Assembly (NCBI GenBank): GCA_017472925.1
Contig: JAFUNS010000025.1
Span: 24,416-88,415, forward strand
Direction of reading: 5' to 3'
From: Bacteroides sp.
GTDB taxonomy: Bacteria; Bacteroidota; Bacteroidia; Bacteroidales; Bacteroidaceae
Length of the DNA: 64,000 nucleotides
The notes beneath the pieces were generated by a model that was given only the letters and a program-made list of their open reading frames with translations, was not told the DNA's origin and made no database searches. Numbering within the stretch: position 1 is the first letter of the stretch; each line of letters begins with the position of its first letter. A program made the translations under genes and the position numbers. This document shows, in pieces, positions 1 to 64,000 of this stretch.

Positions 1-1556
1 AGATGGTAATGTCTTTTCAGTTGGATATATTCGCCGACATCCTTTCCGCGCAGTCCGATGGCATATAAGCAGAGATAATTTATTTCATACTCAGTAAGCC
101 CATACTCTTCCAAATACTCCATGAATCGGGGATGTGAAGCCATGAATGCCATTCGGGTGGAGTTCATGAACTTTTCTCTATCCATCAAGATTTTGTCCAG
201 CCATAATTTGTAGGGCTTTGCGTAAGCTTCGTTTCCTGCAATTTGTGCGGCCAACAGTCCGTTCAGTAGCTCTATCCTTTCTTTGATGACTTCTGATATA
301 GGTGCGGGAAGTTCTTCCTGTTCAGCAAGCAGGGACTTCAACTTCTCGCTTTCATCTTCCAATTGGAACAATCTTATCTGAAGATTCTCTTTTTCCAGTT
401 TCTGACGTTCGTATTCCAATCTGCTGTTTCTGTAACAGTAGTAAATCCATCCTATCGCAAGCAACAGAATAAAGAATCCACATATGCTGTATCCTATGAG
501 CCTATTCTTGTCCTGGATTTCCATCCATGATTTCATTTCCATGTCGTGTTTCTCTTCAGCAAAGAGTAAATCCTGCGAAAACAATGCCTGATGCAAACTA
601 TCCAAAGTCTCCGAGTACAATTGGAAACAATTCAAAGCTTCTTCGTATTTCCTGTTTGCCTTCAGGATTTCTGTCTTGATGGATAGGTATTTCAATGCAC
701 CGGCAGTGCTGCTCCCTGCATCGACCGAGTTCAACAGATGAAGCGCCTTAGCCGGTTCACCGATTCGGGAATAGCCGTAAGCCATATCAAGTCTGGCCAT
801 ATTGGTAAGGTCGCCTTGGGTAGAATAGAATTCGAGAATATCCCGGACTTCATCCGGTGAGCCAAAGACAAAGGTGTAGGTCAGAGCAAAAGGGACGAAC
901 AAGGATTCATATGCTGCATTTTGGCTGACGTGAATCCTGCAAACCGTATACAGACTGTCGGCCAAAGGTTGGTCTTGTGTAAGGATACTACCATCCAATG
1001 CTTTCAACAGGCTTGTGAATTGATAATACGGACGGTCGGCCAATCCGTATAAATCGGCAGCTAACAGTTGGTTTTCTATGAAATTTTCCAATTGATAGGC
1101 GGTATAATGCAGCGTAGACTGAGCTACCAACAAATGAGCGAGGGTAAGAGTATCGGTCATTTCATACTGCAAATCTTTCCCTTTAATGAATGCCTTCATG
1201 GCAGCATCCGTTTCTTTTCTGTTCTGGTATATCCGTCCTTGATAATAATAGGTACGGAGTTTTTCATCGGGTGTACCTTTTTCAAGATAATAGTCAAGGG
1301 CAGGTTGTAACACATCGAACGTAGTTGTATCGATGACGTTCTTGTCCAGTGCCATCGATTTCAACAGGGCATGGCGTGCATGAGTGCTCCGCTTATGGAA
1401 GGTCTCTGCATCAAGAGATTGCAATAGGGTCAGGGCAGAGTCAGGGGCAGACTCCATCAGTGCCTCGGCACGGTCAAGGGTGGCAAAGACTTCGGTACGT
1501 TCCTTGCAGCCGGCTATGAGCAGCAGAAACAGGCAGAGTAGTAGGATTTGTTTCAT
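1..1556 (-). CDS. TPR sensor lipoprotein with transmembrane helix and C-terminal HTH (3' end outside window)
   Basis: The minus-strand frame opens at 1556 and stays open to base 1, giving 518 visible residues; the C-terminus lies outside. It begins with a short lipoprotein signal (MKQILLLCLFLLLIAGC, lipobox Cys at 17). A helical TPR-like region follows to about residue 340, then one membrane helix (about 352-375), a short charged coiled coil, and a C-terminal stretch containing GLTEYEINYLCLYAIGLRG, which resembles the LuxR/GerE helix-turn-helix. This domain order is common among Bacteroidales one-component sensors: periplasmic TPRs, one membrane pass, cytoplasmic HTH. Ligand and target are unknown. 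A TAGCTTTG promoter box lies five bases before the ATG, so the mRNA may be leaderless. The domain layout is clear; DNA binding is inferred, because the HTH is degenerate and cut off. Confidence 0.8.
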   Translation of the reverse strand, partial: MKQILLLCLFLLLIAGCKERTEVFATLDRAEALMESAPDSALTLLQSLDAETFHKRSTHARHALLKSMALDKNVIDTTTFDVLQPALDYYLEKGTPDEKLRTYYYQGRIYQNRKETDAAMKAFIKGKDLQYEMTDTLTLAHLLVAQSTLHYTAYQLENFIENQLLAADLYGLADRPYYQFTSLLKALDGSILTQDQPLADSLYTVCRIHVSQNAAYESLFVPFALTYTFVFGSPDEVRDILEFYSTQGDLTNMARLDMAYGYSRIGEPAKALHLLNSVDAGSSTAGALKYLSIKTEILKANRKYEEALNCFQLYSETLDSLHQALFSQDLLFAEEKHDMEMKSWMEIQDKNRLIGYSICGFFILLLAIGWIYYCYRNSRLEYERQKLEKENLQIRLFQLEDESEKLKSLLAEQEELPAPISEVIKERIELLNGLLAAQIAGNEAYAKPYKLWLDKILMDREKFMNSTRMAFMASHPRFMEYLEEYGLTEYEINYLCLYAIGLRGKDVGEYIQLKRHYH

Positions 1557-2025
1557 GATGACAAAGCTATACATTTTTTCCGTTATTCCAAAATAATCTC
1601 TGTCATCCTGCTTTATCAATAAGGCTAAAAACAACCAAGGGCACATAGTGCTTATATGTAGCGGAATATAGAACTATGTGCAGCTTTGTATACTAGCTAG
1701 TATTCAGTTGTACATAAGTAGTATTCAAGTGTATAGTAGCTAATGTGTCTTTGATTCGTAGAGTGTTAAGTTATGAGTTGTAAAACGTTGAGTTACGGAG
1801 CATAGTACGGCACTCTACGGAGTGTAATATGGCATACTACGAAGTTGCATCAAAACTCATTATCAGACGCAGGCGAAACGGATTGAGCGGATTATTCTTT
1901 TTCAAAATTTATCCGCTGCGTCCGCTAAATCCGCGTCTAAAAAAAATCGAAGAAGTTAGTGTAGCTCACTGATAATCAATGCCGGCTGAACTTCATGACG
2001 ATGATTTTCAACTTCAACTCTCTAT
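1557..2025. other. Intergenic region without a gene
   Basis: About 470 bases between the TPR sensor start and the terminator of the acetyltransferase gene. It holds the promoter box of the TPR gene (CAAAGCTA at 1562-1569 on the plus strand), short direct repeats of the type TAGTATTCA near 1690-1740, and a diverged hairpin repeat at 1865-1938. No ORF here has a recognisable protein family or plausible start. Confidence 0.6.
1865..1938. repeat. Diverged member of the GGATT-hairpin repeat family
   Basis: Left arm starts AGACGC and ends GAGCGGAT; right arm starts ATCCGCT and ends GCGTCT, giving an imperfect inverted repeat with a short AT-rich loop. Size and layout recall the better copies near 16.3, 20.4, 24.6 and 25.7 kb (repeated GGATT/AATCC units flanking an AT-rich middle), but the sequence differs, so membership is uncertain. 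Confidence 0.45.
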
Positions 2026-2065
2026 ATATAATGAATGAACGCGGGAAAACCCGCATTCATTATAT
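2026..2065. terminator. Stem-loop terminator after the acetyltransferase gene
   Basis: Left arm 2026-2045 (ATATAATGAATG...GCGGG) pairs with right arm 2050-2065 (CCCGCATTCATTATAT) around a short A-rich loop, with a small bulge on one side. It overlaps the stop codon of the minus-strand gene and lies after its 3' end, as expected for a factor-independent terminator. Confidence 0.65.
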
Positions 2066-3190
2066 TTCTTTCTTAAAGCAACGGCGACGCTTATGCTGTT
2101 CGGTCTTGAAGTATTCCCATTGCGCCTGAACCTTGTCGTTCAATTCCAGTTCCGGATTACTTTCAGCATATTCAAAGCCAATCTTCTGATAAACCGGAAT
2201 CAAATCGTAGAACAACAGGGCATTCACTCCCTTGTTCTGATATTCGGGCTTCACGGCTACCAACAAGAGGTCGAGCACCTTGGGGTATTTCTTCAGGAAG
2301 ATAACCTTTAACAAGTGATACCAACCGAAAGGCAACAAGCGGCCCTTGGCCTTCTGCAAGGCTTCACTAAGCGATGGCATAGAGATACCCGCTGCTATCA
2401 CCTGGTCTTCCGAATCGACAACCAATGTCACCATACGGAGGTCGAGTATTGGGAGGAACATCTTGATGTATTGCTTGATTTGCTTGGGCGACAAAGCCGA
2501 ATAGCCATACAGTTGGCTATATGCTTCGTTCATCAAATCAAAGATAGCCTGACCATATTTATTGATATCCTTGGTCGAAGTGCACTTCACAATCTTCAAG
2601 CCATACTTACGCATAATAATCTCGGAGATGCGCTTATGCTTGTCGGGAATGGCATCAGGAATGTATATCTTGAATTCCACCCAGTCGGCATCCTTTTCGT
2701 ACCCATGCTTCACCATGTGTTCAGGATAGTAAGGATAGTTGTAGATGGTAGCCATGGTGCTCAGTTGGTCAAAGCCTTCTACCAGCATCCCTTCGGCATC
2801 AAAATCGGTAAATCCAAGTGGCCCTACAATTTCAGTAGCACCTCTCTCCTTACCCCATGCCTCAACGGTCTTCAGCAAGGCGTCGGACACTTCGGTATCG
2901 TCAATGAAGTCTATCCATCCGAAGCGCACTTCCTTCTTGTTCCAGGTTTCGTTGGCGCGGTTGTTCATAATAGCAGCCACACGTCCCACCGGCTTACCGT
3001 CCTTGTAAGCCAAGAAATAATCGGCTTCGCAGAATTCGAAGGCGGCATTCTTTTTACGGCTGAAGGTATTCAGCATGTCGTCGTACAGATCAGGAACCGA
3101 ATAAGGATTCTCCTTATACATTTCATAATTCAAACGGATAAACGTTTTCAGTTCCTTCGAGGTGGTAACTTTCTTGATGGTTATAGCCAT
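2060..3190 (-). CDS. GNAT-family N-acetyltransferase-like protein
   Basis: 376 residues. The N-terminal half looks like a degenerate GNAT fold (ADYFLAYKDGKPVGRVAAIM, about residues 57-76, is a typical beta-strand pair). The C-terminal half carries an acetyl-CoA-loop-like VKPEYQNKGVNALL (about 313-326), matching the Q/R-x-x-G-x-G/A signature loosely. Proteins of this length with two GNAT-like halves are widespread in Bacteroidetes, and I know of no assigned substrate. It starts 12 bases after the stop of the sodium/calcium antiporter gene on the same strand and lacks its own clear promoter, so the two are probably co-transcribed. It ends in a stem-loop. The last ten residues are strongly basic (KRRRCFKK). 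Family call is fairly sure; the biochemical role is unknown. Confidence 0.75.
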   Translation of the reverse strand: MAITIKKVTTSKELKTFIRLNYEMYKENPYSVPDLYDDMLNTFSRKKNAAFEFCEADYFLAYKDGKPVGRVAAIMNNRANETWNKKEVRFGWIDFIDDTEVSDALLKTVEAWGKERGATEIVGPLGFTDFDAEGMLVEGFDQLSTMATIYNYPYYPEHMVKHGYEKDADWVEFKIYIPDAIPDKHKRISEIIMRKYGLKIVKCTSTKDINKYGQAIFDLMNEAYSQLYGYSALSPKQIKQYIKMFLPILDLRMVTLVVDSEDQVIAAGISMPSLSEALQKAKGRLLPFGWYHLLKVIFLKKYPKVLDLLLVAVKPEYQNKGVNALLFYDLIPVYQKIGFEYAESNPELELNDKVQAQWEYFKTEQHKRRRCFKKEI

Positions 3191-3202
3191 AATATCTTGA
3201 TT

Positions 3203-4162
3203 TTATTGTTGCGAAATAAGGAAAGCGGTATAGGCAATGTAGCACACTACCAACAAGGCACCTTCTATGCGGGTAATGGTACGTTTCTTGAAGAACCAGC
3301 CCACCAGCCAGAAAAGAAGTGCCGAACTGATGAGTACCAGCATATCCACATTATTGATTCCGCCCATCGGAAGCGGAGAGATGGTTGCACTACATCCCAA
3401 TACAAAGAAAATATTAAATAGGTTACTACCAATCACATTACCGATGGCAATACCCGGATTCTTCTTCAAAGCCGCTGTAACCGAAGTGGCCAATTCGGGA
3501 AGTGAAGTACCACAGGCTACAATAGTCAAACCGATGATGGATTCACTTACACCAAGTGCCGTAGCAATACCACTGGCACCATCTACAAACAGTTCACCAC
3601 CATATATCAATCCGGCTAATCCTGCGGCAATAAAAAGTACCGATTTCCAGATAGGCATTTCCTTGATTTTTTCTCCTTCGGCCTCATCACCTCCATTACG
3701 GGCAATGGCAAAGGTATAACGAAGAAATATCAAGAAAAATCCCAAAAGTATTAATCCGTCTACACGACTGATGATGTTACTTATATCTCCATCGAGCCAT
3801 ATATCATTGGCCAAAGCAGCAAGAACAAGCGAAGCCAGAATCACTAGAGGAATCTCTTTACTCATAATACCTTGCTCCACTTTAATGGGCATCACACATG
3901 AAGTTACCCCGATAATCATCAGCACATTAAAGATATTGCTACCCACTACGTTACCAATGGCCATTTCGGCGCTACCACCCAATGCAGCCATAGAACTGAT
4001 GACCAATTCGGGGGCCGATGTTCCGAAGGCCACAATGGTCAAACCAATCACAAGATCGGAGATATTAAAACGTTTTGCTACAGCGGCCGCTCCATCGGTC
4101 AGAGCATTAGCACCAACCAAAATCAAGGCAAGTCCGCCTACTAAAAAAAGAATATCTAACAT
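3203..4162 (-). CDS. Calcium/sodium antiporter, CaCA family (YrbG-like)
   Basis: Inner-membrane exchanger of about 319 residues with the two inverted alpha repeats of the CaCA superfamily: GTSAPELVIS with GNVVGSNIFN in the first half and GTSLPELATS (about residue 218) with GNVIGSNLFN in the second. The GTSxPE and GSNxFN motifs hold the ion-binding acidic and polar residues. About ten hydrophobic segments are visible, with a charged cytoplasmic loop (GGDEAEGEKIKEM) separating the halves. An upstream ATG at 4174 is in frame, but 4162 gives the usual family start MLDILFLVGG and leaves room for a leader after the promoter box at 4192-4199. The acetyltransferase gene follows 12 bases downstream. 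Exchange of cytoplasmic Ca2+ for Na+ or H+ is the family role; specificity cannot be read from sequence. Confidence 0.9.
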   Translation of the reverse strand: MLDILFLVGGLALILVGANALTDGAAAVAKRFNISDLVIGLTIVAFGTSAPELVISSMAALGGSAEMAIGNVVGSNIFNVLMIIGVTSCVMPIKVEQGIMSKEIPLVILASLVLAALANDIWLDGDISNIISRVDGLILLGFFLIFLRYTFAIARNGGDEAEGEKIKEMPIWKSVLFIAAGLAGLIYGGELFVDGASGIATALGVSESIIGLTIVACGTSLPELATSVTAALKKNPGIAIGNVIGSNLFNIFFVLGCSATISPLPMGGINNVDMLVLISSALLFWLVGWFFKKRTITRIEGALLVVCYIAYTAFLISQQ

Positions 4163-4168
4163 AAAAAT

Positions 4169-4200
4169 GTACATTTACAGTTAACTGACTGCAAATGTAC
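4169..4200 (-). promoter_or_regulatory. Promoter box within a palindrome ahead of the antiporter gene
   Basis: On the minus strand TACATTTG (4192-4199) fits the Bacteroidales -7 consensus TAnnTTTG. It sits in an inverted repeat with outer arms GTACATTT (4169-4176) and AAATGTAC (4193-4200) and an inner CAGTTAACTG. The symmetry over promoter and start region could be an operator, but no regulator is identified. Confidence 0.5.
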
Positions 4201-4221
4201 TATTTTTTATTTAATATTTTG

Positions 4222-4229
4222 TATTTTTG
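4222..4229 (+). promoter_or_regulatory. -7 promoter box of the Gate-domain membrane protein gene
   Basis: TATTTTTG at 4222-4229 matches TAnnTTTG, 27 bases before the chosen ATG at 4257. It overlaps an in-frame TTG at 4227, which argues against translation starting there. Confidence 0.5.
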
Positions 4230-4256
4230 TCCTCCAAACCAATCAAGCAACATTTT

Positions 4257-5489
4257 ATGGTACTCAATTATATTTGGATAGCTTTCTTTCTGATAGCCTT
4301 TGTCATCGCTACCTTCCGACTGGTGTTCCTTGGCGATACCGAGGTGTTCCCCGAAATTATCAACTCTACCTTCAGTAGTTCGAAGACCGCTTTCGAAATC
4401 TCTTTGGGCCTTACGGGTGTACTCTCCTTGTGGCTGGGTATCATGAAGATAGGCGAAAAGGGAGGAGTCATTGCCTTGTTCTCCAAAATATTGAGTCCCA
4501 TCTTCTGTAAGTTGTTTCCCGATATTCCGAAAGGGCACCCCGTTACCGGTAGTATCTTCATGAACCTGGCCGCCAACATGTTGGGATTAGACAATGCCGC
4601 TACCCCCTTGGGGCTGAAAGCCATGGAAGGCTTACAAGAACTGAACCCCAAGAAAGATACGGCCAGCAATCCTATGATTATGTTTCTGGTACTCAATACT
4701 TCGGGACTGACGCTTATCCCCATCAGCATTATGGTATACCGGGCACAAATGGGAGCTGCCCAGCCCACCGATGTATTCGTACCCATTCTTTTGGCCACCT
4801 TCTTTTCTACTCTGGCGGGTATTATCGCAGTTAGCCTATATCAACGCATTAATTTGTTCAACCGCACCTTGTTGTTGTTCCTTGGAGGCATGAGTTTGGT
4901 TGTAGCCGGCATCATTTGGCTTTTCACCACCTTGAGCCGTACGCAGATTGATGTCTACTCCACCACCAGCGCCAATGTATTCCTGTTCTTGATCATCATC
5001 GGCTTCATCCTGGCGGGCATCCGTAAGAAGGTGAACGTATACGATGCCTTTGTAGAGGGTGCCAAAGAAGGCTTCACTACCGCCGTGCGCATCATTCCCT
5101 ATCTGGTGGCCATCTTGGTGGCTATTGGTGTGTTCCGTGCTTCGGGAGCCATGGATTATCTCATTGGAGCCATCGAAAAGGGAGTACAACTCTGTGGTAT
5201 CAATAGCGATTTTGTGGGTGGACTCCCCACCGCCATCATGAAACCCCTGAGCGGAAGTGGGGCCCGTGGATTGATGGTAGATGCCATGACCACCTATGGT
5301 GCCGACTCGTTTGTAGGCCGACTGGCATGCATTTTCCAAGGTTCCACCGATACCACGTTCTACATCCTGGCCGTTTACTTCGGTAGTGTGGGCATCGCCA
5401 AGACCCGCCATGCCGTTCCTTGCGGACTGATAGCCGATGCAGCCGGCATTATTTCAGCCATCTTTATCTGCTATTTGTTCTTCGGATAA
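4257..5489 (+). CDS. Nucleoside-recognition (Gate) domain membrane protein, SpmA-SpmB-like fusion
   Basis: About 410 residues with ten or so hydrophobic helices. The first half resembles spore maturation protein SpmA (ITGSIF-like segment followed by MNLAANMLGLDNAATPLGLKAM), the second resembles SpmB (VEGAKEGFTTAVRIIPYLVAILVAIG, and FQGSTDTTFYILAVYFGSVG near the end). Both halves belong to the nucleoside-recognition Gate family. In Bacteroidetes, which do not sporulate, the fused form is common and its transport role is unproven. I chose ATG 4257 over the upstream TTG at 4227 because the promoter box overlaps the latter and MVLNYIWIAFFL enters the first helix directly. It is transcribed divergently from the antiporter gene with a 94-base gap. 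Confidence 0.85.
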   Translation: MVLNYIWIAFFLIAFVIATFRLVFLGDTEVFPEIINSTFSSSKTAFEISLGLTGVLSLWLGIMKIGEKGGVIALFSKILSPIFCKLFPDIPKGHPVTGSIFMNLAANMLGLDNAATPLGLKAMEGLQELNPKKDTASNPMIMFLVLNTSGLTLIPISIMVYRAQMGAAQPTDVFVPILLATFFSTLAGIIAVSLYQRINLFNRTLLLFLGGMSLVVAGIIWLFTTLSRTQIDVYSTTSANVFLFLIIIGFILAGIRKKVNVYDAFVEGAKEGFTTAVRIIPYLVAILVAIGVFRASGAMDYLIGAIEKGVQLCGINSDFVGGLPTAIMKPLSGSGARGLMVDAMTTYGADSFVGRLACIFQGSTDTTFYILAVYFGSVGIAKTRHAVPCGLIADAAGIISAIFICYLFFG

Positions 5490-5506
5490 AAAGAAATGAA
5501 GGTGTA

Positions 5507-5749
5507 TCATAAATGTATTTTAGGCACGGATTCATTGATGATGGTATGCTGTTGCTTACCGCCAAGGGTATCGTGTTTCACGATGGCCTTGTCTTCTTCA
5601 TCCACGAGACGCTTCAGTGCTTCCATCGTATTTTTATACCCCAAAGCCGAAGCCACATCTTTACCCACGAAATATGTTTCACCATCCACCACACAAGTTC
5701 TGATTTATCCAAACTCCTTGTTCTTGAAAATTGTCAAATTCTTCATCAT
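5507..5749 (-). pseudogene. Broken BRO-N (phage antirepressor-type) gene fragment
   Basis: Reading from ATG 5749 gives MMKNLTIFKNKEFG, an in-frame TAA at 5705-5707, then IRTCVVDGETYFVGKDVASA and LGYKNTMEALKRLVDEEDKA, which is the start of a BRO-N domain as in phage antirepressors. A single change from a Lys codon to TAA would explain the stop. The frame ends at SVPKIHL just where the BRO-N domain normally continues with NESGLY-like residues, so the C-terminus is also gone. It is therefore a remnant with two lesions. It sits directly after the Gate-protein gene on the opposite strand and next to an iterated inverted repeat, in a patch that looks like a decayed mobile or phage-derived locus. 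Confidence 0.75.
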
Positions 5750-5759
5750 GGAGGTCAAT

Positions 5760-5930
5760 AAAGTCAGTATAGTCAGTAAAGTCAGTAATTAATGGACTAC
5801 CCTATGGTATGTAAATTAAATTTTATATATATAATATTATTATATATATAAGTTTGAAATTCACATTTTGTATACCTACGCAAAAATTACTGACTATACT
5901 GACTATACTGACTTTACTGACTATTGACTA
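5760..5930. repeat. Iterated TCAGTA inverted repeat with AT-rich core
   Basis: Left arm 5760-5790 holds three AGTCAGTA units in tandem. Right arm 5885-5930 holds four or five units of the reverse complement (TACTGACT). Between them lie GGTATGTAAA/TTTGTATACC arms and a central palindrome of TATA/ATAT at about 5821-5852. The arms can fold into a long hairpin. Units recur about every 9-10 bases, like protein-binding iterons. Confidence 0.7.
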
Positions 5931-6134
5931 TCTTTTTCGTAAGGAATCCGTTGACTTTGTTTGCTGCATAAGTTGACTTGTTTTCCAGAGAAAGTTACTT
6001 TGAAAAAATATTCCAGTAAGGCTTGACACCTGCTATACCAATGTTGTACCTTCGCACCGTGAGGTTTGAGAAAACGACGTTTAATCGGCCGTAAAACGAC
6101 GCTTTCTTCTTTACAAAACGACGCATTACGCTCT

Positions 6135-6259
6135 TTGTCATCCTGAGCGTAGCGAAGGATCTGAAGACATAAACGTGGATGCATCCGTGGATGTACACAG
6201 ATCCATTCGTCACTCCGTTCCTCAGGATGACAAGGAGGATGGAGTCGTCAGGATGACAA
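6135..6259. repeat. TCATCCTGAGC dispersed repeat, copy 1
   Basis: TTGTCATCCTGAGCG at 6135 with AGCGAAGGATCT forms the left arm; AGATCC and CTCAGGATGACAA at 6200-6233 form the right arm, and a further TCAGGATGACAA follows at 6248-6259. A related copy occurs at 41881-42002. Elements of this type are scattered intergenically in many Bacteroidetes and fold into hairpins. Function unknown; a role in transcription termination or mRNA stability is only a guess. Confidence 0.7.
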
Positions 6260-6298
6260 AAGAGAACTAAACTATTTATTAACTAAAACTAAACAACT

Positions 6299-6448
6299 AT
6301 GGCAACAGGAATTTTGAAGTACAAAATGGCAGGACGTATCAATCCACAAGAAAACGGCGGATGCGTATGCGCCTGCCGTTACTTGTTCCGCTTCCGCAAC
6401 TTGTTTACCGCCGACTCCAACGATTCAGTAGGCTCAATGATGTTATAG
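6299..6448 (+). pseudogene. 5' stub of a probable HU-like DNA-binding protein gene
   Basis: An ATG at 6299, preceded by an A-rich leader (AACTAAAACTAAACAACT), opens MATGILKYKMAGRINPQENG. The first 17 residues look like the N-terminus of the Bacteroidales HU-like family (Y/FK-x-x-x-RINP-type start). After about residue 18 the similarity ends and the frame runs into the antisense of the neighbouring gene's 3' end, stopping at 6446-6448 after 49 residues. The family is usually well over 100 residues, so this is a truncated remnant created by a deletion joining it to the next gene. Recognition rests on a short peptide and is moderate. Confidence 0.45.
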
Positions 6449-7632
6449 TCTTTCCAATAGTCAGCATCCCAATACTCGTCCACCACATCGTAGAATACTT
6501 CGCGGTATTTAAAGGAGTTCTTGGCCTTGATGCGATCGGGCGTCTCTTCTTCTCTATCTACCATCACCATTTCGGACGAAGTGGTATAGGTAGACGAGAA
6601 GAGGCGCTTCTTCCAGTCGCACTTAAAGCGGACATCATTGCGTATATAATTCAGGTAGGTTTTATCGCCTTGCTGACGGTAAGACACCAAATAGGTAACG
6701 GCCAAAGGACGGAAACGCAAGCTGGCAGGTTTCTTCTGAAGTATAGTACGGACGGCCTTGGCTCTATCGGTCAGATCCATTTCAAATTCGGCACGGGTAA
6801 ACGAAAGGGTTTCCTGGTCGATGTACAACTTACCGGTATAAAGAGCGTATTCCAAATTCATACGGGGAGTGAAGGCCACTACGTACTGCATTCTGTTATC
6901 AAGAAGTACAGGCTTGTCCATGGTGAAGTTGTAGTAATGCAGCGTGGTAATATTGAGCAAATCGTCACCGTTCTTCACAATGTCCAGATAGACGGGAATA
7001 AGTGGTCCGCCCGCCACTTTGACCGAGAGCGTATCCTTGGCCCGTTGACTCACCAAGCGTCGGCCTCTGACAAGTTTGGAGCGGTCGAAGGTGGTGCGAC
7101 GGTTATTATAATCGGTTTTATAGACATCCATCACCGCTTCGGCCACCCCGATGTAACGACGCCCTTTCTGTACGGTTTCGCGGTAGAAGGCGGCATACAG
7201 ATGGTCGCGGTCGGAATAGTTGTAGCCAATCTTCGAAATGGCCTTCTCCACCAAATCGCGCGGATGGCCACCAAATACATTCACCTCGCTGAGCCATTCG
7301 GTAGAGGGGCGCATCCATATTTCCAATGGGGTGCCTTGTTGGGCCATAAGCTCATTGGCCGACACTTTGGTGTTCAGATAACCGATGAATGATACCAGCA
7401 GCCCTTGCTTGATTTCGTCAGGCGACACTTTCAAGGTAAAAGCACCATCAGCATTGGTTACAGTACCCACATTACTCCCGATAACGGCAATGTTTACATT
7501 GTCCAGCTTCTTACGGCTGTCCTTGTCCTTTACTATTCCGCTGATAATAACCTCGCCGGCCGTTTGTGCCTTGAGGGGCAACAACCAGCCAAGTACGATG
7601 CTTGCTACCAATAAAGTGATTGTTCTTTTCAT
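6379..7632 (-). CDS. Carboxypeptidase-like regulatory domain envelope protein
   Basis: 417 residues from ATG 7632 (MKRTITLLVASIVLGWLLPL, a type I signal peptide ending near KAQ). An upstream in-frame ATG at 7659 would add MVTIHSSKP before the signal, which is less likely. After the signal comes a CarboxypepD_reg-like beta-sandwich (VIISGIVKDKDSRKKLDNVN, then GTVTNADGAFTLKV), the domain found at the N-terminus of SusC-like receptors. The remaining 300 or so residues are rich in beta strands and aromatic residues, have no barrel-end signature and match no enzyme I recognise. It follows the TonB-dependent receptor gene by about 96 bases on the same strand, so a shared role at the outer membrane is plausible. 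Its 3' end overlaps the HU-like stub in antisense. Confidence 0.75.
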   Translation of the reverse strand: MKRTITLLVASIVLGWLLPLKAQTAGEVIISGIVKDKDSRKKLDNVNIAVIGSNVGTVTNADGAFTLKVSPDEIKQGLLVSFIGYLNTKVSANELMAQQGTPLEIWMRPSTEWLSEVNVFGGHPRDLVEKAISKIGYNYSDRDHLYAAFYRETVQKGRRYIGVAEAVMDVYKTDYNNRRTTFDRSKLVRGRRLVSQRAKDTLSVKVAGGPLIPVYLDIVKNGDDLLNITTLHYYNFTMDKPVLLDNRMQYVVAFTPRMNLEYALYTGKLYIDQETLSFTRAEFEMDLTDRAKAVRTILQKKPASLRFRPLAVTYLVSYRQQGDKTYLNYIRNDVRFKCDWKKRLFSSTYTTSSEMVMVDREEETPDRIKAKNSFKYREVFYDVVDEYWDADYWKDYNIIEPTESLESAVNKLRKRNK

Positions 7633-7728
7633 AGGCTTGGAAGAATGTATAGTTACCATTGAATCAATACTTTACAAATATAGAATATTTCTGAAAAACA
7701 TACAACAAAATCATTATTTTTCTTTCAC

Positions 7729-9642
7729 TCAAAACTCTACTTGTACACCGCCCATGAAAGTGGCTTTAGGCATGGGATAACCGCTCATCATTTCATATTG
7801 TTGGGCTAACAAGTTCTCGCCACGCATCCAAAGGCTTAGATGCTTGTTCACCGTATATGAGGCCTTTAGATTCCACAAGACAAAGTTTTCTTTCTCTTCG
7901 GGCGTGATTGATTTATATAATCCGTCTACATATTGAACACCTGTAGATACATTCCAAACCCCTTTGGTGTATGATATACCACCGTAGAGCTTATGCTCCG
8001 GGGAAGAGATAACCGGATTCTTCATGTGCAAATAGCTATAGTTTGCATCTATTATCCAATGTGGTGAAACTCGATAAGTAGCTTGTAACTCTACTCCATT
8101 GTTCTCAATCTTCCCGGTATTTACATTCATCATTCTACCGTCTACCGATGCAACTGTAATCATGTTATCGCCCTTCAAGTAAAACAAGTTGATGCCATAG
8201 TTCAACCGGTTATCAAACAATCGTTGCGAATAGCTTACTTCGTAATTCCAAATTCTTTCGGCTTCCAAATCGGGATTGGCCACGCCCCACATGAACATTT
8301 CACGGATAATGGGGTATCGGAAACCTTTGCTAACGGATAATTTTACCTCGGCATTCTTTGGTAAATGGATGGCAGCTCCCATTTGAGGAATCCATTCGGT
8401 TCCCGCTTGGTCGTGGTGGTCTAAACGAAAACCAGCATTCAAAGTAAGCCAAGCGGCCAGGTGTTGCCTGAAATCCACATATCCGGCTATCTCGTTTTGA
8501 TTCTTGTCGACTATTTCCTTTTGTTCTCCTTTCTTTTCACCAGATACAAACTTGTTCCAGGCCTTACCACCAAAGCGATACCAGTCAGCCCCTATCGTGG
8601 TGTGATTGCCCGAAAACAACTGGAAATTCTGATGCCACGAAAGACCCATCATCACATCATTGGAGTGGAAACGGTAGTCCAACGGATTTTCACCACCAAC
8701 GGCATTGTATCCGTCATTGATTTTATGTCGTCCCCAATTATAGAAAAAGGATAAAGTCCCCGAAGTTTTCTCGTAGGTATTATCCAATGAAACAGATGCC
8801 ATACCGCGAGTAATACGCTGATCGGCATCCTCTAACGGAGCAGATATAGCTCCAGGTTGAGAAGCCTTGAACTGCACCAAATTCACATCAGCCATAGTCT
8901 TCCAATGCGAAGACCATTCGTAGCCTAATTTTACATATCCACCGTATTGAGTGAACTCCATATTCTCTTGATGTCCATCCGTCTGATTGTATGAGCCACT
9001 GACAATACTTGTAAACTTTCCTTTACGCACTCTGTTTGTTATTTCGCTCTGAATTGTTTGGTAAGAGCCATAGCCTACATTGGCTTGCGTCTCTACTCCA
9101 TCGGTATCCATCTTTCGGGTTACAATGTTTATAACGCCTCCCATGGCATTCGAGCCATAGAGAACCGAAGCGGGACCTCGCAACACTTCTACCTTTCCGG
9201 CCATCATACCTTGACAAACATCGGCTACGGGATGTCCCATGATGCCTGCATATTGCGGATGTCCATCGACCAACACCATCAAGCGGGCACTATTGCCACC
9301 CATTCCACGAAGATTCATGCTACCCGCTGCACCTCCCGATACACCATACCCCATCATTCCACGGGAAGTGATAAACAATCCGGGGACTTGCTCGGTAAGC
9401 ATCGGCAGAAGGGAGGGAGTGTGCTGATGTTCAATTTTTTCGCGATGGAAGACAGAAATAGTCATAGGTAGATGACGCACATCCGCTCCATAGCGGGTAC
9501 CCGTAACTACCAATTCGTCCAATACCTGCAACTTGTTTAGTTGTAAACTATCTGTTTGTGCATTCACATTACTGATGGCCAAAAGGGCAACCGTAACGCA
9601 GAGAAGGCACTTTATGAAGCTTTTTCCCAATTTCATAGGCAT
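7729..9642 (-). CDS. TonB-dependent outer membrane receptor (BtuB/siderophore type)
   Basis: 637 residues, the usual length for a vitamin- or siderophore-type receptor and shorter than SusC proteins, which also carry an N-terminal carboxypeptidase-like domain absent here. A signal peptide covers about residues 1-28. The plug domain runs from LDELVVTGTRYGADVRHLPM to about residue 160 and includes VEVLRGPASVLYGSNAMGGV with the following INIVTRK, the classic plug signature. The rest is a 22-strand barrel with alternating hydrophobic strands, ending in GGVQVEF with terminal Phe, the signal for barrel assembly. Start may be the ATG at 9642 or 9636. A plug segment unusually rich in Gly and Met (SRGMMGYGVSGGAAGSMNLR) is visible. 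Substrate cannot be assigned; no metal or cobalamin gene or riboswitch lies next to it. Confidence 0.93.
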   Translation of the reverse strand: MPMKLGKSFIKCLLCVTVALLAISNVNAQTDSLQLNKLQVLDELVVTGTRYGADVRHLPMTISVFHREKIEHQHTPSLLPMLTEQVPGLFITSRGMMGYGVSGGAAGSMNLRGMGGNSARLMVLVDGHPQYAGIMGHPVADVCQGMMAGKVEVLRGPASVLYGSNAMGGVINIVTRKMDTDGVETQANVGYGSYQTIQSEITNRVRKGKFTSIVSGSYNQTDGHQENMEFTQYGGYVKLGYEWSSHWKTMADVNLVQFKASQPGAISAPLEDADQRITRGMASVSLDNTYEKTSGTLSFFYNWGRHKINDGYNAVGGENPLDYRFHSNDVMMGLSWHQNFQLFSGNHTTIGADWYRFGGKAWNKFVSGEKKGEQKEIVDKNQNEIAGYVDFRQHLAAWLTLNAGFRLDHHDQAGTEWIPQMGAAIHLPKNAEVKLSVSKGFRYPIIREMFMWGVANPDLEAERIWNYEVSYSQRLFDNRLNYGINLFYLKGDNMITVASVDGRMMNVNTGKIENNGVELQATYRVSPHWIIDANYSYLHMKNPVISSPEHKLYGGISYTKGVWNVSTGVQYVDGLYKSITPEEKENFVLWNLKASYTVNKHLSLWMRGENLLAQQYEMMSGYPMPKATFMGGVQVEF

Positions 9643-9675
9643 TCTATTTTCTCGAATAGTTCTTTATAAAATAGA

Positions 9676-9706
9676 CAAAGATACAATAAGATGGTTTAAT
9701 CACAAA
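9676..9706 (-). promoter_or_regulatory. Promoter of the TonB-dependent receptor gene
   Basis: On the minus strand TTTG at 9703-9706 and TATCTTTG at 9676-9683 are separated by 19 bases, fitting the Bacteroidales pattern TTTG-N19-21-TAnnTTTG. The box lies about 34 bases upstream of the start codon. Confidence 0.6.
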
Positions 9707-9781
9707 AACAAAAAGCATGCATAAGGACATGCCAAAGTACAAAAGTGACAAAGATATAATGGAATTTTCAACAAAAAACAC

Positions 9782-9789
9782 TAAGTTTG
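9782..9789 (+). promoter_or_regulatory. -7 promoter box ahead of ybeY
   Basis: TAAGTTTG matches TAnnTTTG and lies 23 bases before ATG 9813. It falls inside an upstream in-frame extension beginning at 9717, so it supports the shorter YbeY start. Confidence 0.5.
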
Positions 9790-9812
9790 CAAGGTATTTA
9801 AATCGCATCATT

Positions 9813-10223
9813 ATGATTACTTATCAGACAGAGGGTACTCGTATGCCCGATATTAAAAAGAGAGAAACCACCGAATGGATCAAGAAAGTAGCTGCTACTT
9901 ACGGGAAAAAGGTAGGCGAAATAGCGTACATCTTCTGTTCGGACGAGAAGATATTGGAAGTGAACCGTCAGTATCTGGAGCACGATTATTATACGGACAT
10001 CATAACCTTTGACTACACCGAGGGAAATCGCATCGGCGGAGATTTGTTTATCAGTCTTGATACCGTTCGTACCAATGCCGAACAATTCAACCAACCTTAT
10101 GAACGCGAGCTTTATCGGGTAATCATACACGGTATTCTACACCTTTGCGGCATTAACGACAAAGGTCCAGGCGAACGCGAAATTATGGAAGAAGCCGAAA
10201 ACAAAGCCTTGGAGATGCGGTAA
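9813..10223 (+). CDS. ybeY: Endoribonuclease YbeY (rRNA maturation factor)
   Basis: 136 residues from ATG 9813 (MITYQTEGTRMPDI). YbeY is a single-strand-specific metallo-endoribonuclease for 16S rRNA 3'-end maturation and late 70S quality control. The signature HGILHLCGIND (about 106-116) gives the two histidine ligands; the third position of the H-x3-H-x5-H motif is Asp here, as I recall for other Bacteroidetes. An open frame extends upstream to 9717, but a promoter box lies inside it and family length fits the shorter form. It is the first gene of the forward block and precedes mnmG by 29 bases. Confidence 0.92.
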   Translation: MITYQTEGTRMPDIKKRETTEWIKKVAATYGKKVGEIAYIFCSDEKILEVNRQYLEHDYYTDIITFDYTEGNRIGGDLFISLDTVRTNAEQFNQPYERELYRVIIHGILHLCGINDKGPGEREIMEEAENKALEMR

Positions 10224-10252
10224 AAATTGTACCGAAATAAAGAAATATATCA

Positions 10253-12124
10253 ATGGATTTTAAATACGATGTTATAGTTATAGGTGCCGGACATGCCGGA
10301 TGTGAAGCTGCTGCAGCCGCCGCCAATTTAGGCTCAAAAACTTGTCTTATCACCATGGATATGAATAAGATAGGTCAGATGAGCTGTAACCCTGCCGTAG
10401 GTGGGATTGCCAAAGGACAGATTGTCAGAGAGATAGATGCCTTGGGAGGATATATGGGCTTGGTAACCGATCGTACCGCCATTCAATTCCGTATGCTCAA
10501 CCGCTCGAAAGGACCGGCCATGTGGAGTCCTCGCGCCCAATGCGACAGAGGGAAATTCATTTGGGCCTGGCGAGAAATATTGGAGAACATCCCCAACTTA
10601 CATATTTGGCAAGACACCGTAGAAGAATTGTTGGTAAAGAACGGCGAAGTGGTAGGCCTCACTACTTGTTGGGGAGTAACTTTCCATGCAAAATGTATCG
10701 TACTTACCGCCGGTACTTTCCTTAACGGATTGATGCATATCGGGCCTAAAATGTTAGCCGGTGGCCGTTGCGCAGAACCCGCTTCTTACCATCTGACTGA
10801 ATCCATCGCCCGCCATGGTATCACCTACGGACGAATGAAAACCGGTACACCCGTTCGTATCGATGCCAAAAGTGTGCATTTTGAGCACATGGAGACACAA
10901 GATGGCGAGAATGATTTCCATCGTTTCTCATTCATCAGCGAGCCTAGAAAACTCAAGCAATTACAATGCTGGACGTGCTTTACCAACGAGGAATCGCACG
11001 AAGTGCTCCGCAAAGGGCTATCTGAATCTCCCCTATTCAACGGACAAATTCAGAGCATCGGCCCGCGCTATTGCCCCAGTATCGAAACCAAGATTGTGAC
11101 TTTCCCCGACAAGCCACAACATCAATTGTTCTTGGAGCCGGAAGGAGAAACAACACACGAATTATACTTGAACGGATTCTCTTCTTCGCTCCCAATGAAC
11201 ATACAAATAGAAGCGCTGAAGAAGATTCCGGCATTCAAGGATTTGGTAATCTATAGACCGGGATATGCCATTGAATACGATTATTTCGATCCTACCCAAT
11301 TGAAGCATACCCTGGAAACAAAAGCGGTGAAGAACCTCTTTATGGCCGGACAAGTAAACGGAACAACTGGATACGAAGAAGCGGGTGGACAGGGTATCAT
11401 TGCGGGTATCAATGCACACATCAATTGCCACGGAGGAGAGCCTTTCACTTTAGGTCGCGACGAGGCCTATATAGGTGTTCTTATCGACGATTTGGTTACT
11501 AAAGGTGTGGACGAACCTTACCGTATGTTTACTTCGCGTGCCGAATATCGCATTCTATTAAGACAAGACGATGCTGATATGCGCTTAACAGAAAAGGCGT
11601 ATAAACTGGGATTGGTAAAACAAGACCGTTACGAAAAACTTTGCAGCAAACGTGAAGCAATAAACGGTATCATTGAATTCGCCAAGAAGTTCTCCATTAA
11701 AGCTGCACTCATCAACGATGCTTTGGAAAAATTAGGAACCAATCCCCTATCACATGGATGTAAACTGATAGATTTAATTATTCGTCCACAAATCAACATC
11801 GAAAGCATTGCAGAATATATTCCTGCTTTCAAGGAATTGCTTAACAAGATAACCGACCGCAAGGAAGAAATAATAGAGGCCGCCGAAGTGCTAATCAAAT
11901 ACCAAGGCTATATAGACCGCGAACGAATGGTAGCCGACAAGATACATCGGCTGGAAAGCATCCGCATAAAAGGGAAATTTGACTATAACTCGTTGAACTC
12001 CCTTTCTACGGAAGCCCGTCAAAAACTAATAAAGATTGATCCAGAGACGTTGGCGCAAGCTAGTAGAATACCGGGCATTTCACCGAGCGACATCAATGTA
12101 TTGTTGGTCTTACTTGGCAGATAA
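10253..12124 (+). CDS. mnmG: tRNA uridine-5-carboxymethylaminomethyl modification enzyme MnmG (GidA)
   Basis: 623 residues, normal for MnmG. With MnmE it installs the carboxymethylaminomethyl group on U34 of certain tRNAs, using FAD, NADH, 5,10-methylenetetrahydrofolate and glycine. The FAD-binding Rossmann motif GAGHAGCEAA is at residue 11. The family signatures CNPAVGGIAKGQIVREIDAL and GPRYCPSIETK are present, as is the C-terminal region with TDRKEEIIEAAEVLIKYQGY, which contributes to tRNA and MnmE contact. It follows ybeY closely and likely shares its transcript. A perfect parS palindrome lies seven bases after the stop codon, fitting the common position of gidA near chromosome origins. 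Confidence 0.97.
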   Translation: MDFKYDVIVIGAGHAGCEAAAAAANLGSKTCLITMDMNKIGQMSCNPAVGGIAKGQIVREIDALGGYMGLVTDRTAIQFRMLNRSKGPAMWSPRAQCDRGKFIWAWREILENIPNLHIWQDTVEELLVKNGEVVGLTTCWGVTFHAKCIVLTAGTFLNGLMHIGPKMLAGGRCAEPASYHLTESIARHGITYGRMKTGTPVRIDAKSVHFEHMETQDGENDFHRFSFISEPRKLKQLQCWTCFTNEESHEVLRKGLSESPLFNGQIQSIGPRYCPSIETKIVTFPDKPQHQLFLEPEGETTHELYLNGFSSSLPMNIQIEALKKIPAFKDLVIYRPGYAIEYDYFDPTQLKHTLETKAVKNLFMAGQVNGTTGYEEAGGQGIIAGINAHINCHGGEPFTLGRDEAYIGVLIDDLVTKGVDEPYRMFTSRAEYRILLRQDDADMRLTEKAYKLGLVKQDRYEKLCSKREAINGIIEFAKKFSIKAALINDALEKLGTNPLSHGCKLIDLIIRPQINIESIAEYIPAFKELLNKITDRKEEIIEAAEVLIKYQGYIDRERMVADKIHRLESIRIKGKFDYNSLNSLSTEARQKLIKIDPETLAQASRIPGISPSDINVLLVLLGR

Positions 12125-12131
12125 GCTTGAA

Positions 12132-12147
12132 TGTTTCACGTGAAACA
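12132..12147. promoter_or_regulatory. parS centromere site (ParB-binding palindrome)
   Basis: TGTTTCACGTGAAACA is a perfect 16-bp palindrome identical to the canonical chromosomal parS bound by ParB/Spo0J. It lies between mnmG and apt. Chromosomal parS sites cluster near the replication origin, so this places the window in the origin-proximal part of the chromosome by inference. No parA, parB, dnaA or DnaA-box cluster is visible in the window. Confidence 0.9.
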
Positions 12148-12181
12148 AATCGTTTAATACTTTAACAATAAATCACTGGTT

Positions 12182-12706
12182 ATGAACAAAGAACTTTTAT
12201 TGGCTAATTTAAGAGAAATACCTAACTTCCCCATTCCAGGTATCCTATTCTATGATGTTACCACATTATTCAAGAACGCAGAATGCTTAGAAGAAATACT
12301 GAACAGCCTGTATGAATTATACAAGGACAAAGGTATTACTAAGGTAGTAGGTATTGAATCAAGAGGTTTTATATTGGGTGCTGCATTAGCCATTAAACTA
12401 AACGCAGGATTCGTAATGGCAAGAAAACCTGGGAAACTTCCAGCCGAAACCATCGAAGAAACATACACCAAGGAATATGGTGTTGATTCAATCCAAATCC
12501 ACAAAGATGCCATTTCAAAAGACGACGTGGTATTATTACACGACGATCTCTTAGCTACAGGCGGCACGATGGCAGCAGCGCATAGATTGGTACAAAAATG
12601 TGGAGCTAAAGAAACATTCATCAACTTCATTATTGAATTGGACGAATTGAACGGTAGAAAAGCTTTCCCAGAAAATACTGAAATCACTTCGCTTATTGTG
12701 AAATAA
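12182..12706 (+). CDS. apt: Adenine phosphoribosyltransferase
   Basis: 174 residues. Converts adenine and PRPP to AMP in purine salvage in the cytoplasm. The start MNKELLLANLREIPNFPIPG and the segment GIESRGFILGAALA are typical of the family. The PRPP loop is VVLLHDDLLATGGTM (about 118-132), with the two acidic residues and TGGT that bind the ribose 5-phosphate. The base-proximal RKPGKLPAETIEETYTKEYG is also conserved. It lies 57 bases after mnmG, with the parS site between, and seven bases ahead of uvrC. Confidence 0.96.
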   Translation: MNKELLLANLREIPNFPIPGILFYDVTTLFKNAECLEEILNSLYELYKDKGITKVVGIESRGFILGAALAIKLNAGFVMARKPGKLPAETIEETYTKEYGVDSIQIHKDAISKDDVVLLHDDLLATGGTMAAAHRLVQKCGAKETFINFIIELDELNGRKAFPENTEITSLIVK

Positions 12707-12713
12707 GAAGAAA

Positions 12714-14528
12714 ATGGCTGAATCCAACGTATCCAATCACATAAAAGGGATTGTTCCAAACCTCCCGGAGACACCAGGCATTTATCAATACTTGAATGCC
12801 GAAGGAACCATCATATACGTTGGAAAGGCTAAAAATCTAAAACGAAGAGTATCTTCATATTTCAACAGGGAACATCCGAATGGAAAGACTCGAATACTTG
12901 TCAGCAAAATAGCGGACATCAAATACATTGTGGTAAAGACCGAGGAAGATGCACTCCTATTGGAAAACAACCTTATTAAGAAATACAAACCTCGCTACAA
13001 TGTTTTGCTAAAGGACGACAAGAGCTATCCTTCCATTTGTGTAAGCAATGAATATTACCCCAGGGTATTCAAGACACGAAACATAATTCACGATGGATCC
13101 AACTATTATGGTCCATATAGCCATGTGCCCTCCATGAATGCCTTATTGGAGTTGATTAACAAATTATACCCTTTACGAAGATGCAGACATAGTCTAACTC
13201 CAGAAAACATTCGAGGGGGCAAATTTGATATTTGTCTGGAATACCACATCAAGAATTGTAAAGGTCCCTGCATTGGGAAACAATCTCACGAAGATTATAT
13301 GAAAGACATACAAGAAGTGAAAAGTATCCTAAAAGGTGACACACAAATTGTATGCGATTTATTGAAGGATGAAATGAAAGCATTAGCCATGGAAATGCGA
13401 TTCGAAGAAGCACAGGCCATCAAAGAAAAGTATGATTTAATCGAGAATTATCGCGCAAAGAGTGAGGTTGTAAACAGATTTATTCATAATGTGGATGTAT
13501 TCTCTATAGAAATGGATGATAATACGGGATACATCAATTACTTACACATCACCAATGGATGCATCAATCAAGCCTTTACATTTGAATATAAAAAGCGATT
13601 AAATGAGACCAAAGAGGAACTCCTTCAATTAGGAATCGTTGAAATGAGGGAAAGGTATAAGAGCAATTCACGCGAAATAATCGTGCCTTTCGAGTTGGAT
13701 ATGGAATTAAACAACGTTACATTCACAATACCTCAACGTGGCGAAAAGAAGCATCTATTGGGACTATCCATCTTAAATGTAAAGCAATACAAGGCAGACA
13801 GAATGAAACAGGCCGACAAACTTAACCCAGAACAAAAGAAAACAAGGATACTGAAAGAAATACAAGAACAACTGCACATGACAAAAATGCCCGTACACAT
13901 CGAATGTTTTGACAATTCAAACATATCGGGAAGTGATGCTGTAGCAGCATGTGTAGTATTCAAAATGGGCAAGCCCAGCAAAAAAGATTATAGAAAATTC
14001 AACATCAAAACCGTGGAAGGGCCTGACGATTATGCTTCGATGAAAGAGGTGGTAAGAAGGCGATACACCAGGGCCATAGAAGAAGGTACACCCCTACCTG
14101 ATTTAATTATAACCGACGGTGGAAAGGGACAAATGGAAGTGGTGCGGCAAGTTATAGAAGATGAGCTGCACTTGAACATTCCTATTGCGGGATTGGCAAA
14201 AGACAACAAACACCGTACATCGGAATTGCTTTATGGATTCCCTCCACTTACTATTGGCGTAAAACAAAGTACACCGTTGTTCCATTTATTGGAAAACATA
14301 CAGAATGAAGTACACCGTTTTGCCATCACATTCCATAGAGACAAACGAAGCAAGAGCCAAATTTCATCGGTATTGGACAACATTAAAGGAGTAGGTGAAA
14401 AGCGAAAGGCTGAGCTATTGAAAACATTTAAAAGCGTTGCCCGTATCAAACAGGCATCATTGGAAGAGATAGCAGCCATAGTGGGAGAAACTGTTGCTAA
14501 AAATATCAAAGAAAAACTCCAAGAATAA
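12714..14528 (+). CDS. uvrC: UvrABC excision nuclease subunit C
   Basis: 604 residues. UvrC makes both incisions in nucleotide excision repair after UvrA2B marks the lesion. The N-terminal GIY-YIG nuclease (TPGIYQYLNAEGTIIYVGKA, about 21-40) makes the 3' cut. A UVR UvrB-contact motif is visible around residue 215 (MKALAMEMRFEEAQAIKEKY). The RNase H-like domain with HIECFDNSNISGSDAV and LIITDGGKGQM carries the acidic residues for the 5' cut. The C-terminus ends in helix-hairpin-helix repeats (IKGVGEKRKAELLKTFKSV). It follows apt by seven bases and precedes dtd by 23 bases. Confidence 0.97.
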   Translation: MAESNVSNHIKGIVPNLPETPGIYQYLNAEGTIIYVGKAKNLKRRVSSYFNREHPNGKTRILVSKIADIKYIVVKTEEDALLLENNLIKKYKPRYNVLLKDDKSYPSICVSNEYYPRVFKTRNIIHDGSNYYGPYSHVPSMNALLELINKLYPLRRCRHSLTPENIRGGKFDICLEYHIKNCKGPCIGKQSHEDYMKDIQEVKSILKGDTQIVCDLLKDEMKALAMEMRFEEAQAIKEKYDLIENYRAKSEVVNRFIHNVDVFSIEMDDNTGYINYLHITNGCINQAFTFEYKKRLNETKEELLQLGIVEMRERYKSNSREIIVPFELDMELNNVTFTIPQRGEKKHLLGLSILNVKQYKADRMKQADKLNPEQKKTRILKEIQEQLHMTKMPVHIECFDNSNISGSDAVAACVVFKMGKPSKKDYRKFNIKTVEGPDDYASMKEVVRRRYTRAIEEGTPLPDLIITDGGKGQMEVVRQVIEDELHLNIPIAGLAKDNKHRTSELLYGFPPLTIGVKQSTPLFHLLENIQNEVHRFAITFHRDKRSKSQISSVLDNIKGVGEKRKAELLKTFKSVARIKQASLEEIAAIVGETVAKNIKEKLQE

Positions 14529-14539
14529 AGGATATTTCC

Positions 14540-14547
14540 TACCTTTG
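14540..14547 (+). promoter_or_regulatory. Possible -7 box directly ahead of dtd
   Basis: TACCTTTG fits TAnnTTTG and ends four bases before the dtd ATG at 14552. If used, transcription would start at or almost at the start codon, giving a leaderless mRNA. It may be a chance match within the operon. Confidence 0.35.
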
Positions 14548-14551
14548 TAAC

Positions 14552-15004
14552 ATGAGAATAGTAATACAACGAGTGAGTCACGCTTCAGTTACCATTAACG
14601 GAGTATGCAAGTCGGCCATAAAGGAAGGCTTTATGATATTAGTAGGTATAGAAGAAGCTGATAATCAAGAGGATGCCGATTGGCTAAGCAAGAAGGTCAT
14701 TAATCTTAGAGTATTTGATGACGAAAACGGAGTGATGAACAAATCCATATTGGAAGCAGACGGTAACATATTAGTTATCAGTCAGTTTACGCTTCACGCA
14801 TCCTATAAGAAAGGAAACCGTCCATCATATATTCATGCTGCACGCCCTGAAACAGCCATTCCTCTATACGAATACTTTTGCAAAAAATTAAGCGAAGGAC
14901 TCGGAAAAGAAGTAGGTACAGGGGAGTTTGGAGCAGACATGAAAGTAGAATTACTGAACAATGGTCCTGTAACCATTTGTATGGACTCTAAAAACAAAGA
15001 ATAA
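14552..15004 (+). CDS. dtd: D-aminoacyl-tRNA deacylase
   Basis: 150 residues. Hydrolyses D-aminoacyl-tRNAs (and glycyl-tRNAAla) to prevent D-amino acids entering protein. The two family signatures are present: SQFTLHASYKKGNRPSY (about 79-95), and the Gly-cisPro motif in NNGPVTICMDS (about 135-145), which gives chiral selection. The start MRIVIQRVSHASVTING is the usual DTD N-terminus. The stop codon overlaps the start of the next gene by one base (TAATG), a sign of coupled translation. Confidence 0.96.
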   Translation: MRIVIQRVSHASVTINGVCKSAIKEGFMILVGIEEADNQEDADWLSKKVINLRVFDDENGVMNKSILEADGNILVISQFTLHASYKKGNRPSYIHAARPETAIPLYEYFCKKLSEGLGKEVGTGEFGADMKVELLNNGPVTICMDSKNKE

Positions 15005-15324
15005 TGACGATAGAAGAAGCCCAAAAACAAGTAGACGAATGGATAAAAACCTACGGGGTGCGCTACTTTAGCGAACTCACCAATATGGCTGTACTGACCG
15101 AAGAGGTAGGTGAACTGGCACGGATCATGGCAAGAACCTATGGCGACCAATCGTTTAAAGCTGGAGAAAAGCATGATTTAGGCGATGAAATGGCCGATAT
15201 TTTATGGGTACTTATCTGTTTGGCCAATCAAACAGGAGTCAATTTGACGGAAGCTTTTCAAAAGAACTTGGAAAAGAAAACATCAAGAGATAAAGAAAGA
15301 CATAAAAACAATCCCAAACTATAA
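15004..15324 (+). CDS. MazG-like nucleotide pyrophosphohydrolase
   Basis: 106 residues with a single MazG-like all-alpha domain. The Mg2+-binding signatures EEVGEL (about residues 39-44) and DEMADILW (about 62-69) are intact, so the enzyme should cleave nucleoside triphosphates to monophosphate and pyrophosphate. The size is that of the small house-cleaning members (about 100-110 aa), not the two-domain MazG of E. coli. Substrate preference, for example dCTP analogues or damaged dNTPs, cannot be told. Start overlaps the dtd stop; deoC follows three bases later. A tight dtd-mazG-deoC arrangement fits a nucleotide clean-up and salvage grouping. Confidence 0.88.
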   Translation: MTIEEAQKQVDEWIKTYGVRYFSELTNMAVLTEEVGELARIMARTYGDQSFKAGEKHDLGDEMADILWVLICLANQTGVNLTEAFQKNLEKKTSRDKERHKNNPKL

Positions 15325-15327
15325 GAT

Positions 15328-16266
15328 ATGGAACATACTCACGATTGTAATTGTGGCCATGAGCATCACGACCACGAAGAAATGCAGAGCAAATATACCC
15401 TTGCGCTCAGTAAATACAATACCCATCTTCATGACGATGAGATAATGGAGAAGGTCAATCAACTCATCAGCAAACATATCGATGAAAACAACACTTTAGA
15501 AGTAAAAAAGCGTTTGTTCAACTGCATTGACCTCACCACCCTAAAGTGTACAGACACCGAAGAAAGCGTCATGAAATTTACTGAAAAGGTGAATGAATTG
15601 GCTGACAAATATCCTGATTTGGAAAATGTGGCTGCCATTTGTGTATATCCGAATATGGCAGAAATTGTGAACGATACACTGGAAGCTGATCATGTCAATA
15701 TCGCTTGCGTATCGGGCGGTTTTCCCTCATCACAAACTTTCATGGAAGTAAAAGTAGCCGAAACAGCTATGGCGCTTCATACAGGAGCCGATGAAATAGA
15801 CATAGTGCTACCTGTTGGCAAATTCCTTTGCGGGGATTATGAAGGGATGTGCGATGAAATCGAGGAATTAAAGGATATTTGCGGCGAAAAGCCACTGAAA
15901 GTAATACTAGAAACAGGAGTACTCAGAAGCGCATCAAACATCAAGAAAGCAGCTATTCTCGCTATGTATTCGGGAGCTGACTTTATCAAAACATCTACAG
16001 GAAAAGAAAGCATTTCGGCTACTCCAGAAGCTGCATTGGTTATGTGTGAAGCCATTCGTGACTATTACAAGGAAACTGGAAGAAAAGTGGGATTCAAAGC
16101 AGCTGGTGGTATAGACAATGTTCAAAAGGCACTCGCCTACTATACCATTGTTAAAGAGACATTAGGAGAAGAATGGCTGAATAACAAGCTATTCCGTATA
16201 GGTACCAGCCGATTAGCCAACTCACTATTGACAGAAATCCTTGGAGAAGAAGTAAAAGTCTTCTAA
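15328..16266 (+). CDS. deoC: Deoxyribose-phosphate aldolase with His-rich N-terminal extension
   Basis: 312 residues. Cleaves 2-deoxyribose 5-phosphate to acetaldehyde and glyceraldehyde 3-phosphate in deoxynucleoside catabolism. The Schiff-base lysine lies in FIKTSTGK (about K221) and the proton-relay lysine in FKAAGGID (about K257). The early part has LFNCIDLTTLKCTDTEESVM, typical of the family's long form. Unusually, the first 18 residues (MEHTHDCNCGHEHHDHEE) contain six His, two Cys and several acidic residues, looking like a metal-binding tail. The ATG at 15328 comes just after the mazG-like stop; an alternative start is Met19, which would remove the tail. Without the tail the length of 294 is normal. 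Confidence 0.93.
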   Translation: MEHTHDCNCGHEHHDHEEMQSKYTLALSKYNTHLHDDEIMEKVNQLISKHIDENNTLEVKKRLFNCIDLTTLKCTDTEESVMKFTEKVNELADKYPDLENVAAICVYPNMAEIVNDTLEADHVNIACVSGGFPSSQTFMEVKVAETAMALHTGADEIDIVLPVGKFLCGDYEGMCDEIEELKDICGEKPLKVILETGVLRSASNIKKAAILAMYSGADFIKTSTGKESISATPEAALVMCEAIRDYYKETGRKVGFKAAGGIDNVQKALAYYTIVKETLGEEWLNNKLFRIGTSRLANSLLTEILGEEVKVF

Positions 16267-16288
16267 ATAGAGGGAATAATAAGAAGAA

Positions 16289-16316
16289 AGTGGGTGTGTC
16301 GAAATGCACATCCACT
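16289..16316. repeat. Small satellite hairpin AGTGGGTG/CACATCCACT
   Basis: A 28-base hairpin directly left of the 16321-16408 repeat. Its reverse complement closely matches the hairpin at 25763-25790, which lies at the right side of another copy, so it looks like part of the same composite element in the opposite orientation. Confidence 0.55.
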
Positions 16317-16320
16317 ATTT

Positions 16321-16408
16321 TTTAGGCACGGATTACACGGATTAACACGGTTTTTAGTGTATGTTTACATTAAATTTATCCGTGCAATCCGTGTAACCCG
16401 TGCCTAAA
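16321..16408. repeat. GGCACGGATTACACGGATT hairpin repeat, copy 1
   Basis: Left arm 16321-16343 begins TTTAGGCACGGATTACACGG. Right arm 16386-16408 is its near-perfect reverse complement, ending CCCGTGCCTAAA. The spacer contains the shared TGTATGTTTACAT segment. It lies between convergent deoC and the prenyl synthase gene, so it could act as a bidirectional terminator. Confidence 0.85.
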
Positions 16409-16431
16409 ATACATTTATGACACACATCCTT

Positions 16432-17394
16432 TTATTTTGTTCGATTGATTACATAATCTATATAAGCAGAAAGTGCATCTCTCATTTCGGGAGTAGTTGA
16501 GGAAGGTAACAAATCAAGCGCTTTGTTTCGATAGTCCATCATAACTTTTTGTGCATACTCAATACCACCTTGCTGCTTTACATATTCGATGAAATCTTCA
16601 ATTTCTTCTTGTGTAGCTTCCAACGAACGGATACGATAAGCCAAGGCACGCATGGTCTCGTCAGCAAAATGATTCAATACATAAAGAGCTGGGAGTGTAA
16701 GCTTACCTTCACGCATATCATTACCGGTAGGTTTACCAACATCCGATGTAAAGTAATCGAATATATCATCCTTAATTTGGAAAGCAATGCCAATCATTTC
16801 TCCGAAAAGAGAAGCATTTTGCTCGATTTCATCGGTAGAATTAGCGGAAAGAGCACCTGCTTCTGCACAAGCAGAGAATAAAGAAGCAGTTTTCTTTCGT
16901 AAGACTTCAAAATAAACATCTTCATTAAAATCAATAGCTCCGGTATTAGACAACTGCACTATCTCACCTTCGGAAAGGTTTTGTCCTAATTTGGCCACCA
17001 GATCGACTATACGTATATCGGCAGTCATTGCTGCCTCCTTCAAACTTGAAGCCAAAAGATAATCACCTACCAAAACAGATACCTTATTATCATAAAGGGC
17101 ATTAACCGACTTCTGTCCACGACGCTTATCACTCTCATCCACCACATCATCATGTACCAAACTGGCTGTATGTAACAATTCCAAAGAGATAGCAGCATGA
17201 TAAGTTGCATCAAGCACTTCTCCATAGACCTTTGCCATAAGAAGCACCAACATTGGACGCATCATCTTTCCATTCCTTTGTTTAATGTAAGTAATCACTT
17301 CATTCAACAATGGATTAGAACTTTGAAGTGAAGCATCAAACATCTGTTTGAACACTTCAAATTCTTGCATTATCGGCCCTTTAATTTGTTGCAT
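16432..17394 (-). CDS. Polyprenyl diphosphate synthase (IspB/octaprenyl type)
   Basis: 320 residues of the trans-isoprenyl diphosphate synthase fold. The first aspartate-rich motif is DDVVDESDKRRG (about 92-103), the second DDIFDYFTSDVGK (about 212-224). GKMMRPMLVLLMAKVYG carries the substrate-binding Lys and Arg. Length and sequence fit the long-chain enzymes that make the isoprenoid tail of menaquinone rather than farnesyl synthases. Small residues two helical turns before the first motif (AAISLELLHTASLVHDD) agree with a long product, but chain length cannot be read with certainty. It is divergent from polA. A TAATTTTG box at 17421-17428 on the minus strand serves it. Confidence 0.88.
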   Translation of the reverse strand: MQQIKGPIMQEFEVFKQMFDASLQSSNPLLNEVITYIKQRNGKMMRPMLVLLMAKVYGEVLDATYHAAISLELLHTASLVHDDVVDESDKRRGQKSVNALYDNKVSVLVGDYLLASSLKEAAMTADIRIVDLVAKLGQNLSEGEIVQLSNTGAIDFNEDVYFEVLRKKTASLFSACAEAGALSANSTDEIEQNASLFGEMIGIAFQIKDDIFDYFTSDVGKPTGNDMREGKLTLPALYVLNHFADETMRALAYRIRSLEATQEEIEDFIEYVKQQGGIEYAQKVMMDYRNKALDLLPSSTTPEMRDALSAYIDYVINRTK

Positions 17395-17420
17395 TACGTT
17401 TCAATAACAATTTTAAGCTA

Positions 17421-17428
17421 CAAAATTA
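17421..17428 (-). promoter_or_regulatory. -7 promoter box of the polyprenyl synthase gene
   Basis: Minus-strand TAATTTTG matches TAnnTTTG, 26 bases ahead of ATG 17394. On the plus strand a weaker TACTTTTA near 17460 may serve polA. Confidence 0.5.
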
Positions 17429-17493
17429 AGAATAAAACACGGAATACGGTATTTTTTTGTACTTTTACCATGAAAAAACAAATATTTTTAAGA

Positions 17494-20358
17494 ATGGAGA
17501 AGCTTTTTCTACTCGATGCGTACGCATTAATATACCGTGCATACTATGCATTAATCAAAAATCCTCGTATTAATTCGAAAGGATTCAATACTTCGGCGGT
17601 ATTGGGGTTTGTCAATACATTGGAAGATGTACTCAAAAAAGAGAACCCTACACACATCGGAGTAGCTTTCGATCCTTCAGGGCCTACTTTCCGCCACGAA
17701 GCTTATAAACAATACAAGGCACAACGCGAAGAAACGCCTGAAGTAATCCGTCTTTCCGTTCCTATTATTAAGGATATTATTCGCGCTTACCGCATTCCTA
17801 TACTTGAAGTATCTGGCTTTGAAGCGGATGATGTAATCGGTACATTGGCCACCAAAGCCGGTAAACAGGGCATTACTACTTATATGATGACTCCTGATAA
17901 GGATTATGGCCAACTGGTCAGTGAAAATGTCTTCATGTACCGCCCCAAATACGGTGATAAGGAATTTGATGTAATGGGAGTAGAAGAAGTAAAAGCTAAG
18001 TTCGACATTGAATCTCCATTACAGGTTATTGATATGTTGGGACTGATGGGCGATTCGTCTGATAACATTCCAGGTTGTCCGGGTGTAGGAGAAAAGACAG
18101 CTCAAAAGTTAGTCGCCCAATTTGGTAGCATAGAAAATCTACTTGAACACACCGAGGAGTTAAAAGGTGCACTCAAGACAAAAGTAGAAAATAATAAGGA
18201 AATGATTCTCTTCTCCAAATTTTTGGCAACCATTAAAACCGATGTTCCCATCGAGTTAAATATGGAAGACTTACAAAGAGAAGCACCCGATGAAGAAGCA
18301 TTGCGGAAAATTTTTGAGGAAATGGAATTCCGCTCTCTTATGGAACGAGTATTCAACCGTGAGAAAAAAATTACTACAACTGAAAATACAATCAAGAAGC
18401 CGACTGGTCAACCCGACCTCTTCAATGGTCAGCTTTCTTTGTTTGGTAACACCCCTACCCCATCAACTGCTTCAAAGGGCCAAAAACAGGGCAATTTGTT
18501 TGCAGAATTTGCGGACGAGGGGCAAGGCGATTCAAAATATTCAAATCTCGCGAATTTGGAAAGCCTTCGCTATAATTATCAACTTATTGATAATGAAGAT
18601 AAAAGAAATGAATTACGTACAAAGTTAATTACATCCGAAATTCTCAGTTTAGATACAGAGACCACAAGTACAGACCCCATCAATGCCGAATTGGTTGGAA
18701 TGAGCTTCAGTATACAGGAAAATGAAGCCTATTATGTACCGATACCCGCTAATCAAGACGAAGCTCTAAAAATTGTTAATGAGTTTAAGGAAGTCTTCGA
18801 AAACAAACAATCCTTGAAAGTGGGACAAAACATCAAGTATGATATGTTAGTGTTGTCGAATTACGGAATCAATCTTCAAGGTCCGATGTTCGATACCATG
18901 ATAGCACATTATGTCCTTCAGCCCGAATTAAGACATAACATGGATTACTTGGCAGAAATCTATCTGAATTATCAAACCATCCATATCGAAGAATTGATAG
19001 GCAGTAAAGGAAAGAACCAAGGCAATATGCGCGACCTTCCACCCGAAGCCATATACAAATATGCTTGCGAAGATGCCGATGTCACTCTGAAGCTTTACCA
19101 TATCTTAAAGAAAGAATTGGAAGAACACCAAGTATCTTCTTTATTCTACGATATCGAAATGCCATTGGTTCCCGTACTCGCTTATATGGAACGGAACGGT
19201 GTACGAATAAATTCAGAGACACTAAAAGAAAGTTCGCTTCACTTCACTTCCCGTATGCAAGAAATAGAAAAGGAAGTGCACCAATTGGCCGGTATGGACT
19301 TTAATATCGCCTCCCCGAAACAAGTGGGCGAAGTCCTATTCGACAAATTGAAAATTGTAACTAAAGCTAAGAAGACCAAAACAGGCCAATATGTTACCAG
19401 TGAAGAAGTACTCGAAAGCTTGCGTGGTAAACACGAGATTGTGGGAAAGATTTTGGAACATAGAGGACTAAAGAAACTTTTAGGTACGTATATCGATGCC
19501 CTACCCCTTTTGGTCAATCCCAAGACAGGGAAAATACATACTTCGTTCAACCAAACCGTTACGGCAACCGGTCGACTAAGTTCCAGCAATCCGAACTTGC
19601 AAAATATTCCGATCAGAAACGAAGACGGTAAAGAAATACGAAAAGCATTCATTCCCGAAGAAGGATGTGAATTCTTCTCGGCTGACTATTCACAAATTGA
19701 ATTACGTATTATGGCTCATCTCAGTGGCGACAAGAACATGATTGAAGCTTTCCGCGAAGGAAACGACATCCATGCTGCTACTGCCGCAAAAATCTATAAG
19801 ATAGCAATAGAAGAGGTAACACGTGAGCAACGTAGCAAGGCAAAAACGGCCAATTTCGGAATTATTTATGGCATCAGTGTATTCGGCCTTGCCGAACGGA
19901 TGAACGTGCCGCGGAGCGAAGCCAAAGAACTGATAGACGGATATTTCGAAACGTATCCCCATATCAAGGAATATATGGATAAGAGTATAGCGGTGGCACG
20001 CGAAAACGGTTACATCGAAACGATATTCGGTCGTAAACGCTTCTTACCCGATATCAATTCACACAATGCCGTTGTCAGAGGGTATGCCGAACGGAATGCC
20101 ATCAATGCACCGATACAAGGTAGTGCAGCCGATATCATCAAAGTAGCCATGGTAAAGATATACCAACGGTTCATGCAGGAAAACATCCGTTCGAAGATGA
20201 TTCTTCAAGTACACGATGAACTTAACTTCAGCGTTTATCCGGATGAAAAGGAAAAAGTGCAACAAATTGTCATCGAAGAAATGGAGAAGGCATATGCCAT
20301 GCAAGTACCTCTACGTGCCGATTGTGGTTGGGGGAACAATTGGTTGGAAGCTCATTAA
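17494..20358 (+). CDS. polA: DNA polymerase I
   Basis: About 954 residues from ATG 17494 (MEKLFLLDAYALIYRAYYAL). The open frame extends further upstream, and an in-frame ATG at 17470 is an alternative. Three domains are present: the N-terminal 5'-3' exonuclease (FDPSGPTFRHEAYKQYKAQR, then FEADDVIGTLA); a 3'-5' proofreading domain whose catalytic motifs look intact (LSLDTETTSTDP, QNIKYDMLVL, YKYACEDADVTLK); and the polymerase domain with motif A DYSQIELRIMAHLSGD, motif B RSKAKTANFGIIYG and motif C VHDEL. It fills gaps and removes primers during repair and lagging-strand synthesis. A low-complexity linker (about residues 325-380) separates the 5' nuclease from the rest. Divergent from the prenyl synthase; a hairpin repeat follows. 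Confidence 0.97.
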   Translation: MEKLFLLDAYALIYRAYYALIKNPRINSKGFNTSAVLGFVNTLEDVLKKENPTHIGVAFDPSGPTFRHEAYKQYKAQREETPEVIRLSVPIIKDIIRAYRIPILEVSGFEADDVIGTLATKAGKQGITTYMMTPDKDYGQLVSENVFMYRPKYGDKEFDVMGVEEVKAKFDIESPLQVIDMLGLMGDSSDNIPGCPGVGEKTAQKLVAQFGSIENLLEHTEELKGALKTKVENNKEMILFSKFLATIKTDVPIELNMEDLQREAPDEEALRKIFEEMEFRSLMERVFNREKKITTTENTIKKPTGQPDLFNGQLSLFGNTPTPSTASKGQKQGNLFAEFADEGQGDSKYSNLANLESLRYNYQLIDNEDKRNELRTKLITSEILSLDTETTSTDPINAELVGMSFSIQENEAYYVPIPANQDEALKIVNEFKEVFENKQSLKVGQNIKYDMLVLSNYGINLQGPMFDTMIAHYVLQPELRHNMDYLAEIYLNYQTIHIEELIGSKGKNQGNMRDLPPEAIYKYACEDADVTLKLYHILKKELEEHQVSSLFYDIEMPLVPVLAYMERNGVRINSETLKESSLHFTSRMQEIEKEVHQLAGMDFNIASPKQVGEVLFDKLKIVTKAKKTKTGQYVTSEEVLESLRGKHEIVGKILEHRGLKKLLGTYIDALPLLVNPKTGKIHTSFNQTVTATGRLSSSNPNLQNIPIRNEDGKEIRKAFIPEEGCEFFSADYSQIELRIMAHLSGDKNMIEAFREGNDIHAATAAKIYKIAIEEVTREQRSKAKTANFGIIYGISVFGLAERMNVPRSEAKELIDGYFETYPHIKEYMDKSIAVARENGYIETIFGRKRFLPDINSHNAVVRGYAERNAINAPIQGSAADIIKVAMVKIYQRFMQENIRSKMILQVHDELNFSVYPDEKEKVQQIVIEEMEKAYAMQVPLRADCGWGNNWLEAH

Positions 20359-20409
20359 AGAGTGTATCCAATTATAGATACTATACAAAAAACATATCCA
20401 CAAATTATA

Positions 20410-20495
20410 TTGGTACGGATTACACGGATTTCACGGAACTAGTTGATGTAAACATACACTAAAGACCGTGTTAATCCGTGTAATCCGTGCCTAAA
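20410..20495. repeat. GGCACGGATTACACGGATT hairpin repeat, copy 2
   Basis: Left arm GGTACGGATTACACGGATT at 20412-20430; right arm AATCCGTGTAATCCGTGCC at 20473-20491. The spacer GTTGATGTAAACATACAC resembles those of copies 1, 3 and 4. It lies between polA and ychF, both forward. Confidence 0.85.
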
Positions 20496-20555
20496 TATAG
20501 CATGACACGCTCTCTTTTCTTTTCAGAATATGAAGCTTGATAAAAAAAGAATCAG

Positions 20556-20563
20556 TATCTTTG
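20556..20563 (+). promoter_or_regulatory. -7 promoter box of ychF
   Basis: TATCTTTG matches TAnnTTTG and lies 38 bases before ATG 20602. Confidence 0.5.
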
Positions 20564-20601
20564 CAAACTGATAATCTGTTAATAACTAAAACAATAAATA
20601 A

Positions 20602-21705
20602 ATGGCATTAAAAGCAGGTATTGTAGGTCTTCCCAATGTCGGAAAATCCACACTTTTTAATTGTTTGTCCAGCGCTAAGGCACAAAGTGCAAACTATCCG
20701 TTTTGTACCATCGATGCACAACAAGGACAAATCTCCGTACCCGATGAAAGATTAAACAAATTGGCAGAATTAGTGAAGCCGGGACGTATTGTTCCCGCTA
20801 CATGCGATATTGTAGACATTGCCGGATTGGTAAAAGGTGCCAGTCAAGGTGAAGGATTGGGTAACCAGTTCTTGGGAAACATCCGCGAAACCGATGCCAT
20901 CATCCATGTGCTCCGTTGTTTTGATAACGATAATATTGCTCATGTAGACGGTTCAGTAAACCCTGTTCGCGATAAGGAAATTATCGATGCCGAGCTCCAA
21001 CTGAAGGACTTGGAAACTGTAGAAAACCGCATCAAGCGCGTAGAAAAACAAGCCAAAGTAGGTGGTGACAAGCAAGCCAAATTGGAATACGATGTATTGT
21101 CAAAATACCGCGAAGTCTTGTTGCAGGGAAAGTCGGCACGTACCGTTACTTTCGAAACCGAAGACGAACAGAATGCTGCAAAAAGCCTGTTCCTTCTTAC
21201 TACCAAACCCGTACTTTATGTATGTAATGTAGACGATACAGCTGCTGCCAATGGCAATCCATACGTAGAAGCCGTTCGCGAAGCCATCAAGGACGAAGAA
21301 GCCGAACTGCTTATCATCAGTGCTCAAACCGAAGCCGACATTGCCGAACTTGAAAGCTACGAAGAAAAGCAGATGTTTTTGGAAGACATGGGCTTGAAGG
21401 AATCAGGTTGTGACCGCCTCATCAAGGCTATCTACAAACTTCTGAATCTTGAAACCTTCATTACCGCTGGGGAAATGGAAGTCAAGGCCTGGACATACCG
21501 CAAAGGTTGGAAAGCTCCCCAATGTGCCGGTGTTATTCATACCGATTTCGAAAAAGGCTTTATCCGCGCCGAAGTGATTAAGTACGACGACTATATCAAG
21601 TATGGCTCTGAAACTGCTGTAAAAGAAGCCGGGAAGATGGGTGTAGAAGGCAAGGAATACGTGGTACAGGATGGTGATATCATGCACTTCCGCTTCAATG
21701 TGTAA
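20602..21705 (+). CDS. ychF: Redox-regulated ATPase YchF (Obg-related)
   Basis: 367 residues. YchF/OLA1 is a ribosome-associated P-loop protein that hydrolyses ATP in preference to GTP. The P-loop GLPNVGKSTLFN is at residues 8-19, followed by switch-region DIVDIAGLVKGASQGEGLGN. A coiled-coil arm (QLKDLETVENRIKRVEKQAK) interrupts the G domain and a C-terminal TGS domain covers about 280-365 (AWTYRKGWKAPQCAGVIHTD). All expected parts and length are present. It has its own promoter box and is closed by a strong hairpin shared with the convergent mutS. Confidence 0.96.
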   Translation: MALKAGIVGLPNVGKSTLFNCLSSAKAQSANYPFCTIDAQQGQISVPDERLNKLAELVKPGRIVPATCDIVDIAGLVKGASQGEGLGNQFLGNIRETDAIIHVLRCFDNDNIAHVDGSVNPVRDKEIIDAELQLKDLETVENRIKRVEKQAKVGGDKQAKLEYDVLSKYREVLLQGKSARTVTFETEDEQNAAKSLFLLTTKPVLYVCNVDDTAAANGNPYVEAVREAIKDEEAELLIISAQTEADIAELESYEEKQMFLEDMGLKESGCDRLIKAIYKLLNLETFITAGEMEVKAWTYRKGWKAPQCAGVIHTDFEKGFIRAEVIKYDDYIKYGSETAVKEAGKMGVEGKEYVVQDGDIMHFRFNV

Positions 21706-21802
21706 TATTTTTGTACCTTTATATGAAAGTGGATGTGTAGGTAGATTCAACTTTTAAATGCAATCATTCCACATAGAAGAAATTTCAGAACCACCCCACA
21801 AT

Positions 21803-21847
21803 ATAAAGATGTACCACTATACATAAGAATAAGTGGTACATCTTTAT
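21803..21847. terminator. Bidirectional terminator between ychF and mutS
   Basis: A perfect 16-bp stem, ATAAAGATGTACCACT (21803-21818) with AGTGGTACATCTTTAT (21832-21847), around a 13-base loop. It lies between two convergent genes, and the A/T-rich stem ends serve as U tracts in either direction. Confidence 0.75.
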
Positions 21848-21866
21848 TTGAATATGATTCAACGAC

Positions 21867-24479
21867 TTATTTTCCTCTCACAATCTTCTTGATATCGTTC
21901 AGCTTATTCAAAGCCTCTAAAGGAGTGAGGTTATTTACATCGAGGTTGAGGATTTCATCGCGTATCTGGCAAAGTACAGGGTCATCCAATTGGAAGAAAC
22001 TGAGTTGCATTCCGTCGCGACTTTGGGCTATTTCTTTGGTGGGTTTGGATACACCTTGTTGACGATTGTCCGATTCCAATTGTCCCAAAATAGTATTGGC
22101 ACGCTTCACAATGCTTTTAGGCATACCAGCCATTTTAGCCACATGGATACCGAAGGAGTGTTCACTTCCTCCACGCTCCAATTTACGGAGGAAAATTACC
22201 TTATTATCCACTTCCTTTACCGATACATTGTAGTTCTTGATGCGCTTGAAGGATTTCTCCATCTCGTTCAATTCGTGGTAATGGGTAGCAAAGAGAGTAC
22301 GTGCCTTGGCCTTGGGATGCTCGTGGATATACTCTACAATGGCCCACGCAATGGAAATACCATCGTAGGTAGAAGTACCCCTACCCAACTCATCAAACAA
22401 GACCAAACTACGGGGAGAAAGGTTATTCAATATGTCGGCAGCTTCGTTCATTTCTACCATGAAAGTGGATTCGCCCACCGAAATGTTGTCACTGGCCCCT
22501 ACACGGGTGAATATCTTGTCTACCATACCAATACGCGCGCTTTCGGCAGGTACAAAACAACCTATTTGCGCCATCAGGGTTATCAAGGCTGTCTGGCGGA
22601 GCAAGGCAGATTTACCGGCCATATTGGGCCCGGTAATGATGATGATTTGTTGGTTATCGGTATCGAGGAGCACATCGTTGGCAATATACCTCTCTCCTAT
22701 CGGCAATTGTTTTTCAATCACCGGATGGCGTCCTTGTCGGATTTCTAGCACATCATTGTCTTCTATAATGGGACGGATGTATTTGTTTTCTCTCGCTACA
22801 TTGGCAAAGGAAAGCAAACAATCCAATCGGGCTATCTGCGTAGCGTTGATTTGGATGGCAGGAATATATTCGGCCAACGAGAGTACCAAATCGTTGTAAA
22901 GTTTGGTTTCAAGAGCCAGTATCTTTTCTTCAGCCCCCAATATCTTTTCTTCGTATTCCTTCAATTCCTGAGTGATGTAGCGCTCGGCGTTGACCAACGT
23001 TTGCTTACGAATCCAATCGGCCGGCACCTTGTCCTTATGCGTATTACGTACTTCAATGTAATAGCCGAACACATTGTTATAGGCTATCTTGAGGCTCGGT
23101 ATTTCGGTGCGTTCGCTTTCTCGTTGCTGCATCTGGAGCAAATAATCTTTGCCCGAATAGGCTATCTGTCTCAATTCATCCAATTCGGAACATACACCAT
23201 CGGCTATTACGCCTCCTTTGTTCACCAACAACGGTGGATCGTTCTTAACTTCACGGGCGATACGGTCGCGGATGCTTTCGCAAAGGTTCAAATGCTCACC
23301 AATACGGTGGAGGCTATCGTTTTCGGCATTCAAACAAGCATTCTTAATGGGTTCTATGGCTTGAAGAGCCACTTTCAGTTGTACCACTTCGCGAGGCGAA
23401 ATACGGCCTACAGCGGCCTTGGAAACGATGCGTTCAAGGTCGCCTATCAAATGCATCTTTTCTTCGACAAAGTCCTTGAAATCGGGCTCACGGAAGAAAT
23501 ATTCCACTACATCCAAACGCTCGTTGATGGGTTTCTCATCTTTCAAAGGGAATACCACCCAACGCTTCAGCATACGGGCCCCCATGGGACTGATGGTTTT
23601 GTCTATGACATCCAGCAAACTGGTACCTCCATCGTTCATACTTCCGATTAGTTCGAGGCTGCGAACGGTAAACTTGTCAAGGCGTACATAGCGGTCTTCT
23701 TCAATACGCGAGAGTGAGGTGATGTGACCAATCTGATAATGTTGTGTCATATCCAGATATTGAAGGATGGCTCCCGATGCCACAATACCATTCTTAAGGT
23801 GTTCTACTCCGAATCCTTTCAGGTTCTTGGTCTCGAAGTGTTTCAACAGTTTCTCGCGGGAAGAAGTCTCTGTAAACACCCAGTCCTCGAGTTCGAAAGT
23901 AAAGAACTTGCTACCGAAATTACCTTCGAACATGCCTCGTTTGCCACGTTCAAAAAGCACTTCTTTCGGAGCGAAGTTATTCAAAAGCTTGTCTATATAG
24001 TCAAATGGACCTTCGGCGGTAAGGAATTCGCCGGTAGAGATATCGAGAAAAGCTACTCCGCATGTTGACTTACCAAAGTGTACAGCCGCCAAGAAGTTGT
24101 TTTCTTTGTAAGAAAGCACATTGTCATTGATGGCCACCCCCGGCGTAACCAATTCGGTAATGCCTCTCTTCACCAGTTTCTTGGTGAGTTTGGGGTCTTC
24201 CAGCTGGTCGCAGATGGCTACACGCTTACCGGCTCTGACCAATTTAGGCAGGTAAGTATCGAGTGCATGGAAAGGGAATCCGGCCATTTCTACGTGTTTG
24301 GCCTGACCGTTGGCCCGTTTGGTCAAGGTAATACCCAATATCTCGGACGCAACGATTGCATCTTCCGAATAAGTTTCATAAAAGTCGCCACATCGGAAAA
24401 GCATGACTGCATCGGGATGCTTCGCCTTCAGTTCAAAGAACTGCTTCATCATGGGGGTCAATACCACATCGTTTGCCAC
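21867..24479 (-). CDS. mutS: DNA mismatch repair protein MutS
   Basis: 870 residues, normal for MutS1. It recognises mismatches and recruits MutL. The N-terminal mismatch-recognition domain has the Phe-x-Glu motif in [15 protein letters not shown] (about 23-37). The connector, lever and clamp domains follow. The ABC-type ATPase has Walker [15 protein letters not shown], a signature region [20 protein letters not shown], Walker [17 protein letters not shown] and a conserved His in [12 protein letters not shown]. The C-terminal helix-turn-helix dimerisation segment is present. It has its own promoter box at 24520-24527 and stands alone on the minus strand. Confidence 0.97.
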
Positions 24480-24519
24480 TTTGGATTCCTTTCTTTTTAA
24501 GTTTGAATGATTAGAAAGG

Positions 24520-24527
24520 CAAAGATA
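24520..24527 (-). promoter_or_regulatory. -7 promoter box of mutS
   Basis: Minus-strand TATCTTTG matches TAnnTTTG, 40 bases ahead of ATG 24479. Confidence 0.5.
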
Positions 24528-24607
24528 CAGAAAAAGTGATAAAATCTCTTTCTCTTTCTCGCGAAACTATGTTTTATGAAGTATAAAGAGAGTGTGTCAT
24601 AATATAA

Positions 24608-24695
24608 TTTAGGCACGGATTACACGGATTTCACGGATAAAGTTGATGTAAACATACATTAGAAACCGTGTTAATCCGTGTAATCTGTGCCTAAA
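24608..24695. repeat. GGCACGGATTACACGGATT hairpin repeat, copy 3
   Basis: Begins TTTAGGCACGGATTACACGG at 24608 and ends GTAATCTGTGCCTAAA at 24695, with spacer GTTGATGTAAACATACATT. A degenerate satellite hairpin (AGTGGTTACG...ACACACCTAT) follows to the right, as in copy 4. It lies between the 3' end of the beta-barrel-like gene and mutS. Confidence 0.85.
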
Positions 24696-24732
24696 AAATT
24701 AGTGGTTACGTATTTTTACACACCTATTTTCT

Positions 24733-25569
24733 TTATCGGATTTCGATGCGTGGCCGTGGAGGACCGATGGTAGGATTTACCCTTTGCGGATTACTCTTGA
24801 AGGAAGCACTATGAAATATCTGATAAAGCAGACCTCCTACATCGAAGCCCACCTTCGCCCCATTGTTGAATCGATAGTAAGGCGTTGCGATAGGTACCGT
24901 TTCCCATCCGCCACGCATTGGATTATAATATCGTTGTACACCCATTTCCATACCAAAACGTTCGGTCATATCCCACGCTACACTACCTCCATACCGATAA
25001 CTTTGCATTCCCGATACATACCCACCATTATATCCTCCAAAGACATGAAAGGAAAGTCGGTCGGCTGCTTGATAGGACAAGGTGCCCGAAGCCCCGAACG
25101 ATTGGCCGGTAAAATGAGACATCAGCATCTTATTGGCATCTACTCCCACCTGAAGAGTCCATCTATCGCCCAAAGCATGAATATAGGATAGCGAGGCACT
25201 ATTGCTTCGCCCTATACCCGGTAATGTAGTTTGATTCCCCGCTCCCATCAATGCCCCATGCCGATGGTGCAACAAGATGCTGGCTGTACTGTAATCTCCC
25301 TTGAACATAGGCGAGGGATTGGTATAATAGGGAACAATCAAGGAAGGCTTCTGCAAGGAGAAACGGATAATGGTATCGGCCGAAGTATTGGGAAGAGGCA
25401 TTTCTATCCGCTCATCGAAAGAGATAGAAGAAGGATTTTCCAATGCTTTACCTTGCAATAGCTTCAAACTATCGCGGGCAATGCGCACGGTATCTTCTTG
25501 TGCACAAACACATAAGGTTGTACACACCATCAGCCATAAACACCATCCAATCCTACGAATCATAATCAT
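24733..25569 (-). CDS. Uncharacterised secreted, probably outer-membrane beta-barrel protein
   Basis: 278 residues; the second Met (25563) gives MIRRIGWCLWLMVCTTLCVC, a signal peptide ending near CAQ. After a polar, presumably periplasmic, stretch of about 90 residues come alternating aromatic strands with tight turns (SLSYIHALGDRWTLQVGVDA, FHVFGGYNGGYVSGMQSYRY, RFGMEMGVQRYYNPM), the pattern of a small transmembrane beta barrel. The C-terminus (NPTIGPPRPRIEIR) does not end in an aromatic residue after a last strand, unlike classical barrels, so it may be extended. I recognise no named family. It stands alone between two hairpin-repeat copies, with no linked pathway gene. Confidence 0.6.
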   Translation of the reverse strand: MIMIRRIGWCLWLMVCTTLCVCAQEDTVRIARDSLKLLQGKALENPSSISFDERIEMPLPNTSADTIIRFSLQKPSLIVPYYTNPSPMFKGDYSTASILLHHRHGALMGAGNQTTLPGIGRSNSASLSYIHALGDRWTLQVGVDANKMLMSHFTGQSFGASGTLSYQAADRLSFHVFGGYNGGYVSGMQSYRYGGSVAWDMTERFGMEMGVQRYYNPMRGGWETVPIATPYYRFNNGAKVGFDVGGLLYQIFHSASFKSNPQRVNPTIGPPRPRIEIR

Positions 25570-25670
25570 ACATACTAAACGGAAACAAAAGTAACCGAAA
25601 TTATGGGAAACAAAAAAGAATGGATGTTAATTCTATATATAGATACGAAAAAAGAAATGTGTCACATAAA

Positions 25671-25758
25671 TTTAGGCACAGATTACACGGATTGCACGGA
25701 AAGAATTGATATAAACATACAATAAAGACCGTGTTAATCTGTGTAATCCGTGCCTAAA
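25671..25758. repeat. GGCACGGATTACACGGATT hairpin repeat, copy 4
   Basis: Begins TTTAGGCACAGATTACACGG at 25671 and ends GTAATCCGTGCCTAAA at 25758, with spacer GATATAAACATACA. It is followed immediately by the satellite hairpin at 25763-25790 and then the tRNA gene. Confidence 0.85.
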
Positions 25759-25762
25759 AAAA

Positions 25763-25790
25763 AGTGGATGCGTATTTCGACACATCCACT
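25763..25790. repeat. Satellite hairpin AGTGGATG/CATCCACT
   Basis: An 8-bp perfect stem with a 12-base loop, preceded by a run of A and followed by CTTTCGTG, directly downstream of the minus-strand tRNA gene. Matches the reverse complement of 16289-16316. It could act as terminator for the tRNA, and is probably the end module of the dispersed element. Confidence 0.6.
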
Positions 25791-25798
25791 CTTTCGTG

Positions 25799-25869
25799 TT
25801 GGATTACCAGGATTCGAACCTGGACAAACAGAACCAAAACCTGTTGTGCTACCATTACACCATAATCCA
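25799..25869 (-). tRNA. tRNA-Gln (anticodon UUG)
   Basis: The reverse complement folds as a complete cloverleaf of about 71 bases: acceptor TGGATTA/TAATCCA, D arm GTGTAATGGTAGCAC, anticodon arm ACAGG-TTTTGGT-TCTGT with anticodon TTG, and T arm CCAGG-TTCGAAT-CCTGG. CCA is not encoded at the 3' end. Reads CAA (and CAG by wobble). Confidence 0.95.
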
Positions 25870-25969
25870 ATCATCAGCACTTTCCTTGGAAAGCGGTGCA
25901 AAGATACAGTTTTTTATTAATATCTTCCAAACTTTTCGGCAAAAAATTTCATTTTATATAGAAAAAAAG

Positions 25970-25977
25970 TACCTTTG
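25970..25977 (+). promoter_or_regulatory. -7 promoter box of the tricorn-like protease gene
   Basis: TACCTTTG matches TAnnTTTG and lies 26 bases before ATG 26004. Confidence 0.5.
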
Positions 25978-26003
25978 TTCATTCAATTTTAACAATTACA
26001 CAC

Positions 26004-29000
26004 ATGAAGAAAGTACTTACATGCATCATCATGGGCTTGACAGTAGCTACCGTACAAGCCGTTACTCCGTTATGGTTACGCGATGTACAAATATCGCCCG
26101 ACGGACAATCCATTGCCTTCTGCTACAAAGGCGATATCTATAAAGTAGGTATACAAGGCGGAAATGCCGTCCAACTTACTACACAAGACTCGTATGAATG
26201 CAACCCCATTTGGAGTCCCGACAGTAAATCCATCGCTTTTGCCAGCGACCGTAATGGCAATTTCGACATCTTCGTCATGCCGGCCAATGGTGGAAACGCC
26301 AAACGATTGACATCAAACTCTGTATCCGAACTACCTTCGGCCTTTACACCCGATGGCAAACAAGTGGTATTCTCGGCTGCTATTCAAGACCCCGCCAAGA
26401 GTGCCCTCTACCCTACTACCTCGATGACTGAGCTTTATCAAGTACCGGTTGCCGGAGGACGCACCACACAAATCATCGCTACACCTGCCGAAGCGGTATG
26501 CTATACCACCGATGGCCGTTCATTCCTCTACCAAGATCGCAAAGGTTTTGAAGACGAATGGCGCAAGCATCATACTTCATCGGTTACCCGCGATATCTGG
26601 TTGTACGATGCCAAGAGTGGCAAACACACCAATCTGACCAACATAGGAGGTGAAGACCGCGACCCGTCTTTGGCCAACGACGGACAAACCGTATATTTCT
26701 TGAGCGAACGCAACAAGGGTTCCATGAACGTATATTCACTTCAGATGAATGCCCCTACCGAAGTAAAGAAAGTCACTTCGTTCAAGACACATCCCGTACG
26801 CTTCCTCTCCATAGCCAATAACAATACCCTTTGTTATACCTACGATGGGGAAATCTATACCCAAAATGCAAATGGCAAGGCACAGAAAGTGGCTATCGAC
26901 ATTACCCGCGACGATATGGAACAGATTGCCAAACTGAACGCAAGTCCAGACGAAGCAGCCGTTTCACCCGATGGTAAACAAGTGGCTTTCGTGAGCCGTG
27001 GTGAAGTGTTCGTAACCTCGGTAGATTATACCACTACCAAACAGATTACCCACACGCCTGCAGCCGAAGAAGGAGTAGCCTTTGGAGCCGATAACCGCAC
27101 ACTGGCATACGCCAGCGAACGTAGCGGCAACTGGCAATTATATTTGGCTAAAATCGCTCGTAAAAACGACCAGAACTTTGCCAATGCCACCACCATTGAA
27201 GAAGAAGTATTGCTTCCTTCAAGCAAAATAGAACGCAGCTTCCCCAAATTCTCGCCTGATGGCAAGGAACTGGCCTTTATCGAAGACCGTCGCAAGTTAA
27301 TGGTAGTGAACCTCGACACCAAGAAGGTACGTCAAATTACCGACGGCTCTTTGTGGCATAACACCGCCGGATATTTTGATTATCGCTGGAGTCCCGACGG
27401 CAAATGGTTTACCCTTTGCTTTATCGGTAACAAGCACGATCCATATTCCGATATAGGTATTGTAAGCGCTCAAGGCGGTGAAATCACCAACCTTACCAAT
27501 AGTGGGTATACCAGCGGAAGCCCTCGTTGGGTAATGGATGGTAATGCCATTCTCTTCACTTCCGAACGCTACGGTATGCGTAATCATGCTTCATGGGGCT
27601 CTATGGAGGACGTATTCCTTTGCTTTGTGAATCAGGATGCCTACGACAAATACCGCCTCAGCAAAGAAGATTATGAATTGCTGAAGGAATTGGAAAAGGA
27701 ACAGGAAAAGCTGAAGAAAGAAGCCGAAAAGAAAGACAAGAAAGACGATAAGAAGGACGACAAGAAGAAGGAAGAAAGCAAAGACATTACCGTAGAGCTG
27801 AAAGGCATTCAGGACCGTATTGTACGCCTCACTCCTACTTCTTCACGTTTGGGTGATGCCATTATCGACAAGAAAGGCGAAACCTTGTATTACCTGGCTT
27901 CGTTCGAAGGAGCCATGGACTTGTGGAAAATCGACCTCCGCAAGAAGGACGTAAAACTGGCAAGTAAGGGAGCCGGTTATGGTACATTCGAGATTGACAA
28001 GGAAGGAAAGAACATCTTCCTATTGGGTAGTCGTATGCAAAAGATGGACCCCGCATCTGGAAAGCTCTCTCCTATCAGCTATAGTGCACAAATGAAGATG
28101 GATTTGGTTGCCGAACGCGAAGCCATGTTCAACCACGTTTACAAGCAACAACAGAAGCGTTTCTATAATGTAAACATGCACGGAGTGGACTGGGATGCCA
28201 TGAGTGCCGCCTATCGCAAGTTCTTGCCACATATCAACAACAATTACGATTATGCCGAATTGTTGAGCGAATGGTTGGGCGAACTCAACGTATCGCATAC
28301 CGGTGGTCGTTATCGTGCCGGTAATGCCGGATACAGCACCGCCAATTTAGGTTTGCTTTACGATTGGTCTCACAACGGTAAAGGCTTGAAGGTAGAAGAA
28401 GTGGTAGAAGGAAGTCCATTTGACAATGCACGTAGCAAGATGGTAGCCGGTGTCATCATCGAAAAGATTGACGGTCAAGAAATCACTCCTGAAGCCGACT
28501 ATACCTTGTTGCTGAACGACAAGGCCCGCAAAAAGACTTTGGTATCGCTCTACAATCCTGCCACCAAGGAACGTTGGGAAGAAGTGGTGCTCCCCATCGG
28601 CAACAGTGCATTCAATGGCTTGTTATACAATCGTTGGGTGAAGCAACGCGCTGCTGATGTAGAAAGATGGTCTAACGGCCGCTTGGGATATGTACATATT
28701 GAATCAATGGACGATGGCAGCTTCCGTACCGTTTATTCCGATATTCTGGGTAAATACAACCATTGCGACGGTATTGTAATCGATACCCGTTTCAACGGTG
28801 GTGGTCGTTTGCACGAAGATGTAGAAATTTTATTCAGCGGTAAGAAATACCTTACTCAAGTAGTTCGTGGACAAGAATCATGCGATATGCCAAGCCGTCG
28901 TTGGAACAAGGCCAGCATCATGGTTCAATGTGAAGCCAACTATAGTAATGCACACGGCACTCCTTGGGTTTATAAATTCAAGGAAATGGGTAAATTGGTA

Positions 29001-29237
29001 GGTGCTCCTGTACCGGGTACCATGACTACCGTATCATGGGAATACATGCAAGACCCCAGCTTAATCTTCGGTATCCCTGTAGTGGGTTATCGCAAAGCTG
29101 ACGGAACCTATTTGGAAAACGACCAGTTGGAACCCGATGTTCATGTATTGAATGATCCTGCTACCGTAGTAAAGGGTGAAGATACCCAGTTGAAAGTAGC
29201 AGTAGAAACATTAATGAAAGATTTGGGATTGAAATAA
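26004..29237 (+). CDS. Tricorn-like periplasmic protease (S41 family)
   Basis: 1077 residues beginning with a signal peptide (MKKVLTCIIMGLTVATVQAV). Repeated beta-propeller blades of the PD40/TolB type follow (SPDGQSIAFCYKGDIY, SPDSKSIAFASDRNGNFDIF, SPDGKQVAFVSRGEVF and more) over about residues 25-545. A highly charged Lys/Glu/Asp linker spans about 556-595. Then come a short second propeller-like part, a C1-type helical region, a PDZ domain (about 780-860, GLLYDWSHNGKGLKVEEVVE) and an S41 catalytic domain with VIDTRFNGGGRLHEDVEI and YSNAHGTPW, where the Ser is the probable nucleophile. Layout equals archaeal tricorn, which trims peptides; here export to the periplasm is predicted. It stands alone with its own promoter and terminator. 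Peptide substrates unknown. Confidence 0.88.
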   Translation: MKKVLTCIIMGLTVATVQAVTPLWLRDVQISPDGQSIAFCYKGDIYKVGIQGGNAVQLTTQDSYECNPIWSPDSKSIAFASDRNGNFDIFVMPANGGNAKRLTSNSVSELPSAFTPDGKQVVFSAAIQDPAKSALYPTTSMTELYQVPVAGGRTTQIIATPAEAVCYTTDGRSFLYQDRKGFEDEWRKHHTSSVTRDIWLYDAKSGKHTNLTNIGGEDRDPSLANDGQTVYFLSERNKGSMNVYSLQMNAPTEVKKVTSFKTHPVRFLSIANNNTLCYTYDGEIYTQNANGKAQKVAIDITRDDMEQIAKLNASPDEAAVSPDGKQVAFVSRGEVFVTSVDYTTTKQITHTPAAEEGVAFGADNRTLAYASERSGNWQLYLAKIARKNDQNFANATTIEEEVLLPSSKIERSFPKFSPDGKELAFIEDRRKLMVVNLDTKKVRQITDGSLWHNTAGYFDYRWSPDGKWFTLCFIGNKHDPYSDIGIVSAQGGEITNLTNSGYTSGSPRWVMDGNAILFTSERYGMRNHASWGSMEDVFLCFVNQDAYDKYRLSKEDYELLKELEKEQEKLKKEAEKKDKKDDKKDDKKKEESKDITVELKGIQDRIVRLTPTSSRLGDAIIDKKGETLYYLASFEGAMDLWKIDLRKKDVKLASKGAGYGTFEIDKEGKNIFLLGSRMQKMDPASGKLSPISYSAQMKMDLVAEREAMFNHVYKQQQKRFYNVNMHGVDWDAMSAAYRKFLPHINNNYDYAELLSEWLGELNVSHTGGRYRAGNAGYSTANLGLLYDWSHNGKGLKVEEVVEGSPFDNARSKMVAGVIIEKIDGQEITPEADYTLLLNDKARKKTLVSLYNPATKERWEEVVLPIGNSAFNGLLYNRWVKQRAADVERWSNGRLGYVHIESMDDGSFRTVYSDILGKYNHCDGIVIDTRFNGGGRLHEDVEILFSGKKYLTQVVRGQESCDMPSRRWNKASIMVQCEANYSNAHGTPWVYKFKEMGKLVGAPVPGTMTTVSWEYMQDPSLIFGIPVVGYRKADGTYLENDQLEPDVHVLNDPATVVKGEDTQLKVAVETLMKDLGLK

Positions 29238-29238
29238 T

Positions 29239-29278
29239 AAAAAAAGTGGCTGTGTTTTGAACACAGCCACTTTTTTTT
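29239..29278. terminator. Strong intrinsic terminator between the protease gene and tyrS
   Basis: AAGTGGCTGTGT pairs with ACACAGCCACTT around a short loop, flanked by A runs on the left and T runs on the right, giving U tracts in both directions for the two convergent genes. Confidence 0.85.
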
Positions 29279-29281
29279 ATT

Positions 29282-30574
29282 TTACTTGGCTATCACCAAA
29301 TAATAATTCTTCTTGCCACGTTGAACAAGCAGATACTTATCGTCAAGCAAATCGTTGGTGGTAATCACTTGGTCAAAAGCACCCAATTTTTCTTTGTTCA
29401 ATGAAACGCCACCGCCTTGAACAAGCTTACGCATTTCGCCCTTTGAAGCGAAGATAGCAGCATGGTCAACAAACAAATCAACGGCCTTCACTCCTTCTGC
29501 CAAAGCTTCCTTTGACACTTCGAATTGAGGAACACCTTCGAATACAGCCAACAAAGTCTGTTCGTCAAGCTTCTTCAATGCATCAGAAGTAGCGTTACCA
29601 AAGAGGATGCCTGATGCTTCAACAGCTGCATTGTAATCTTCTTCCGAGTGTACCATAACAGTCACTTCTTTAGCCAAACGCTTCTGGAGTACACGCAAAT
29701 GAGGAGCTTCAGTATGTTCGGCTATCAAGGCTTCAATTTCTTCCTTGCTCAGTGATGTAAAGATCTTAATGTACTTGGCAGCATCTTCATCGCTTACATT
29801 CAACCAGAACTGATAGAACTTGTAAGGAGAAGTATAGTTAGGGTCGAGCCAGATGTTGCCCGATTCTGTCTTACCAAACTTACCTCCATCGGCCTTGGTA
29901 ATGAGCGGACAAGTCAAGGCAAACGCTTCACCACCCTTGGTACGACGAATCAATTCTGTACCGGTAGTGATGTTACCCCATTGGTCGGAACCACCCAACT
30001 GAAGCTTACAGTTCTTGTTTTCATATAGATACAAGAAGTCATAACCTTGAAGCAACTGGTAAGTAAATTCAGTAAATGACAAGCCATCGCGTGCTTCACC
30101 GTTCAAACGCTTCTGTACGCTGTCCTTAGCCATCATATAGTTTACGGTAATGTGCTTACCAATTTCGCGTGCAAAATCCAGGAATGTATAGTCCTTCATC
30201 CAGTCGTAGTTGTTCACCAACTCGGCCTTGTTAGGCGCATCGCTTTCAAAGTCGAGGAACTTGGCCAATTGCTTCTTGATGCAACTCACGTTGTGACGCA
30301 AAGTTTCTTCGTTCAGCAAGTTACGTTCGGCCGACTTTCCCGAAGGGTCGCCAATCATACCGGTTGCACCACCCACCAAAGCCAACGGCTTGTGACCGCA
30401 ACGTTGGAAATGACGCAACATCATCACCCCGCAAAGGTGACCGATGTGGAGTGAATCGGCAGTAGGGTCGATACCCAAGTAAGCGGTAACTTGTTCCTTA
30501 GCCAACAATTCTTCGGTGCCCGGCATGATGGTATGCACCATACCGCGCCATGTCAATTCTTCTACAAAATTCAT
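29282..30574 (-). CDS. tyrS: Tyrosyl-tRNA synthetase
   Basis: 430 residues, class I aminoacyl-tRNA synthetase. The HIGH motif is at 43-46 (SLHIGHLCG), and the KMSKS-type loop reads KFGKTESG near residue 233. [20 protein letters not shown] is the tyrosine-binding TyrRS signature. The C-terminal third carries an S4 RNA-binding domain ([20 protein letters not shown]). Everything expected is present. It has its own promoter box on the minus strand (TAATTTTG at 30619-30626), 45 bases ahead of the start, and no T-box leader is visible. Confidence 0.97.
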
Positions 30575-30618
30575 CGATTGATATCTTTATATTGTTTTGA
30601 TTTTTACTTTAATGGGCA

Positions 30619-30626
30619 CAAAATTA
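30619..30626 (-). promoter_or_regulatory. -7 promoter box of tyrS
   Basis: Minus-strand TAATTTTG matches TAnnTTTG. It lies between the kinase stop codon and tyrS, suggesting that tyrS does not depend on the two-component operon. Confidence 0.5.
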
Positions 30627-30670
30627 CGACACTTTATCGAACAAACAAAACTTAACGGCAAAAAAGCCTC

Positions 30671-31996
30671 TTACCTGCACAAAAACTTAAGGACAAACGA
30701 GGCACCGTGTGGTTCTACATTGCTCACCGAAATACTGCCGCCATGCAGTGCCATTACCTGCTTACAAAGACTGAGACCAATGCCTGAACCACTGTTTTTA
30801 GTAGTAAAGAAGGGAACATAAATACGCTCCATCACATTAGGCAAGATACCCAAACCATTGTCCGTAACAGACAAATGGAAGATACGTTTATCTGCCTGGA
30901 AATGAGTAGCAATGCGTATTTCAGGATGAGGCTGGTCTTCGCACGCTTCTTTAGCATTCTTCAACAAGTTAATGAGCACTTGCTCTATCTGCGAACGGTC
31001 TATTCGCAACACAAAGTCTTCGTCCTCCAGCTCATAAGTATAGATAACCGGTCCATTAGGGTAGAGATTACGGATATCGGCCAACAAATCACCGATGCGT
31101 ATAGGCATGAGGGTAGGTGAGGGGAGGTAGGCCAACTTACGGTAATTGGTCACAAAACTCTGCATGCCTTTGCTTCGACGGTTAATGACACGCATACCTT
31201 GCGAAATCATCTCGTCCTCATCCTCATCTCTGTTGGGATTCTTCAAGCTGATACTCAGCGTATCACTCAATGAAATGATAGGAGCGATGGAGTTCATGAT
31301 TTCGTGTGTAAGTACATGAATGAGTTTCTGCCAGGCCTCCAGTTCGTTTTCTTCAAGTACGGAACGAATGTTCTTCAAGTTTATCAGACGGAATTCCTTT
31401 TGAGGTGTATTATAAATGGTAATGGTGACGGCCATATCCTGAATAAAGTCTTCGCGATAAAGCTTCACTACTTTCACCTCACCGGGTGGCAAGTTGGCCA
31501 GGATGCCCGAAAGCTCCTTATTGAATACATTCAATTCTTCAAGTGAGTGGATGTAATGCCCCAAAAGATCGTAAACGGCAGCTTTGTTCATCCAATGAAT
31601 ACGTTGGTCCTTGTCGGCCACAATCAAACTACAGTCTACCGTATCAAGCAGAGTTTCATAATAATGATACCGTTCTTCCTGATTGGCCTGCTTCTGCCGG
31701 AAATCGGTTACCACCTGATTGATTTCCCTCTTCAGTCGTTCCTCCATCGTATTCTTTTCCTTGGTGGAGAAACTTAATAAAAAATCATTATACCGGATAC
31801 TATCTATCATCCGCATGACAAGTTTAGTGGAATGGTGCAGCATATAGCAGGCATACACCATAAGCCCTACAATTCCCAGAACGGAAAACAACAGCGAGAA
31901 GTATAGTCCGTTCTGATAGAAAAGTACCGAAGCAACGGTAAGTGCCATCACCACTACTATCAGTAATGCTATGCGGAGTGAATAGAATAGATTCAT
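30671..31996 (-). CDS. Sensor histidine kinase (NtrY/NtrB-like) of the efflux locus
   Basis: 441 residues. Two membrane helices (about 8-28 and 32-54) joined by a very short loop leave no periplasmic sensor domain. A coiled coil (about 75-108) leads to a PAS-like domain (about 110-210). The phosphoacceptor His is about residue 231 in LTHEIMNSIAPIISLSDTL. The ATPase domain has N box NLLKNAKEACED, DNGLGI and GSGIGLSLCKQV. The start ATG overlaps the regulator's stop by four bases (31993-31996), so the two are translationally coupled and almost certainly form one system. The signal is probably sensed in or near the membrane, or by the PAS domain; efflux stress or envelope damage is a guess from context. 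Confidence 0.92.
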   Translation of the reverse strand: MNLFYSLRIALLIVVVMALTVASVLFYQNGLYFSLLFSVLGIVGLMVYACYMLHHSTKLVMRMIDSIRYNDFLLSFSTKEKNTMEERLKREINQVVTDFRQKQANQEERYHYYETLLDTVDCSLIVADKDQRIHWMNKAAVYDLLGHYIHSLEELNVFNKELSGILANLPPGEVKVVKLYREDFIQDMAVTITIYNTPQKEFRLINLKNIRSVLEENELEAWQKLIHVLTHEIMNSIAPIISLSDTLSISLKNPNRDEDEDEMISQGMRVINRRSKGMQSFVTNYRKLAYLPSPTLMPIRIGDLLADIRNLYPNGPVIYTYELEDEDFVLRIDRSQIEQVLINLLKNAKEACEDQPHPEIRIATHFQADKRIFHLSVTDNGLGILPNVMERIYVPFFTTKNSGSGIGLSLCKQVMALHGGSISVSNVEPHGASFVLKFLCR

Positions 31997-33360
31997 TGTT
32001 CCAACTTTTCGAGTTTACGGTAGAGTGAATAACGGGTAATCCCCAAATACTCAGCAGCCTGCGAAAGGTTACCATTGGCTCGTCTCATGGCTCTTTCAAT
32101 GGTTTCTTTTTCCACTTTTTCCAAATTCAGAGTGCCCGTAGACTCCTCTATCTTTTCGGGTTGGGGCTCCAGCATAAAGTCTCTGGCTCTTAGCTGGAAG
32201 GAATCCGAAAGGAGTACAGTGCGTTCTATGGTATGTTGCAATTCGCGCACATTTCCCGGCCAAGGATACTTTGACAATTTCAGCTTGGCCTCACGAGTCA
32301 GGCCCTTGACTTCCTTTTTATATTTATGGGCATATTTCTCCACAAAAAAGTCGGCCAGCAAGAGGATGTCGTCTCCTCGTTCCCGGAGAGGGGGGACCTG
32401 TATTTCAATGGTATTGATTCGGTAAAACAAATCCTGACGGAACTTGCCCTCGGCCACCATCTGACGGAGGTTGCAATTGGTGGCACAAATAAGGCGCACA
32501 TCAATGGGGATGGTTTTGGTAGATCCCAAACGGGAGATTTCGCGTTTTTCCAAAGCAGTAAGCAACTTGCTCTGCATGGCAAGGGAGAGGTTTCCTATTT
32601 CGTCCAGGAAGAGGGTACCCCCCGAAGCGGTTTCCATACGTCCGGCTTTGGAGGTATGGGCATCGGTAAAGGCTCCTTTCTCGTAACCAAAGAGTTCGCT
32701 CTCAAACAAGGATTCGGGTATGCTACCTAAGTCAATGGACACAAAAGGGCGGTCCTTACGGGTAGAGCAGAAACGTAATGAACGGGCCACCAAATCTTTT
32801 CCTGTACCGTTTTCACCCAAAATCAAAATATTGGCATCGGTATCTCCCAACTTGTAGATGGTTTCGTTCACTTGACGCATAGCGGGCGATTTACCTATCA
32901 TCTCCGGTTGTTTATCAGCTTGTCCATTCAACGCATCAATCTGTTCTTTCATCTTCCGGACTTTCTTTTGCGATTCACTCAACTTTACCGCCGTTGAGAG
33001 GGTAGCCAGCAACTTCTCTTTCTCCCAAGGTTTGGATACAAAATCGGTAGCACCGGCTTTGATGGCTCTCACCACCTTATCGGTATCGGTATAGGCAGTC
33101 ATAAAGACCACTATCGCTTCCGGGTCTTGTTTCAAGATACGTTTCAAACATTCAAACCCCTCATCACCATTCACTGCATCCCGACTGAAGTTCATATCAA
33201 GTAGAATTACGTCGGGCATAAAGTTGGTCATGAAATACTCAATTCTTGAAGGTTGGGTAGTAACCTTCACTTTTTCTACATGTGGTGACAACAACAAATT
33301 CAATGCAAAAAGTATGTCTTCATTGTCGTCTACAACCAAAATTTTTCCTTTTTTTGCCAT
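31993..33360 (-). CDS. Sigma54-dependent response regulator (NtrC family) of the efflux locus
   Basis: 455 residues from ATG 33360 (MAKKGKILVVDDNEDILFAL). An open frame runs 34 codons further upstream but crosses a promoter box and the operator palindromes. The receiver domain has acidic pocket DDNE and phosphoacceptor about D55 (VILLDMNFSRD). The AAA+ domain carries Walker A GENGTGKD, the sigma54-contact loop ELFGYEKGAFTDAH with intact GAFTDA, and Walker B GGTLFLDEIGNL. The C-terminal Fis-type helix-turn-helix is NLSQAAEYLGITRYSLYRKL. It should activate sigma54 RNA polymerase after phosphorylation by the neighbouring kinase. The tandem palindromes and sigma54 promoter just upstream of the divergent tolC gene are its likely targets. 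Confidence 0.94.
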   Translation of the reverse strand: MAKKGKILVVDDNEDILFALNLLLSPHVEKVKVTTQPSRIEYFMTNFMPDVILLDMNFSRDAVNGDEGFECLKRILKQDPEAIVVFMTAYTDTDKVVRAIKAGATDFVSKPWEKEKLLATLSTAVKLSESQKKVRKMKEQIDALNGQADKQPEMIGKSPAMRQVNETIYKLGDTDANILILGENGTGKDLVARSLRFCSTRKDRPFVSIDLGSIPESLFESELFGYEKGAFTDAHTSKAGRMETASGGTLFLDEIGNLSLAMQSKLLTALEKREISRLGSTKTIPIDVRLICATNCNLRQMVAEGKFRQDLFYRINTIEIQVPPLRERGDDILLLADFFVEKYAHKYKKEVKGLTREAKLKLSKYPWPGNVRELQHTIERTVLLSDSFQLRARDFMLEPQPEKIEESTGTLNLEKVEKETIERAMRRANGNLSQAAEYLGITRYSLYRKLEKLEQ

Positions 33361-33367
33361 ATCGGGG

Positions 33368-33375
33368 CAAATATA
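33368..33375 (-). promoter_or_regulatory. -7 box of the regulator-kinase operon
   Basis: Minus-strand TATATTTG matches TAnnTTTG and ends seven bases before the regulator ATG, implying a leaderless or nearly leaderless transcript. The palindromes at 33399-33433 lie just upstream, where a bound regulator could also affect this promoter. Confidence 0.45.
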
Positions 33376-33398
33376 CAAAATATATTTGTGTGTTGTAT

Positions 33399-33433
33399 GT
33401 GCGAAATCGCACGTTTTTTGTGCGAATTCGCAC
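33399..33433. promoter_or_regulatory. Tandem palindromic operators, likely regulator enhancer sites
   Basis: GTGCGAAATCGCAC (33399-33412) and GTGCGAATTCGCAC (33420-33433) are two 14-bp palindromes sharing the half-site GTGCGA. Their centres are exactly 21 bp apart, two helical turns, so two dimers would bind on the same face of the DNA. Placement upstream of a sigma54 promoter and beside the gene of an NtrC-type activator is what an enhancer for that activator looks like. Confidence 0.8.
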
Positions 33434-33488
33434 ACTTTTTCTCGTGTTAATAAATGTTTCATCGTTGATTATCAACCGATTGATACTT

Positions 33489-33504
33489 TGGCACGGTTTT
33501 TGTA
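33489..33504 (+). promoter_or_regulatory. Sigma54 (-24/-12) promoter of the efflux array
   Basis: TGGCAC-GGTTT-TTGTA matches the sigma54 consensus TGGCAC-N5-TTGCA/T except for T instead of C in the -12 element. It is 33 bases before the tolC ATG at 33537 and about 60-85 bases downstream of the paired palindromes. Spacing between the -24 and -12 elements is correct. Confidence 0.8.
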
Positions 33505-33536
33505 GTATAAATAATAGATATTTTAAAAAAAGCAGG

Positions 33537-34997
33537 ATGAAAAAGCTATTAACTATTGGATTACTTTTGGGTGCGGAAATGTTATCCGCCCAACAACCGA
33601 CAATGGACCTTACCTTGTCGCAAGCCATTGAAATTGCTCAGGAAAATTCGCCCGAAGCACAAGCTGCACGCCATACCTATCGGTCGGCCTACTGGAACTA
33701 TCGATACTATAAAGCCAACTATCTGCCTTCGCTGACTTTGACATCGAACCCTACGTTCAACGAGCAGATTAATAAGATTACCCAGCCCGACGGTACCAAC
33801 CTGTTCATCAAACAGAACCAGTTGAGCACCGACTTGAGTATGACCATCAATCAAAACATTCCCCTGACAGGCGGTAATTTCTTCGTAAAAAGCACGCTCA
33901 CTCGCTTGGATGAATTTGAGAACGATGTAACGGCCTACAATTCGCAACCGTTAGTCATCGGCTATCAACAAACCTTATTAGGATATAATTCCTTGAAGTG
34001 GGACAAGCGGATAGAGCCGGTGCGCTACCGCGAAGCACGGAAGAATTACAACGAAGCCCTGGAACTGGTCGCTTCACAAACCAGTAATTTGTTCTTTAAC
34101 TTGGCTACGGCACAAGCCAATCTGGACATTGCCTCGTCCAATTACGCTTCGGCCGATACCTTATATAGATACGCGCAAGGCCGCTACAACATCGGAACCA
34201 TTACCGAAAACGAAATGCTGCAACTCGAAATAAACAAGCTTTCGGGTGAAACGGACATGATGAATGCCCGCATCGAAGTGGAAGACCAGATGCAAACACT
34301 CCGCTCATTCTTAGGCATACAGGATGATGTGGAAATTCGGGTGATTACCGACAACGAAGTTCCCGACTTCCAAGTGCCCATGGCCGATGCCCTTCAGAAA
34401 GCTTTGGCCAATAGTCCCGACCCTGAAATGTACGAACGCATGAAAATCCAGAGCAAAAGCAATTTGGCCTATGCCAAAGGAAATGCCGGATTGAAAGCCG
34501 ACCTCTATGTACAATTCGGCCTTTCGCAAACGGGCAACAAGCTCCGCGACTCGTATCGCGACCCCATGAACCAATATTACGCCAGCATAGGCATTTCGCT
34601 TCCTATCCTGGATTGGGGGAGAGCCAAAGGACAAGTACGTGTGGCCCGCTCGAATGTGGATTTGGTGAATACACAAGCCGAACAGGGCATGAAGGACTTT
34701 GAACTGAATGTCTGCAAAATGGTACGCCAATTCAACTTGCAACGCCAATACGTAGTAGTGGCCTCGAAAGCCGACCGTACCGCCGACCGCCGCTATGATG
34801 TAGCCAAGCGCCTATATATCTTAGGTAAGAGCACCATTCTCGATTTGAATGCCGCCACTACCGAGAAAGATGCAGCCCGCCGTAGCTACATCGCTGCCCT
34901 GAAAACCTATTGGAGTCTATACTACGGACTCCGTAGCATGACAGGATACGATTACGAAAAGAACCAAAAAATAGCTGAAAATTATCCGGAAATATAA
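33537..34997 (+). CDS. TolC-family outer membrane efflux protein
   Basis: 486 residues from ATG 33537 (MKKLLTIGLLLGAEMLSAQQ, signal peptide). An open frame extends 85 codons upstream but crosses the sigma54 promoter and operators. The mature protein has two OEP repeats: long helical stretches beginning LTLSQAIEIAQENSPEAQAA and, in the second half, LQKALANSPDPEMYERMKIQ with the following SNLAYAKGNAGLKADLYVQF, plus NPTF/ISLPILDWG strands that form the outer-membrane barrel. TolC-type trimers form the outer membrane and periplasmic channel of tripartite pumps and type I secretion. First gene of the forward array; the adaptor gene follows 12 bases later. Confidence 0.93.
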   Translation: MKKLLTIGLLLGAEMLSAQQPTMDLTLSQAIEIAQENSPEAQAARHTYRSAYWNYRYYKANYLPSLTLTSNPTFNEQINKITQPDGTNLFIKQNQLSTDLSMTINQNIPLTGGNFFVKSTLTRLDEFENDVTAYNSQPLVIGYQQTLLGYNSLKWDKRIEPVRYREARKNYNEALELVASQTSNLFFNLATAQANLDIASSNYASADTLYRYAQGRYNIGTITENEMLQLEINKLSGETDMMNARIEVEDQMQTLRSFLGIQDDVEIRVITDNEVPDFQVPMADALQKALANSPDPEMYERMKIQSKSNLAYAKGNAGLKADLYVQFGLSQTGNKLRDSYRDPMNQYYASIGISLPILDWGRAKGQVRVARSNVDLVNTQAEQGMKDFELNVCKMVRQFNLQRQYVVVASKADRTADRRYDVAKRLYILGKSTILDLNAATTEKDAARRSYIAALKTYWSLYYGLRSMTGYDYEKNQKIAENYPEI

Positions 34998-35009
34998 AAA
35001 CAAAACAAT

Positions 35010-36254
35010 ATGGATTTTAAGATTGAAAAAAAACCGTGGTACATCCGTTACCGTTATTACCTGATTGCAGGAGCTGCCTTCATGGTATTCTTAATCTATG
35101 TCATCTCCCTTTCCCTAGGTCCCAGAAAGTTGCGCATAGAGAGTGAAAACATCCAGATAGCCGAAGTAAAGAACGGCAAGTTTATGGAATACGTCGATGT
35201 AGAAGGACTGGTGCAACCCATCCTTACCATCAAAGTGAACACCCGCGAAGACGGAAGCGTGGAACGAATTGTCAACGAAGAGGGCGCCACCCTGAAAAAG
35301 GGAGATACCATTCTGATACTCTCGAACCCCGAACTGATGCGCGAAATAGAAGACCAGCGCGATGAATGGGAAAACCAACGCTACTCCTACAAAGAACGCG
35401 AAATCGAAATGGAGCAGAAGAGCCTGACCTTGAAACAACAAGCCCTTCAGGCACAATACGAAATGAGTCGTCTGCAAAAGAATTTCGGATTGGAAAAGGA
35501 AGAATACCAGATGGGTATCAAGAGCAAGGCACAACTCGAAGTGAGCGAAGACGAATACAACTACAACATCCAGAAGACAGCCTTGCAGATGGAAAGCCTC
35601 CGACATGATTCGGCCATGACCGTTGTACGCAAGGAACTCCTGCGCAATGAAATGGAGCGCGGGCAAAAGAAATACTTGCGAAGCATGGACAGACTGGACG
35701 GGCTGGTAGTGCGTGCACCCATCGACGGACAACTGAGTTATGTTAACGCTACCCCCGGACAACAAGTAGGCTCCAATACCAACATTGCCGAAATCAAGGT
35801 GCTCGATGAGTTCAAGATTCATGCCCAGTTGAGTGAATACTACATCGACCGTATCAGCACCGGCCTACCCGCTACGGTGAACTATCAGGGCAAGCGCTAT
35901 CCACTAAAGATTACCAAGGTGGTTCCCGAAGTGAAAGACCGCATGTTCGATGTAGACTTGGTGTTTACCGGCGAAATGCCCGAAAATGTGCGTGTGGGCA
36001 AGAGCTTCCGTGTACAGATAGAATTGGGACAACCCGAAGATGCTATCGTAGTACAACGAGGCAACTTCTACCAAGCCACCGGTGGACAATGGATTTACAA
36101 GGTAGTGGGCGACAAGGCCGTTCGCGTGCCACTTACCATCGGTCGTCAGAATCCGCAACAATACGAGATTGCCGAGGGCTTGAATCCTGGCGATAAAGTC
36201 ATCGTTACCGGATACGATACTTTTGGCGAAGCCGAAGAATTGATTTTGAAATAA
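35010..36254 (+). CDS. Periplasmic adaptor (HlyD/MacA-like membrane fusion protein)
   Basis: 414 residues. One membrane anchor (about 17-37, YYLIAGAAFMVFLIYVISLS) with a short cytoplasmic N-terminus, then a split lipoyl domain (VDVEGLVQPILTIKVNTRED before, and VRAPIDGQLSYVNATPGQQV after) flanking a long coiled-coil hairpin (about 110-230) that should dock on the TolC tip. Beta-barrel and membrane-proximal domains follow (YPLKITKVVPEVKDRMFDVD, QWIYKVVGDKAVRVPLTIGR). Such adaptors connect an ABC permease to TolC. It sits 12 bases after tolC and 12 bases before the first permease, so the three are one transcript. It is the only adaptor gene in the visible array. Confidence 0.93.
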   Translation: MDFKIEKKPWYIRYRYYLIAGAAFMVFLIYVISLSLGPRKLRIESENIQIAEVKNGKFMEYVDVEGLVQPILTIKVNTREDGSVERIVNEEGATLKKGDTILILSNPELMREIEDQRDEWENQRYSYKEREIEMEQKSLTLKQQALQAQYEMSRLQKNFGLEKEEYQMGIKSKAQLEVSEDEYNYNIQKTALQMESLRHDSAMTVVRKELLRNEMERGQKKYLRSMDRLDGLVVRAPIDGQLSYVNATPGQQVGSNTNIAEIKVLDEFKIHAQLSEYYIDRISTGLPATVNYQGKRYPLKITKVVPEVKDRMFDVDLVFTGEMPENVRVGKSFRVQIELGQPEDAIVVQRGNFYQATGGQWIYKVVGDKAVRVPLTIGRQNPQQYEIAEGLNPGDKVIVTGYDTFGEAEELILK

Positions 36255-36266
36255 AAGATATATCAC

Positions 36267-38651
36267 ATGAAAACATTGAAATATGCCGTACGCTTCTTAG
36301 TCAGAAGTCGTTCGTACTCACTTATCAATCTGTTTGGCCTGGCATTCAGTTTGGCTTGTTGCATCATCCTGCTGCGGTACATCCATCGCGAACTTACGGT
36401 GGATACCCATTGTGTGGATAGGGAACGGGTAGTAATTCCGTTACGTTATCTGAATAAAAACCTAAGTATGGCATCTACAGAATTCAGCGATACCACATTC
36501 ATTCCTAATGAAAAGATAATACGACGGAGCAAATTTAATTTCAGTCAAGACGAATATATCAATTATAATGAAAATAACTATCGGGTGAATGTCATAAATA
36601 CTGATACAGTATTTATGAAACTCTTTCACTATCCGTTGGTAGAAGGTAGCACTGACTTGTCTGTGCCAGGCCATGCCATTATTACCCGAGATATGGCACA
36701 ACGCCTATTCGGTAAGGAAAGTGCGATAGGAAAAGTCATCGAACACGACAAAGCAAGCATTACCATATATGGCGTCATTGACAAACCGTCGTGCAAAACC
36801 CTATTTAATTTCGACATATTGATTTCCAAACAATTCACCGAAAGAGCTGAAATGGAACTGATAGAAGTATTGCCAAGCGTTGATTTGGAAGCTGTCAACA
36901 AAATTAGCAATGTCTTACGGAGATTCAAACTTCAAAATGGGAATTATTCACCTCTTCTGCATAGTTTTGAATTTGTTCCTATCAAAGACATGTACTTCCG
37001 CTATGGCAATCATGTAAAGGATTACCAAGAGAGATTCTTCACCTTCGGCTGTTCAGACTATTTGAACATACTCTTTATTGTGGCCTTGCTGCTTCTGTTT
37101 GTAGGTATAATGAATTTCATCAACCTCTATATGGTGTATATGATGAAACGTCAAAAGGAATACGGCATCAAGAAAGTTTACGGCTTGCAAAAGTGGCCAT
37201 TGTTTATACAAATCTGGTCAGAAAATGTATTGTTAGCCTTCTGGGCACTGATGGTGGCATGGTTCATCATCGAGATTACCCAAATACCTGTAGCCCGTTT
37301 GTTGGGAACAGAGATGGCCTATAGCCCGTTCGACTTTTATCTGTCTATCGGCTTCCTATTGGTTTTACCGTTGGTAACTTCCATCTATCCATACATCCGT
37401 TATCAGTACATGTCACCCATCACCTCCATGCGTTCTATTGTAACTGACCGCCAGTCGGTAGCTACCCGCATGATGCTCCTTTCTGTGCAATACGTGGTAA
37501 CCTTTGTACTGATGGTATTCTCGCTCTATTTGAACAAGCATTTCCAGTTCCTCATCAATACCTCTCCAGGATTCCGTACCGAAAGAATACTCGAAGCCAG
37601 TTTGGTAGAAAGTACTGCAAACCTTAATGATTTTGAGGCATCATTAGGAAGAATAGATAAAGTAAATCAAAAGTTGCAGGAATGTCCGGATATTGAAACA
37701 TGGTCACAAAGTGGAAGCATCATTAAAGGAACAAGTTTCACAAAGACCTATTACGATGACAAGGACCAAGCATTCGAACTGAATTCTCCTATTCAATTTA
37801 CTTCTTCTTTCATGAAAATTTATGATTTGAAAATAGTAGAAGGAGAACTTCCCGACTCAACAGACTTTCGTACTCCTGTCATTGTAATAAATCGTGCAGC
37901 CATGAAACTAATGGGTTATAAACACATAGAAGAAGCATTCATCCGTCCAAATGAGCCTATATTTAGATTTTATACGTCCGAGGGAGTCACAGAATATGGG
38001 AAATCCCTGCAACCAGTAGCAGCCGTGATAGAAGACTATTACTCGGGACATATCACAGAAGGAGTGAAACCAATGATAGCTGTGTATCAAGTCGATAAAG
38101 TGAATAACATATCTACCGGCAAGCATTATCTCGTTGTTCGTGAAGGTAAGGAACAAGCCGTTATCGACTATTTGAAAAAAATTGTCCGCGAAGTGTATAA
38201 TACCGAAGAGTTGGAATATTCCTGGATTTCCGACCAAGTGAAGGCCATCTACGACGAAGACCGTCGTGTAGCCACCATCTATACCATTTTTGCCTTGATA
38301 GCCATCGGTGTATCGTGCTTGGGCTTGTTCGGCATCTCGCTTTTCGATATCCGCCAGCGCTATCGCGAAATAGGTATCCGCAAGGTGAACGGTGCCGGCA
38401 TGAAGGATTTGTACAAGCTGCTCTTCCGCAAATATGTCCTGATATTGGTGGCCTCGTTTGCCGTTGCCATCCCCTTGGCGTGGTATGCCATCCATATCTA
38501 TACGGCCGACTTTGTGGTGAAGGCTCCGGTGGGCATCGATGTATTCCTCATCGCCCTGCTGGTCATTGCCCTCATTTCACTCGGCACCTTGTATTGGCAG
38601 ATACGGAAAGCAGCAAACATCAATCCGTCCATTGTTATGAAACGAGAATAA
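36267..38651 (+). CDS. MacB/FtsX-type ABC permease 1 (subfamily A)
   Basis: 794 residues. Two tandem FtsX/MacB halves in one chain with about eight membrane helices: TM1 (about 17-38), a periplasmic domain (about 45-265), TM2-4 (about 268-378), TM5 (about 405-425), a second periplasmic domain (about 430-655) and TM6-8 (about 670-780). Each half has a cytoplasmic coupling motif: KEYGIKKVYGLQKWPLF in the first, REIGIRKVNGAGMKDLY in the second. There is no ATPase domain, so it must pair with a separate subunit. A mechanotransmission role, driving substrate from the periplasm into TolC as in MacB, is inferred. The C-terminus reads NPSIVMKRE. Ends of the gene are nearly identical to permease 2. 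Confidence 0.9.
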   Translation: MKTLKYAVRFLVRSRSYSLINLFGLAFSLACCIILLRYIHRELTVDTHCVDRERVVIPLRYLNKNLSMASTEFSDTTFIPNEKIIRRSKFNFSQDEYINYNENNYRVNVINTDTVFMKLFHYPLVEGSTDLSVPGHAIITRDMAQRLFGKESAIGKVIEHDKASITIYGVIDKPSCKTLFNFDILISKQFTERAEMELIEVLPSVDLEAVNKISNVLRRFKLQNGNYSPLLHSFEFVPIKDMYFRYGNHVKDYQERFFTFGCSDYLNILFIVALLLLFVGIMNFINLYMVYMMKRQKEYGIKKVYGLQKWPLFIQIWSENVLLAFWALMVAWFIIEITQIPVARLLGTEMAYSPFDFYLSIGFLLVLPLVTSIYPYIRYQYMSPITSMRSIVTDRQSVATRMMLLSVQYVVTFVLMVFSLYLNKHFQFLINTSPGFRTERILEASLVESTANLNDFEASLGRIDKVNQKLQECPDIETWSQSGSIIKGTSFTKTYYDDKDQAFELNSPIQFTSSFMKIYDLKIVEGELPDSTDFRTPVIVINRAAMKLMGYKHIEEAFIRPNEPIFRFYTSEGVTEYGKSLQPVAAVIEDYYSGHITEGVKPMIAVYQVDKVNNISTGKHYLVVREGKEQAVIDYLKKIVREVYNTEELEYSWISDQVKAIYDEDRRVATIYTIFALIAIGVSCLGLFGISLFDIRQRYREIGIRKVNGAGMKDLYKLLFRKYVLILVASFAVAIPLAWYAIHIYTADFVVKAPVGIDVFLIALLVIALISLGTLYWQIRKAANINPSIVMKRE

Positions 38652-38654
38652 TAT

Positions 38655-38752
38655 TTCACCACAGATTATACAGATGAACACAGATTTTTTTATTCTTTTC
38701 ATCAAAATAATATATATCCTAATTTGTGGAAATCTGTGTAATCTGTGATGAA
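38655..38752. repeat. Diverged hairpin repeat between permeases 1 and 2
   Basis: TTCACCACAGATTATACAGA at 38655 and ATCTGTGTAATCTGTGATGAA ending at 38752 form inverted arms around an AT-rich loop of about 55 bases. It has the same build as the GGCACGGATT family, with CAGAT instead of CGGAT units. Its place inside the array means it may attenuate or process the transcript. Confidence 0.65.
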
Positions 38753-38769
38753 TTAAAACCCCAAAGAAT

Positions 38770-41145
38770 ATGAAAACATTGAAATACGCCGTACGCTTCT
38801 TAGTCAGAAGTCGTTCGTACTCACTTATCAATCTGTTTGGCCTTGCATTCAGCCTGGCTTGTTGCATCATCCTGCTGCGCTACATCCATCGCGAACTTAC
38901 GGTGGACACCCATTGTGTGGACCGTGAACGGGTAGTGGTGCCTATCCGGGACATTCAGGTAACAACGAGCCTATCGAATACATCGTATTGCGACTCGACC
39001 TATATTCCGGACGACCAAATCGTAAACCGTACCGGACTCAACTTCTACTCCTACGAGCGCGTGACATACAACGAGCAAGACTACTACCTCGATTTCATAG
39101 CCGCCGATTCCAACTTCCTGCAAATGTTCCATTTTCCATTGGTAGCAGGAATCGCCAAGCTTTCCGCTCCCGATCATGCCCTCATAACACAGGAATGTGC
39201 TACCCGCCTCTTTGGTCAGCAGAATCCGATAGGAAAAGTTTTGACTTACAATAAACAAGCATACACCATTCGTGGAGTCATCACCCCACCGGTCTGCAAG
39301 ACCACCTTCCATTTCGATATGCTCGTCTATAACATGAATAAAGGTCATAGCATCGGGGCAGAACTGCTCCAAGTGCTACCGAGCGTGGATTTGGAAGCCG
39401 TGAACAAAGTTAGCGGTATATTCAGACAAATCGTGACACCGGACGGACATGTGTCTTCCTTGAAGCATAGCATAAAGTTCATCACCTTGGAAGACCTCTA
39501 CTTCAGCAAGCTGAAAAACGTACATTCAAGAGAACAGAACTGCCTAGTTTTCGGAAGTTCAGATTACCTGAACATCCTGTTTATCGTAGCCATACTCATG
39601 CTCTTCGTAGGTATTCTGAACTTCGTGAACCTATATATGGTCTATATGATGAAGCGAAACAAGGAATACGGCATCAAGAAAGTGTTTGGCCTGCAGAAGT
39701 TACCATTGTTCGTGCAAATATGGACGGAAAACGTGATACTGGCTTTCTGGGCACTGATGTTTGCCTGGCTGATTATAGAAATCACGCAAGTACCCGTAGC
39801 ACAACTCATGGATACGGAGATGCACTATACTTGGTTCGACCTCCAGTTATCCCTCTGCTTCTTGTTCGGCCTGCCTGTAATCACTTCCATCTATCCGTAC
39901 ATCCGCTACCAGTACATGTCACCCATCACTTCGATGCGTGCCATCACTACCGGTCGCCAGTCGGTCATGACACGCATGGTGTTCCTGTCCATCCAATACA
40001 TGGTAACCTTCGTGCTGATGGTCTTCTCGCTCTACCTAAACAACCATTTCCGTTTCTTGATTGACACCCCTCCGGGATTCCGTACCGAGAACGTGCTCGA
40101 AGCCACCGTCATTCAAGACCTGTATGACAACTATGAAGACTATGCAGCAAGCAAGAAGGCCATCTATCAGAAGTTGGACGAATGCCCGGACATCCTTGCC
40201 TGGACCAATTCCGACAATATCCTGCTGAGCAAACAGATCACCGATAAATTTTACAACGACAAGGACGAAGAGGCAGAACTACTGCAATTCAGCGCCGACG
40301 AGTCTTTCTTCAAAGTATTCGACCTGAAATTGATAGAAGGAGAAATTCCGGAAAATATAAGTCTCGAAGAGCTCAAAGTCATTCTGAACCAAGCAGCCAT
40401 GAAGGCATTGGGTTACCGACATTTGGAAGAAGCGTATATTCGAAGCTCAGTCAGTCTAGGCATGTCCATAGATGAAAACGGAAAAATCACCAAGTACGGA
40501 ACTACTCTATTCCCGGCCAGTGGCATTGTAGAAGATTACTACTTTGGTCACATTACAGAGGGTGTAAAGCCCATGGCAATCCAAATCGGCCAAGGAGGCA
40601 GTGGCACCAGTATAAAAGTTCTGATTCACATAGCCCAAGGCAAGGAAAAGGCCGTCATCAGCTACTTGAAGAATGCTATTCTGGAAGTGTATGGCAACGA
40701 TACATTGGAATATAGTTGGATTTCCGACCAGGTAAAGGCCATCTACGACGAAGACCGTCGGGTAGCTACTATCTATACCATTTTTGCCCTGATAGGCATT
40801 GGTATTGCTTGTCTGGGCCTGTTCGGCATCTCGCTCTTCGACATTCGTCGCCGCTATCGCGAAATAGCCATCCGCAAGGTGAACGGTGCCGGCATGAAGG
40901 ACTTGTACAAGCTGCTCTTCCACAAGTATGTCCTGATATTGGTGGCTTCGTTTGCCGTTGCCATCCCCTTGGCCTGGTATGCCATCCATATCTATACGGC
41001 CGACTTTGTGGTGAAGGCTCCGGTGGGCATCGATGTATTCCTCATCGCCCTGTTGGTCATTGCCCTCATTTCACTCGGCACCTTGTATTGGCAGATACGG
41101 AAAGCAGCAAACATCAATCCGTCCATTGTTATGAAACGAGAATAA
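38770..41145 (+). CDS. MacB/FtsX-type ABC permease 2 (subfamily A)
   Basis: 791 residues with the same eight-helix, two-half layout. The first 50 codons and the last 140 codons are almost the same at DNA level as permease 1 (both start MKTLKYAVRFLVRSRSYSL and end NPSIVMKRE), whereas the first extracytoplasmic domain (about 50-260) and the second (about 430-650) are clearly different. This points to a tandem duplication whose ends have been kept alike by recent origin or gene conversion. The second coupling loop reads RREIAIRKVNGAG-like (RRYREIAIRKVNGAGMKDLY). The ATPase gene follows 38 bases later. Confidence 0.9.
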   Translation: MKTLKYAVRFLVRSRSYSLINLFGLAFSLACCIILLRYIHRELTVDTHCVDRERVVVPIRDIQVTTSLSNTSYCDSTYIPDDQIVNRTGLNFYSYERVTYNEQDYYLDFIAADSNFLQMFHFPLVAGIAKLSAPDHALITQECATRLFGQQNPIGKVLTYNKQAYTIRGVITPPVCKTTFHFDMLVYNMNKGHSIGAELLQVLPSVDLEAVNKVSGIFRQIVTPDGHVSSLKHSIKFITLEDLYFSKLKNVHSREQNCLVFGSSDYLNILFIVAILMLFVGILNFVNLYMVYMMKRNKEYGIKKVFGLQKLPLFVQIWTENVILAFWALMFAWLIIEITQVPVAQLMDTEMHYTWFDLQLSLCFLFGLPVITSIYPYIRYQYMSPITSMRAITTGRQSVMTRMVFLSIQYMVTFVLMVFSLYLNNHFRFLIDTPPGFRTENVLEATVIQDLYDNYEDYAASKKAIYQKLDECPDILAWTNSDNILLSKQITDKFYNDKDEEAELLQFSADESFFKVFDLKLIEGEIPENISLEELKVILNQAAMKALGYRHLEEAYIRSSVSLGMSIDENGKITKYGTTLFPASGIVEDYYFGHITEGVKPMAIQIGQGGSGTSIKVLIHIAQGKEKAVISYLKNAILEVYGNDTLEYSWISDQVKAIYDEDRRVATIYTIFALIGIGIACLGLFGISLFDIRRRYREIAIRKVNGAGMKDLYKLLFHKYVLILVASFAVAIPLAWYAIHIYTADFVVKAPVGIDVFLIALLVIALISLGTLYWQIRKAANINPSIVMKRE

Positions 41146-41183
41146 TAATTATTAATATTACTAACATTTAAAAATTAACTATT

Positions 41184-41858
41184 ATGATTAAGACAGAAAA
41201 TTTACAGAAAATCTTCAAGACAGAAGAAGTGGAAACATGGGCATTGCACAATGTAAGCCTCGACATTAAGGAAGGCGAATTTGTAGCCATTATGGGACCT
41301 TCGGGTTGTGGTAAGTCTACTTTGTTGAACATCCTCGGTTTGCTCGACAATCCTACCAACGGTACTTACCAACTGAACGGTGTAGAAGTATCGAAGATGA
41401 CCGAATCACAACGCACCGACTTACGTAAGGGTGTCATTGGTTTCGTATTCCAGAGCTTCAACCTCATCGACGAACTGAATGTATACGAAAACATCGAACT
41501 TCCTTTGCTTTACATGGGTGTACCCTCGGCAGAACGCAAGCGCCGTGTAGAAGAAGTGATGGACCGCATGGCCATTGCCCACCGTTCGGGTCACTTCCCA
41601 CAACAACTCTCGGGTGGTCAGCAACAACGTGTAGCCATTGCCCGTGCCGTAGTAGCCAGTCCCAAGATTATCCTTGCCGACGAACCTACCGGTAACCTCG
41701 ACTCTAAGAACGGTCGTGAAGTGATGGATCTCCTCACTCAATTGAACAAGGAAGGAACTACTGTAGTAATGGTAACCCACTCTCAACACGATGCCGGCTA
41801 TGCCAGCCGTACCATCAACTTGTTCGATGGTAGCGTGGTTAGTGAAGTGCAAATGTAA
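41184..41858 (+). CDS. ABC transporter ATPase (MacB/LolD type), only ATPase of the array
   Basis: 224 residues, a stand-alone nucleotide-binding subunit. Walker [10 protein letters not shown] is at 38-46, Q loop in [20 protein letters not shown], signature [14 protein letters not shown] near 140, Walker [14 protein letters not shown], switch His in [12 protein letters not shown]. It belongs to the LolD/MacB/FtsE group that pairs with FtsX-type permeases. It lies after permease 2 and ahead of nine further permease genes, and no second ATPase gene is visible. It presumably energises several or all of them, a point that needs testing because an ATPase elsewhere in the genome or beyond the window could also serve. 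An A/T-rich leader of 38 bases precedes it. Confidence 0.95.
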
Positions 41859-41880
41859 TTGTAGCATTCTGAATCCTCAT

Positions 41881-42002
41881 CTGTCATCCTGAGCGTTAGC
41901 GAAGAATCTGGAGACATAAAGTGGATGTAAACAGATTTTTCGGACGAAGTCCTCAACAACTCGTCTTCACTCCGTTCAGGATGACACAAATGGAGGATGA
42001 CA
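41881..42002. repeat. TCATCCTGAGC dispersed repeat, copy 2
   Basis: CTGTCATCCTGAGCGTTAGC at 41881 and TTCAGGATGACA near 41975-41986 form imperfect inverted arms, followed by GGATGACA at 41994-42002. Related to the copy at 6135-6259. It fills the gap between the ATPase gene and permease 3, a possible breakpoint for duplication or insertion. Confidence 0.7.
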
Positions 42003-42041
42003 CGATGAAGAATAAAGAAAGAAAAGGAAAAAGACGATATT

Positions 42042-44456
42042 ATGATTAAACATTACATCATCACCGCCTGGCGCTGTATTTGGAAATACAAGACACAAAA
42101 CCTCATTTCAGTATTGGGGCTGTCTGTAGCATTGCTTTGCTTCAGCATCTGCCTGTATTGCACACGTTACATCTATAGCATAGACGAAAACTTTGAGAAA
42201 CGTGAACGGATTGCCGAATTCGGGTTGTCCGAAAAGGAAGGAGGACGTGTAGCAGGAGTCCCCACCAATCTGCTTCAACAGGTAAAGCCACACATGGAAA
42301 GCGATGTAGAAGCCTTTGTCGCAGTGAGTTATGCCCGCGAGCGCGACTATAACGTAGAGGTAGGCGTCAAACAGCTTCCCTATACCTTATTAGTGATGGA
42401 AGTGGACACCACCTACCACACCGTGTTTACCCCCGAAGTGGTGAGCGGTTCTTGGCAAGTGGCATCCAATACTCCCAATGCCATTGTTTTGAGCGAAAGC
42501 AAAGCAAAGAAGATTTTCGGCGATGTACATCAAGCCATCGGCAAACAGATGACCTTGACGCAAAGGCTCTTCTCTTCGCCCGAAAGCACACCCCGTAACG
42601 GAGGCATCAGCTACACCATACAGGCGGTTATCAAGAACCTGCCTGCCAACAACAGCATGCAATTTATGAGTGACGTGGACGCATGGGCCATGAACGATAG
42701 CGAAGGAATGCTGCGGGAAGGCATGAACCGACCGGGTTTGACGGGCACTTTGGCATACGCTCTGCTGAAAGAGGGTACAGACATACAAGCATTTATAGAG
42801 AAGCTGAAAGAAAAGAAGCTTACCATGAACATGTGGAATGAAGACCTTGAAATTATGGCAGAGCCTATGGGAAAAACCTTTAACGAAAGTGCAGGGATGA
42901 AACTCATGGCAAGCATAACAACCATAGCCGGTTTTCTGATTCTGTTGGTAGGTATGCTGAACTTTTTCCACTTCCTCACAGGAAGCTACATGACCCGCAT
43001 CCGCGAGTATAGCTTGCGGAGTGTGAACGGTGCCAAAGGCTTCCATTTGTGGAGTATGCTCAGTGTACAATCGGCTTTGCTCATTGTAGCATGTGGGTTG
43101 TTTACAGGCTTGTTTATGGAACTGGCTGCCCCTTACTTGCAACTCGATTTCTTCCGCATCGTACTGAAGGTAGATTACCTTACCCTCTTGCAACAAACTT
43201 CCGGCTATCTCATAGGGCTGTTGGTGCTTTGTATGCTTACCGCCTCCCTCATTGTATGGAAAGTGCGCAAGCTCACCATCCTGAAAGGACTCTTTGGTGG
43301 GGGTGGGGTATATGGCAAGCATCGTTTGCGCAACGTCTTGTTGGGCATTCAGCTCTTTGTGTGCTGGATATTCGTATCGCTTGCGGTAACACTTTACTTC
43401 CAAGCCGAAAAGAGTGCCAAGGAAATACTCAGCTCACTTTCCATTGAAGAGAAAGAAGAAATATTCAGCATTTCGATGGACTTCAGTTTCATCACTACAC
43501 AAGAAAAGCGCACGTTGGTTGAAGAGATGCGCACCCTTCCGGGTGTGAAGGACATCCTGATTTCGGACATCCGTTATACACATGGTGCATCGGGCAATGT
43601 GCTTTATACCGAAAAAGGAAATTCAGAATCGCACATGAATATACCGCTTCATACCGTCACTCCCAACTTCTTGGAATTTATGCAGATTCCTATCCGTAGT
43701 GGAAGAGGCCTTGAAGGCCCGGGCGATATGGTGGTTGATGCCGCTTTGGAGAAACATTACCAAATGGAAATGATGGGCAAGACTTTCTCCTTGGATTGGA
43801 ACATCAACAACATGCACACCGTGGTGGGCATTACCGAACCTTTCATCATCAGTACACAGAGAGGTGGAATGGGGGTAGACGGTTTTGCCTTCCTGGTAGA
43901 CAATTTTGATACCTACTTCGCTCATTGCTATGTGAAGTGTCATCCGGGCGAAAAAGCCAAGGCCAAGGCATCATTGGAAACCTTCTTCCAGAAACGCTTG
44001 CCCGAAAGCATCGAGATTAAATACAATACCCTGATGGACGACATCAAGGAAGTACAAGCCTTCGAGTTCAAGTTCCGGGGCATTGCAGGCTTTATGGCCG
44101 TAGTGGCTTTGGCCATCTCGCTATTAGGCATCTATGCCGCCATTACCCTCGATACGGAATACCGCCGCAAGGAAATGGCCATCCGCAAAGTGAACGGTGC
44201 CGGTTTGAAGAACATTGTATTCATCTTTGCCCGTCTGTACCTCTGGCTGTTGGTGATAACCGCGCTACTGGCCTTCCCGATTATAGCGTTGATCATGAAT
44301 TTCATGAAAACCATTTATGCCATCTTCATCGATACCGGCATCCTGTTCTATGGCGGCATCTTCTTGGGCATGGCAGCTATTGTGGCACTGACGGTTGGCT
44401 TCCGCATTTACTTGATAACGAAAGTGAATCCGGCAGAGATTATTAGGAAAGAATAA
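42042..44456 (+). CDS. MacB/FtsX-type ABC permease 3 (subfamily B)
   Basis: 804 residues. The N-terminus MIKHYIITAWRCIWKYKTQN defines subfamily B together with permease 4. TM1 covers about 20-42. The first coupling loop is REYSLRSVNGAKGFHLW, less basic than in subfamily A. The two halves are joined by a Gly-rich cytoplasmic linker, GLFGGGGVYGKHRLRNVLLG (about 412-432). The second coupling loop is YRRKEMAIRKVNGAGLKNIV and the C-terminus NPAEIIRKE. A separate gap of 183 bases, holding a dispersed repeat, divides it from the ATPase gene. Permease 4 follows 13 bases later. Confidence 0.9.
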   Translation: MIKHYIITAWRCIWKYKTQNLISVLGLSVALLCFSICLYCTRYIYSIDENFEKRERIAEFGLSEKEGGRVAGVPTNLLQQVKPHMESDVEAFVAVSYARERDYNVEVGVKQLPYTLLVMEVDTTYHTVFTPEVVSGSWQVASNTPNAIVLSESKAKKIFGDVHQAIGKQMTLTQRLFSSPESTPRNGGISYTIQAVIKNLPANNSMQFMSDVDAWAMNDSEGMLREGMNRPGLTGTLAYALLKEGTDIQAFIEKLKEKKLTMNMWNEDLEIMAEPMGKTFNESAGMKLMASITTIAGFLILLVGMLNFFHFLTGSYMTRIREYSLRSVNGAKGFHLWSMLSVQSALLIVACGLFTGLFMELAAPYLQLDFFRIVLKVDYLTLLQQTSGYLIGLLVLCMLTASLIVWKVRKLTILKGLFGGGGVYGKHRLRNVLLGIQLFVCWIFVSLAVTLYFQAEKSAKEILSSLSIEEKEEIFSISMDFSFITTQEKRTLVEEMRTLPGVKDILISDIRYTHGASGNVLYTEKGNSESHMNIPLHTVTPNFLEFMQIPIRSGRGLEGPGDMVVDAALEKHYQMEMMGKTFSLDWNINNMHTVVGITEPFIISTQRGGMGVDGFAFLVDNFDTYFAHCYVKCHPGEKAKAKASLETFFQKRLPESIEIKYNTLMDDIKEVQAFEFKFRGIAGFMAVVALAISLLGIYAAITLDTEYRRKEMAIRKVNGAGLKNIVFIFARLYLWLLVITALLAFPIIALIMNFMKTIYAIFIDTGILFYGGIFLGMAAIVALTVGFRIYLITKVNPAEIIRKE

Positions 44457-44469
44457 AAACAACTATAAT

Positions 44470-46896
44470 ATGATACTACATTACATCATCACCGCCTGGC
44501 GCTGTATTTGGAAATACAAGACGCAAAACCTCATTTCGGTATTGGGGCTGTCTGTAGCATTGTTCTGTTTCAGCATCTGCCTGTACATTACCCGCTATAT
44601 CTATAGCACGGACAAATGCTTTGAACAACGTAACCGTATTGTGCAGCTCACTACCCAAGATACTGAAACCGGAAGAGTGAGTGGATATACCATGTGCGAC
44701 TTCTCCGAAGGCTTGAAGAAATATTCCATATCCGGAATAGAGACTTATGTCTATACCGATTTTGTGGAGAACCGTCCTTACAACATCGAGGTGGCTGAAG
44801 GGAAGATGTTGCCCTACACATTGGCGGTTATGGAGACCGATTCGGCTTATCAGCGTGTCTTTACCCCGGAAGTATTGTATGGTTCTTGGCAACAAGCTGT
44901 TCATGCCCCCAATTCCGTTTTGCTCTCCGAATCGATGGCAAAGCGCATATACGGCAATGCTGCTGAGGCTGTAGGCAAGCAAATGGTATTGACACGACGG
45001 TTGAGTACATCGCCCGAGACAACACCCCGTACCGGTGGTATAGCTTATACCATTCAAGGTGTAATGAAGGACTTGCCTCAAAACACCAGCCTGAACTTTT
45101 TGAAAAAGACAGATGCATGGGTATTGAACGATAGCGAAGGGATTTTGAAGAGCGACATGAAACGTTCCAGAGCCTCCGGAATGACCTATGCCTTATTAAG
45201 CGAAGGAATAAAGCCGGAAGCTTTCTGCCGTGAACTCAATGCACGTAAGTTAGAGGGAGAATATTTCAGAGAGAAAGAAAATATCGTGGCTTTTCCTTTC
45301 AGTGAACTGTTCTGGAAAGGGGAAGACGCTATCGCTCCCTATTTTGCACTTACTACTTTGATAGCCGGTGTACTGATGTTAATGGTAGGTATGCTCAACT
45401 TCTTCCACTTCCTGACAGGTTCGTTTGTAACCCGCATCCGCGAGTACAGTTTACGAAGGGTAAACGGTGCACGCAGTTGGCAATTGTGGTCGATGCTCTT
45501 TGTTCAGTCATTCTTGTTACTCCTTGTATCGGGCCTGTTCACCATGATGCTGATGGAACTGACCGCTCCTTTCCTGTCGTTTGACTTGCTCGTCTTCTCG
45601 ATGTTCATTGAACGCAACGTCATGATGTGGCAAGCCGGAGGTTATCTGCTTGGCTTGATGGTTTGTTGCATGATTGCCGCTGCTTTGGTAGTTTGGAAAG
45701 TACAGCGCATCAGCATCCAGCGTGGCTTGTTTGGCGGCGGTGGTGTGTATGGCAAACATCGGGTGCGCAATGTGTTGTTAGGCATCCAACTATTTATCTG
45801 CTGGATATTCGTATCGCTCACCCTTATGCTTTATCTGCAATCGCAAAAGTCGGCCAACACCATCCTCAATACACTTTCCATAGAAGAGAAAGAAAACATC
45901 TATAGCATCCCGATGATGGAATATACCTTCCTCAGTCAGGAAGAGCGGATGAACCTGATAGCCGAATTGGGCAAAGTGCCGGGGGTGAAAGCACTGCTTC
46001 CTTCGGATAATGGTTATATTTCCGGAGTGACAATGTCTGCTGTATTCACCCAACCTATCGCAAATCGTGAATATGCAAAAAGTACAACGGTTATGTATGT
46101 AGCCCCTAACTTTTTCGAATTCATGAACATCCCGCTGCTAAGCGGTGTGTCACCTAAGAACGAAAATGAAATCATTATCACCAAAGGGTTTGAAGAGATG
46201 ATGGGAAAAGAAATGTTGGGACAAATGTTATACGATTATCATTTAAAAGGATACACGATAACTGCCGTTTGCCAAACAATCCAACAATCTATAGAAAAGA
46301 TGCCGGAGTACATCAATGAAGATATCCGTGTCATCTATCCGTTGGAAGAAAACAGTACTTATCATTGTTATATAAAATGCGAGCCGGGACAGAAAAAGCT
46401 GGTAGGAGAAGGACTGGAAGAGGTGCTACGCAAACATTTGCCCGAGAGCATCGACATTCAGTTGAAAACAATGATGGACGACATCCGCCAGAAGCAATCC
46501 ATGGAGTTTGAATTACGGGGCATAGTAGGATTCTTCTCTATCGTTTCCTTACTGATTGTGTTGTTGGGTGTCTATGCTGCCATTACCCTCGATACGGAAT
46601 ACCGTCGCAAGGAAATGGCCATCCGTAAGGTGAACGGTGCGGGGGTAAAGGATATTGCATTCATCTTTGCCCGTCTGTACATCTGGTTGTTGGTGATTAC
46701 GGCCATATTCGCCTTCCCCATCGTGATGTTTGTCATCCAAAGTTACAGCTCACTATATGCCGTATTTGCCAATACCGGTATAGGATTCTATGTAAGCATC
46801 TTCGTGGGTATTACATTGGTTATAGCACTGACGGTTGGCTTCCGCATTTACTTGATAACGAAAGTGAATCCGGCAGAGATTATTAGGAAAGAATAA
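44470..46896 (+). CDS. MacB/FtsX-type ABC permease 4 (subfamily B)
   Basis: 808 residues, closest to permease 3: the first 45 codons, the central GLFGGGGVYGKHRVRNVLLG linker and roughly the last 20 codons are nearly the same, the last part at DNA level too (compare 44392-44456 with 46832-46896). The extracytoplasmic parts are diverged, with the second domain (about 460-670) containing MMEYTFLSQEERMNLIAELG in place of the permease 3 sequence. Coupling loops are REYSLRRVNGARSWQLW and YRRKEMAIRKVNGAGVKDIA. It ends the first permease block; a 345-base gap with large inverted repeats follows. Confidence 0.9.
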   Translation: MILHYIITAWRCIWKYKTQNLISVLGLSVALFCFSICLYITRYIYSTDKCFEQRNRIVQLTTQDTETGRVSGYTMCDFSEGLKKYSISGIETYVYTDFVENRPYNIEVAEGKMLPYTLAVMETDSAYQRVFTPEVLYGSWQQAVHAPNSVLLSESMAKRIYGNAAEAVGKQMVLTRRLSTSPETTPRTGGIAYTIQGVMKDLPQNTSLNFLKKTDAWVLNDSEGILKSDMKRSRASGMTYALLSEGIKPEAFCRELNARKLEGEYFREKENIVAFPFSELFWKGEDAIAPYFALTTLIAGVLMLMVGMLNFFHFLTGSFVTRIREYSLRRVNGARSWQLWSMLFVQSFLLLLVSGLFTMMLMELTAPFLSFDLLVFSMFIERNVMMWQAGGYLLGLMVCCMIAAALVVWKVQRISIQRGLFGGGGVYGKHRVRNVLLGIQLFICWIFVSLTLMLYLQSQKSANTILNTLSIEEKENIYSIPMMEYTFLSQEERMNLIAELGKVPGVKALLPSDNGYISGVTMSAVFTQPIANREYAKSTTVMYVAPNFFEFMNIPLLSGVSPKNENEIIITKGFEEMMGKEMLGQMLYDYHLKGYTITAVCQTIQQSIEKMPEYINEDIRVIYPLEENSTYHCYIKCEPGQKKLVGEGLEEVLRKHLPESIDIQLKTMMDDIRQKQSMEFELRGIVGFFSIVSLLIVLLGVYAAITLDTEYRRKEMAIRKVNGAGVKDIAFIFARLYIWLLVITAIFAFPIVMFVIQSYSSLYAVFANTGIGFYVSIFVGITLVIALTVGFRIYLITKVNPAEIIRKE

Positions 46897-46913
46897 AAAA
46901 AGGTTGAAAAAGT

Positions 46914-47104
46914 AGTTTCACATCTGTCACGGGCTCGTAATCCTTTGTAGGTCAATTGGTTTCTGTGAAGGATAGCCCAAAATTCTTCTTTCACATCCTT
47001 CACAAGATAAAGTGTGAAGGATGTGAAAGAGGAAAAACAGATAGAAGCTTCACAGAAACGAGCTGAGTGTTAGCAACTTACAAACCTGTGACAGATGTGA
47101 AACT
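46914..47104. repeat. Nested three-tier inverted repeat
   Basis: Outer arms AGTTTCACATCTGTCAC (46914-46930) and GTGACAGATGTGAAACT (47088-47104) are 17 bp and perfect. Middle arms GTTTCTGTGAAG (46959-46970) and CTTCACAGAAAC (47048-47059) are 12 bp and perfect. Inner arms CTTTCACATCCTTCACA (46988-47004) and TGTGAAGGATGTGAAAG (47013-47029) are 17 bp and perfect, with an 8-base loop. All three fit in one extended hairpin of about 190 bases. Confidence 0.85.
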
Positions 47105-47147
47105 GAAATTCGAACTTAAATAAAAAAAAGGCGATGAGTTATGCCTC

Positions 47148-47186
47148 GTAACACGCCGTTTTACAAGTAAGAAAACGCCGTGTTAC
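47148..47186. repeat. Hairpin upstream of permease 5
   Basis: GTAACACGCCGTTTT and AAAACGCCGTGTTAC form a 15-bp stem with one mismatch and a 9-base loop. No T run follows, so it is not a simple terminator. Confidence 0.7.
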
Positions 47187-47241
47187 TACCGGGAACTCGA
47201 TGATTTATCGACCAAAAGGAAGAAACAATAAAGTTATATAC

Positions 47242-49623
47242 ATGAAAACATTGAAGTATGCTGCACGCTTCCTGATACGTGCCAAATCGTACACCCTTAT
47301 CAATCTGTTGGGCTTGGCTTTTAGCCTGGCTTGTTGCATCATCCTGATGCGATACATTCATCGCGAGCTGACGGTGGATAATTTTAAAGGGAAAGAATCC
47401 ATATTCATCGTTACGAACGAATATGAATCCCGACAACCTGATTTCGGGAACATCAAAGCTTATGGAAGCAAGCCCTTTACAGATGAAAAAGGAAATTCTG
47501 CCATTGAAGCATCTACTGACTTTGCTTTTTTGAAAACTGATTTCATTACGGTAAACGAAAGAAGATACAACAGTCAGACAATGGTTGTAAGCAATAACTT
47601 TTTGGACATTCTGCCTTTTCAACTAATCAGCGGGAAACGGGTAATGGAATCGCCCAACGACGTTATCATCAGTAAAAAATTTGCCAAAAAAATTTTCGGC
47701 AACGAACATCCCATTGGACAAACCTTACTTAGTTCCGCCAACAAGATGGTAACTGTGGTGGGAGTAGCCGATACCGAGAATCCTCGAAGCAGTTTCGACT
47801 TTGAGCTGTTACTACCTGTTTCACACAAAGAAGACCATTGGGGACTAATGTTTTACAGCATCGTACACATCAAGCCAGGCTATGATTACCAAGTTCTGAA
47901 CGAGAAGGAGGAAGTAGTGGATTTGTCTGCACAAAACTTCTCTATCCAACCTTTCCGTAGCCAACTCTTTCCGTTGAAGGATTTCTACTTCAACACCACG
48001 ATTGATGATTTATGTACACAACATGGCAACAAGCAAAACATCATTGTGCTTGGCATCATCATTGTATTGCTGATAGGTGTGGGATTGTTTAACTATACTA
48101 ATATCCATACCGTACTCACTCTGAAACGTGGACGTGAATTCGGTATCAAGAAAGTATTCGGAGCCGGCCGATGGCAAGTGTTCGTTCAACTATGGACAGA
48201 AAACATGCTGATTGTTTTTGCCGCATTGATGTTCGCCGGACTTTTGGTGGAAGTGGTTTCTGTGTTGTTGTCTTCTTGGTTGGGAATGAAGGAACTGACT
48301 CCCAACTATGCATTTATTTTAATAGTTATGGGTGGATTCCTGTTGGTTCTTCCGTTTCTGGTCACCATTTATCCATTCCTACGTTATACCCTCTCCGCTC
48401 CCATCACCTCCTTACGAAATATAAACATCAGTGGGCAATCGATTGTGGCACGCAGTATCTTCCTGGCAATACAATACATCCTTACTTTCAGCCTTATTGT
48501 ACTCTCTCTGTTTGCCATCAAGCAACTTCACGGAATGCTTCATGCTGACTTGGGCTTCCGCACGAAAGACATCATGCAATGCACGTTCCTCAACTACAAT
48601 AATTCCATGGACTATGAGAAAATGTGGCGCCAAAACCAAAAGAAAGCGGCACTAATCGTGGAAAAGTTGAAAGCGTCTCCCCTTGTCGAACAATGGGACT
48701 TTGCCCGTAGCCCACTGGAGCTATCACCTTTTGTAAGTATGAAGAAAAAAGACAGCGATAATTCTTATGTGGATGCAGCCTACGGATATTATTCACGTAA
48801 ATTCCTCGAAATGTTAGAAATACCGGCCAAAGAAGGCAGGTTGTGGATAGACAGCGTTGACATAAAAGAACGGTATCCGACAGAACTTATCCTTATCAAC
48901 GAAACCGCCAAGAAAGTATATGGTATTACGGACATTTCCACGGAAACTTTAACCGGGACGCCGGGATATCCCAGACAATACAAAATTGTGGGGGTAATTG
49001 GTGATTTTCAGGTCCGACATCTCTCCCAAAAAACTTTTCCTTTGGTCTGTGCATTCGAAAGCGATGAATTTTATGATAATCGAATGGATGGGAAAGTGTA
49101 TATCAAGTTCCATCCAGCCAATAAGCAGAAGTTAATAGACTATATGACAGAAGTCCACCGAGAAATAATGGGTGATGGAGAATTTGAGTATTCATTTATG
49201 GAAGACGAGATTCATCGGCTCTATGAGGAGGACTATCGCAACGCCAGCATCTATACCATCTTTGCTCTCATTGCCCTATTCATTTCCTGCTTGGGGCTTT
49301 ATGGCATTTCACTTTACGATGTACGCCAACGCTATCGTGAAATCACACTCCGCAAAGTGCATGGTGCATCACTCCGTGACTTGCTCGTATTGCTGACCAA
49401 GAAATACGCTTATTTGATAATCGCTTCCTTTACGATATCCATCCCTCTGAGTTATTTTGCCATCCAATATTACTTACAGGATTTTGCTTATCGTGAGCCC
49501 ATATCGTGGTGGCTTTTTGCCTTAGCTGCCTTGTTCACTACCGGAACTTCCTTTGCAACGTTGATTGGACATACCATTCGGGCTGTCAATATCAATCCAG
49601 CGGATGTGATGAAGAGTGAATGA
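47242..49623 (+). CDS. MacB/FtsX-type ABC permease 5 (subfamily A)
   Basis: 793 residues from ATG 47242; an upstream ATG at 47200 would add MIYRPKGRNNKVIY, but the MKTLKYAARFLIRAKSYTLI start matches its paralogue permease 8. It opens like subfamily A, but the second half and C-terminus (NPADVMKSE) resemble permeases 6-11. First coupling loop REFGIKKVFGAGRWQVF, second REITLRKVHGASLRDLL, both like permease 9. Extracytoplasmic domain 1 is about 45-245 and domain 2 about 430-650. It therefore looks like a mosaic of subfamily A start and permease 9-type core. Permease 6 follows 32 bases later. Confidence 0.9.
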   Translation: MKTLKYAARFLIRAKSYTLINLLGLAFSLACCIILMRYIHRELTVDNFKGKESIFIVTNEYESRQPDFGNIKAYGSKPFTDEKGNSAIEASTDFAFLKTDFITVNERRYNSQTMVVSNNFLDILPFQLISGKRVMESPNDVIISKKFAKKIFGNEHPIGQTLLSSANKMVTVVGVADTENPRSSFDFELLLPVSHKEDHWGLMFYSIVHIKPGYDYQVLNEKEEVVDLSAQNFSIQPFRSQLFPLKDFYFNTTIDDLCTQHGNKQNIIVLGIIIVLLIGVGLFNYTNIHTVLTLKRGREFGIKKVFGAGRWQVFVQLWTENMLIVFAALMFAGLLVEVVSVLLSSWLGMKELTPNYAFILIVMGGFLLVLPFLVTIYPFLRYTLSAPITSLRNINISGQSIVARSIFLAIQYILTFSLIVLSLFAIKQLHGMLHADLGFRTKDIMQCTFLNYNNSMDYEKMWRQNQKKAALIVEKLKASPLVEQWDFARSPLELSPFVSMKKKDSDNSYVDAAYGYYSRKFLEMLEIPAKEGRLWIDSVDIKERYPTELILINETAKKVYGITDISTETLTGTPGYPRQYKIVGVIGDFQVRHLSQKTFPLVCAFESDEFYDNRMDGKVYIKFHPANKQKLIDYMTEVHREIMGDGEFEYSFMEDEIHRLYEEDYRNASIYTIFALIALFISCLGLYGISLYDVRQRYREITLRKVHGASLRDLLVLLTKKYAYLIIASFTISIPLSYFAIQYYLQDFAYREPISWWLFALAALFTTGTSFATLIGHTIRAVNINPADVMKSE

Positions 49624-49655
49624 TAAAAAAGAAGAAACAAAAAAGAAAGAATAGT

Positions 49656-51929
49656 ATGCTACTACATTACCTGAAAGTTGCCGTGCGCAACCTGTTGAAG
49701 TACAAGATGCAAAGCGCCATCAGTATAGTGGGGCTGGCAATAGGCTTTGCCCTTGTAACGCTTGCCACTTATTGGAATCATTATGAGAAAACATACGATG
49801 CTTTCCATCCGAATGCCGAACGCATACATCGAGTAAAGATGGGAGGGCTTGGGGATATGCATTTTGAACAAACAGACAAGTATGTCAAGAGTTACATGGA
49901 ACAAACTTATCCAGAAGTGGAAACAGCATGCTCCATGGAATATAAATTGATGAAAGACCTTACATGCAACAACATCTCGATAGACGAAATGCATGGGTTA
50001 GCCATCACCCCGGAAACACAGGTAATGTTCGATTTTCAATGGATAGAAGGTAATCCGAATACAGAATCGTGGAAAGAAGGACAAATAGCGGTGACCGATA
50101 AGTTTGCCGAACAATATTTTAAAGGAACTTCTGCAATAGGTAAACGATTGACCCAGAAAACAGGAAAAGAATGCGAAATAGTAGGAGTATTCAAAGCATG
50201 GAAACATTCCAATTATATTTTCGAATACATCCAACACCTGAATCTTGAGAATGAACAGGATGGAATAATGGCTTATGACACCTACGTAATGCTACGTTCC
50301 GATGCAGATGCAAAGAAATTCAATGAAAAGATTGAAAGTATAGAATCAGCAAAAGCCACAAACGAGATTAGTATTGACCATATCTATCCACTTAAGGACG
50401 TGCGTTGGACAGACGTATCAAAAGGAGAGCGTAATGTAGAAATAGCGCATATCCGCCTATTCAGTTGGGCTTCGTTGGTACTTACTTTATGCGCTTTGCT
50501 CAATTACCTGACCTTGTTTGTCAGCCGTATCCGCAACCAAAGCCGCAACATGGCCTTGTATAAAGTATTCGGAGCCTCCAATGGAAAGTTGTTTTTTCAA
50601 TTCATGACAGAATACCTCCTTCTCATGCTATTCACTTCAATGGTGGGAATGTTGTTCATCGAACTTTCTTTCAACCTGTTTGTCGGACTTTCGGCATTAG
50701 CGATAGAACGAATGGAACTATACGGTGAATGCATGAAACTGATGGTATGGAACCTGATACTGGCCGTATTGTTGGCCATTCTGCCCATTCAATATTTCAA
50801 GAGCAAGGCATTGAATGCACATATCACAAAAGGTAGAAGTTACTTCCGTCCGATAAGTGTAGGTATCCAACTGACTATCAGTCTTTGTTTCATATTCTGT
50901 TCGTTGACCATGTATCGTCAGATACAACATCTGTTAGAATGTGACTTAGGCATACAACGCCATAAAATAGCCATGACAACGATAGGAAGTCTTCCTCTTA
51001 CCAGAGCTATACAACTGATGGAGCAATTGCCCATGATTGAAAAAGTTATGCCAATACATACTCCTCTATACCCCTTCGGGACAGGAGTCCTGATTATCAG
51101 CATAAAGCACGGAAATGAATACAATGCTTTCCCCGTACTGCACATCAACGATAGTGTGGCCCGGTTCTATGGATTGAAGATGAAAGAGGGTGTATCTTCC
51201 TTCAACTTAGGCAAGAACGAAGTTATCATCAATGAAGCAATGGCCAATAAATTGTCGCACATAGAAACTCCGCTCATCGGGAAGGAATTCGGTTACGGCT
51301 CACATAAGATTATGGGGATAGCCTACGACTATTATCACATGCCCGCCTCATCGGTATCGCCTATGATTTTCTGCACCGATATTAAATACGACAAAGGTCC
51401 CGGCAACATCGCCTTTACTTATACAGGAGATTGGAAGGCTTGTGAAACAGCTGTCACAAATATGATAACAGATGAAGGAGGAATATCTCCCTACATATTG
51501 GATGGTGAAGAGGAATATAAAAAATACCTGCGCTCGGAAATGAATATACAGAAGCTATTGGGTTACATTACCTTTATCAGTATTCTGATAGCTTTGTTTG
51601 GTGTATATACACTGACGGTACAATCGTGCGAGCATCGCCGCAAAGAAATAGCCATCCGCAAAATCAGTGGTGCAAAGATGAGTACCATTCTGAAAATGTT
51701 CTTCAAGGAATACCTCCTTCTGATAATAACCGGTTCCGTCATTGCTTTCCCTATAGGATACACGTTGATGAAAAAATGGTTGGAACAATATGCTTTACAA
51801 ATAAGAATCACCCCATGGATGTTCATAGAAATAATAATTGGAATTACCCTATTGGTAGTGTGTTGCATTTATTGGCAGGTTTGGAAAGCAGCCAATGAGA
51901 ATCCGGCGGATGTGGTGAAGAGTGAATAA
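49656..51929 (+). CDS. MacB/FtsX-type ABC permease 6 (subfamily C)
   Basis: 757 residues, the shortest of the set. The start MLLHYLKVAVRNLLKYKMQS defines subfamily C. An in-frame ATG at 49620 overlapping the permease 5 stop would add a Lys-rich MIKKKKQKRKNS, but no paralogue has it and 49656 is preceded by the A-rich leader shared with permeases 7 and 11. TM1 is about 20-40. The first coupling loop, RNMALYKVFGASNGKLF, has Met-Ala-Leu-Tyr where the others have acidic-x-Gly, so it is the most diverged. The second, HRRKEIAIRKISGAKMSTIL, is standard. C-terminus NPADVVKSE. Confidence 0.9.
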   Translation: MLLHYLKVAVRNLLKYKMQSAISIVGLAIGFALVTLATYWNHYEKTYDAFHPNAERIHRVKMGGLGDMHFEQTDKYVKSYMEQTYPEVETACSMEYKLMKDLTCNNISIDEMHGLAITPETQVMFDFQWIEGNPNTESWKEGQIAVTDKFAEQYFKGTSAIGKRLTQKTGKECEIVGVFKAWKHSNYIFEYIQHLNLENEQDGIMAYDTYVMLRSDADAKKFNEKIESIESAKATNEISIDHIYPLKDVRWTDVSKGERNVEIAHIRLFSWASLVLTLCALLNYLTLFVSRIRNQSRNMALYKVFGASNGKLFFQFMTEYLLLMLFTSMVGMLFIELSFNLFVGLSALAIERMELYGECMKLMVWNLILAVLLAILPIQYFKSKALNAHITKGRSYFRPISVGIQLTISLCFIFCSLTMYRQIQHLLECDLGIQRHKIAMTTIGSLPLTRAIQLMEQLPMIEKVMPIHTPLYPFGTGVLIISIKHGNEYNAFPVLHINDSVARFYGLKMKEGVSSFNLGKNEVIINEAMANKLSHIETPLIGKEFGYGSHKIMGIAYDYYHMPASSVSPMIFCTDIKYDKGPGNIAFTYTGDWKACETAVTNMITDEGGISPYILDGEEEYKKYLRSEMNIQKLLGYITFISILIALFGVYTLTVQSCEHRRKEIAIRKISGAKMSTILKMFFKEYLLLIITGSVIAFPIGYTLMKKWLEQYALQIRITPWMFIEIIIGITLLVVCCIYWQVWKAANENPADVVKSE

Positions 51930-51961
51930 GAAAAAGAAAGAAACAAAAAAGAAAGAATAGT

Positions 51962-54292
51962 ATGCTACTACATTACCTGAAAGTTGCCGTGCGCAACCTG
52001 TTGAAGTATAAGACACAGAGTGTTATCAGTATTTTAGGACTGGCGGTGGGATTTGTATGTTTTGCCTTGGCCAATCTTTGGACTCGTTATGAAATGACAT
52101 ACGACACCCATTTGGAAGGAAACAACCGCATGTATGTACTCTATACTCAATCCGTTACAGCCAAATATGGATATGATGTGATGTCTTCTTACCCTATGTC
52201 CACTCTATTGAAAGAAAGTTTCCCCGAAGTAGAAGCTGCCTGTGCCTTCAATTACTGGGGTAAATCGGAAGTAAAGACCGAAGAGGGGATGAAGTACGAA
52301 GCAAGAATGATTCTGGCCGACTCCTGCTACATGGACATGTTCCATATCCGCATAGCCGAAGGATCGGACGAATTTCTGTATACCAATGGTAAGATTGCCG
52401 TTACCCGCGACTTTGCCCAAAGGGTATTCGGTAACACTGACGTATTAGGGAAAAAGATTACCGACCTCAACGGAGACACTCATACCATTTGTGCGGTGTT
52501 GGATGGAAGCACACCGCATAGCAATTTCTCTTTCGACTATTGGGGAGAAGGTGCATACTTCCGGAGATTCTACAACGATTGGAGTAATGCAGCTTACACA
52601 ACCGTCGTCAAACTGCGCGAGGGGACTGATGTGAATAACTTTCTGAATAAAATGAAGGAAATTAAAGCTGTCACCGATTGGGGAGAAAGCCAGCTGTTCA
52701 AGCGTTACGATTTATATCCTTTAAACCAATATCATTATGCCGACTTCAATGAAGAGAAGTCCATCCAGTTCAATTACCTCATCCTATTCTCTACCATTGG
52801 GGTGTTGGTCATACTTTGTTCCCTATTCAATTATTTGTCCCTGTTCGTAATGCGTATCCGCATACGCTTACGCGAAATCGGGTTACGGAAAGTGTATGGA
52901 GCCACCATCGGCCAAATGATGGGAATGTTCCTGATAGAATACGTACCTATCATCTTGTTTTCCGGTCTTATCGGTATGATGATAATTGAATGGACTTTCC
53001 CGGCTTTTCAAAAAATATCATTGGTAACAAGCGGTATGTATGCCGAATCCCTGTTTTACTTTGCGATAGTAACTCTTATCTCAGTACTGATTCTGCTTCC
53101 GGTTCTTTGGTACGCACCTAAGCTCAGTGCTAAGGGAGCAAACAACCGCTTCCGTAAGGGAAGTATTTTCTGCCAATTGGTCATCAGCATCTTCTTCCTG
53201 TTCTGTGTATCGGTCATCATGAAGCAAGTCCATCATCTGAAGAACACTGATTTGGGTTGGGAACGTAAGAACATTGCCGCTTTTGAATATATGTATCCAA
53301 CCGACCAAGCAGAAGCCATTGTGACTAAAATTGAACAATTTTCCCCCGTCAAGGAAGTGTTGGCCGGACACACAGGCTTGCTGCCCAAGAACATGATGAT
53401 AAGTATAGGAATTAAAGAATGGGAAGGGAAATCCGAAGATACGAAGGACTTAAACATCGAAGTGATGAAAGAAGGAAAGGCCTTGTTCGATTTCTATCAT
53501 TTACAATTGGTAGAAGGCCGTTTGTGGGATACAGAAGCAAGTAATGAAAAAGCAACCGATGTAGTTATCAACGAAAGTGGCATCAAAGCTATGGGCTTGC
53601 ATAACCCCATTGGCAAGCAGTTTACAGGTCTAAATAAGGTTACATACCACATTATTGGTGTGGTCAAGGACTTCCATACCACACCTCCTACCGTTCCTGT
53701 AAAGCCACTGATGTTTGTTGGAGAAAACATTCAAGACTTCAGCATATCCAATAGTGGAGGAAGTGTCATCCTCAAATACCACCCGGGACAATGGAAGGAA
53801 CTGAAGGCAAAGGTTGACGAGCTCTTTGCTTCGGAATACCCTGAAGTAAAATACCAATTTGTGAATGTAGAAGATGTCTATGCCCAATATTTGGAAACGG
53901 AAAGCCTACTGATGAAGCTATTGGGCATCGTATCAGTGATATGTATGCTCATAAGCGCTTTCGGAGTTTTCTCCTTAGTTTCGCTTACCTGCAAGCAACG
54001 CCAGAAAGAAATCGCTATCCGCAAGATCAACGGGGCCACCATTCGCGACATTCTTACCATTTTCGTCAAAGAATATACGTTGATGTCGCTTATCTCGGCT
54101 GGCATAGCCTTTACCGCCGGTTATGTGATTATGAAACAATGGATAGTAGGTTACACTTTACAGACCCCAATCAACTTATGGCTCTTTGTTTGCACCTATG
54201 TATTGGTGCTTCTCATCATTGCCATATGCATCGGCTATAGAGTTTGGAAAGCAGCCAATGAGAATCCGGCGGATGTGGTGAAGAGTGAATAA
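51962..54292 (+). CDS. MacB/FtsX-type ABC permease 7 (subfamily C)
   Basis: 776 residues. It shares the MLLHYLKVAVRNLLKYKTQS start and the NPADVVKSE end with permease 6. Coupling loops LREIGLRKVYGATIGQMMGM and RQKEIAIRKINGATIRDILT are both intact. Extracytoplasmic domain 1 (about 42-265) contains a run of Tyr and Trp residues (FDYWGEGAYFRRFYNDWSNA). Domain 2 (about 430-645) begins after KNTDLGWERKNIAAFEYMYP. The spacing of 32 bases to permease 6 and the A-rich leader repeat the pattern of the neighbouring junctions. Confidence 0.9.
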   Translation: MLLHYLKVAVRNLLKYKTQSVISILGLAVGFVCFALANLWTRYEMTYDTHLEGNNRMYVLYTQSVTAKYGYDVMSSYPMSTLLKESFPEVEAACAFNYWGKSEVKTEEGMKYEARMILADSCYMDMFHIRIAEGSDEFLYTNGKIAVTRDFAQRVFGNTDVLGKKITDLNGDTHTICAVLDGSTPHSNFSFDYWGEGAYFRRFYNDWSNAAYTTVVKLREGTDVNNFLNKMKEIKAVTDWGESQLFKRYDLYPLNQYHYADFNEEKSIQFNYLILFSTIGVLVILCSLFNYLSLFVMRIRIRLREIGLRKVYGATIGQMMGMFLIEYVPIILFSGLIGMMIIEWTFPAFQKISLVTSGMYAESLFYFAIVTLISVLILLPVLWYAPKLSAKGANNRFRKGSIFCQLVISIFFLFCVSVIMKQVHHLKNTDLGWERKNIAAFEYMYPTDQAEAIVTKIEQFSPVKEVLAGHTGLLPKNMMISIGIKEWEGKSEDTKDLNIEVMKEGKALFDFYHLQLVEGRLWDTEASNEKATDVVINESGIKAMGLHNPIGKQFTGLNKVTYHIIGVVKDFHTTPPTVPVKPLMFVGENIQDFSISNSGGSVILKYHPGQWKELKAKVDELFASEYPEVKYQFVNVEDVYAQYLETESLLMKLLGIVSVICMLISAFGVFSLVSLTCKQRQKEIAIRKINGATIRDILTIFVKEYTLMSLISAGIAFTAGYVIMKQWIVGYTLQTPINLWLFVCTYVLVLLIIAICIGYRVWKAANENPADVVKSE

Positions 54293-54316
54293 GGAAGAAA
54301 CAATAAAGTTATATAC

Positions 54317-56719
54317 ATGAAAACATTGAAGTATGCTGCACGCTTTTTGATACGTGCCAAATCGTACACAATTATCAATATGTTGGGCTTGGCCTTCAGC
54401 CTGGCTTGTTGCATCATCCTGATGCGCTACATCCATCGCGAGCTGACGGTGGATACACATTGTGTGGATAGGGAGCGGGTAATAACCGTATTGACAGATC
54501 ACGGGGGTATGCAATGGGCCACTCACATAGGATACATGGATACCACTTACCTCAAGCAGGAGGAAGTCCTTAAAATATCCGAGATGGTTATTTTGCCGAA
54601 CACTACCTTGGTGTACGACAACGAGAGTTATGCCATGAATGTGCTGGCTACCGATTCCAACTTCCTGGATTTGTTCCATTACAACATATCCGAAGGAGAA
54701 GCGCGGCTGGCTGCACCCGAGGATGCCTTGATAACCCGAGCGTATGCCGAACGGATATTTGGCAAAGAGAGTGCTGTGGGAAAAGTATTGCACTTCAATG
54801 TAAAGACTGTTACCATACGGGGAGTCATCGAGCAACCCGAATGCAAAAGTGTATTCAACTTCGACATCCTTCTGAATGAAAAATTACAAAGGCAATGGGG
54901 AAAAATAAATGCTTCGTTGATACATGTTTTGCCCGGTGTCGATTTGAAGGAAATAAACAAGAAAAGCTTTGTATATAAGGAATATAACGATTCGGACATC
55001 AATTTCAAGTATCGCAGCCGTTATGAGTTTGTAAGCTGGGAAGATTTCTATTTCAAGAACCTGAACTCGGCGGAGGATTACAAAGACATATTGGTATTCG
55101 GCAACCTTGATTATCTGTACATCCTTTGTGCGGTAGCGGTCTTGTTGCTCTTTGTAGGAATCCTGAATTTCATCAACCTCTACATGGTGCTGATGATGAA
55201 ACGCTCCAAGGAATATGGCATCAAGAAAATATTCGGCTTGCAGAAGTTGCCATTGTTCGTGCAGATATGGTTGGAAAACTTCTTGTTGGCGGGTATTGCC
55301 TTGTTCCTATCGTGGTGGCTCATCGAGGTGACACAAGTTCCTATAGGCCGCTTGTTAGGCGAACGGATGGAATACACCCACTTCGACTGGCAAGTTTCTT
55401 TGGGATTCCTTGTAATACTGCCGTTACTAACTTCCATTTATCCTTATGTCCGCTATCAATACATGTCGCCCATCTCTTCCATGCGGAATCTGTTTGCCAC
55501 CCATCATTCGGTAGTGGTCCGCATGTCGTTTTTAGGAGTACAATATATAGCCACGGCTATACTGGTAATATTCTCCCTCTACTTGAACAATCATTTCCAA
55601 TTCCTGATGAATGCACCGAAAGGTTATCATACAGAGCGGATTTTGGAAGCTCATCTGCTACACGAAAATCTGGATTATTCGCGTAATGAGACCAAAGAGG
55701 AATGGAACAAGCGTAAAGCCCATATATCGCGTATCGGCCAACTACTGGACGAATGTACATGGATAGAAAAATGGCAGAACCAGGAAGGAAACATCTTGGA
55801 AGGAAACCAACAGGATATGACTTTCTTTAACGACAAAGACCAGTCGTTGAAAATTTACTATCAAACCGTCAGCAAATCTTTCTTTGATATGTACGGTTTG
55901 AAGATACTTCAGGGAAGCATCCCCGACAAGATAGAAAACGAAAGCATGGGACAGTATGTACTGGTTCTGAACGAAGCAGCCATGAAAGCCTTCGGTTTCC
56001 GTAACAAGGATGAGGCCTTTATCCGTGCCGAAAGTCCGCTGGGCATTACTGTAATGAATGGAAAGATAATCACTCACGGCACCGATTTGATGCCCGTTAC
56101 GGCTGTTGTCAACGATTATTATGCCGGACATCTGACGAATGGTGTGCATCCCATGGTATTCAGTATCGAAAACGACAGTAACCGGGGAGTATATTACCTG
56201 AAAGTAAAGGAAGGAAAGGAAAAGGAAATCATTGAATATCTGAAGGGCATTATGCTGGATGTCTACAACACCGACGACTTCAGCTACACCTGGATGGACG
56301 ATGAGGTAAAAGCCCTTTACAAGGAAGACCGCAAGGTGGCCACCATTTACACTATCTTTGCATTGATAGCCATAGCCATATCGTGCCTCGGCTTGTTCGG
56401 CATCTCTTTGTTCGATATCCGCCAACGTTATCGCGAAATTGGCATCCGCAAGATAAACGGAGCTAAAATCAAGGACTTGTACCGCTTGCTTTTCCGCAAA
56501 TATGTGGTGGTATTGGTAGCGGCGTTTGTGGTGTCCATACCTATTGCCTATTACCTCATCACGCTATACACTCAGGACTTTGTGGTAAAGGCTCCGATAG
56601 GCATCGGCATCTTTATCATCGCCTTGCTGGTAGTAAGTGTCATTTCGCTCGGCACTCTGTTCTGGCAAGTGCATAAAGCAGCCAACATCAATCCGGCGGA
56701 TGTGGTGAAGAGTGAATAA
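54317..56719 (+). CDS. MacB/FtsX-type ABC permease 8 (subfamily A)
   Basis: 800 residues. The leader and first 40 codons are almost identical to permease 5 (MKTLKYAARFLIRAKSYTII), while the remainder follows permeases 1 and 2: first coupling loop KEYGIKKIFGLQKLPLF, second REIGIRKINGAKIKDLYRLL, and closing domain FVVKAPIGIGIFIIALLVVS. The C-terminus is NPADVVKSE. It is thus a bridge between the permease 1/2 type and the permease 5 type. Extracytoplasmic domain 2 (about 430-655) is long and charged. It lies 24 bases after permease 7 and 23 bases before permease 9. Confidence 0.9.
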   Translation: MKTLKYAARFLIRAKSYTIINMLGLAFSLACCIILMRYIHRELTVDTHCVDRERVITVLTDHGGMQWATHIGYMDTTYLKQEEVLKISEMVILPNTTLVYDNESYAMNVLATDSNFLDLFHYNISEGEARLAAPEDALITRAYAERIFGKESAVGKVLHFNVKTVTIRGVIEQPECKSVFNFDILLNEKLQRQWGKINASLIHVLPGVDLKEINKKSFVYKEYNDSDINFKYRSRYEFVSWEDFYFKNLNSAEDYKDILVFGNLDYLYILCAVAVLLLFVGILNFINLYMVLMMKRSKEYGIKKIFGLQKLPLFVQIWLENFLLAGIALFLSWWLIEVTQVPIGRLLGERMEYTHFDWQVSLGFLVILPLLTSIYPYVRYQYMSPISSMRNLFATHHSVVVRMSFLGVQYIATAILVIFSLYLNNHFQFLMNAPKGYHTERILEAHLLHENLDYSRNETKEEWNKRKAHISRIGQLLDECTWIEKWQNQEGNILEGNQQDMTFFNDKDQSLKIYYQTVSKSFFDMYGLKILQGSIPDKIENESMGQYVLVLNEAAMKAFGFRNKDEAFIRAESPLGITVMNGKIITHGTDLMPVTAVVNDYYAGHLTNGVHPMVFSIENDSNRGVYYLKVKEGKEKEIIEYLKGIMLDVYNTDDFSYTWMDDEVKALYKEDRKVATIYTIFALIAIAISCLGLFGISLFDIRQRYREIGIRKINGAKIKDLYRLLFRKYVVVLVAAFVVSIPIAYYLITLYTQDFVVKAPIGIGIFIIALLVVSVISLGTLFWQVHKAANINPADVVKSE

Positions 56720-56742
56720 AAAAGAAACAAAAAGAATCTATT

Positions 56743-59193
56743 ATGAAAATACTGAAACATGCTTTACGCATTATCTTGCAAATGAAGGCTTACAGCATCA
56801 TCTGCATTGTGAGTTTGATTATTAGTTTGGCGGGAACCATTACATTGGTGCGCTACATCCATCAGGAACTGACCGTAGATAGTTATCTGGAGAATTTGGA
56901 TAGGATTCATCTGCTAACTTCATCCATACCGGGAAACAGCAATTTCCGTCTGGACATTAACCGCAATTGGAACAATGACAAGGCATTTATCGACCCCCTC
57001 AGTCATCCGGCAGTAGAAACATCTACAATTGTTTATACAGTGAGTGGTAGTGAATTGAAGTACAACAACCATCATTATGCCATACGCTCCATTGCAGTCG
57101 ACTCAATTTTCCATCGATTGATGCCGCGCGAAGCCGTCATAGGAAGTGTTACGGATATTCCACCCACAGGCATTGTTATCAGTAAAGATCTGTCCGACCG
57201 CATTTTTGGACAAGAACAAGACCCCATTGGGAAAGCCCTGAATTACGGTGGAAAACAAGTAACTGTAACGGGGGTAATGAAACCATTGCCCGGGAAGGCA
57301 TCGTTTGAATACGATGTAATGTTATCCAAAGAATTACACACTGAATGGATGGGTACAGGAGCCAGCGCTTTCTGTATGGCACTTCTCTATCGTGCCGAAG
57401 ATGCAAAGGTTGTCAATGAGTGGCAGAAACCCCAAACGTTATCATGGTATAGCGGAAAAGAAATAATTTATCAACTTATGCCACTGAAGGATAATTATTT
57501 CTCTCTTTTACTACCAAGCTACAATAGCGAAAGTTTCTTTATCAAAGGCGATAAGAACGGCATTCGTATTCTCTCTTTTGTAGCCCTCTTGTTGTTTATA
57601 GTAGGTCTGTTCAATTATTGGAACCTCTACGCCGTCATTATGCAGAAACGCGGATTGGAGTTCGGTGTGCGGAAAGTGTTCGGTGCCGGTCGTTGGGCGC
57701 TCTTCAAACAACTCTACATGGAAAACTTCCTGCTGGCCTTGGTATCCGCCCTGTTCATTGGCATGGCTATCGAGATAACCGACAAGATACTTGTACATAG
57801 TCTTGGCATCCCCATTTGGAACAATATGGCTTTCAATACGGCTTTGGGAGTGGGCTTGTTGTTCGGCTTCCCGTTGCTCACCACGCTTTATCCTTATTTC
57901 CGATACTTGTACAAGCGTCCCGTTTCGTCCATGAAAGCATTGAGACTGGGCAACAAAGGGGTACTTACACGCAGTATCTTCCTGCTGGCCCAATATGTCA
58001 TCAGTTTCTGCCTCATCATTGTATCGGTGTATTTCGCCAAGCAGTTGGACGATATGTTGAATGCCGATTTAGGCTTCCGTACCAAAAACATTTTGCGATG
58101 CATCCTGATTCCTGCAGACAATACTGATAATGTGATACACAACATGGAAGAATGGGAAAAACAAAAAGCCAAAGAGAAGGCCGATGTAGCCAAGATTAAT
58201 CATGAGCTGAACAGCAATCCGTCCATCCTTGAATGGACACTGTCTGACGAAGGATGGAAAGGTGGTTTTCCTATGACTGAACCTTTCATGAAAAAGGCTG
58301 ATACAGACGATGAGTTAATTGCAGGGACAGTAACCCATTTGAAGGCTTCCGATTTCAAATTGTATAATTTAGAAATGATAGAGGGCAGAACATGGAACGA
58401 TTCTATCGACCGTTTTGAAAACTATAACCTCATCATCAACGAATCGGCCAAAGAAGCGTTGGGCATAACCGATATCCGCATCGACCAGATACAAACCAAA
58501 GACCGTTTGTGGTGGTCAATGGACGCAGATTGTAGCGGAAATCCTCCGTTCAACATTGTAGGTGTGCTGAAAGATTATCGTACCGACCATTTATCCAAAG
58601 GGGTAGTGCCTACCATTTACATGTATAGTGAACAAGGAGCCGAATATATCAATCCCGGTACCCCTTTCATCATCCATTATGCTGCGGGCAAACAACAGGA
58701 AGTCATCAACTTCCTTTCCAACTTGCGTAACGAAATATCGGGCGAAGGTGATTTGGAATATTCATTCCTGGAAGACGAAATAGCCAAGCGTTACGAAAAC
58801 GAACGTCGCATAGTGAACATCTACTTGATTTTTGCAGGATTGGCCATTGCCGTTTCTTGTTTAGGATTGTTCGGCCTCTCGCTTTTCGAAATCCGTTTGC
58901 GCTATCGCGAAATAGCTTTGCGCAAAGTACATGGAGCCAAGATGAGTGACATTGTCCGCTTGGTAAGCAAACGCTATTTATGGCTTTTGGTGGCTTCGGC
59001 CTTCATCTCCATTCCGCTTTCCATTTGGTTTATCCACCGCTATATGGAGGACTATGCTTACCGCACTTCGCTTTCCATCTGGATATTCCTGTTGGCCGGT
59101 GCCGTTGTAGCCGCCATCTCGGCAGGCGTACTTTTCTGGCAAGTACATAAAGCAGCCAACATCAATCCGGCGGATGTGATGAAAAGTGAATGA
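56743..59193 (+). CDS. MacB/FtsX-type ABC permease 9 (diverged subfamily A)
   Basis: 816 residues, the longest of the complete permeases. The start MKILKHALRIILQMKAYSII and RYIHQELTVDSYLENLD place it in subfamily A but well diverged. Coupling loops LEFGVRKVFGAGRWALFKQL and LRYREIALRKVHGAKMSDIV are intact and close to permease 5. The C-terminus is NPADVMKSE, also as in permease 5. Domain 2 (about 435-675) includes a WWSMDADCSGNPPFNIVGVL segment not seen in the others. It begins 23 bases after permease 8. Confidence 0.9.
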   Translation: MKILKHALRIILQMKAYSIICIVSLIISLAGTITLVRYIHQELTVDSYLENLDRIHLLTSSIPGNSNFRLDINRNWNNDKAFIDPLSHPAVETSTIVYTVSGSELKYNNHHYAIRSIAVDSIFHRLMPREAVIGSVTDIPPTGIVISKDLSDRIFGQEQDPIGKALNYGGKQVTVTGVMKPLPGKASFEYDVMLSKELHTEWMGTGASAFCMALLYRAEDAKVVNEWQKPQTLSWYSGKEIIYQLMPLKDNYFSLLLPSYNSESFFIKGDKNGIRILSFVALLLFIVGLFNYWNLYAVIMQKRGLEFGVRKVFGAGRWALFKQLYMENFLLALVSALFIGMAIEITDKILVHSLGIPIWNNMAFNTALGVGLLFGFPLLTTLYPYFRYLYKRPVSSMKALRLGNKGVLTRSIFLLAQYVISFCLIIVSVYFAKQLDDMLNADLGFRTKNILRCILIPADNTDNVIHNMEEWEKQKAKEKADVAKINHELNSNPSILEWTLSDEGWKGGFPMTEPFMKKADTDDELIAGTVTHLKASDFKLYNLEMIEGRTWNDSIDRFENYNLIINESAKEALGITDIRIDQIQTKDRLWWSMDADCSGNPPFNIVGVLKDYRTDHLSKGVVPTIYMYSEQGAEYINPGTPFIIHYAAGKQQEVINFLSNLRNEISGEGDLEYSFLEDEIAKRYENERRIVNIYLIFAGLAIAVSCLGLFGLSLFEIRLRYREIALRKVHGAKMSDIVRLVSKRYLWLLVASAFISIPLSIWFIHRYMEDYAYRTSLSIWIFLLAGAVVAAISAGVLFWQVHKAANINPADVMKSE

Positions 59194-59229
59194 TAAAAAA
59201 GAAAGAAACAATAAAAATATAGTTGAATT

Positions 59230-61671
59230 ATGCTACTACATTACCTGAAAGTTGCCGCGCGCAACCTGTTGAAGTACAAGACGCAGAGCGTCATTAGTAT
59301 TGTGGGATTGGCCATAGGTCTTGCCGCATTTGTTTATGGTTGGCATTGGATGAAGTACGAGACATCCTATGATAGTTTCTATCCCGATGCCGAACGAAGT
59401 TATTTAGTATATTCTCCTTCGGAAAACAACTACTTGGGAGTCAGTTCCCCTGTATTGTCAGAGTATATCCGTGAACATTGTCCGCAAGTAGAATATGTAA
59501 CCCGCAGCTTCCAAAGTTCGAGCATGAATTACCAAGCAGACAACGTACTGATGAATGCGCCCGAATTCATACCCGTGGATTCTGCCTTCCAGGGCATCTT
59601 CCCACAAACCATTCTATACGGAAGAAAACTGATGGACACTTACGACATCATACTTTCCGAAAGCTTTGCCCGAAAATATTTCGGAGAGCCCCAAAAGGCA
59701 TTGGAAACGGTATTGGTACAGACAGCCAGAGCTGGGTTTTATCTGCCCGAACCGCAACACCTCAAAGTGGTAGGTATTATGGCCGATGCACCACAGAATG
59801 CCAACATGGTTTACCCGGGGTACTTTTTGGACATGAGTAGTGCACCATCCAACTTGTATGAACCCAACAGATGGAATGCTGAAATGGCATTTACACACGT
59901 CAAGTTGAAAGAAGGATATTCACAAGAAGAGTTTACCAATCATCTGAATACCTCCTTACACCAATTGGATTTTTTGAAAGAAAAGACGTTCAAGGCGGTA
60001 CCACTTTATCAGAAACATTTCGAGTTTGCCTCGGAAGAGTCGTTTTCTTATTCGGCCATCTCCATGTTTACTATGGCCACCCTACTATTGCTTTGTTGTG
60101 TACTTTTCAATTTCATGAATCTGTTCCTCAACCGCTATTACCAACGTGCCCGCGAAGTAAAACTTCGTAAATCGGTGGGAGCCAACAACCTGAAGTTGGT
60201 CTGCCAGGTGATGATCGAAATCCTTTCGCACGGCATTTGGGGATTTTTGCTATGCGGTTGTCTGATTGAAACAACAGTTCCGTTTTTTGAAGAAACATTC
60301 TCCATCACCATCCAAATGGATGTACTCTGGAAAGAATATGTACAGGTAATCATAACAACCGCCATAGTCATGCTGCTGTTGTTGCTTTTTCCGGCTCTGC
60401 AATTTATCCGCTCGGCCGGACGACAACTGATGGGAAACCGCCCGCAGACACACAACCGTACTTTAGTGCGCAGAATCGGATTATCCGTTCAGTTAATCAT
60501 CTGCTTGTTCTTCTTTGCTTCGGCCAGTTCTCTTTATCGACAACTTCGTTTTATGAACCATACGGACATGGGAATGGAAACAGACAACATAATAGAACTG
60601 ATGATTTCCGGTTTCGAACAAAACGGCAAAGACTTATTGGAAGACGTCAAACGATTGCCTATGGTAGAAAAACATACCACCGCTTCGGATTACCTTATTT
60701 CCAAAAAAGGATTGTATTTGCAGGATAATGTAGAATGGGACAGAAAGACCGAAGCGCAGAAAGAAGTGAAAATAGCGCAATTGGAATTACAGGAAAACGG
60801 TTGGGACATGTTCCGCTTCCGATTGATTGAAGGTCGCGGATTTGAAGAAAGCGACTGGCAACCTTCCGGCAACCAACCTAAAGACCCCATTACAGGAAAA
60901 CCTGTATTGAACCGTATAGTCGTCAACGAAAGTGCTGTAACGGCCATGCAGATGGAACAGCCTGTAGGGAAAAGAATTCGCATTTCTACAGGCATCTTTG
61001 GACCAAACGGGTTGGAAAATCATTATACAGACTATGAAATCATTGGTGTCATCAAAGATTTTCACACCCAAGGAATGAAAGCTGAGACGCAACCGGCTAT
61101 AGTAATGCAGAACTTCCGCTTTGTCCGTCCCATCAATTATTTCCAAGTTACCCAGGGAACGGAACAGGCCGCATTGAAAGCCATCAACGAACTGGCCGAA
61201 AAACACGGTTGGGAGTACAACAAGAACAATACGCCTCCCCAAATCCTAACAGATAAAATCAAAGAACTCAACAAGTCTGAGACTGCTACATTCCGCCTGT
61301 TCTCTATCCTTACTTTCTTGTGTGTGCTCATTTCATTGTTCGGCATCTTTGCCATTTCGGCTTCTACAGTAGGGCAACGCCGCAAGGAAATTGCTGTTCG
61401 CAAAGTTATGGGAGCTACCGCAAAGAATGTGGTGGACATGTTCTTCCGCGAATACATCTGGTTAGTGGGGATAGCTGCAATTGTTGCTTTCCCATTCTTC
61501 TACTATACTATTTCCCGATGGTTGGAACAATTTGCCTATCACATTCATATCAGCATAGGCATCTATTTGGCTTTGGCATGCATCACAGTAGTTTTAGTAT
61601 TGCTTACAGTATGCAATCAAGTGATACAAGCCGCCAACGAAAATCCAGCGGATGTGGTGAAGAGTGAATAA
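59230..61671 (+). CDS. MacB/FtsX-type ABC permease 10 (subfamily C)
   Basis: 813 residues. The start MLLHYLKVAARNLLKYKTQS and end NPADVVKSE are those of subfamily C. The first coupling loop is REVKLRKSVGANNLKLVCQV (Lys-Ser-Val in place of Lys-Val), the second RRKEIAVRKVMGATAKNVVD. Extracytoplasmic domain 1 is about 42-265; domain 2 (about 430-680) is larger than in permeases 6 and 7 and includes WQPSGNQPKDPITGKPVLNR, which accounts for the extra length. Gaps of 36 bases before and 33 after match the rest of the block. Confidence 0.9.
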   Translation: MLLHYLKVAARNLLKYKTQSVISIVGLAIGLAAFVYGWHWMKYETSYDSFYPDAERSYLVYSPSENNYLGVSSPVLSEYIREHCPQVEYVTRSFQSSSMNYQADNVLMNAPEFIPVDSAFQGIFPQTILYGRKLMDTYDIILSESFARKYFGEPQKALETVLVQTARAGFYLPEPQHLKVVGIMADAPQNANMVYPGYFLDMSSAPSNLYEPNRWNAEMAFTHVKLKEGYSQEEFTNHLNTSLHQLDFLKEKTFKAVPLYQKHFEFASEESFSYSAISMFTMATLLLLCCVLFNFMNLFLNRYYQRAREVKLRKSVGANNLKLVCQVMIEILSHGIWGFLLCGCLIETTVPFFEETFSITIQMDVLWKEYVQVIITTAIVMLLLLLFPALQFIRSAGRQLMGNRPQTHNRTLVRRIGLSVQLIICLFFFASASSLYRQLRFMNHTDMGMETDNIIELMISGFEQNGKDLLEDVKRLPMVEKHTTASDYLISKKGLYLQDNVEWDRKTEAQKEVKIAQLELQENGWDMFRFRLIEGRGFEESDWQPSGNQPKDPITGKPVLNRIVVNESAVTAMQMEQPVGKRIRISTGIFGPNGLENHYTDYEIIGVIKDFHTQGMKAETQPAIVMQNFRFVRPINYFQVTQGTEQAALKAINELAEKHGWEYNKNNTPPQILTDKIKELNKSETATFRLFSILTFLCVLISLFGIFAISASTVGQRRKEIAVRKVMGATAKNVVDMFFREYIWLVGIAAIVAFPFFYYTISRWLEQFAYHIHISIGIYLALACITVVLVLLTVCNQVIQAANENPADVVKSE

Positions 61672-61704
61672 GAAAAAGAAAGAAACAATAAAAGAAAGAA
61701 TTGT

Positions 61705-64000
61705 ATGCTACTACATTACCTGAAAGTTGCCGTGCGCAACCTGTTGAAGTACAAAACGCAGAGCGTCATTAGTATAGTGGGGCTGGCCATCGGATTGGCT
61801 ACCTTTACATTGTCCGCCTTCTGGGTGAGGTACGAAATGACTTTCGATACTTTCCATCGAGATGCGGAACGGATGTATTTGGTAGGAGTGGACATTTCCA
61901 TTTGGGGGAGACAATATGAAGATAATATACCCTATTCCTTTGGGGAGCACTATCAACAAATATGTCCGGAAATAGAGGACTGGTGTATGTTTACTTATAG
62001 TAGTAATATACCTATACAGAAAGAGAAATCCATTGTAGATATTCCTTGTATCTATCCCGATTCTACTTTTCTCAATATGATGGACATACGGATATTGGAG
62101 GGGAATCCTCACTTTTACTTAGAACGCCAAATAGCCTTGACGGAGCGAATGGCAATGGATTTCTTCGGAACCACCCAGGCAATAGGGAAAGAAATAGACA
62201 CCGGGAATGGGAACAAGATGAAAGTAGGAGCCATAGTGAGCGATTGGGGAATTCATTCCAACTATCCCTACCAATTTTTAAGCCATTTCTTGGGATCAGA
62301 CAACAGCTATTCTTTACTCATCAAAGTGCGCAAAGGAACAGACATCGACGCACTGACCCAAAAGATGAACGAAAACCTACCCGCTACGGCCGACAAGGAA
62401 ATAAAGGGATTCTTTATAGTTCCACTTACCAAACTGCATTACGACAAAGGATATGTTGGCCAAAACGGTGCACCCGTTAAATATGAACATATTGTTTATT
62501 TTTCAATTACCGGAGTGCTCATTATTCTCTGTGCATTGATCAATTACTTGAGCATTTGCGTAGACCGCTTCCGTACACGCCGTAAGGAAATGGGACTCCG
62601 CAAAGTGTGTGGCGCATCGGGACTTTCACTATACTTGTTGCTGGCAACGGAATTGTTGATTACCATACTCATTTCTGCCATGGTAGGTATGGTTTTAGTG
62701 GAATGCCTTCTTGAAAGTTTTATGAACTATGCCTCCATTGGTGAAACACGCAATTCGGTTTATGTCAGTTGCATACTCTACAGTGCAGGAAGCGCCGTAT
62801 TGATTTTCGTTGTTACCTTAATAGGCTTGTTGTTCTTGCAGCGTTATTCTTTGCAAAGTCCTCTTCAGGCCAAGAGTTCGGGCAACTATTTCCGCAAGGG
62901 AAGTCTGATTATACAACTGGTATGCTCATTGTTCTTTATCACCAGTACGGCATTGATGCAAATGCAAATACATCATTTGAGATATTCGGATACAGGCATG
63001 GATTATCAATGCCGGGGAGCCGCCAGTCTTTGGATGAATGTAGACATGAATGTATGGCACAAAAAGATAGCCGAACTCCCCATGATAGAGGAAACGGTAG
63101 AGCCTAAATACTGGCCGTTGCTCTCTATGGGAGCCGGACGGATGCGTGAAGTAACTCATTGGGACGGATTGGACAAACCTTTGGAAGAACCGTTTTATAT
63201 CAACGATATTTCTGCCGGTGAAGATTTGTTCGACTTTTATAACATGGAGTTGCTCAGCGGAAGATGGATAACGGAATCTTCCAAAGGGAATGAAGTTGTT
63301 ATAACAGAAAGTACAGCTAAACGGTTCGGATGGACGGCAGAGGAAGCTGTGGGCAAACAGTTCTATTCCAGTGTAGAGAATTTGGAAGTAATCGGTGTAA
63401 TGAAGGATTGCGCCTACAAATCGCCTACCGAACGGATGCCATATACCGCTTTTTACAACACATATCAGGAAAAATGGTTTTGGGGCCGCGCTTTCGTGTT
63501 ATTCAAATACAAACCCGGCACATGGGAAGAATGCCGCAAACGCATCGAGCAAATGCAACAAGCCGAGGAACCTAACAAGAAGTTGTTCATATTCAGTGAG
63601 GAAGAGAAATACAATGAATACTTGAAATCGGAAGATGCATTGTCTACTCTATTAGGTTTCGCCTCTCTGGTTTGTATCCTTATCTCAGTGTTTGGTATCT
63701 ACTCATTGGTAACGCTTACTTGCCAATATCGTCGCAAGGAAATAGCCATCCGCAAAGTAAACGGAGCCCAAATGAGCGATATTCTTCGTATCTTTTCCAA
63801 AGAATATACGCTAATGCTTATTGTGGCATCCATTATAGCTTTCCCTACCGCCTATTGGGTAATGAAGCAATGGATACAAACCTATAACCGCCAAGTAGAG
63901 ATAGGCATCCTTCCATTTGCCATTATATTTATAAGCATCGCCCTGGTTATCACCATCAGTATAGGCCACCGTGTTTGGAAAGCCGCCAACGAAAATCCGG
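61705..64000 (+). CDS. MacB/FtsX-type ABC permease 11 (subfamily C, 3' end outside window)
   Basis: Open from ATG 61705 to the last base without a stop: 765 complete codons. It starts MLLHYLKVAVRNLLKYKTQS and the last visible residues are AANENP, exactly where its paralogues continue ADVVKSE and stop, so only about seven codons are missing. Coupling loops RRKEMGLRKVCGASGLSLYL and RRKEIAIRKVNGAQMSDILR are intact. No frameshift is seen. Further array members may follow beyond the window. Confidence 0.9.
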   Translation, partial: MLLHYLKVAVRNLLKYKTQSVISIVGLAIGLATFTLSAFWVRYEMTFDTFHRDAERMYLVGVDISIWGRQYEDNIPYSFGEHYQQICPEIEDWCMFTYSSNIPIQKEKSIVDIPCIYPDSTFLNMMDIRILEGNPHFYLERQIALTERMAMDFFGTTQAIGKEIDTGNGNKMKVGAIVSDWGIHSNYPYQFLSHFLGSDNSYSLLIKVRKGTDIDALTQKMNENLPATADKEIKGFFIVPLTKLHYDKGYVGQNGAPVKYEHIVYFSITGVLIILCALINYLSICVDRFRTRRKEMGLRKVCGASGLSLYLLLATELLITILISAMVGMVLVECLLESFMNYASIGETRNSVYVSCILYSAGSAVLIFVVTLIGLLFLQRYSLQSPLQAKSSGNYFRKGSLIIQLVCSLFFITSTALMQMQIHHLRYSDTGMDYQCRGAASLWMNVDMNVWHKKIAELPMIEETVEPKYWPLLSMGAGRMREVTHWDGLDKPLEEPFYINDISAGEDLFDFYNMELLSGRWITESSKGNEVVITESTAKRFGWTAEEAVGKQFYSSVENLEVIGVMKDCAYKSPTERMPYTAFYNTYQEKWFWGRAFVLFKYKPGTWEECRKRIEQMQQAEEPNKKLFIFSEEEKYNEYLKSEDALSTLLGFASLVCILISVFGIYSLVTLTCQYRRKEIAIRKVNGAQMSDILRIFSKEYTLMLIVASIIAFPTAYWVMKQWIQTYNRQVEIGILPFAIIFISIALVITISIGHRVWKAANENP

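What the first reader, a model, noticed from the sequence alone, without database searches (positions are those of the whole stretch)
33537..64000. Eleven FtsX/MacB-type permeases arrayed with one ATPase, one adaptor and one TolC
The sequence shows tolC, an adaptor, two permeases, an ATPase gene, then nine more permeases on one strand, most separated by 12-38 bases. Known MacAB-TolC pumps use one permease per pump. Here each permease has two FtsX halves but no ATPase domain, and only one ATPase gene is visible. The simplest inference is a shared ATPase, adaptor and channel with interchangeable permeases that differ in their extracytoplasmic domains, a combinatorial exporter. It may continue past the window.
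Basis: partly seen in the sequence, partly recalled or inferred. Interest (0 to 1): 0.9.

Follow-up and report, generated by a model that had tools for sequence, protein, structure and literature searches.

The report
One motor, many mosaic export permeases
A gut bacterium carries one export motor, one adaptor and one outer-membrane channel next to at least eleven different membrane permeases, with four more elsewhere behind the same kind of switch, which suggests a modular exporter whose recognition parts are exchanged and diversified while the engine stays the same.

Summary
In detail: a TolC-like channel, an adaptor, one intact ABC ATPase and eleven MacB/FtsX-type permeases on one strand. 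The window ends at the contig end, so the array may be longer. (1) A divergent NtrC-type regulator and kinase flank the array; a sigma-54 promoter and a tandem palindrome precede tolC. (2) In the assembled genome the perfect tandem palindrome occurs at one other place: before four more permeases on contig C7, which has no ABC ATPase match. So 15 permeases share one predicted switch and one linked ATPase. (3) Of 74 readable Bacteroidales loci, 42 have two or more full-length permeases with exactly one ATPase; none has two or more permeases and a second ATPase. (4) Core genes are 94-96% identical to their nearest relatives, but 13 of 15 permeases have no relative of 70% or more among the loci fetched. 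(5) Some permeases are mosaics: gene ends homogenised by conversion, even between contigs, with different periplasmic middles. The best reading is a MacAB/DarBCD-like tripartite exporter built on the shared-motor logic of group II ECF transporters. ATPase sharing and substrate are inferred, not shown.

The parts
30671..31996 (-). Histidine kinase: two close transmembrane helices (residues 9-27 and 35-53) with a loop of about 7 residues and no periplasmic sensor domain
   Evidence: HATPase_c 5.8e-20; topology by hydropathy
31993..33462 (-). NtrC-family response regulator with GAFTDA loop; likely true start at 33360 (residue 35)
   Evidence: Response_reg, Sigma54_activat 1.1e-66, HTH_8; sequence
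33399..33433 (.). Tandem palindrome GTGCGAAATCGCAC-N7-GTGCGAATTCGCAC, presumed activator site (UAS)
33489..33504 (+). Sigma-54 -24/-12 site TGGCACGGTTTTTGTA
   Evidence: spacing to the palindrome conserved
33537..34997 (+). TolC-like outer-membrane channel (OEP)
   Evidence: PF02321 8.8e-41
35010..36254 (+). Periplasmic adaptor (HlyD/MacA type)
   Evidence: HlyD_3 1.1e-13; RND_mfp above cut-off, DarC below cut-off
36267..38651 (+). Permease p01 (MKTLKY type)
   Evidence: FtsX x2, MacB_PCD
38770..41145 (+). Permease p02 (MKTLKY type)
   Evidence: FtsX x2, MacB_PCD
41184..41858 (+). The single ABC ATPase (MacB/LolD/DarD-like), Walker A, signature and Walker B present
   Evidence: ABC_tran 2.5e-37; DarD 292 bits under cut-off 375; sequence, motif names recalled
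42042..44456 (+). Permease p03
   Evidence: FtsX x2, MacB_PCD; 97% identical to a permease of sister genome G006
44470..46896 (+). Permease p04
   Evidence: FtsX x2, MacB_PCD
47200..49623 (+). Permease p05 (MKTLKY type)
   Evidence: FtsX x2, MacB_PCD
49620..51929 (+). Permease p06 (MLLHYLK type)
   Evidence: FtsX x2, MacB_PCD
51962..54292 (+). Permease p07 (MLLHYLK type)
   Evidence: FtsX x2, MacB_PCD
54317..56719 (+). Permease p08 (MKTLKY type); gene ends homogenised with three satellite permeases on contig C7
56743..59193 (+). Permease p09
   Evidence: FtsX x2, MacB_PCD
59230..61671 (+). Permease p10 (MLLHYLK type)
   Evidence: FtsX x2, MacB_PCD
61705..64000 (+). Permease p11 (MLLHYLK type), cut by the contig end
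   Evidence: FtsX x2, MacB_PCD; contig end

Best explanation
The locus is a modular tripartite ABC exporter. A dimer of the one ATPase powers any of about 15 fused-dimer MacB/FtsX-type permeases. Each permease binds its own substrate with two divergent periplasmic domains and passes it, by MacB-like mechanotransmission, to the common adaptor and TolC-like channel. A sensor-less two-transmembrane kinase and an NtrC-type regulator switch on the core operon and the unlinked satellite permease operon together, through tandem palindromes and sigma-54 promoters. Permease genes are gained, lost and recombined: in some of them the ends (first helix; second coupling loop, last helices and C-tail) are homogenised while the periplasmic middles differ. 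Shown by sequence: anatomy, co-occurrence of regulatory sites, turnover, mosaicism. Inferred: physical sharing of the ATPase, use of the adaptor and channel by every permease, the regulator's binding to the palindromes, sensing through the membrane or the permeases, and the substrate. My best guess for the substrate is toxic peptides (antimicrobial peptides or bacteriocins) met in the gut.
For: One ATPase against 11 permeases. C7 carries four more permeases and no OEP, adaptor or ATPase in its first 20 kb; none of the 30 PF00005 matches of the genome is on C7. The two perfect tandem palindromes of the assembled genome precede tolC and the C7 array, each with the same sigma-54 site. Of 61 Phocaeicola genomes 42 have the tandem site; the reversed control was found in one. 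Of 56 sites in the blocks I fetched, 51 have a sigma-54 site 55-57 bases on; 28 lead to a permease and 18 to OEP. 42 of 74 loci have two or more full-length permeases and exactly one ATPase (48 with fragments counted); none has two or more permeases and more than one ATPase. 14 of 17 genomes checked have exactly one type-A ATPase. G068 keeps OEP-adaptor and permease-ATPase-permease about 243 kb apart, both behind the site. Conservation is highest at coupling loops and C-tail, lowest in the periplasmic parts. Core 94-96% identical to the nearest relative, 13 of 15 permeases without a relative of 70% or more. Crossed pattern of ends against middles.
Against: No complex, binding or phenotype was tested; structure prediction was off. 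Coupling loop 2 is as similar between MKTLKY-type permeases and the separate system B (0.43) as between MKTLKY and MLLHYLK types (0.41), so the loops do not show ATPase specificity; only the C-tail does, and modestly (0.81 against 0.54 and 0.67). p03 and p04 have their own C-tail. Two other related ATPases were found in this genome (C21 73%, C18 57%) and the MAG is about 80% complete, so service by another ATPase is not excluded. With full-length permeases only, 20 of 74 loci show one and 12 none, so plurality is not universal. 19 of 61 Phocaeicola genomes lack the tandem site. The strict exact site-promoter unit was found in 5 of 295 genomes sampled across the order, a sample with only four genomes of this family. 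End homogenisation is uneven: p09 does not show it, p10 only at its first end, and ten other genomes have no qualifying pair.
Confidence: 0.62

Rival explanations
1. Only one or a few permeases pair with this ATPase; the others use other MacB/LolD-like ATPases in the cell, so the array is a storage place and not a functional module.
For: Two further related ATPases in this genome (73% and 57% identical). Coupling loops do not separate system A from system B.
Against: The C21 and C18 ATPases sit with their own permeases. The satellite permeases share the array's regulatory sites and its C-tail. No locus counted with two or more permeases has a second ATPase.
Confidence: 0.2
2. The permeases act mainly as sensors or receptors, in the manner of BceB, that report ligands to the sensor-less kinase; transport is secondary and many work without ATP.
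For: 35 of 38 kinases read have two transmembrane helices with a loop of 7 residues or fewer, as in intramembrane-sensing kinases (recalled; listing). The periplasmic domains are the variable part.
Against: One kinase faces many permeases. OEP, adaptor and ATPase recur together (30 of 74 loci show OEP and adaptor in the run). The second coupling loop motif is kept in all 15 permeases.
Confidence: 0.15
3. The system exports or sorts the cell's own products, such as surface lipoproteins or secreted peptides, instead of expelling foreign toxins.
For: Thioredoxin-fold proteins with signal- or lipoprotein-like N-termini and Sel1 proteins sit in core or satellite operons, and three palindrome sites precede beta-propeller lipoproteins. 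The ATPase is LolD-like and DarD-like.
Against: Accessory genes differ from locus to locus, and no NVEALA-type precursor peptide was found; other precursor types were not looked for.
Confidence: 0.3
4. The array is mostly dead or redundant paralogues kept by tandem duplication and gene conversion.
For: Gene conversion between paralogues has occurred; a locus with many permease fragments exists elsewhere (L119).
Against: Ten of eleven ORFs are complete and the eleventh is cut only by the contig end. The coupling motif is kept. Promoter units precede satellite permeases in several genomes.
Confidence: 0.05

Closest known systems
MacAB-TolC (E. coli; PDB 5nik)
   Same: OEP, adaptor and MacB_PCD/FtsX permease; MacB is the best solved relative of p08 (2.9e-11)
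   Different: MacB carries its own ATPase domain and one 4-helix permease acts as a homodimer (recalled); here the ATPase is a separate gene, the permease is a fused duplicate, and there are 11-15 of them
Darobactin exporter DarBCD
   Same: Separate ATPase, duplicated FtsX permease and adaptor: best NCBIfam model for ATPase and adaptor
   Different: Below the equivalog cut-offs (ATPase 292/375, adaptor 150/450, permeases at most 76/700 bits); one permease (recalled)
ADOP family, TIGR03434 (duplicated orphan permeases)
   Same: Same length and double FtsX layout; best NCBIfam model for the six permeases scanned
   Different: Scores 103-205 bits against a cut-off of 622; here one ATPase is linked to the array, while the C7 satellites are orphan
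Group II ECF transporters and MsmK-type shared ATPases
   Same: Logic only: one energising module serves several substrate-specific subunits (starts of abstracts in listings; the rest recalled)
   Different: Importers with unrelated membrane subunits; no adaptor or outer-membrane channel (recalled)
Bce-type peptide resistance modules (BceRS-BceAB)
   Same: FtsX-family transporter beside a two-transmembrane kinase without sensor domain (recalled; listing)
   Different: One permease per ATPase and another regulator class (recalled); here NtrC/sigma-54, fused duplicated permeases, adaptor and TolC
Sigma-54 control of COG0577 permeases in Bacteroidia (PMC12316311, passages seen)
   Same: Reports enrichment of sigma-54 promoters before FtsX-like 'antimicrobial peptide' permeases in Bacteroidia
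   Different: In the passages seen: no arrays, no single-ATPase loci, no palindromic activator sites, no satellites, no mosaicism
ABCTPP of a gut Prevotella clone (PMC5780487, passages seen)
   Same: A protein with MacB_PCD and FtsX domains from Bacteroidetes, tested in E. coli
   Different: A single short ORF on a clone, said to give salt tolerance; no array or partner genes described in the passages seen

Membership tests
MacAB-TolC tripartite pump | OEP, HlyD-type adaptor and MacB_PCD/FtsX permease encoded together | tested here: met
MacAB-TolC tripartite pump | ATPase domain fused to the permease | tested here: not met
   No ABC_tran match in any of the 11 permeases; separate 224-aa ATPase
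MacAB-TolC tripartite pump | One four-helix permease acting as a homodimer | tested here: not met
   Two FtsX stretches per protein; eight main hydrophobic segments
DarBCD darobactin exporter | Scores above NCBIfam equivalog cut-offs | tested here: not met
   DarD 292/375, DarC 150/450, DarB at most 76/700 bits (six of the eleven permeases scanned)
ADOP (TIGR03434) | Score above cut-off 622 bits | tested here: not met
   103-205 bits in the six permeases scanned
ADOP (TIGR03434) | No ABC ATPase gene nearby (family description, recalled) | tested here: inconclusive
   Not met in the window (ATPase at 41184); met for the four C7 permeases
Sigma-54/NtrC-type regulon | Activator with receiver, AAA+ with GAFTGA-type loop and Fis HTH; -24/-12 promoter; upstream palindromes | tested here: met
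   Domains, GAFTDA, palindrome exact in 19 of 27 regions against 0 in shuffles, promoter (two mismatches or fewer) in 21 of 27 against 6%. Activity itself not tested
Bce-type module | Sensor-less two-transmembrane kinase | tested here: met
   35 of 38 kinases, loop of 7 residues or fewer
Bce-type module | Single BceB permease with ten helices and one large extracellular domain (recalled) | tested here: not met
   Two periplasmic domains per permease and many permeases
Shared-motor transporter (works like group II ECF) | One ATPase physically serves several membrane subunits | not testable with these tools
   Only gene counts and shared regulatory sites

The most novel reading that the evidence does not exclude
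An exporter version of the ECF group II principle: one ATPase-adaptor-channel engine, one switch, and an open, recombination-diversified set of mosaic permeases spread over several operons of the genome. The permeases work as a repertoire of periplasmic receptors against an ever-changing set of peptides, and the system offers an answer to how 'orphan' duplicated permeases (ADOP-like) are powered.
Probability: 0.45. Interest if true: 0.88.

Novelty: new variant of a known kind. Interest (0 to 1): 0.76.

Why it matters
Every part is known, but I found no description of this arrangement in the searches (open-licence library only; some of the terms were narrow). If true, it carries the shared-motor principle from vitamin importers to tripartite exporters. 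It makes the function of orphan duplicated permeases testable with one gene deletion, and gives a regulatory barcode (tandem palindrome plus sigma-54 site at fixed spacing) that finds members scattered in a genome. Mosaic permeases with constant ends and variable periplasmic middles would be a diversifying recognition repertoire in human gut commensals. A four-permease version sits in the standard strain Phocaeicola vulgatus ATCC 8482, where it can be studied at once.

Tried and rejected
NVEALA-type precursor peptides as cargo: pattern scan of all loci held then, empty; other precursor types were not tried. Anti-phage defence: PADLOC gave only generic ATPase and AAA+ matches for ATPase and regulator, none for the OEP, the adaptor, the kinase or the four permeases given. 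Recent tandem duplication: rejected, 20-63% identity. General sigma-54 scan of the window: 31 matches against 31.7 expected by chance, so the site at 33489 rests on its place and conservation, not on that scan. Selection on protein ends as the only cause of end similarity: made unlikely by fourfold sites and the crossed orthologue/paralogue pattern, though the first few codons alone could be constrained. A further duplicated permease on C20 (L206) has no tandem palindrome in the stretch fetched and lies at a contig end; not assigned. G002 and G015 have an internal tandem site without a recognised sigma-54 match. Structure comparison was not possible. Ideas listed early but not done: a full permease tree.
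Full report
What is there. The window is bases 24416-88415 of contig C5 of a 2.81 Mb, 79.7% complete MAG. The contig ends where the window ends. The genus is Phocaeicola: same-genus genome G010 has the contig length and locus position of P. vulgatus ATCC 8482, NC_009614.1. The ATPase has Walker A, signature and Walker B motifs (sequence printed; motif names recalled). Its best solved relatives include MacB and LolD; the best for permease p08 is MacB; for the adaptor, MexC-like and MacA proteins are among nine.

Regulation. Divergent from tolC lie an NtrC-family regulator and a kinase. Between regulator and tolC are a tandem palindrome (33399-33433) and a -24/-12 site (33489-33504). In the assembled own genome the palindrome GTGCGANNTCGCAC occurs without mismatch four times, as two tandem pairs: here, and on contig C7 before four permease genes; one further single copy has one mismatch (C23), and the backward control pattern gives one. 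The C7 promoter repeats the C5 one. C7 positions 1-20000 hold four full-length permeases and no ORF like the OEP, adaptor or ATPase, and none of the 30 ABC_tran matches of the genome lies on C7. So 15 permeases (11 + 4) share one predicted switch, with one linked ATPase. The C7 permeases are followed on the same strand by a Sel1 protein, two thioredoxin-like proteins, a DUF4221 protein and an unassigned ORF.

Is that pattern general? Of 61 Phocaeicola genomes (60 plus the own), 42 have the tandem site at up to two mismatches, one to seven copies each; the backward control was found in one genome. I fetched blocks around many but not all of these sites. In them 56 sites were found, 51 with a sigma-54 site 55-57 bases downstream. 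First genes were permeases 28, OEP 18, Sel1 protein before OEP 2, beta-propeller lipoproteins 3, contig end 4, another 1 (Pfam). For the five sites without a sigma-54 match I took the system gene on one side, the other side being the regulator. Between regulator and first gene of 27 named loci, the exact palindrome was found in 19 (24 with one mismatch; none in L108, L127, L131) and a sigma-54 site with two mismatches or fewer in 21; base shuffles gave 0, 0.7% and 6%. Against breadth: a strict exact pattern was found in 5 of 295 genomes sampled across the order, in three genera, with only four genomes of this family in the sample. All six sites found there lie by OEP, ATPase or permease.

One ATPase per locus. 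Of 80 named loci fetched with the ATPase as query, 74 have an intact ATPase ORF. Counting permeases of 600 residues or more, 42 of 74 have two or more with exactly one ATPase, 20 have one and 12 none; with fragments counted the numbers are 48, 15 and 11. No locus with two or more permeases has a second ATPase; one locus (L106) has two ATPases and no permease; 30 show both OEP and adaptor. Flanks are 10 kb or less and opposite-strand ORFs stop the count, so permease numbers are lower bounds and a more distant ATPase would be missed. In 17 genomes that I chose, 14 have exactly one type-A ATPase (78% identity or more), one (G046) has two, and two incomplete MAGs have none found (G044 has a 71% fragment at a contig end). 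In G068 (contig length of Bacteroides ilei NZ_LT635801) OEP-adaptor and permease-ATPase-permease lie about 243 kb apart, both behind the site. P. vulgatus has Sel1, OEP, adaptor, three permeases, ATPase, one permease.

Turnover. The sister genome G006 has OEP 95%, adaptor 96%, ATPase 94%, p03 97% and p04 77% identical, but five permeases in this locus. Of the 15 permeases of the own regulon, 13 have no relative of 70% or more among the loci fetched from other genomes (repeated with the loci fetched later). The regulator (best 74%) and the kinase (best 58%) also vary more than the core.

Mosaic genes. p08 (C5) and three C7 permeases have first 50 residues 94-98% identical with fourfold-site identity 0.79-1.00, and last 115 residues 96-97% with 0.76-0.94. 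Their middles are 34-43% with 0.28-0.41. Relatives of c7b in three other genomes show the reverse: middle 62-64%, last 115 residues 74-77% with fourfold 0.45-0.58, first 50 residues 84-88% with 0.60-0.75. So the crossing is clear at the last end and present at the first. This is the mark of gene conversion between paralogues, also between contigs. p09 does not show it, and p10 shows it only at its first end (with p11, 11 of 14 fourfold sites). System B permeases (C21) show no such excess (fourfold 0.27, 0.37, 0.45 over 22, 256 and 73 sites). In 19 other genomes with two or more full-length permeases fetched, ten have no pair with an end of 70% or more and a middle below 60%. Of the nine that have, G052 shows it at both ends; G053, G015 and G010 at the first end; G049 and G006 at the last; G050, G073 and G051 weakly (mostly one pair each).

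Where the permeases vary. Over the 15, mean pairwise identity is 0.22 and 0.20 in the two periplasmic parts, 0.41 and 0.54 in the cytoplasmic coupling loops, 0.70 in the C-tail. Between MKTLKY and MLLHYLK types: 0.17 periplasmic, 0.81 C-tail. Against: loop 2 does not separate systems A and B. Helix and loop limits are from hydropathy and from MacB as recalled.

Mechanism. The inference is in Best explanation. The kinase has no periplasmic sensor (35 of 38 kinases read, partly the same loci from two collections), so the signal probably passes through the membrane or the transporter, as in Bce modules (recalled; listing). Recurrent thioredoxin-fold proteins in the loci of G001, G007, G046 and G053, of G006 by likeness to that of G053, and around the C7 array suggest disulfide-bearing or redox-handled cargo; this is speculation.

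Comparison with print. One paper holds the phrase 'duplicated orphan permease' (a Dyadobacter description; listing). Two searches for arrays gave no paper (narrow terms), one for sigma-54 control gave one unrelated by title. PMC12316311 reports sigma-54 enrichment at FtsX-like permeases in Bacteroidia and calls it first evidence (passages). One search listed 15 of 68 papers; one, PMC5780487, describes a short Prevotella ORF with MacB_PCD and FtsX domains that gave E. coli salt tolerance (passages). Absence is claimed only for this open-licence library and these terms.

Noticed in passing
window 38652-38769, 41859-42041, 46897-47199: The three large gaps of the array each hold imperfect inverted repeats (arms 14-35 bases), REP- or MITE-like, possible recombination points.
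   Followed up: partly
L003 (G000 C21:36000-48000): A separate related system B: regulator and kinase, one ATPase (73%) and three permeases, without OEP or adaptor in the stretch fetched.
   Followed up: partly
L004 (G000 C18:38000-52000): A third related locus with half-size permeases on both sides of a 57% identical ATPase, plus adaptor, OEP and a regulator.
   Followed up: no
L168 4871-6067, L178 1-936, L180 7985-9229: Beta-propeller lipoproteins (DUF5128, TolB_like) with their own tandem palindrome and sigma-54 site: likely regulon members that are not permeases.
   Followed up: partly
L214, L216: In another family of the order the ATPase gene itself has its own tandem palindrome, between adaptor and ATPase.
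   Followed up: no
L206 7322-9691 (G000 C20): Another duplicated permease at a contig end without the tandem palindrome; its ATPase partner is unknown.
   Followed up: no
L186 and L036 (G017 C220:87151-88731 and 91394-92980): Two 526-528 aa proteins that read like AAA-ATPase/PD-(D/E)XK proteins (recalled, not scanned) lie between palindrome-led permeases.
   Followed up: no
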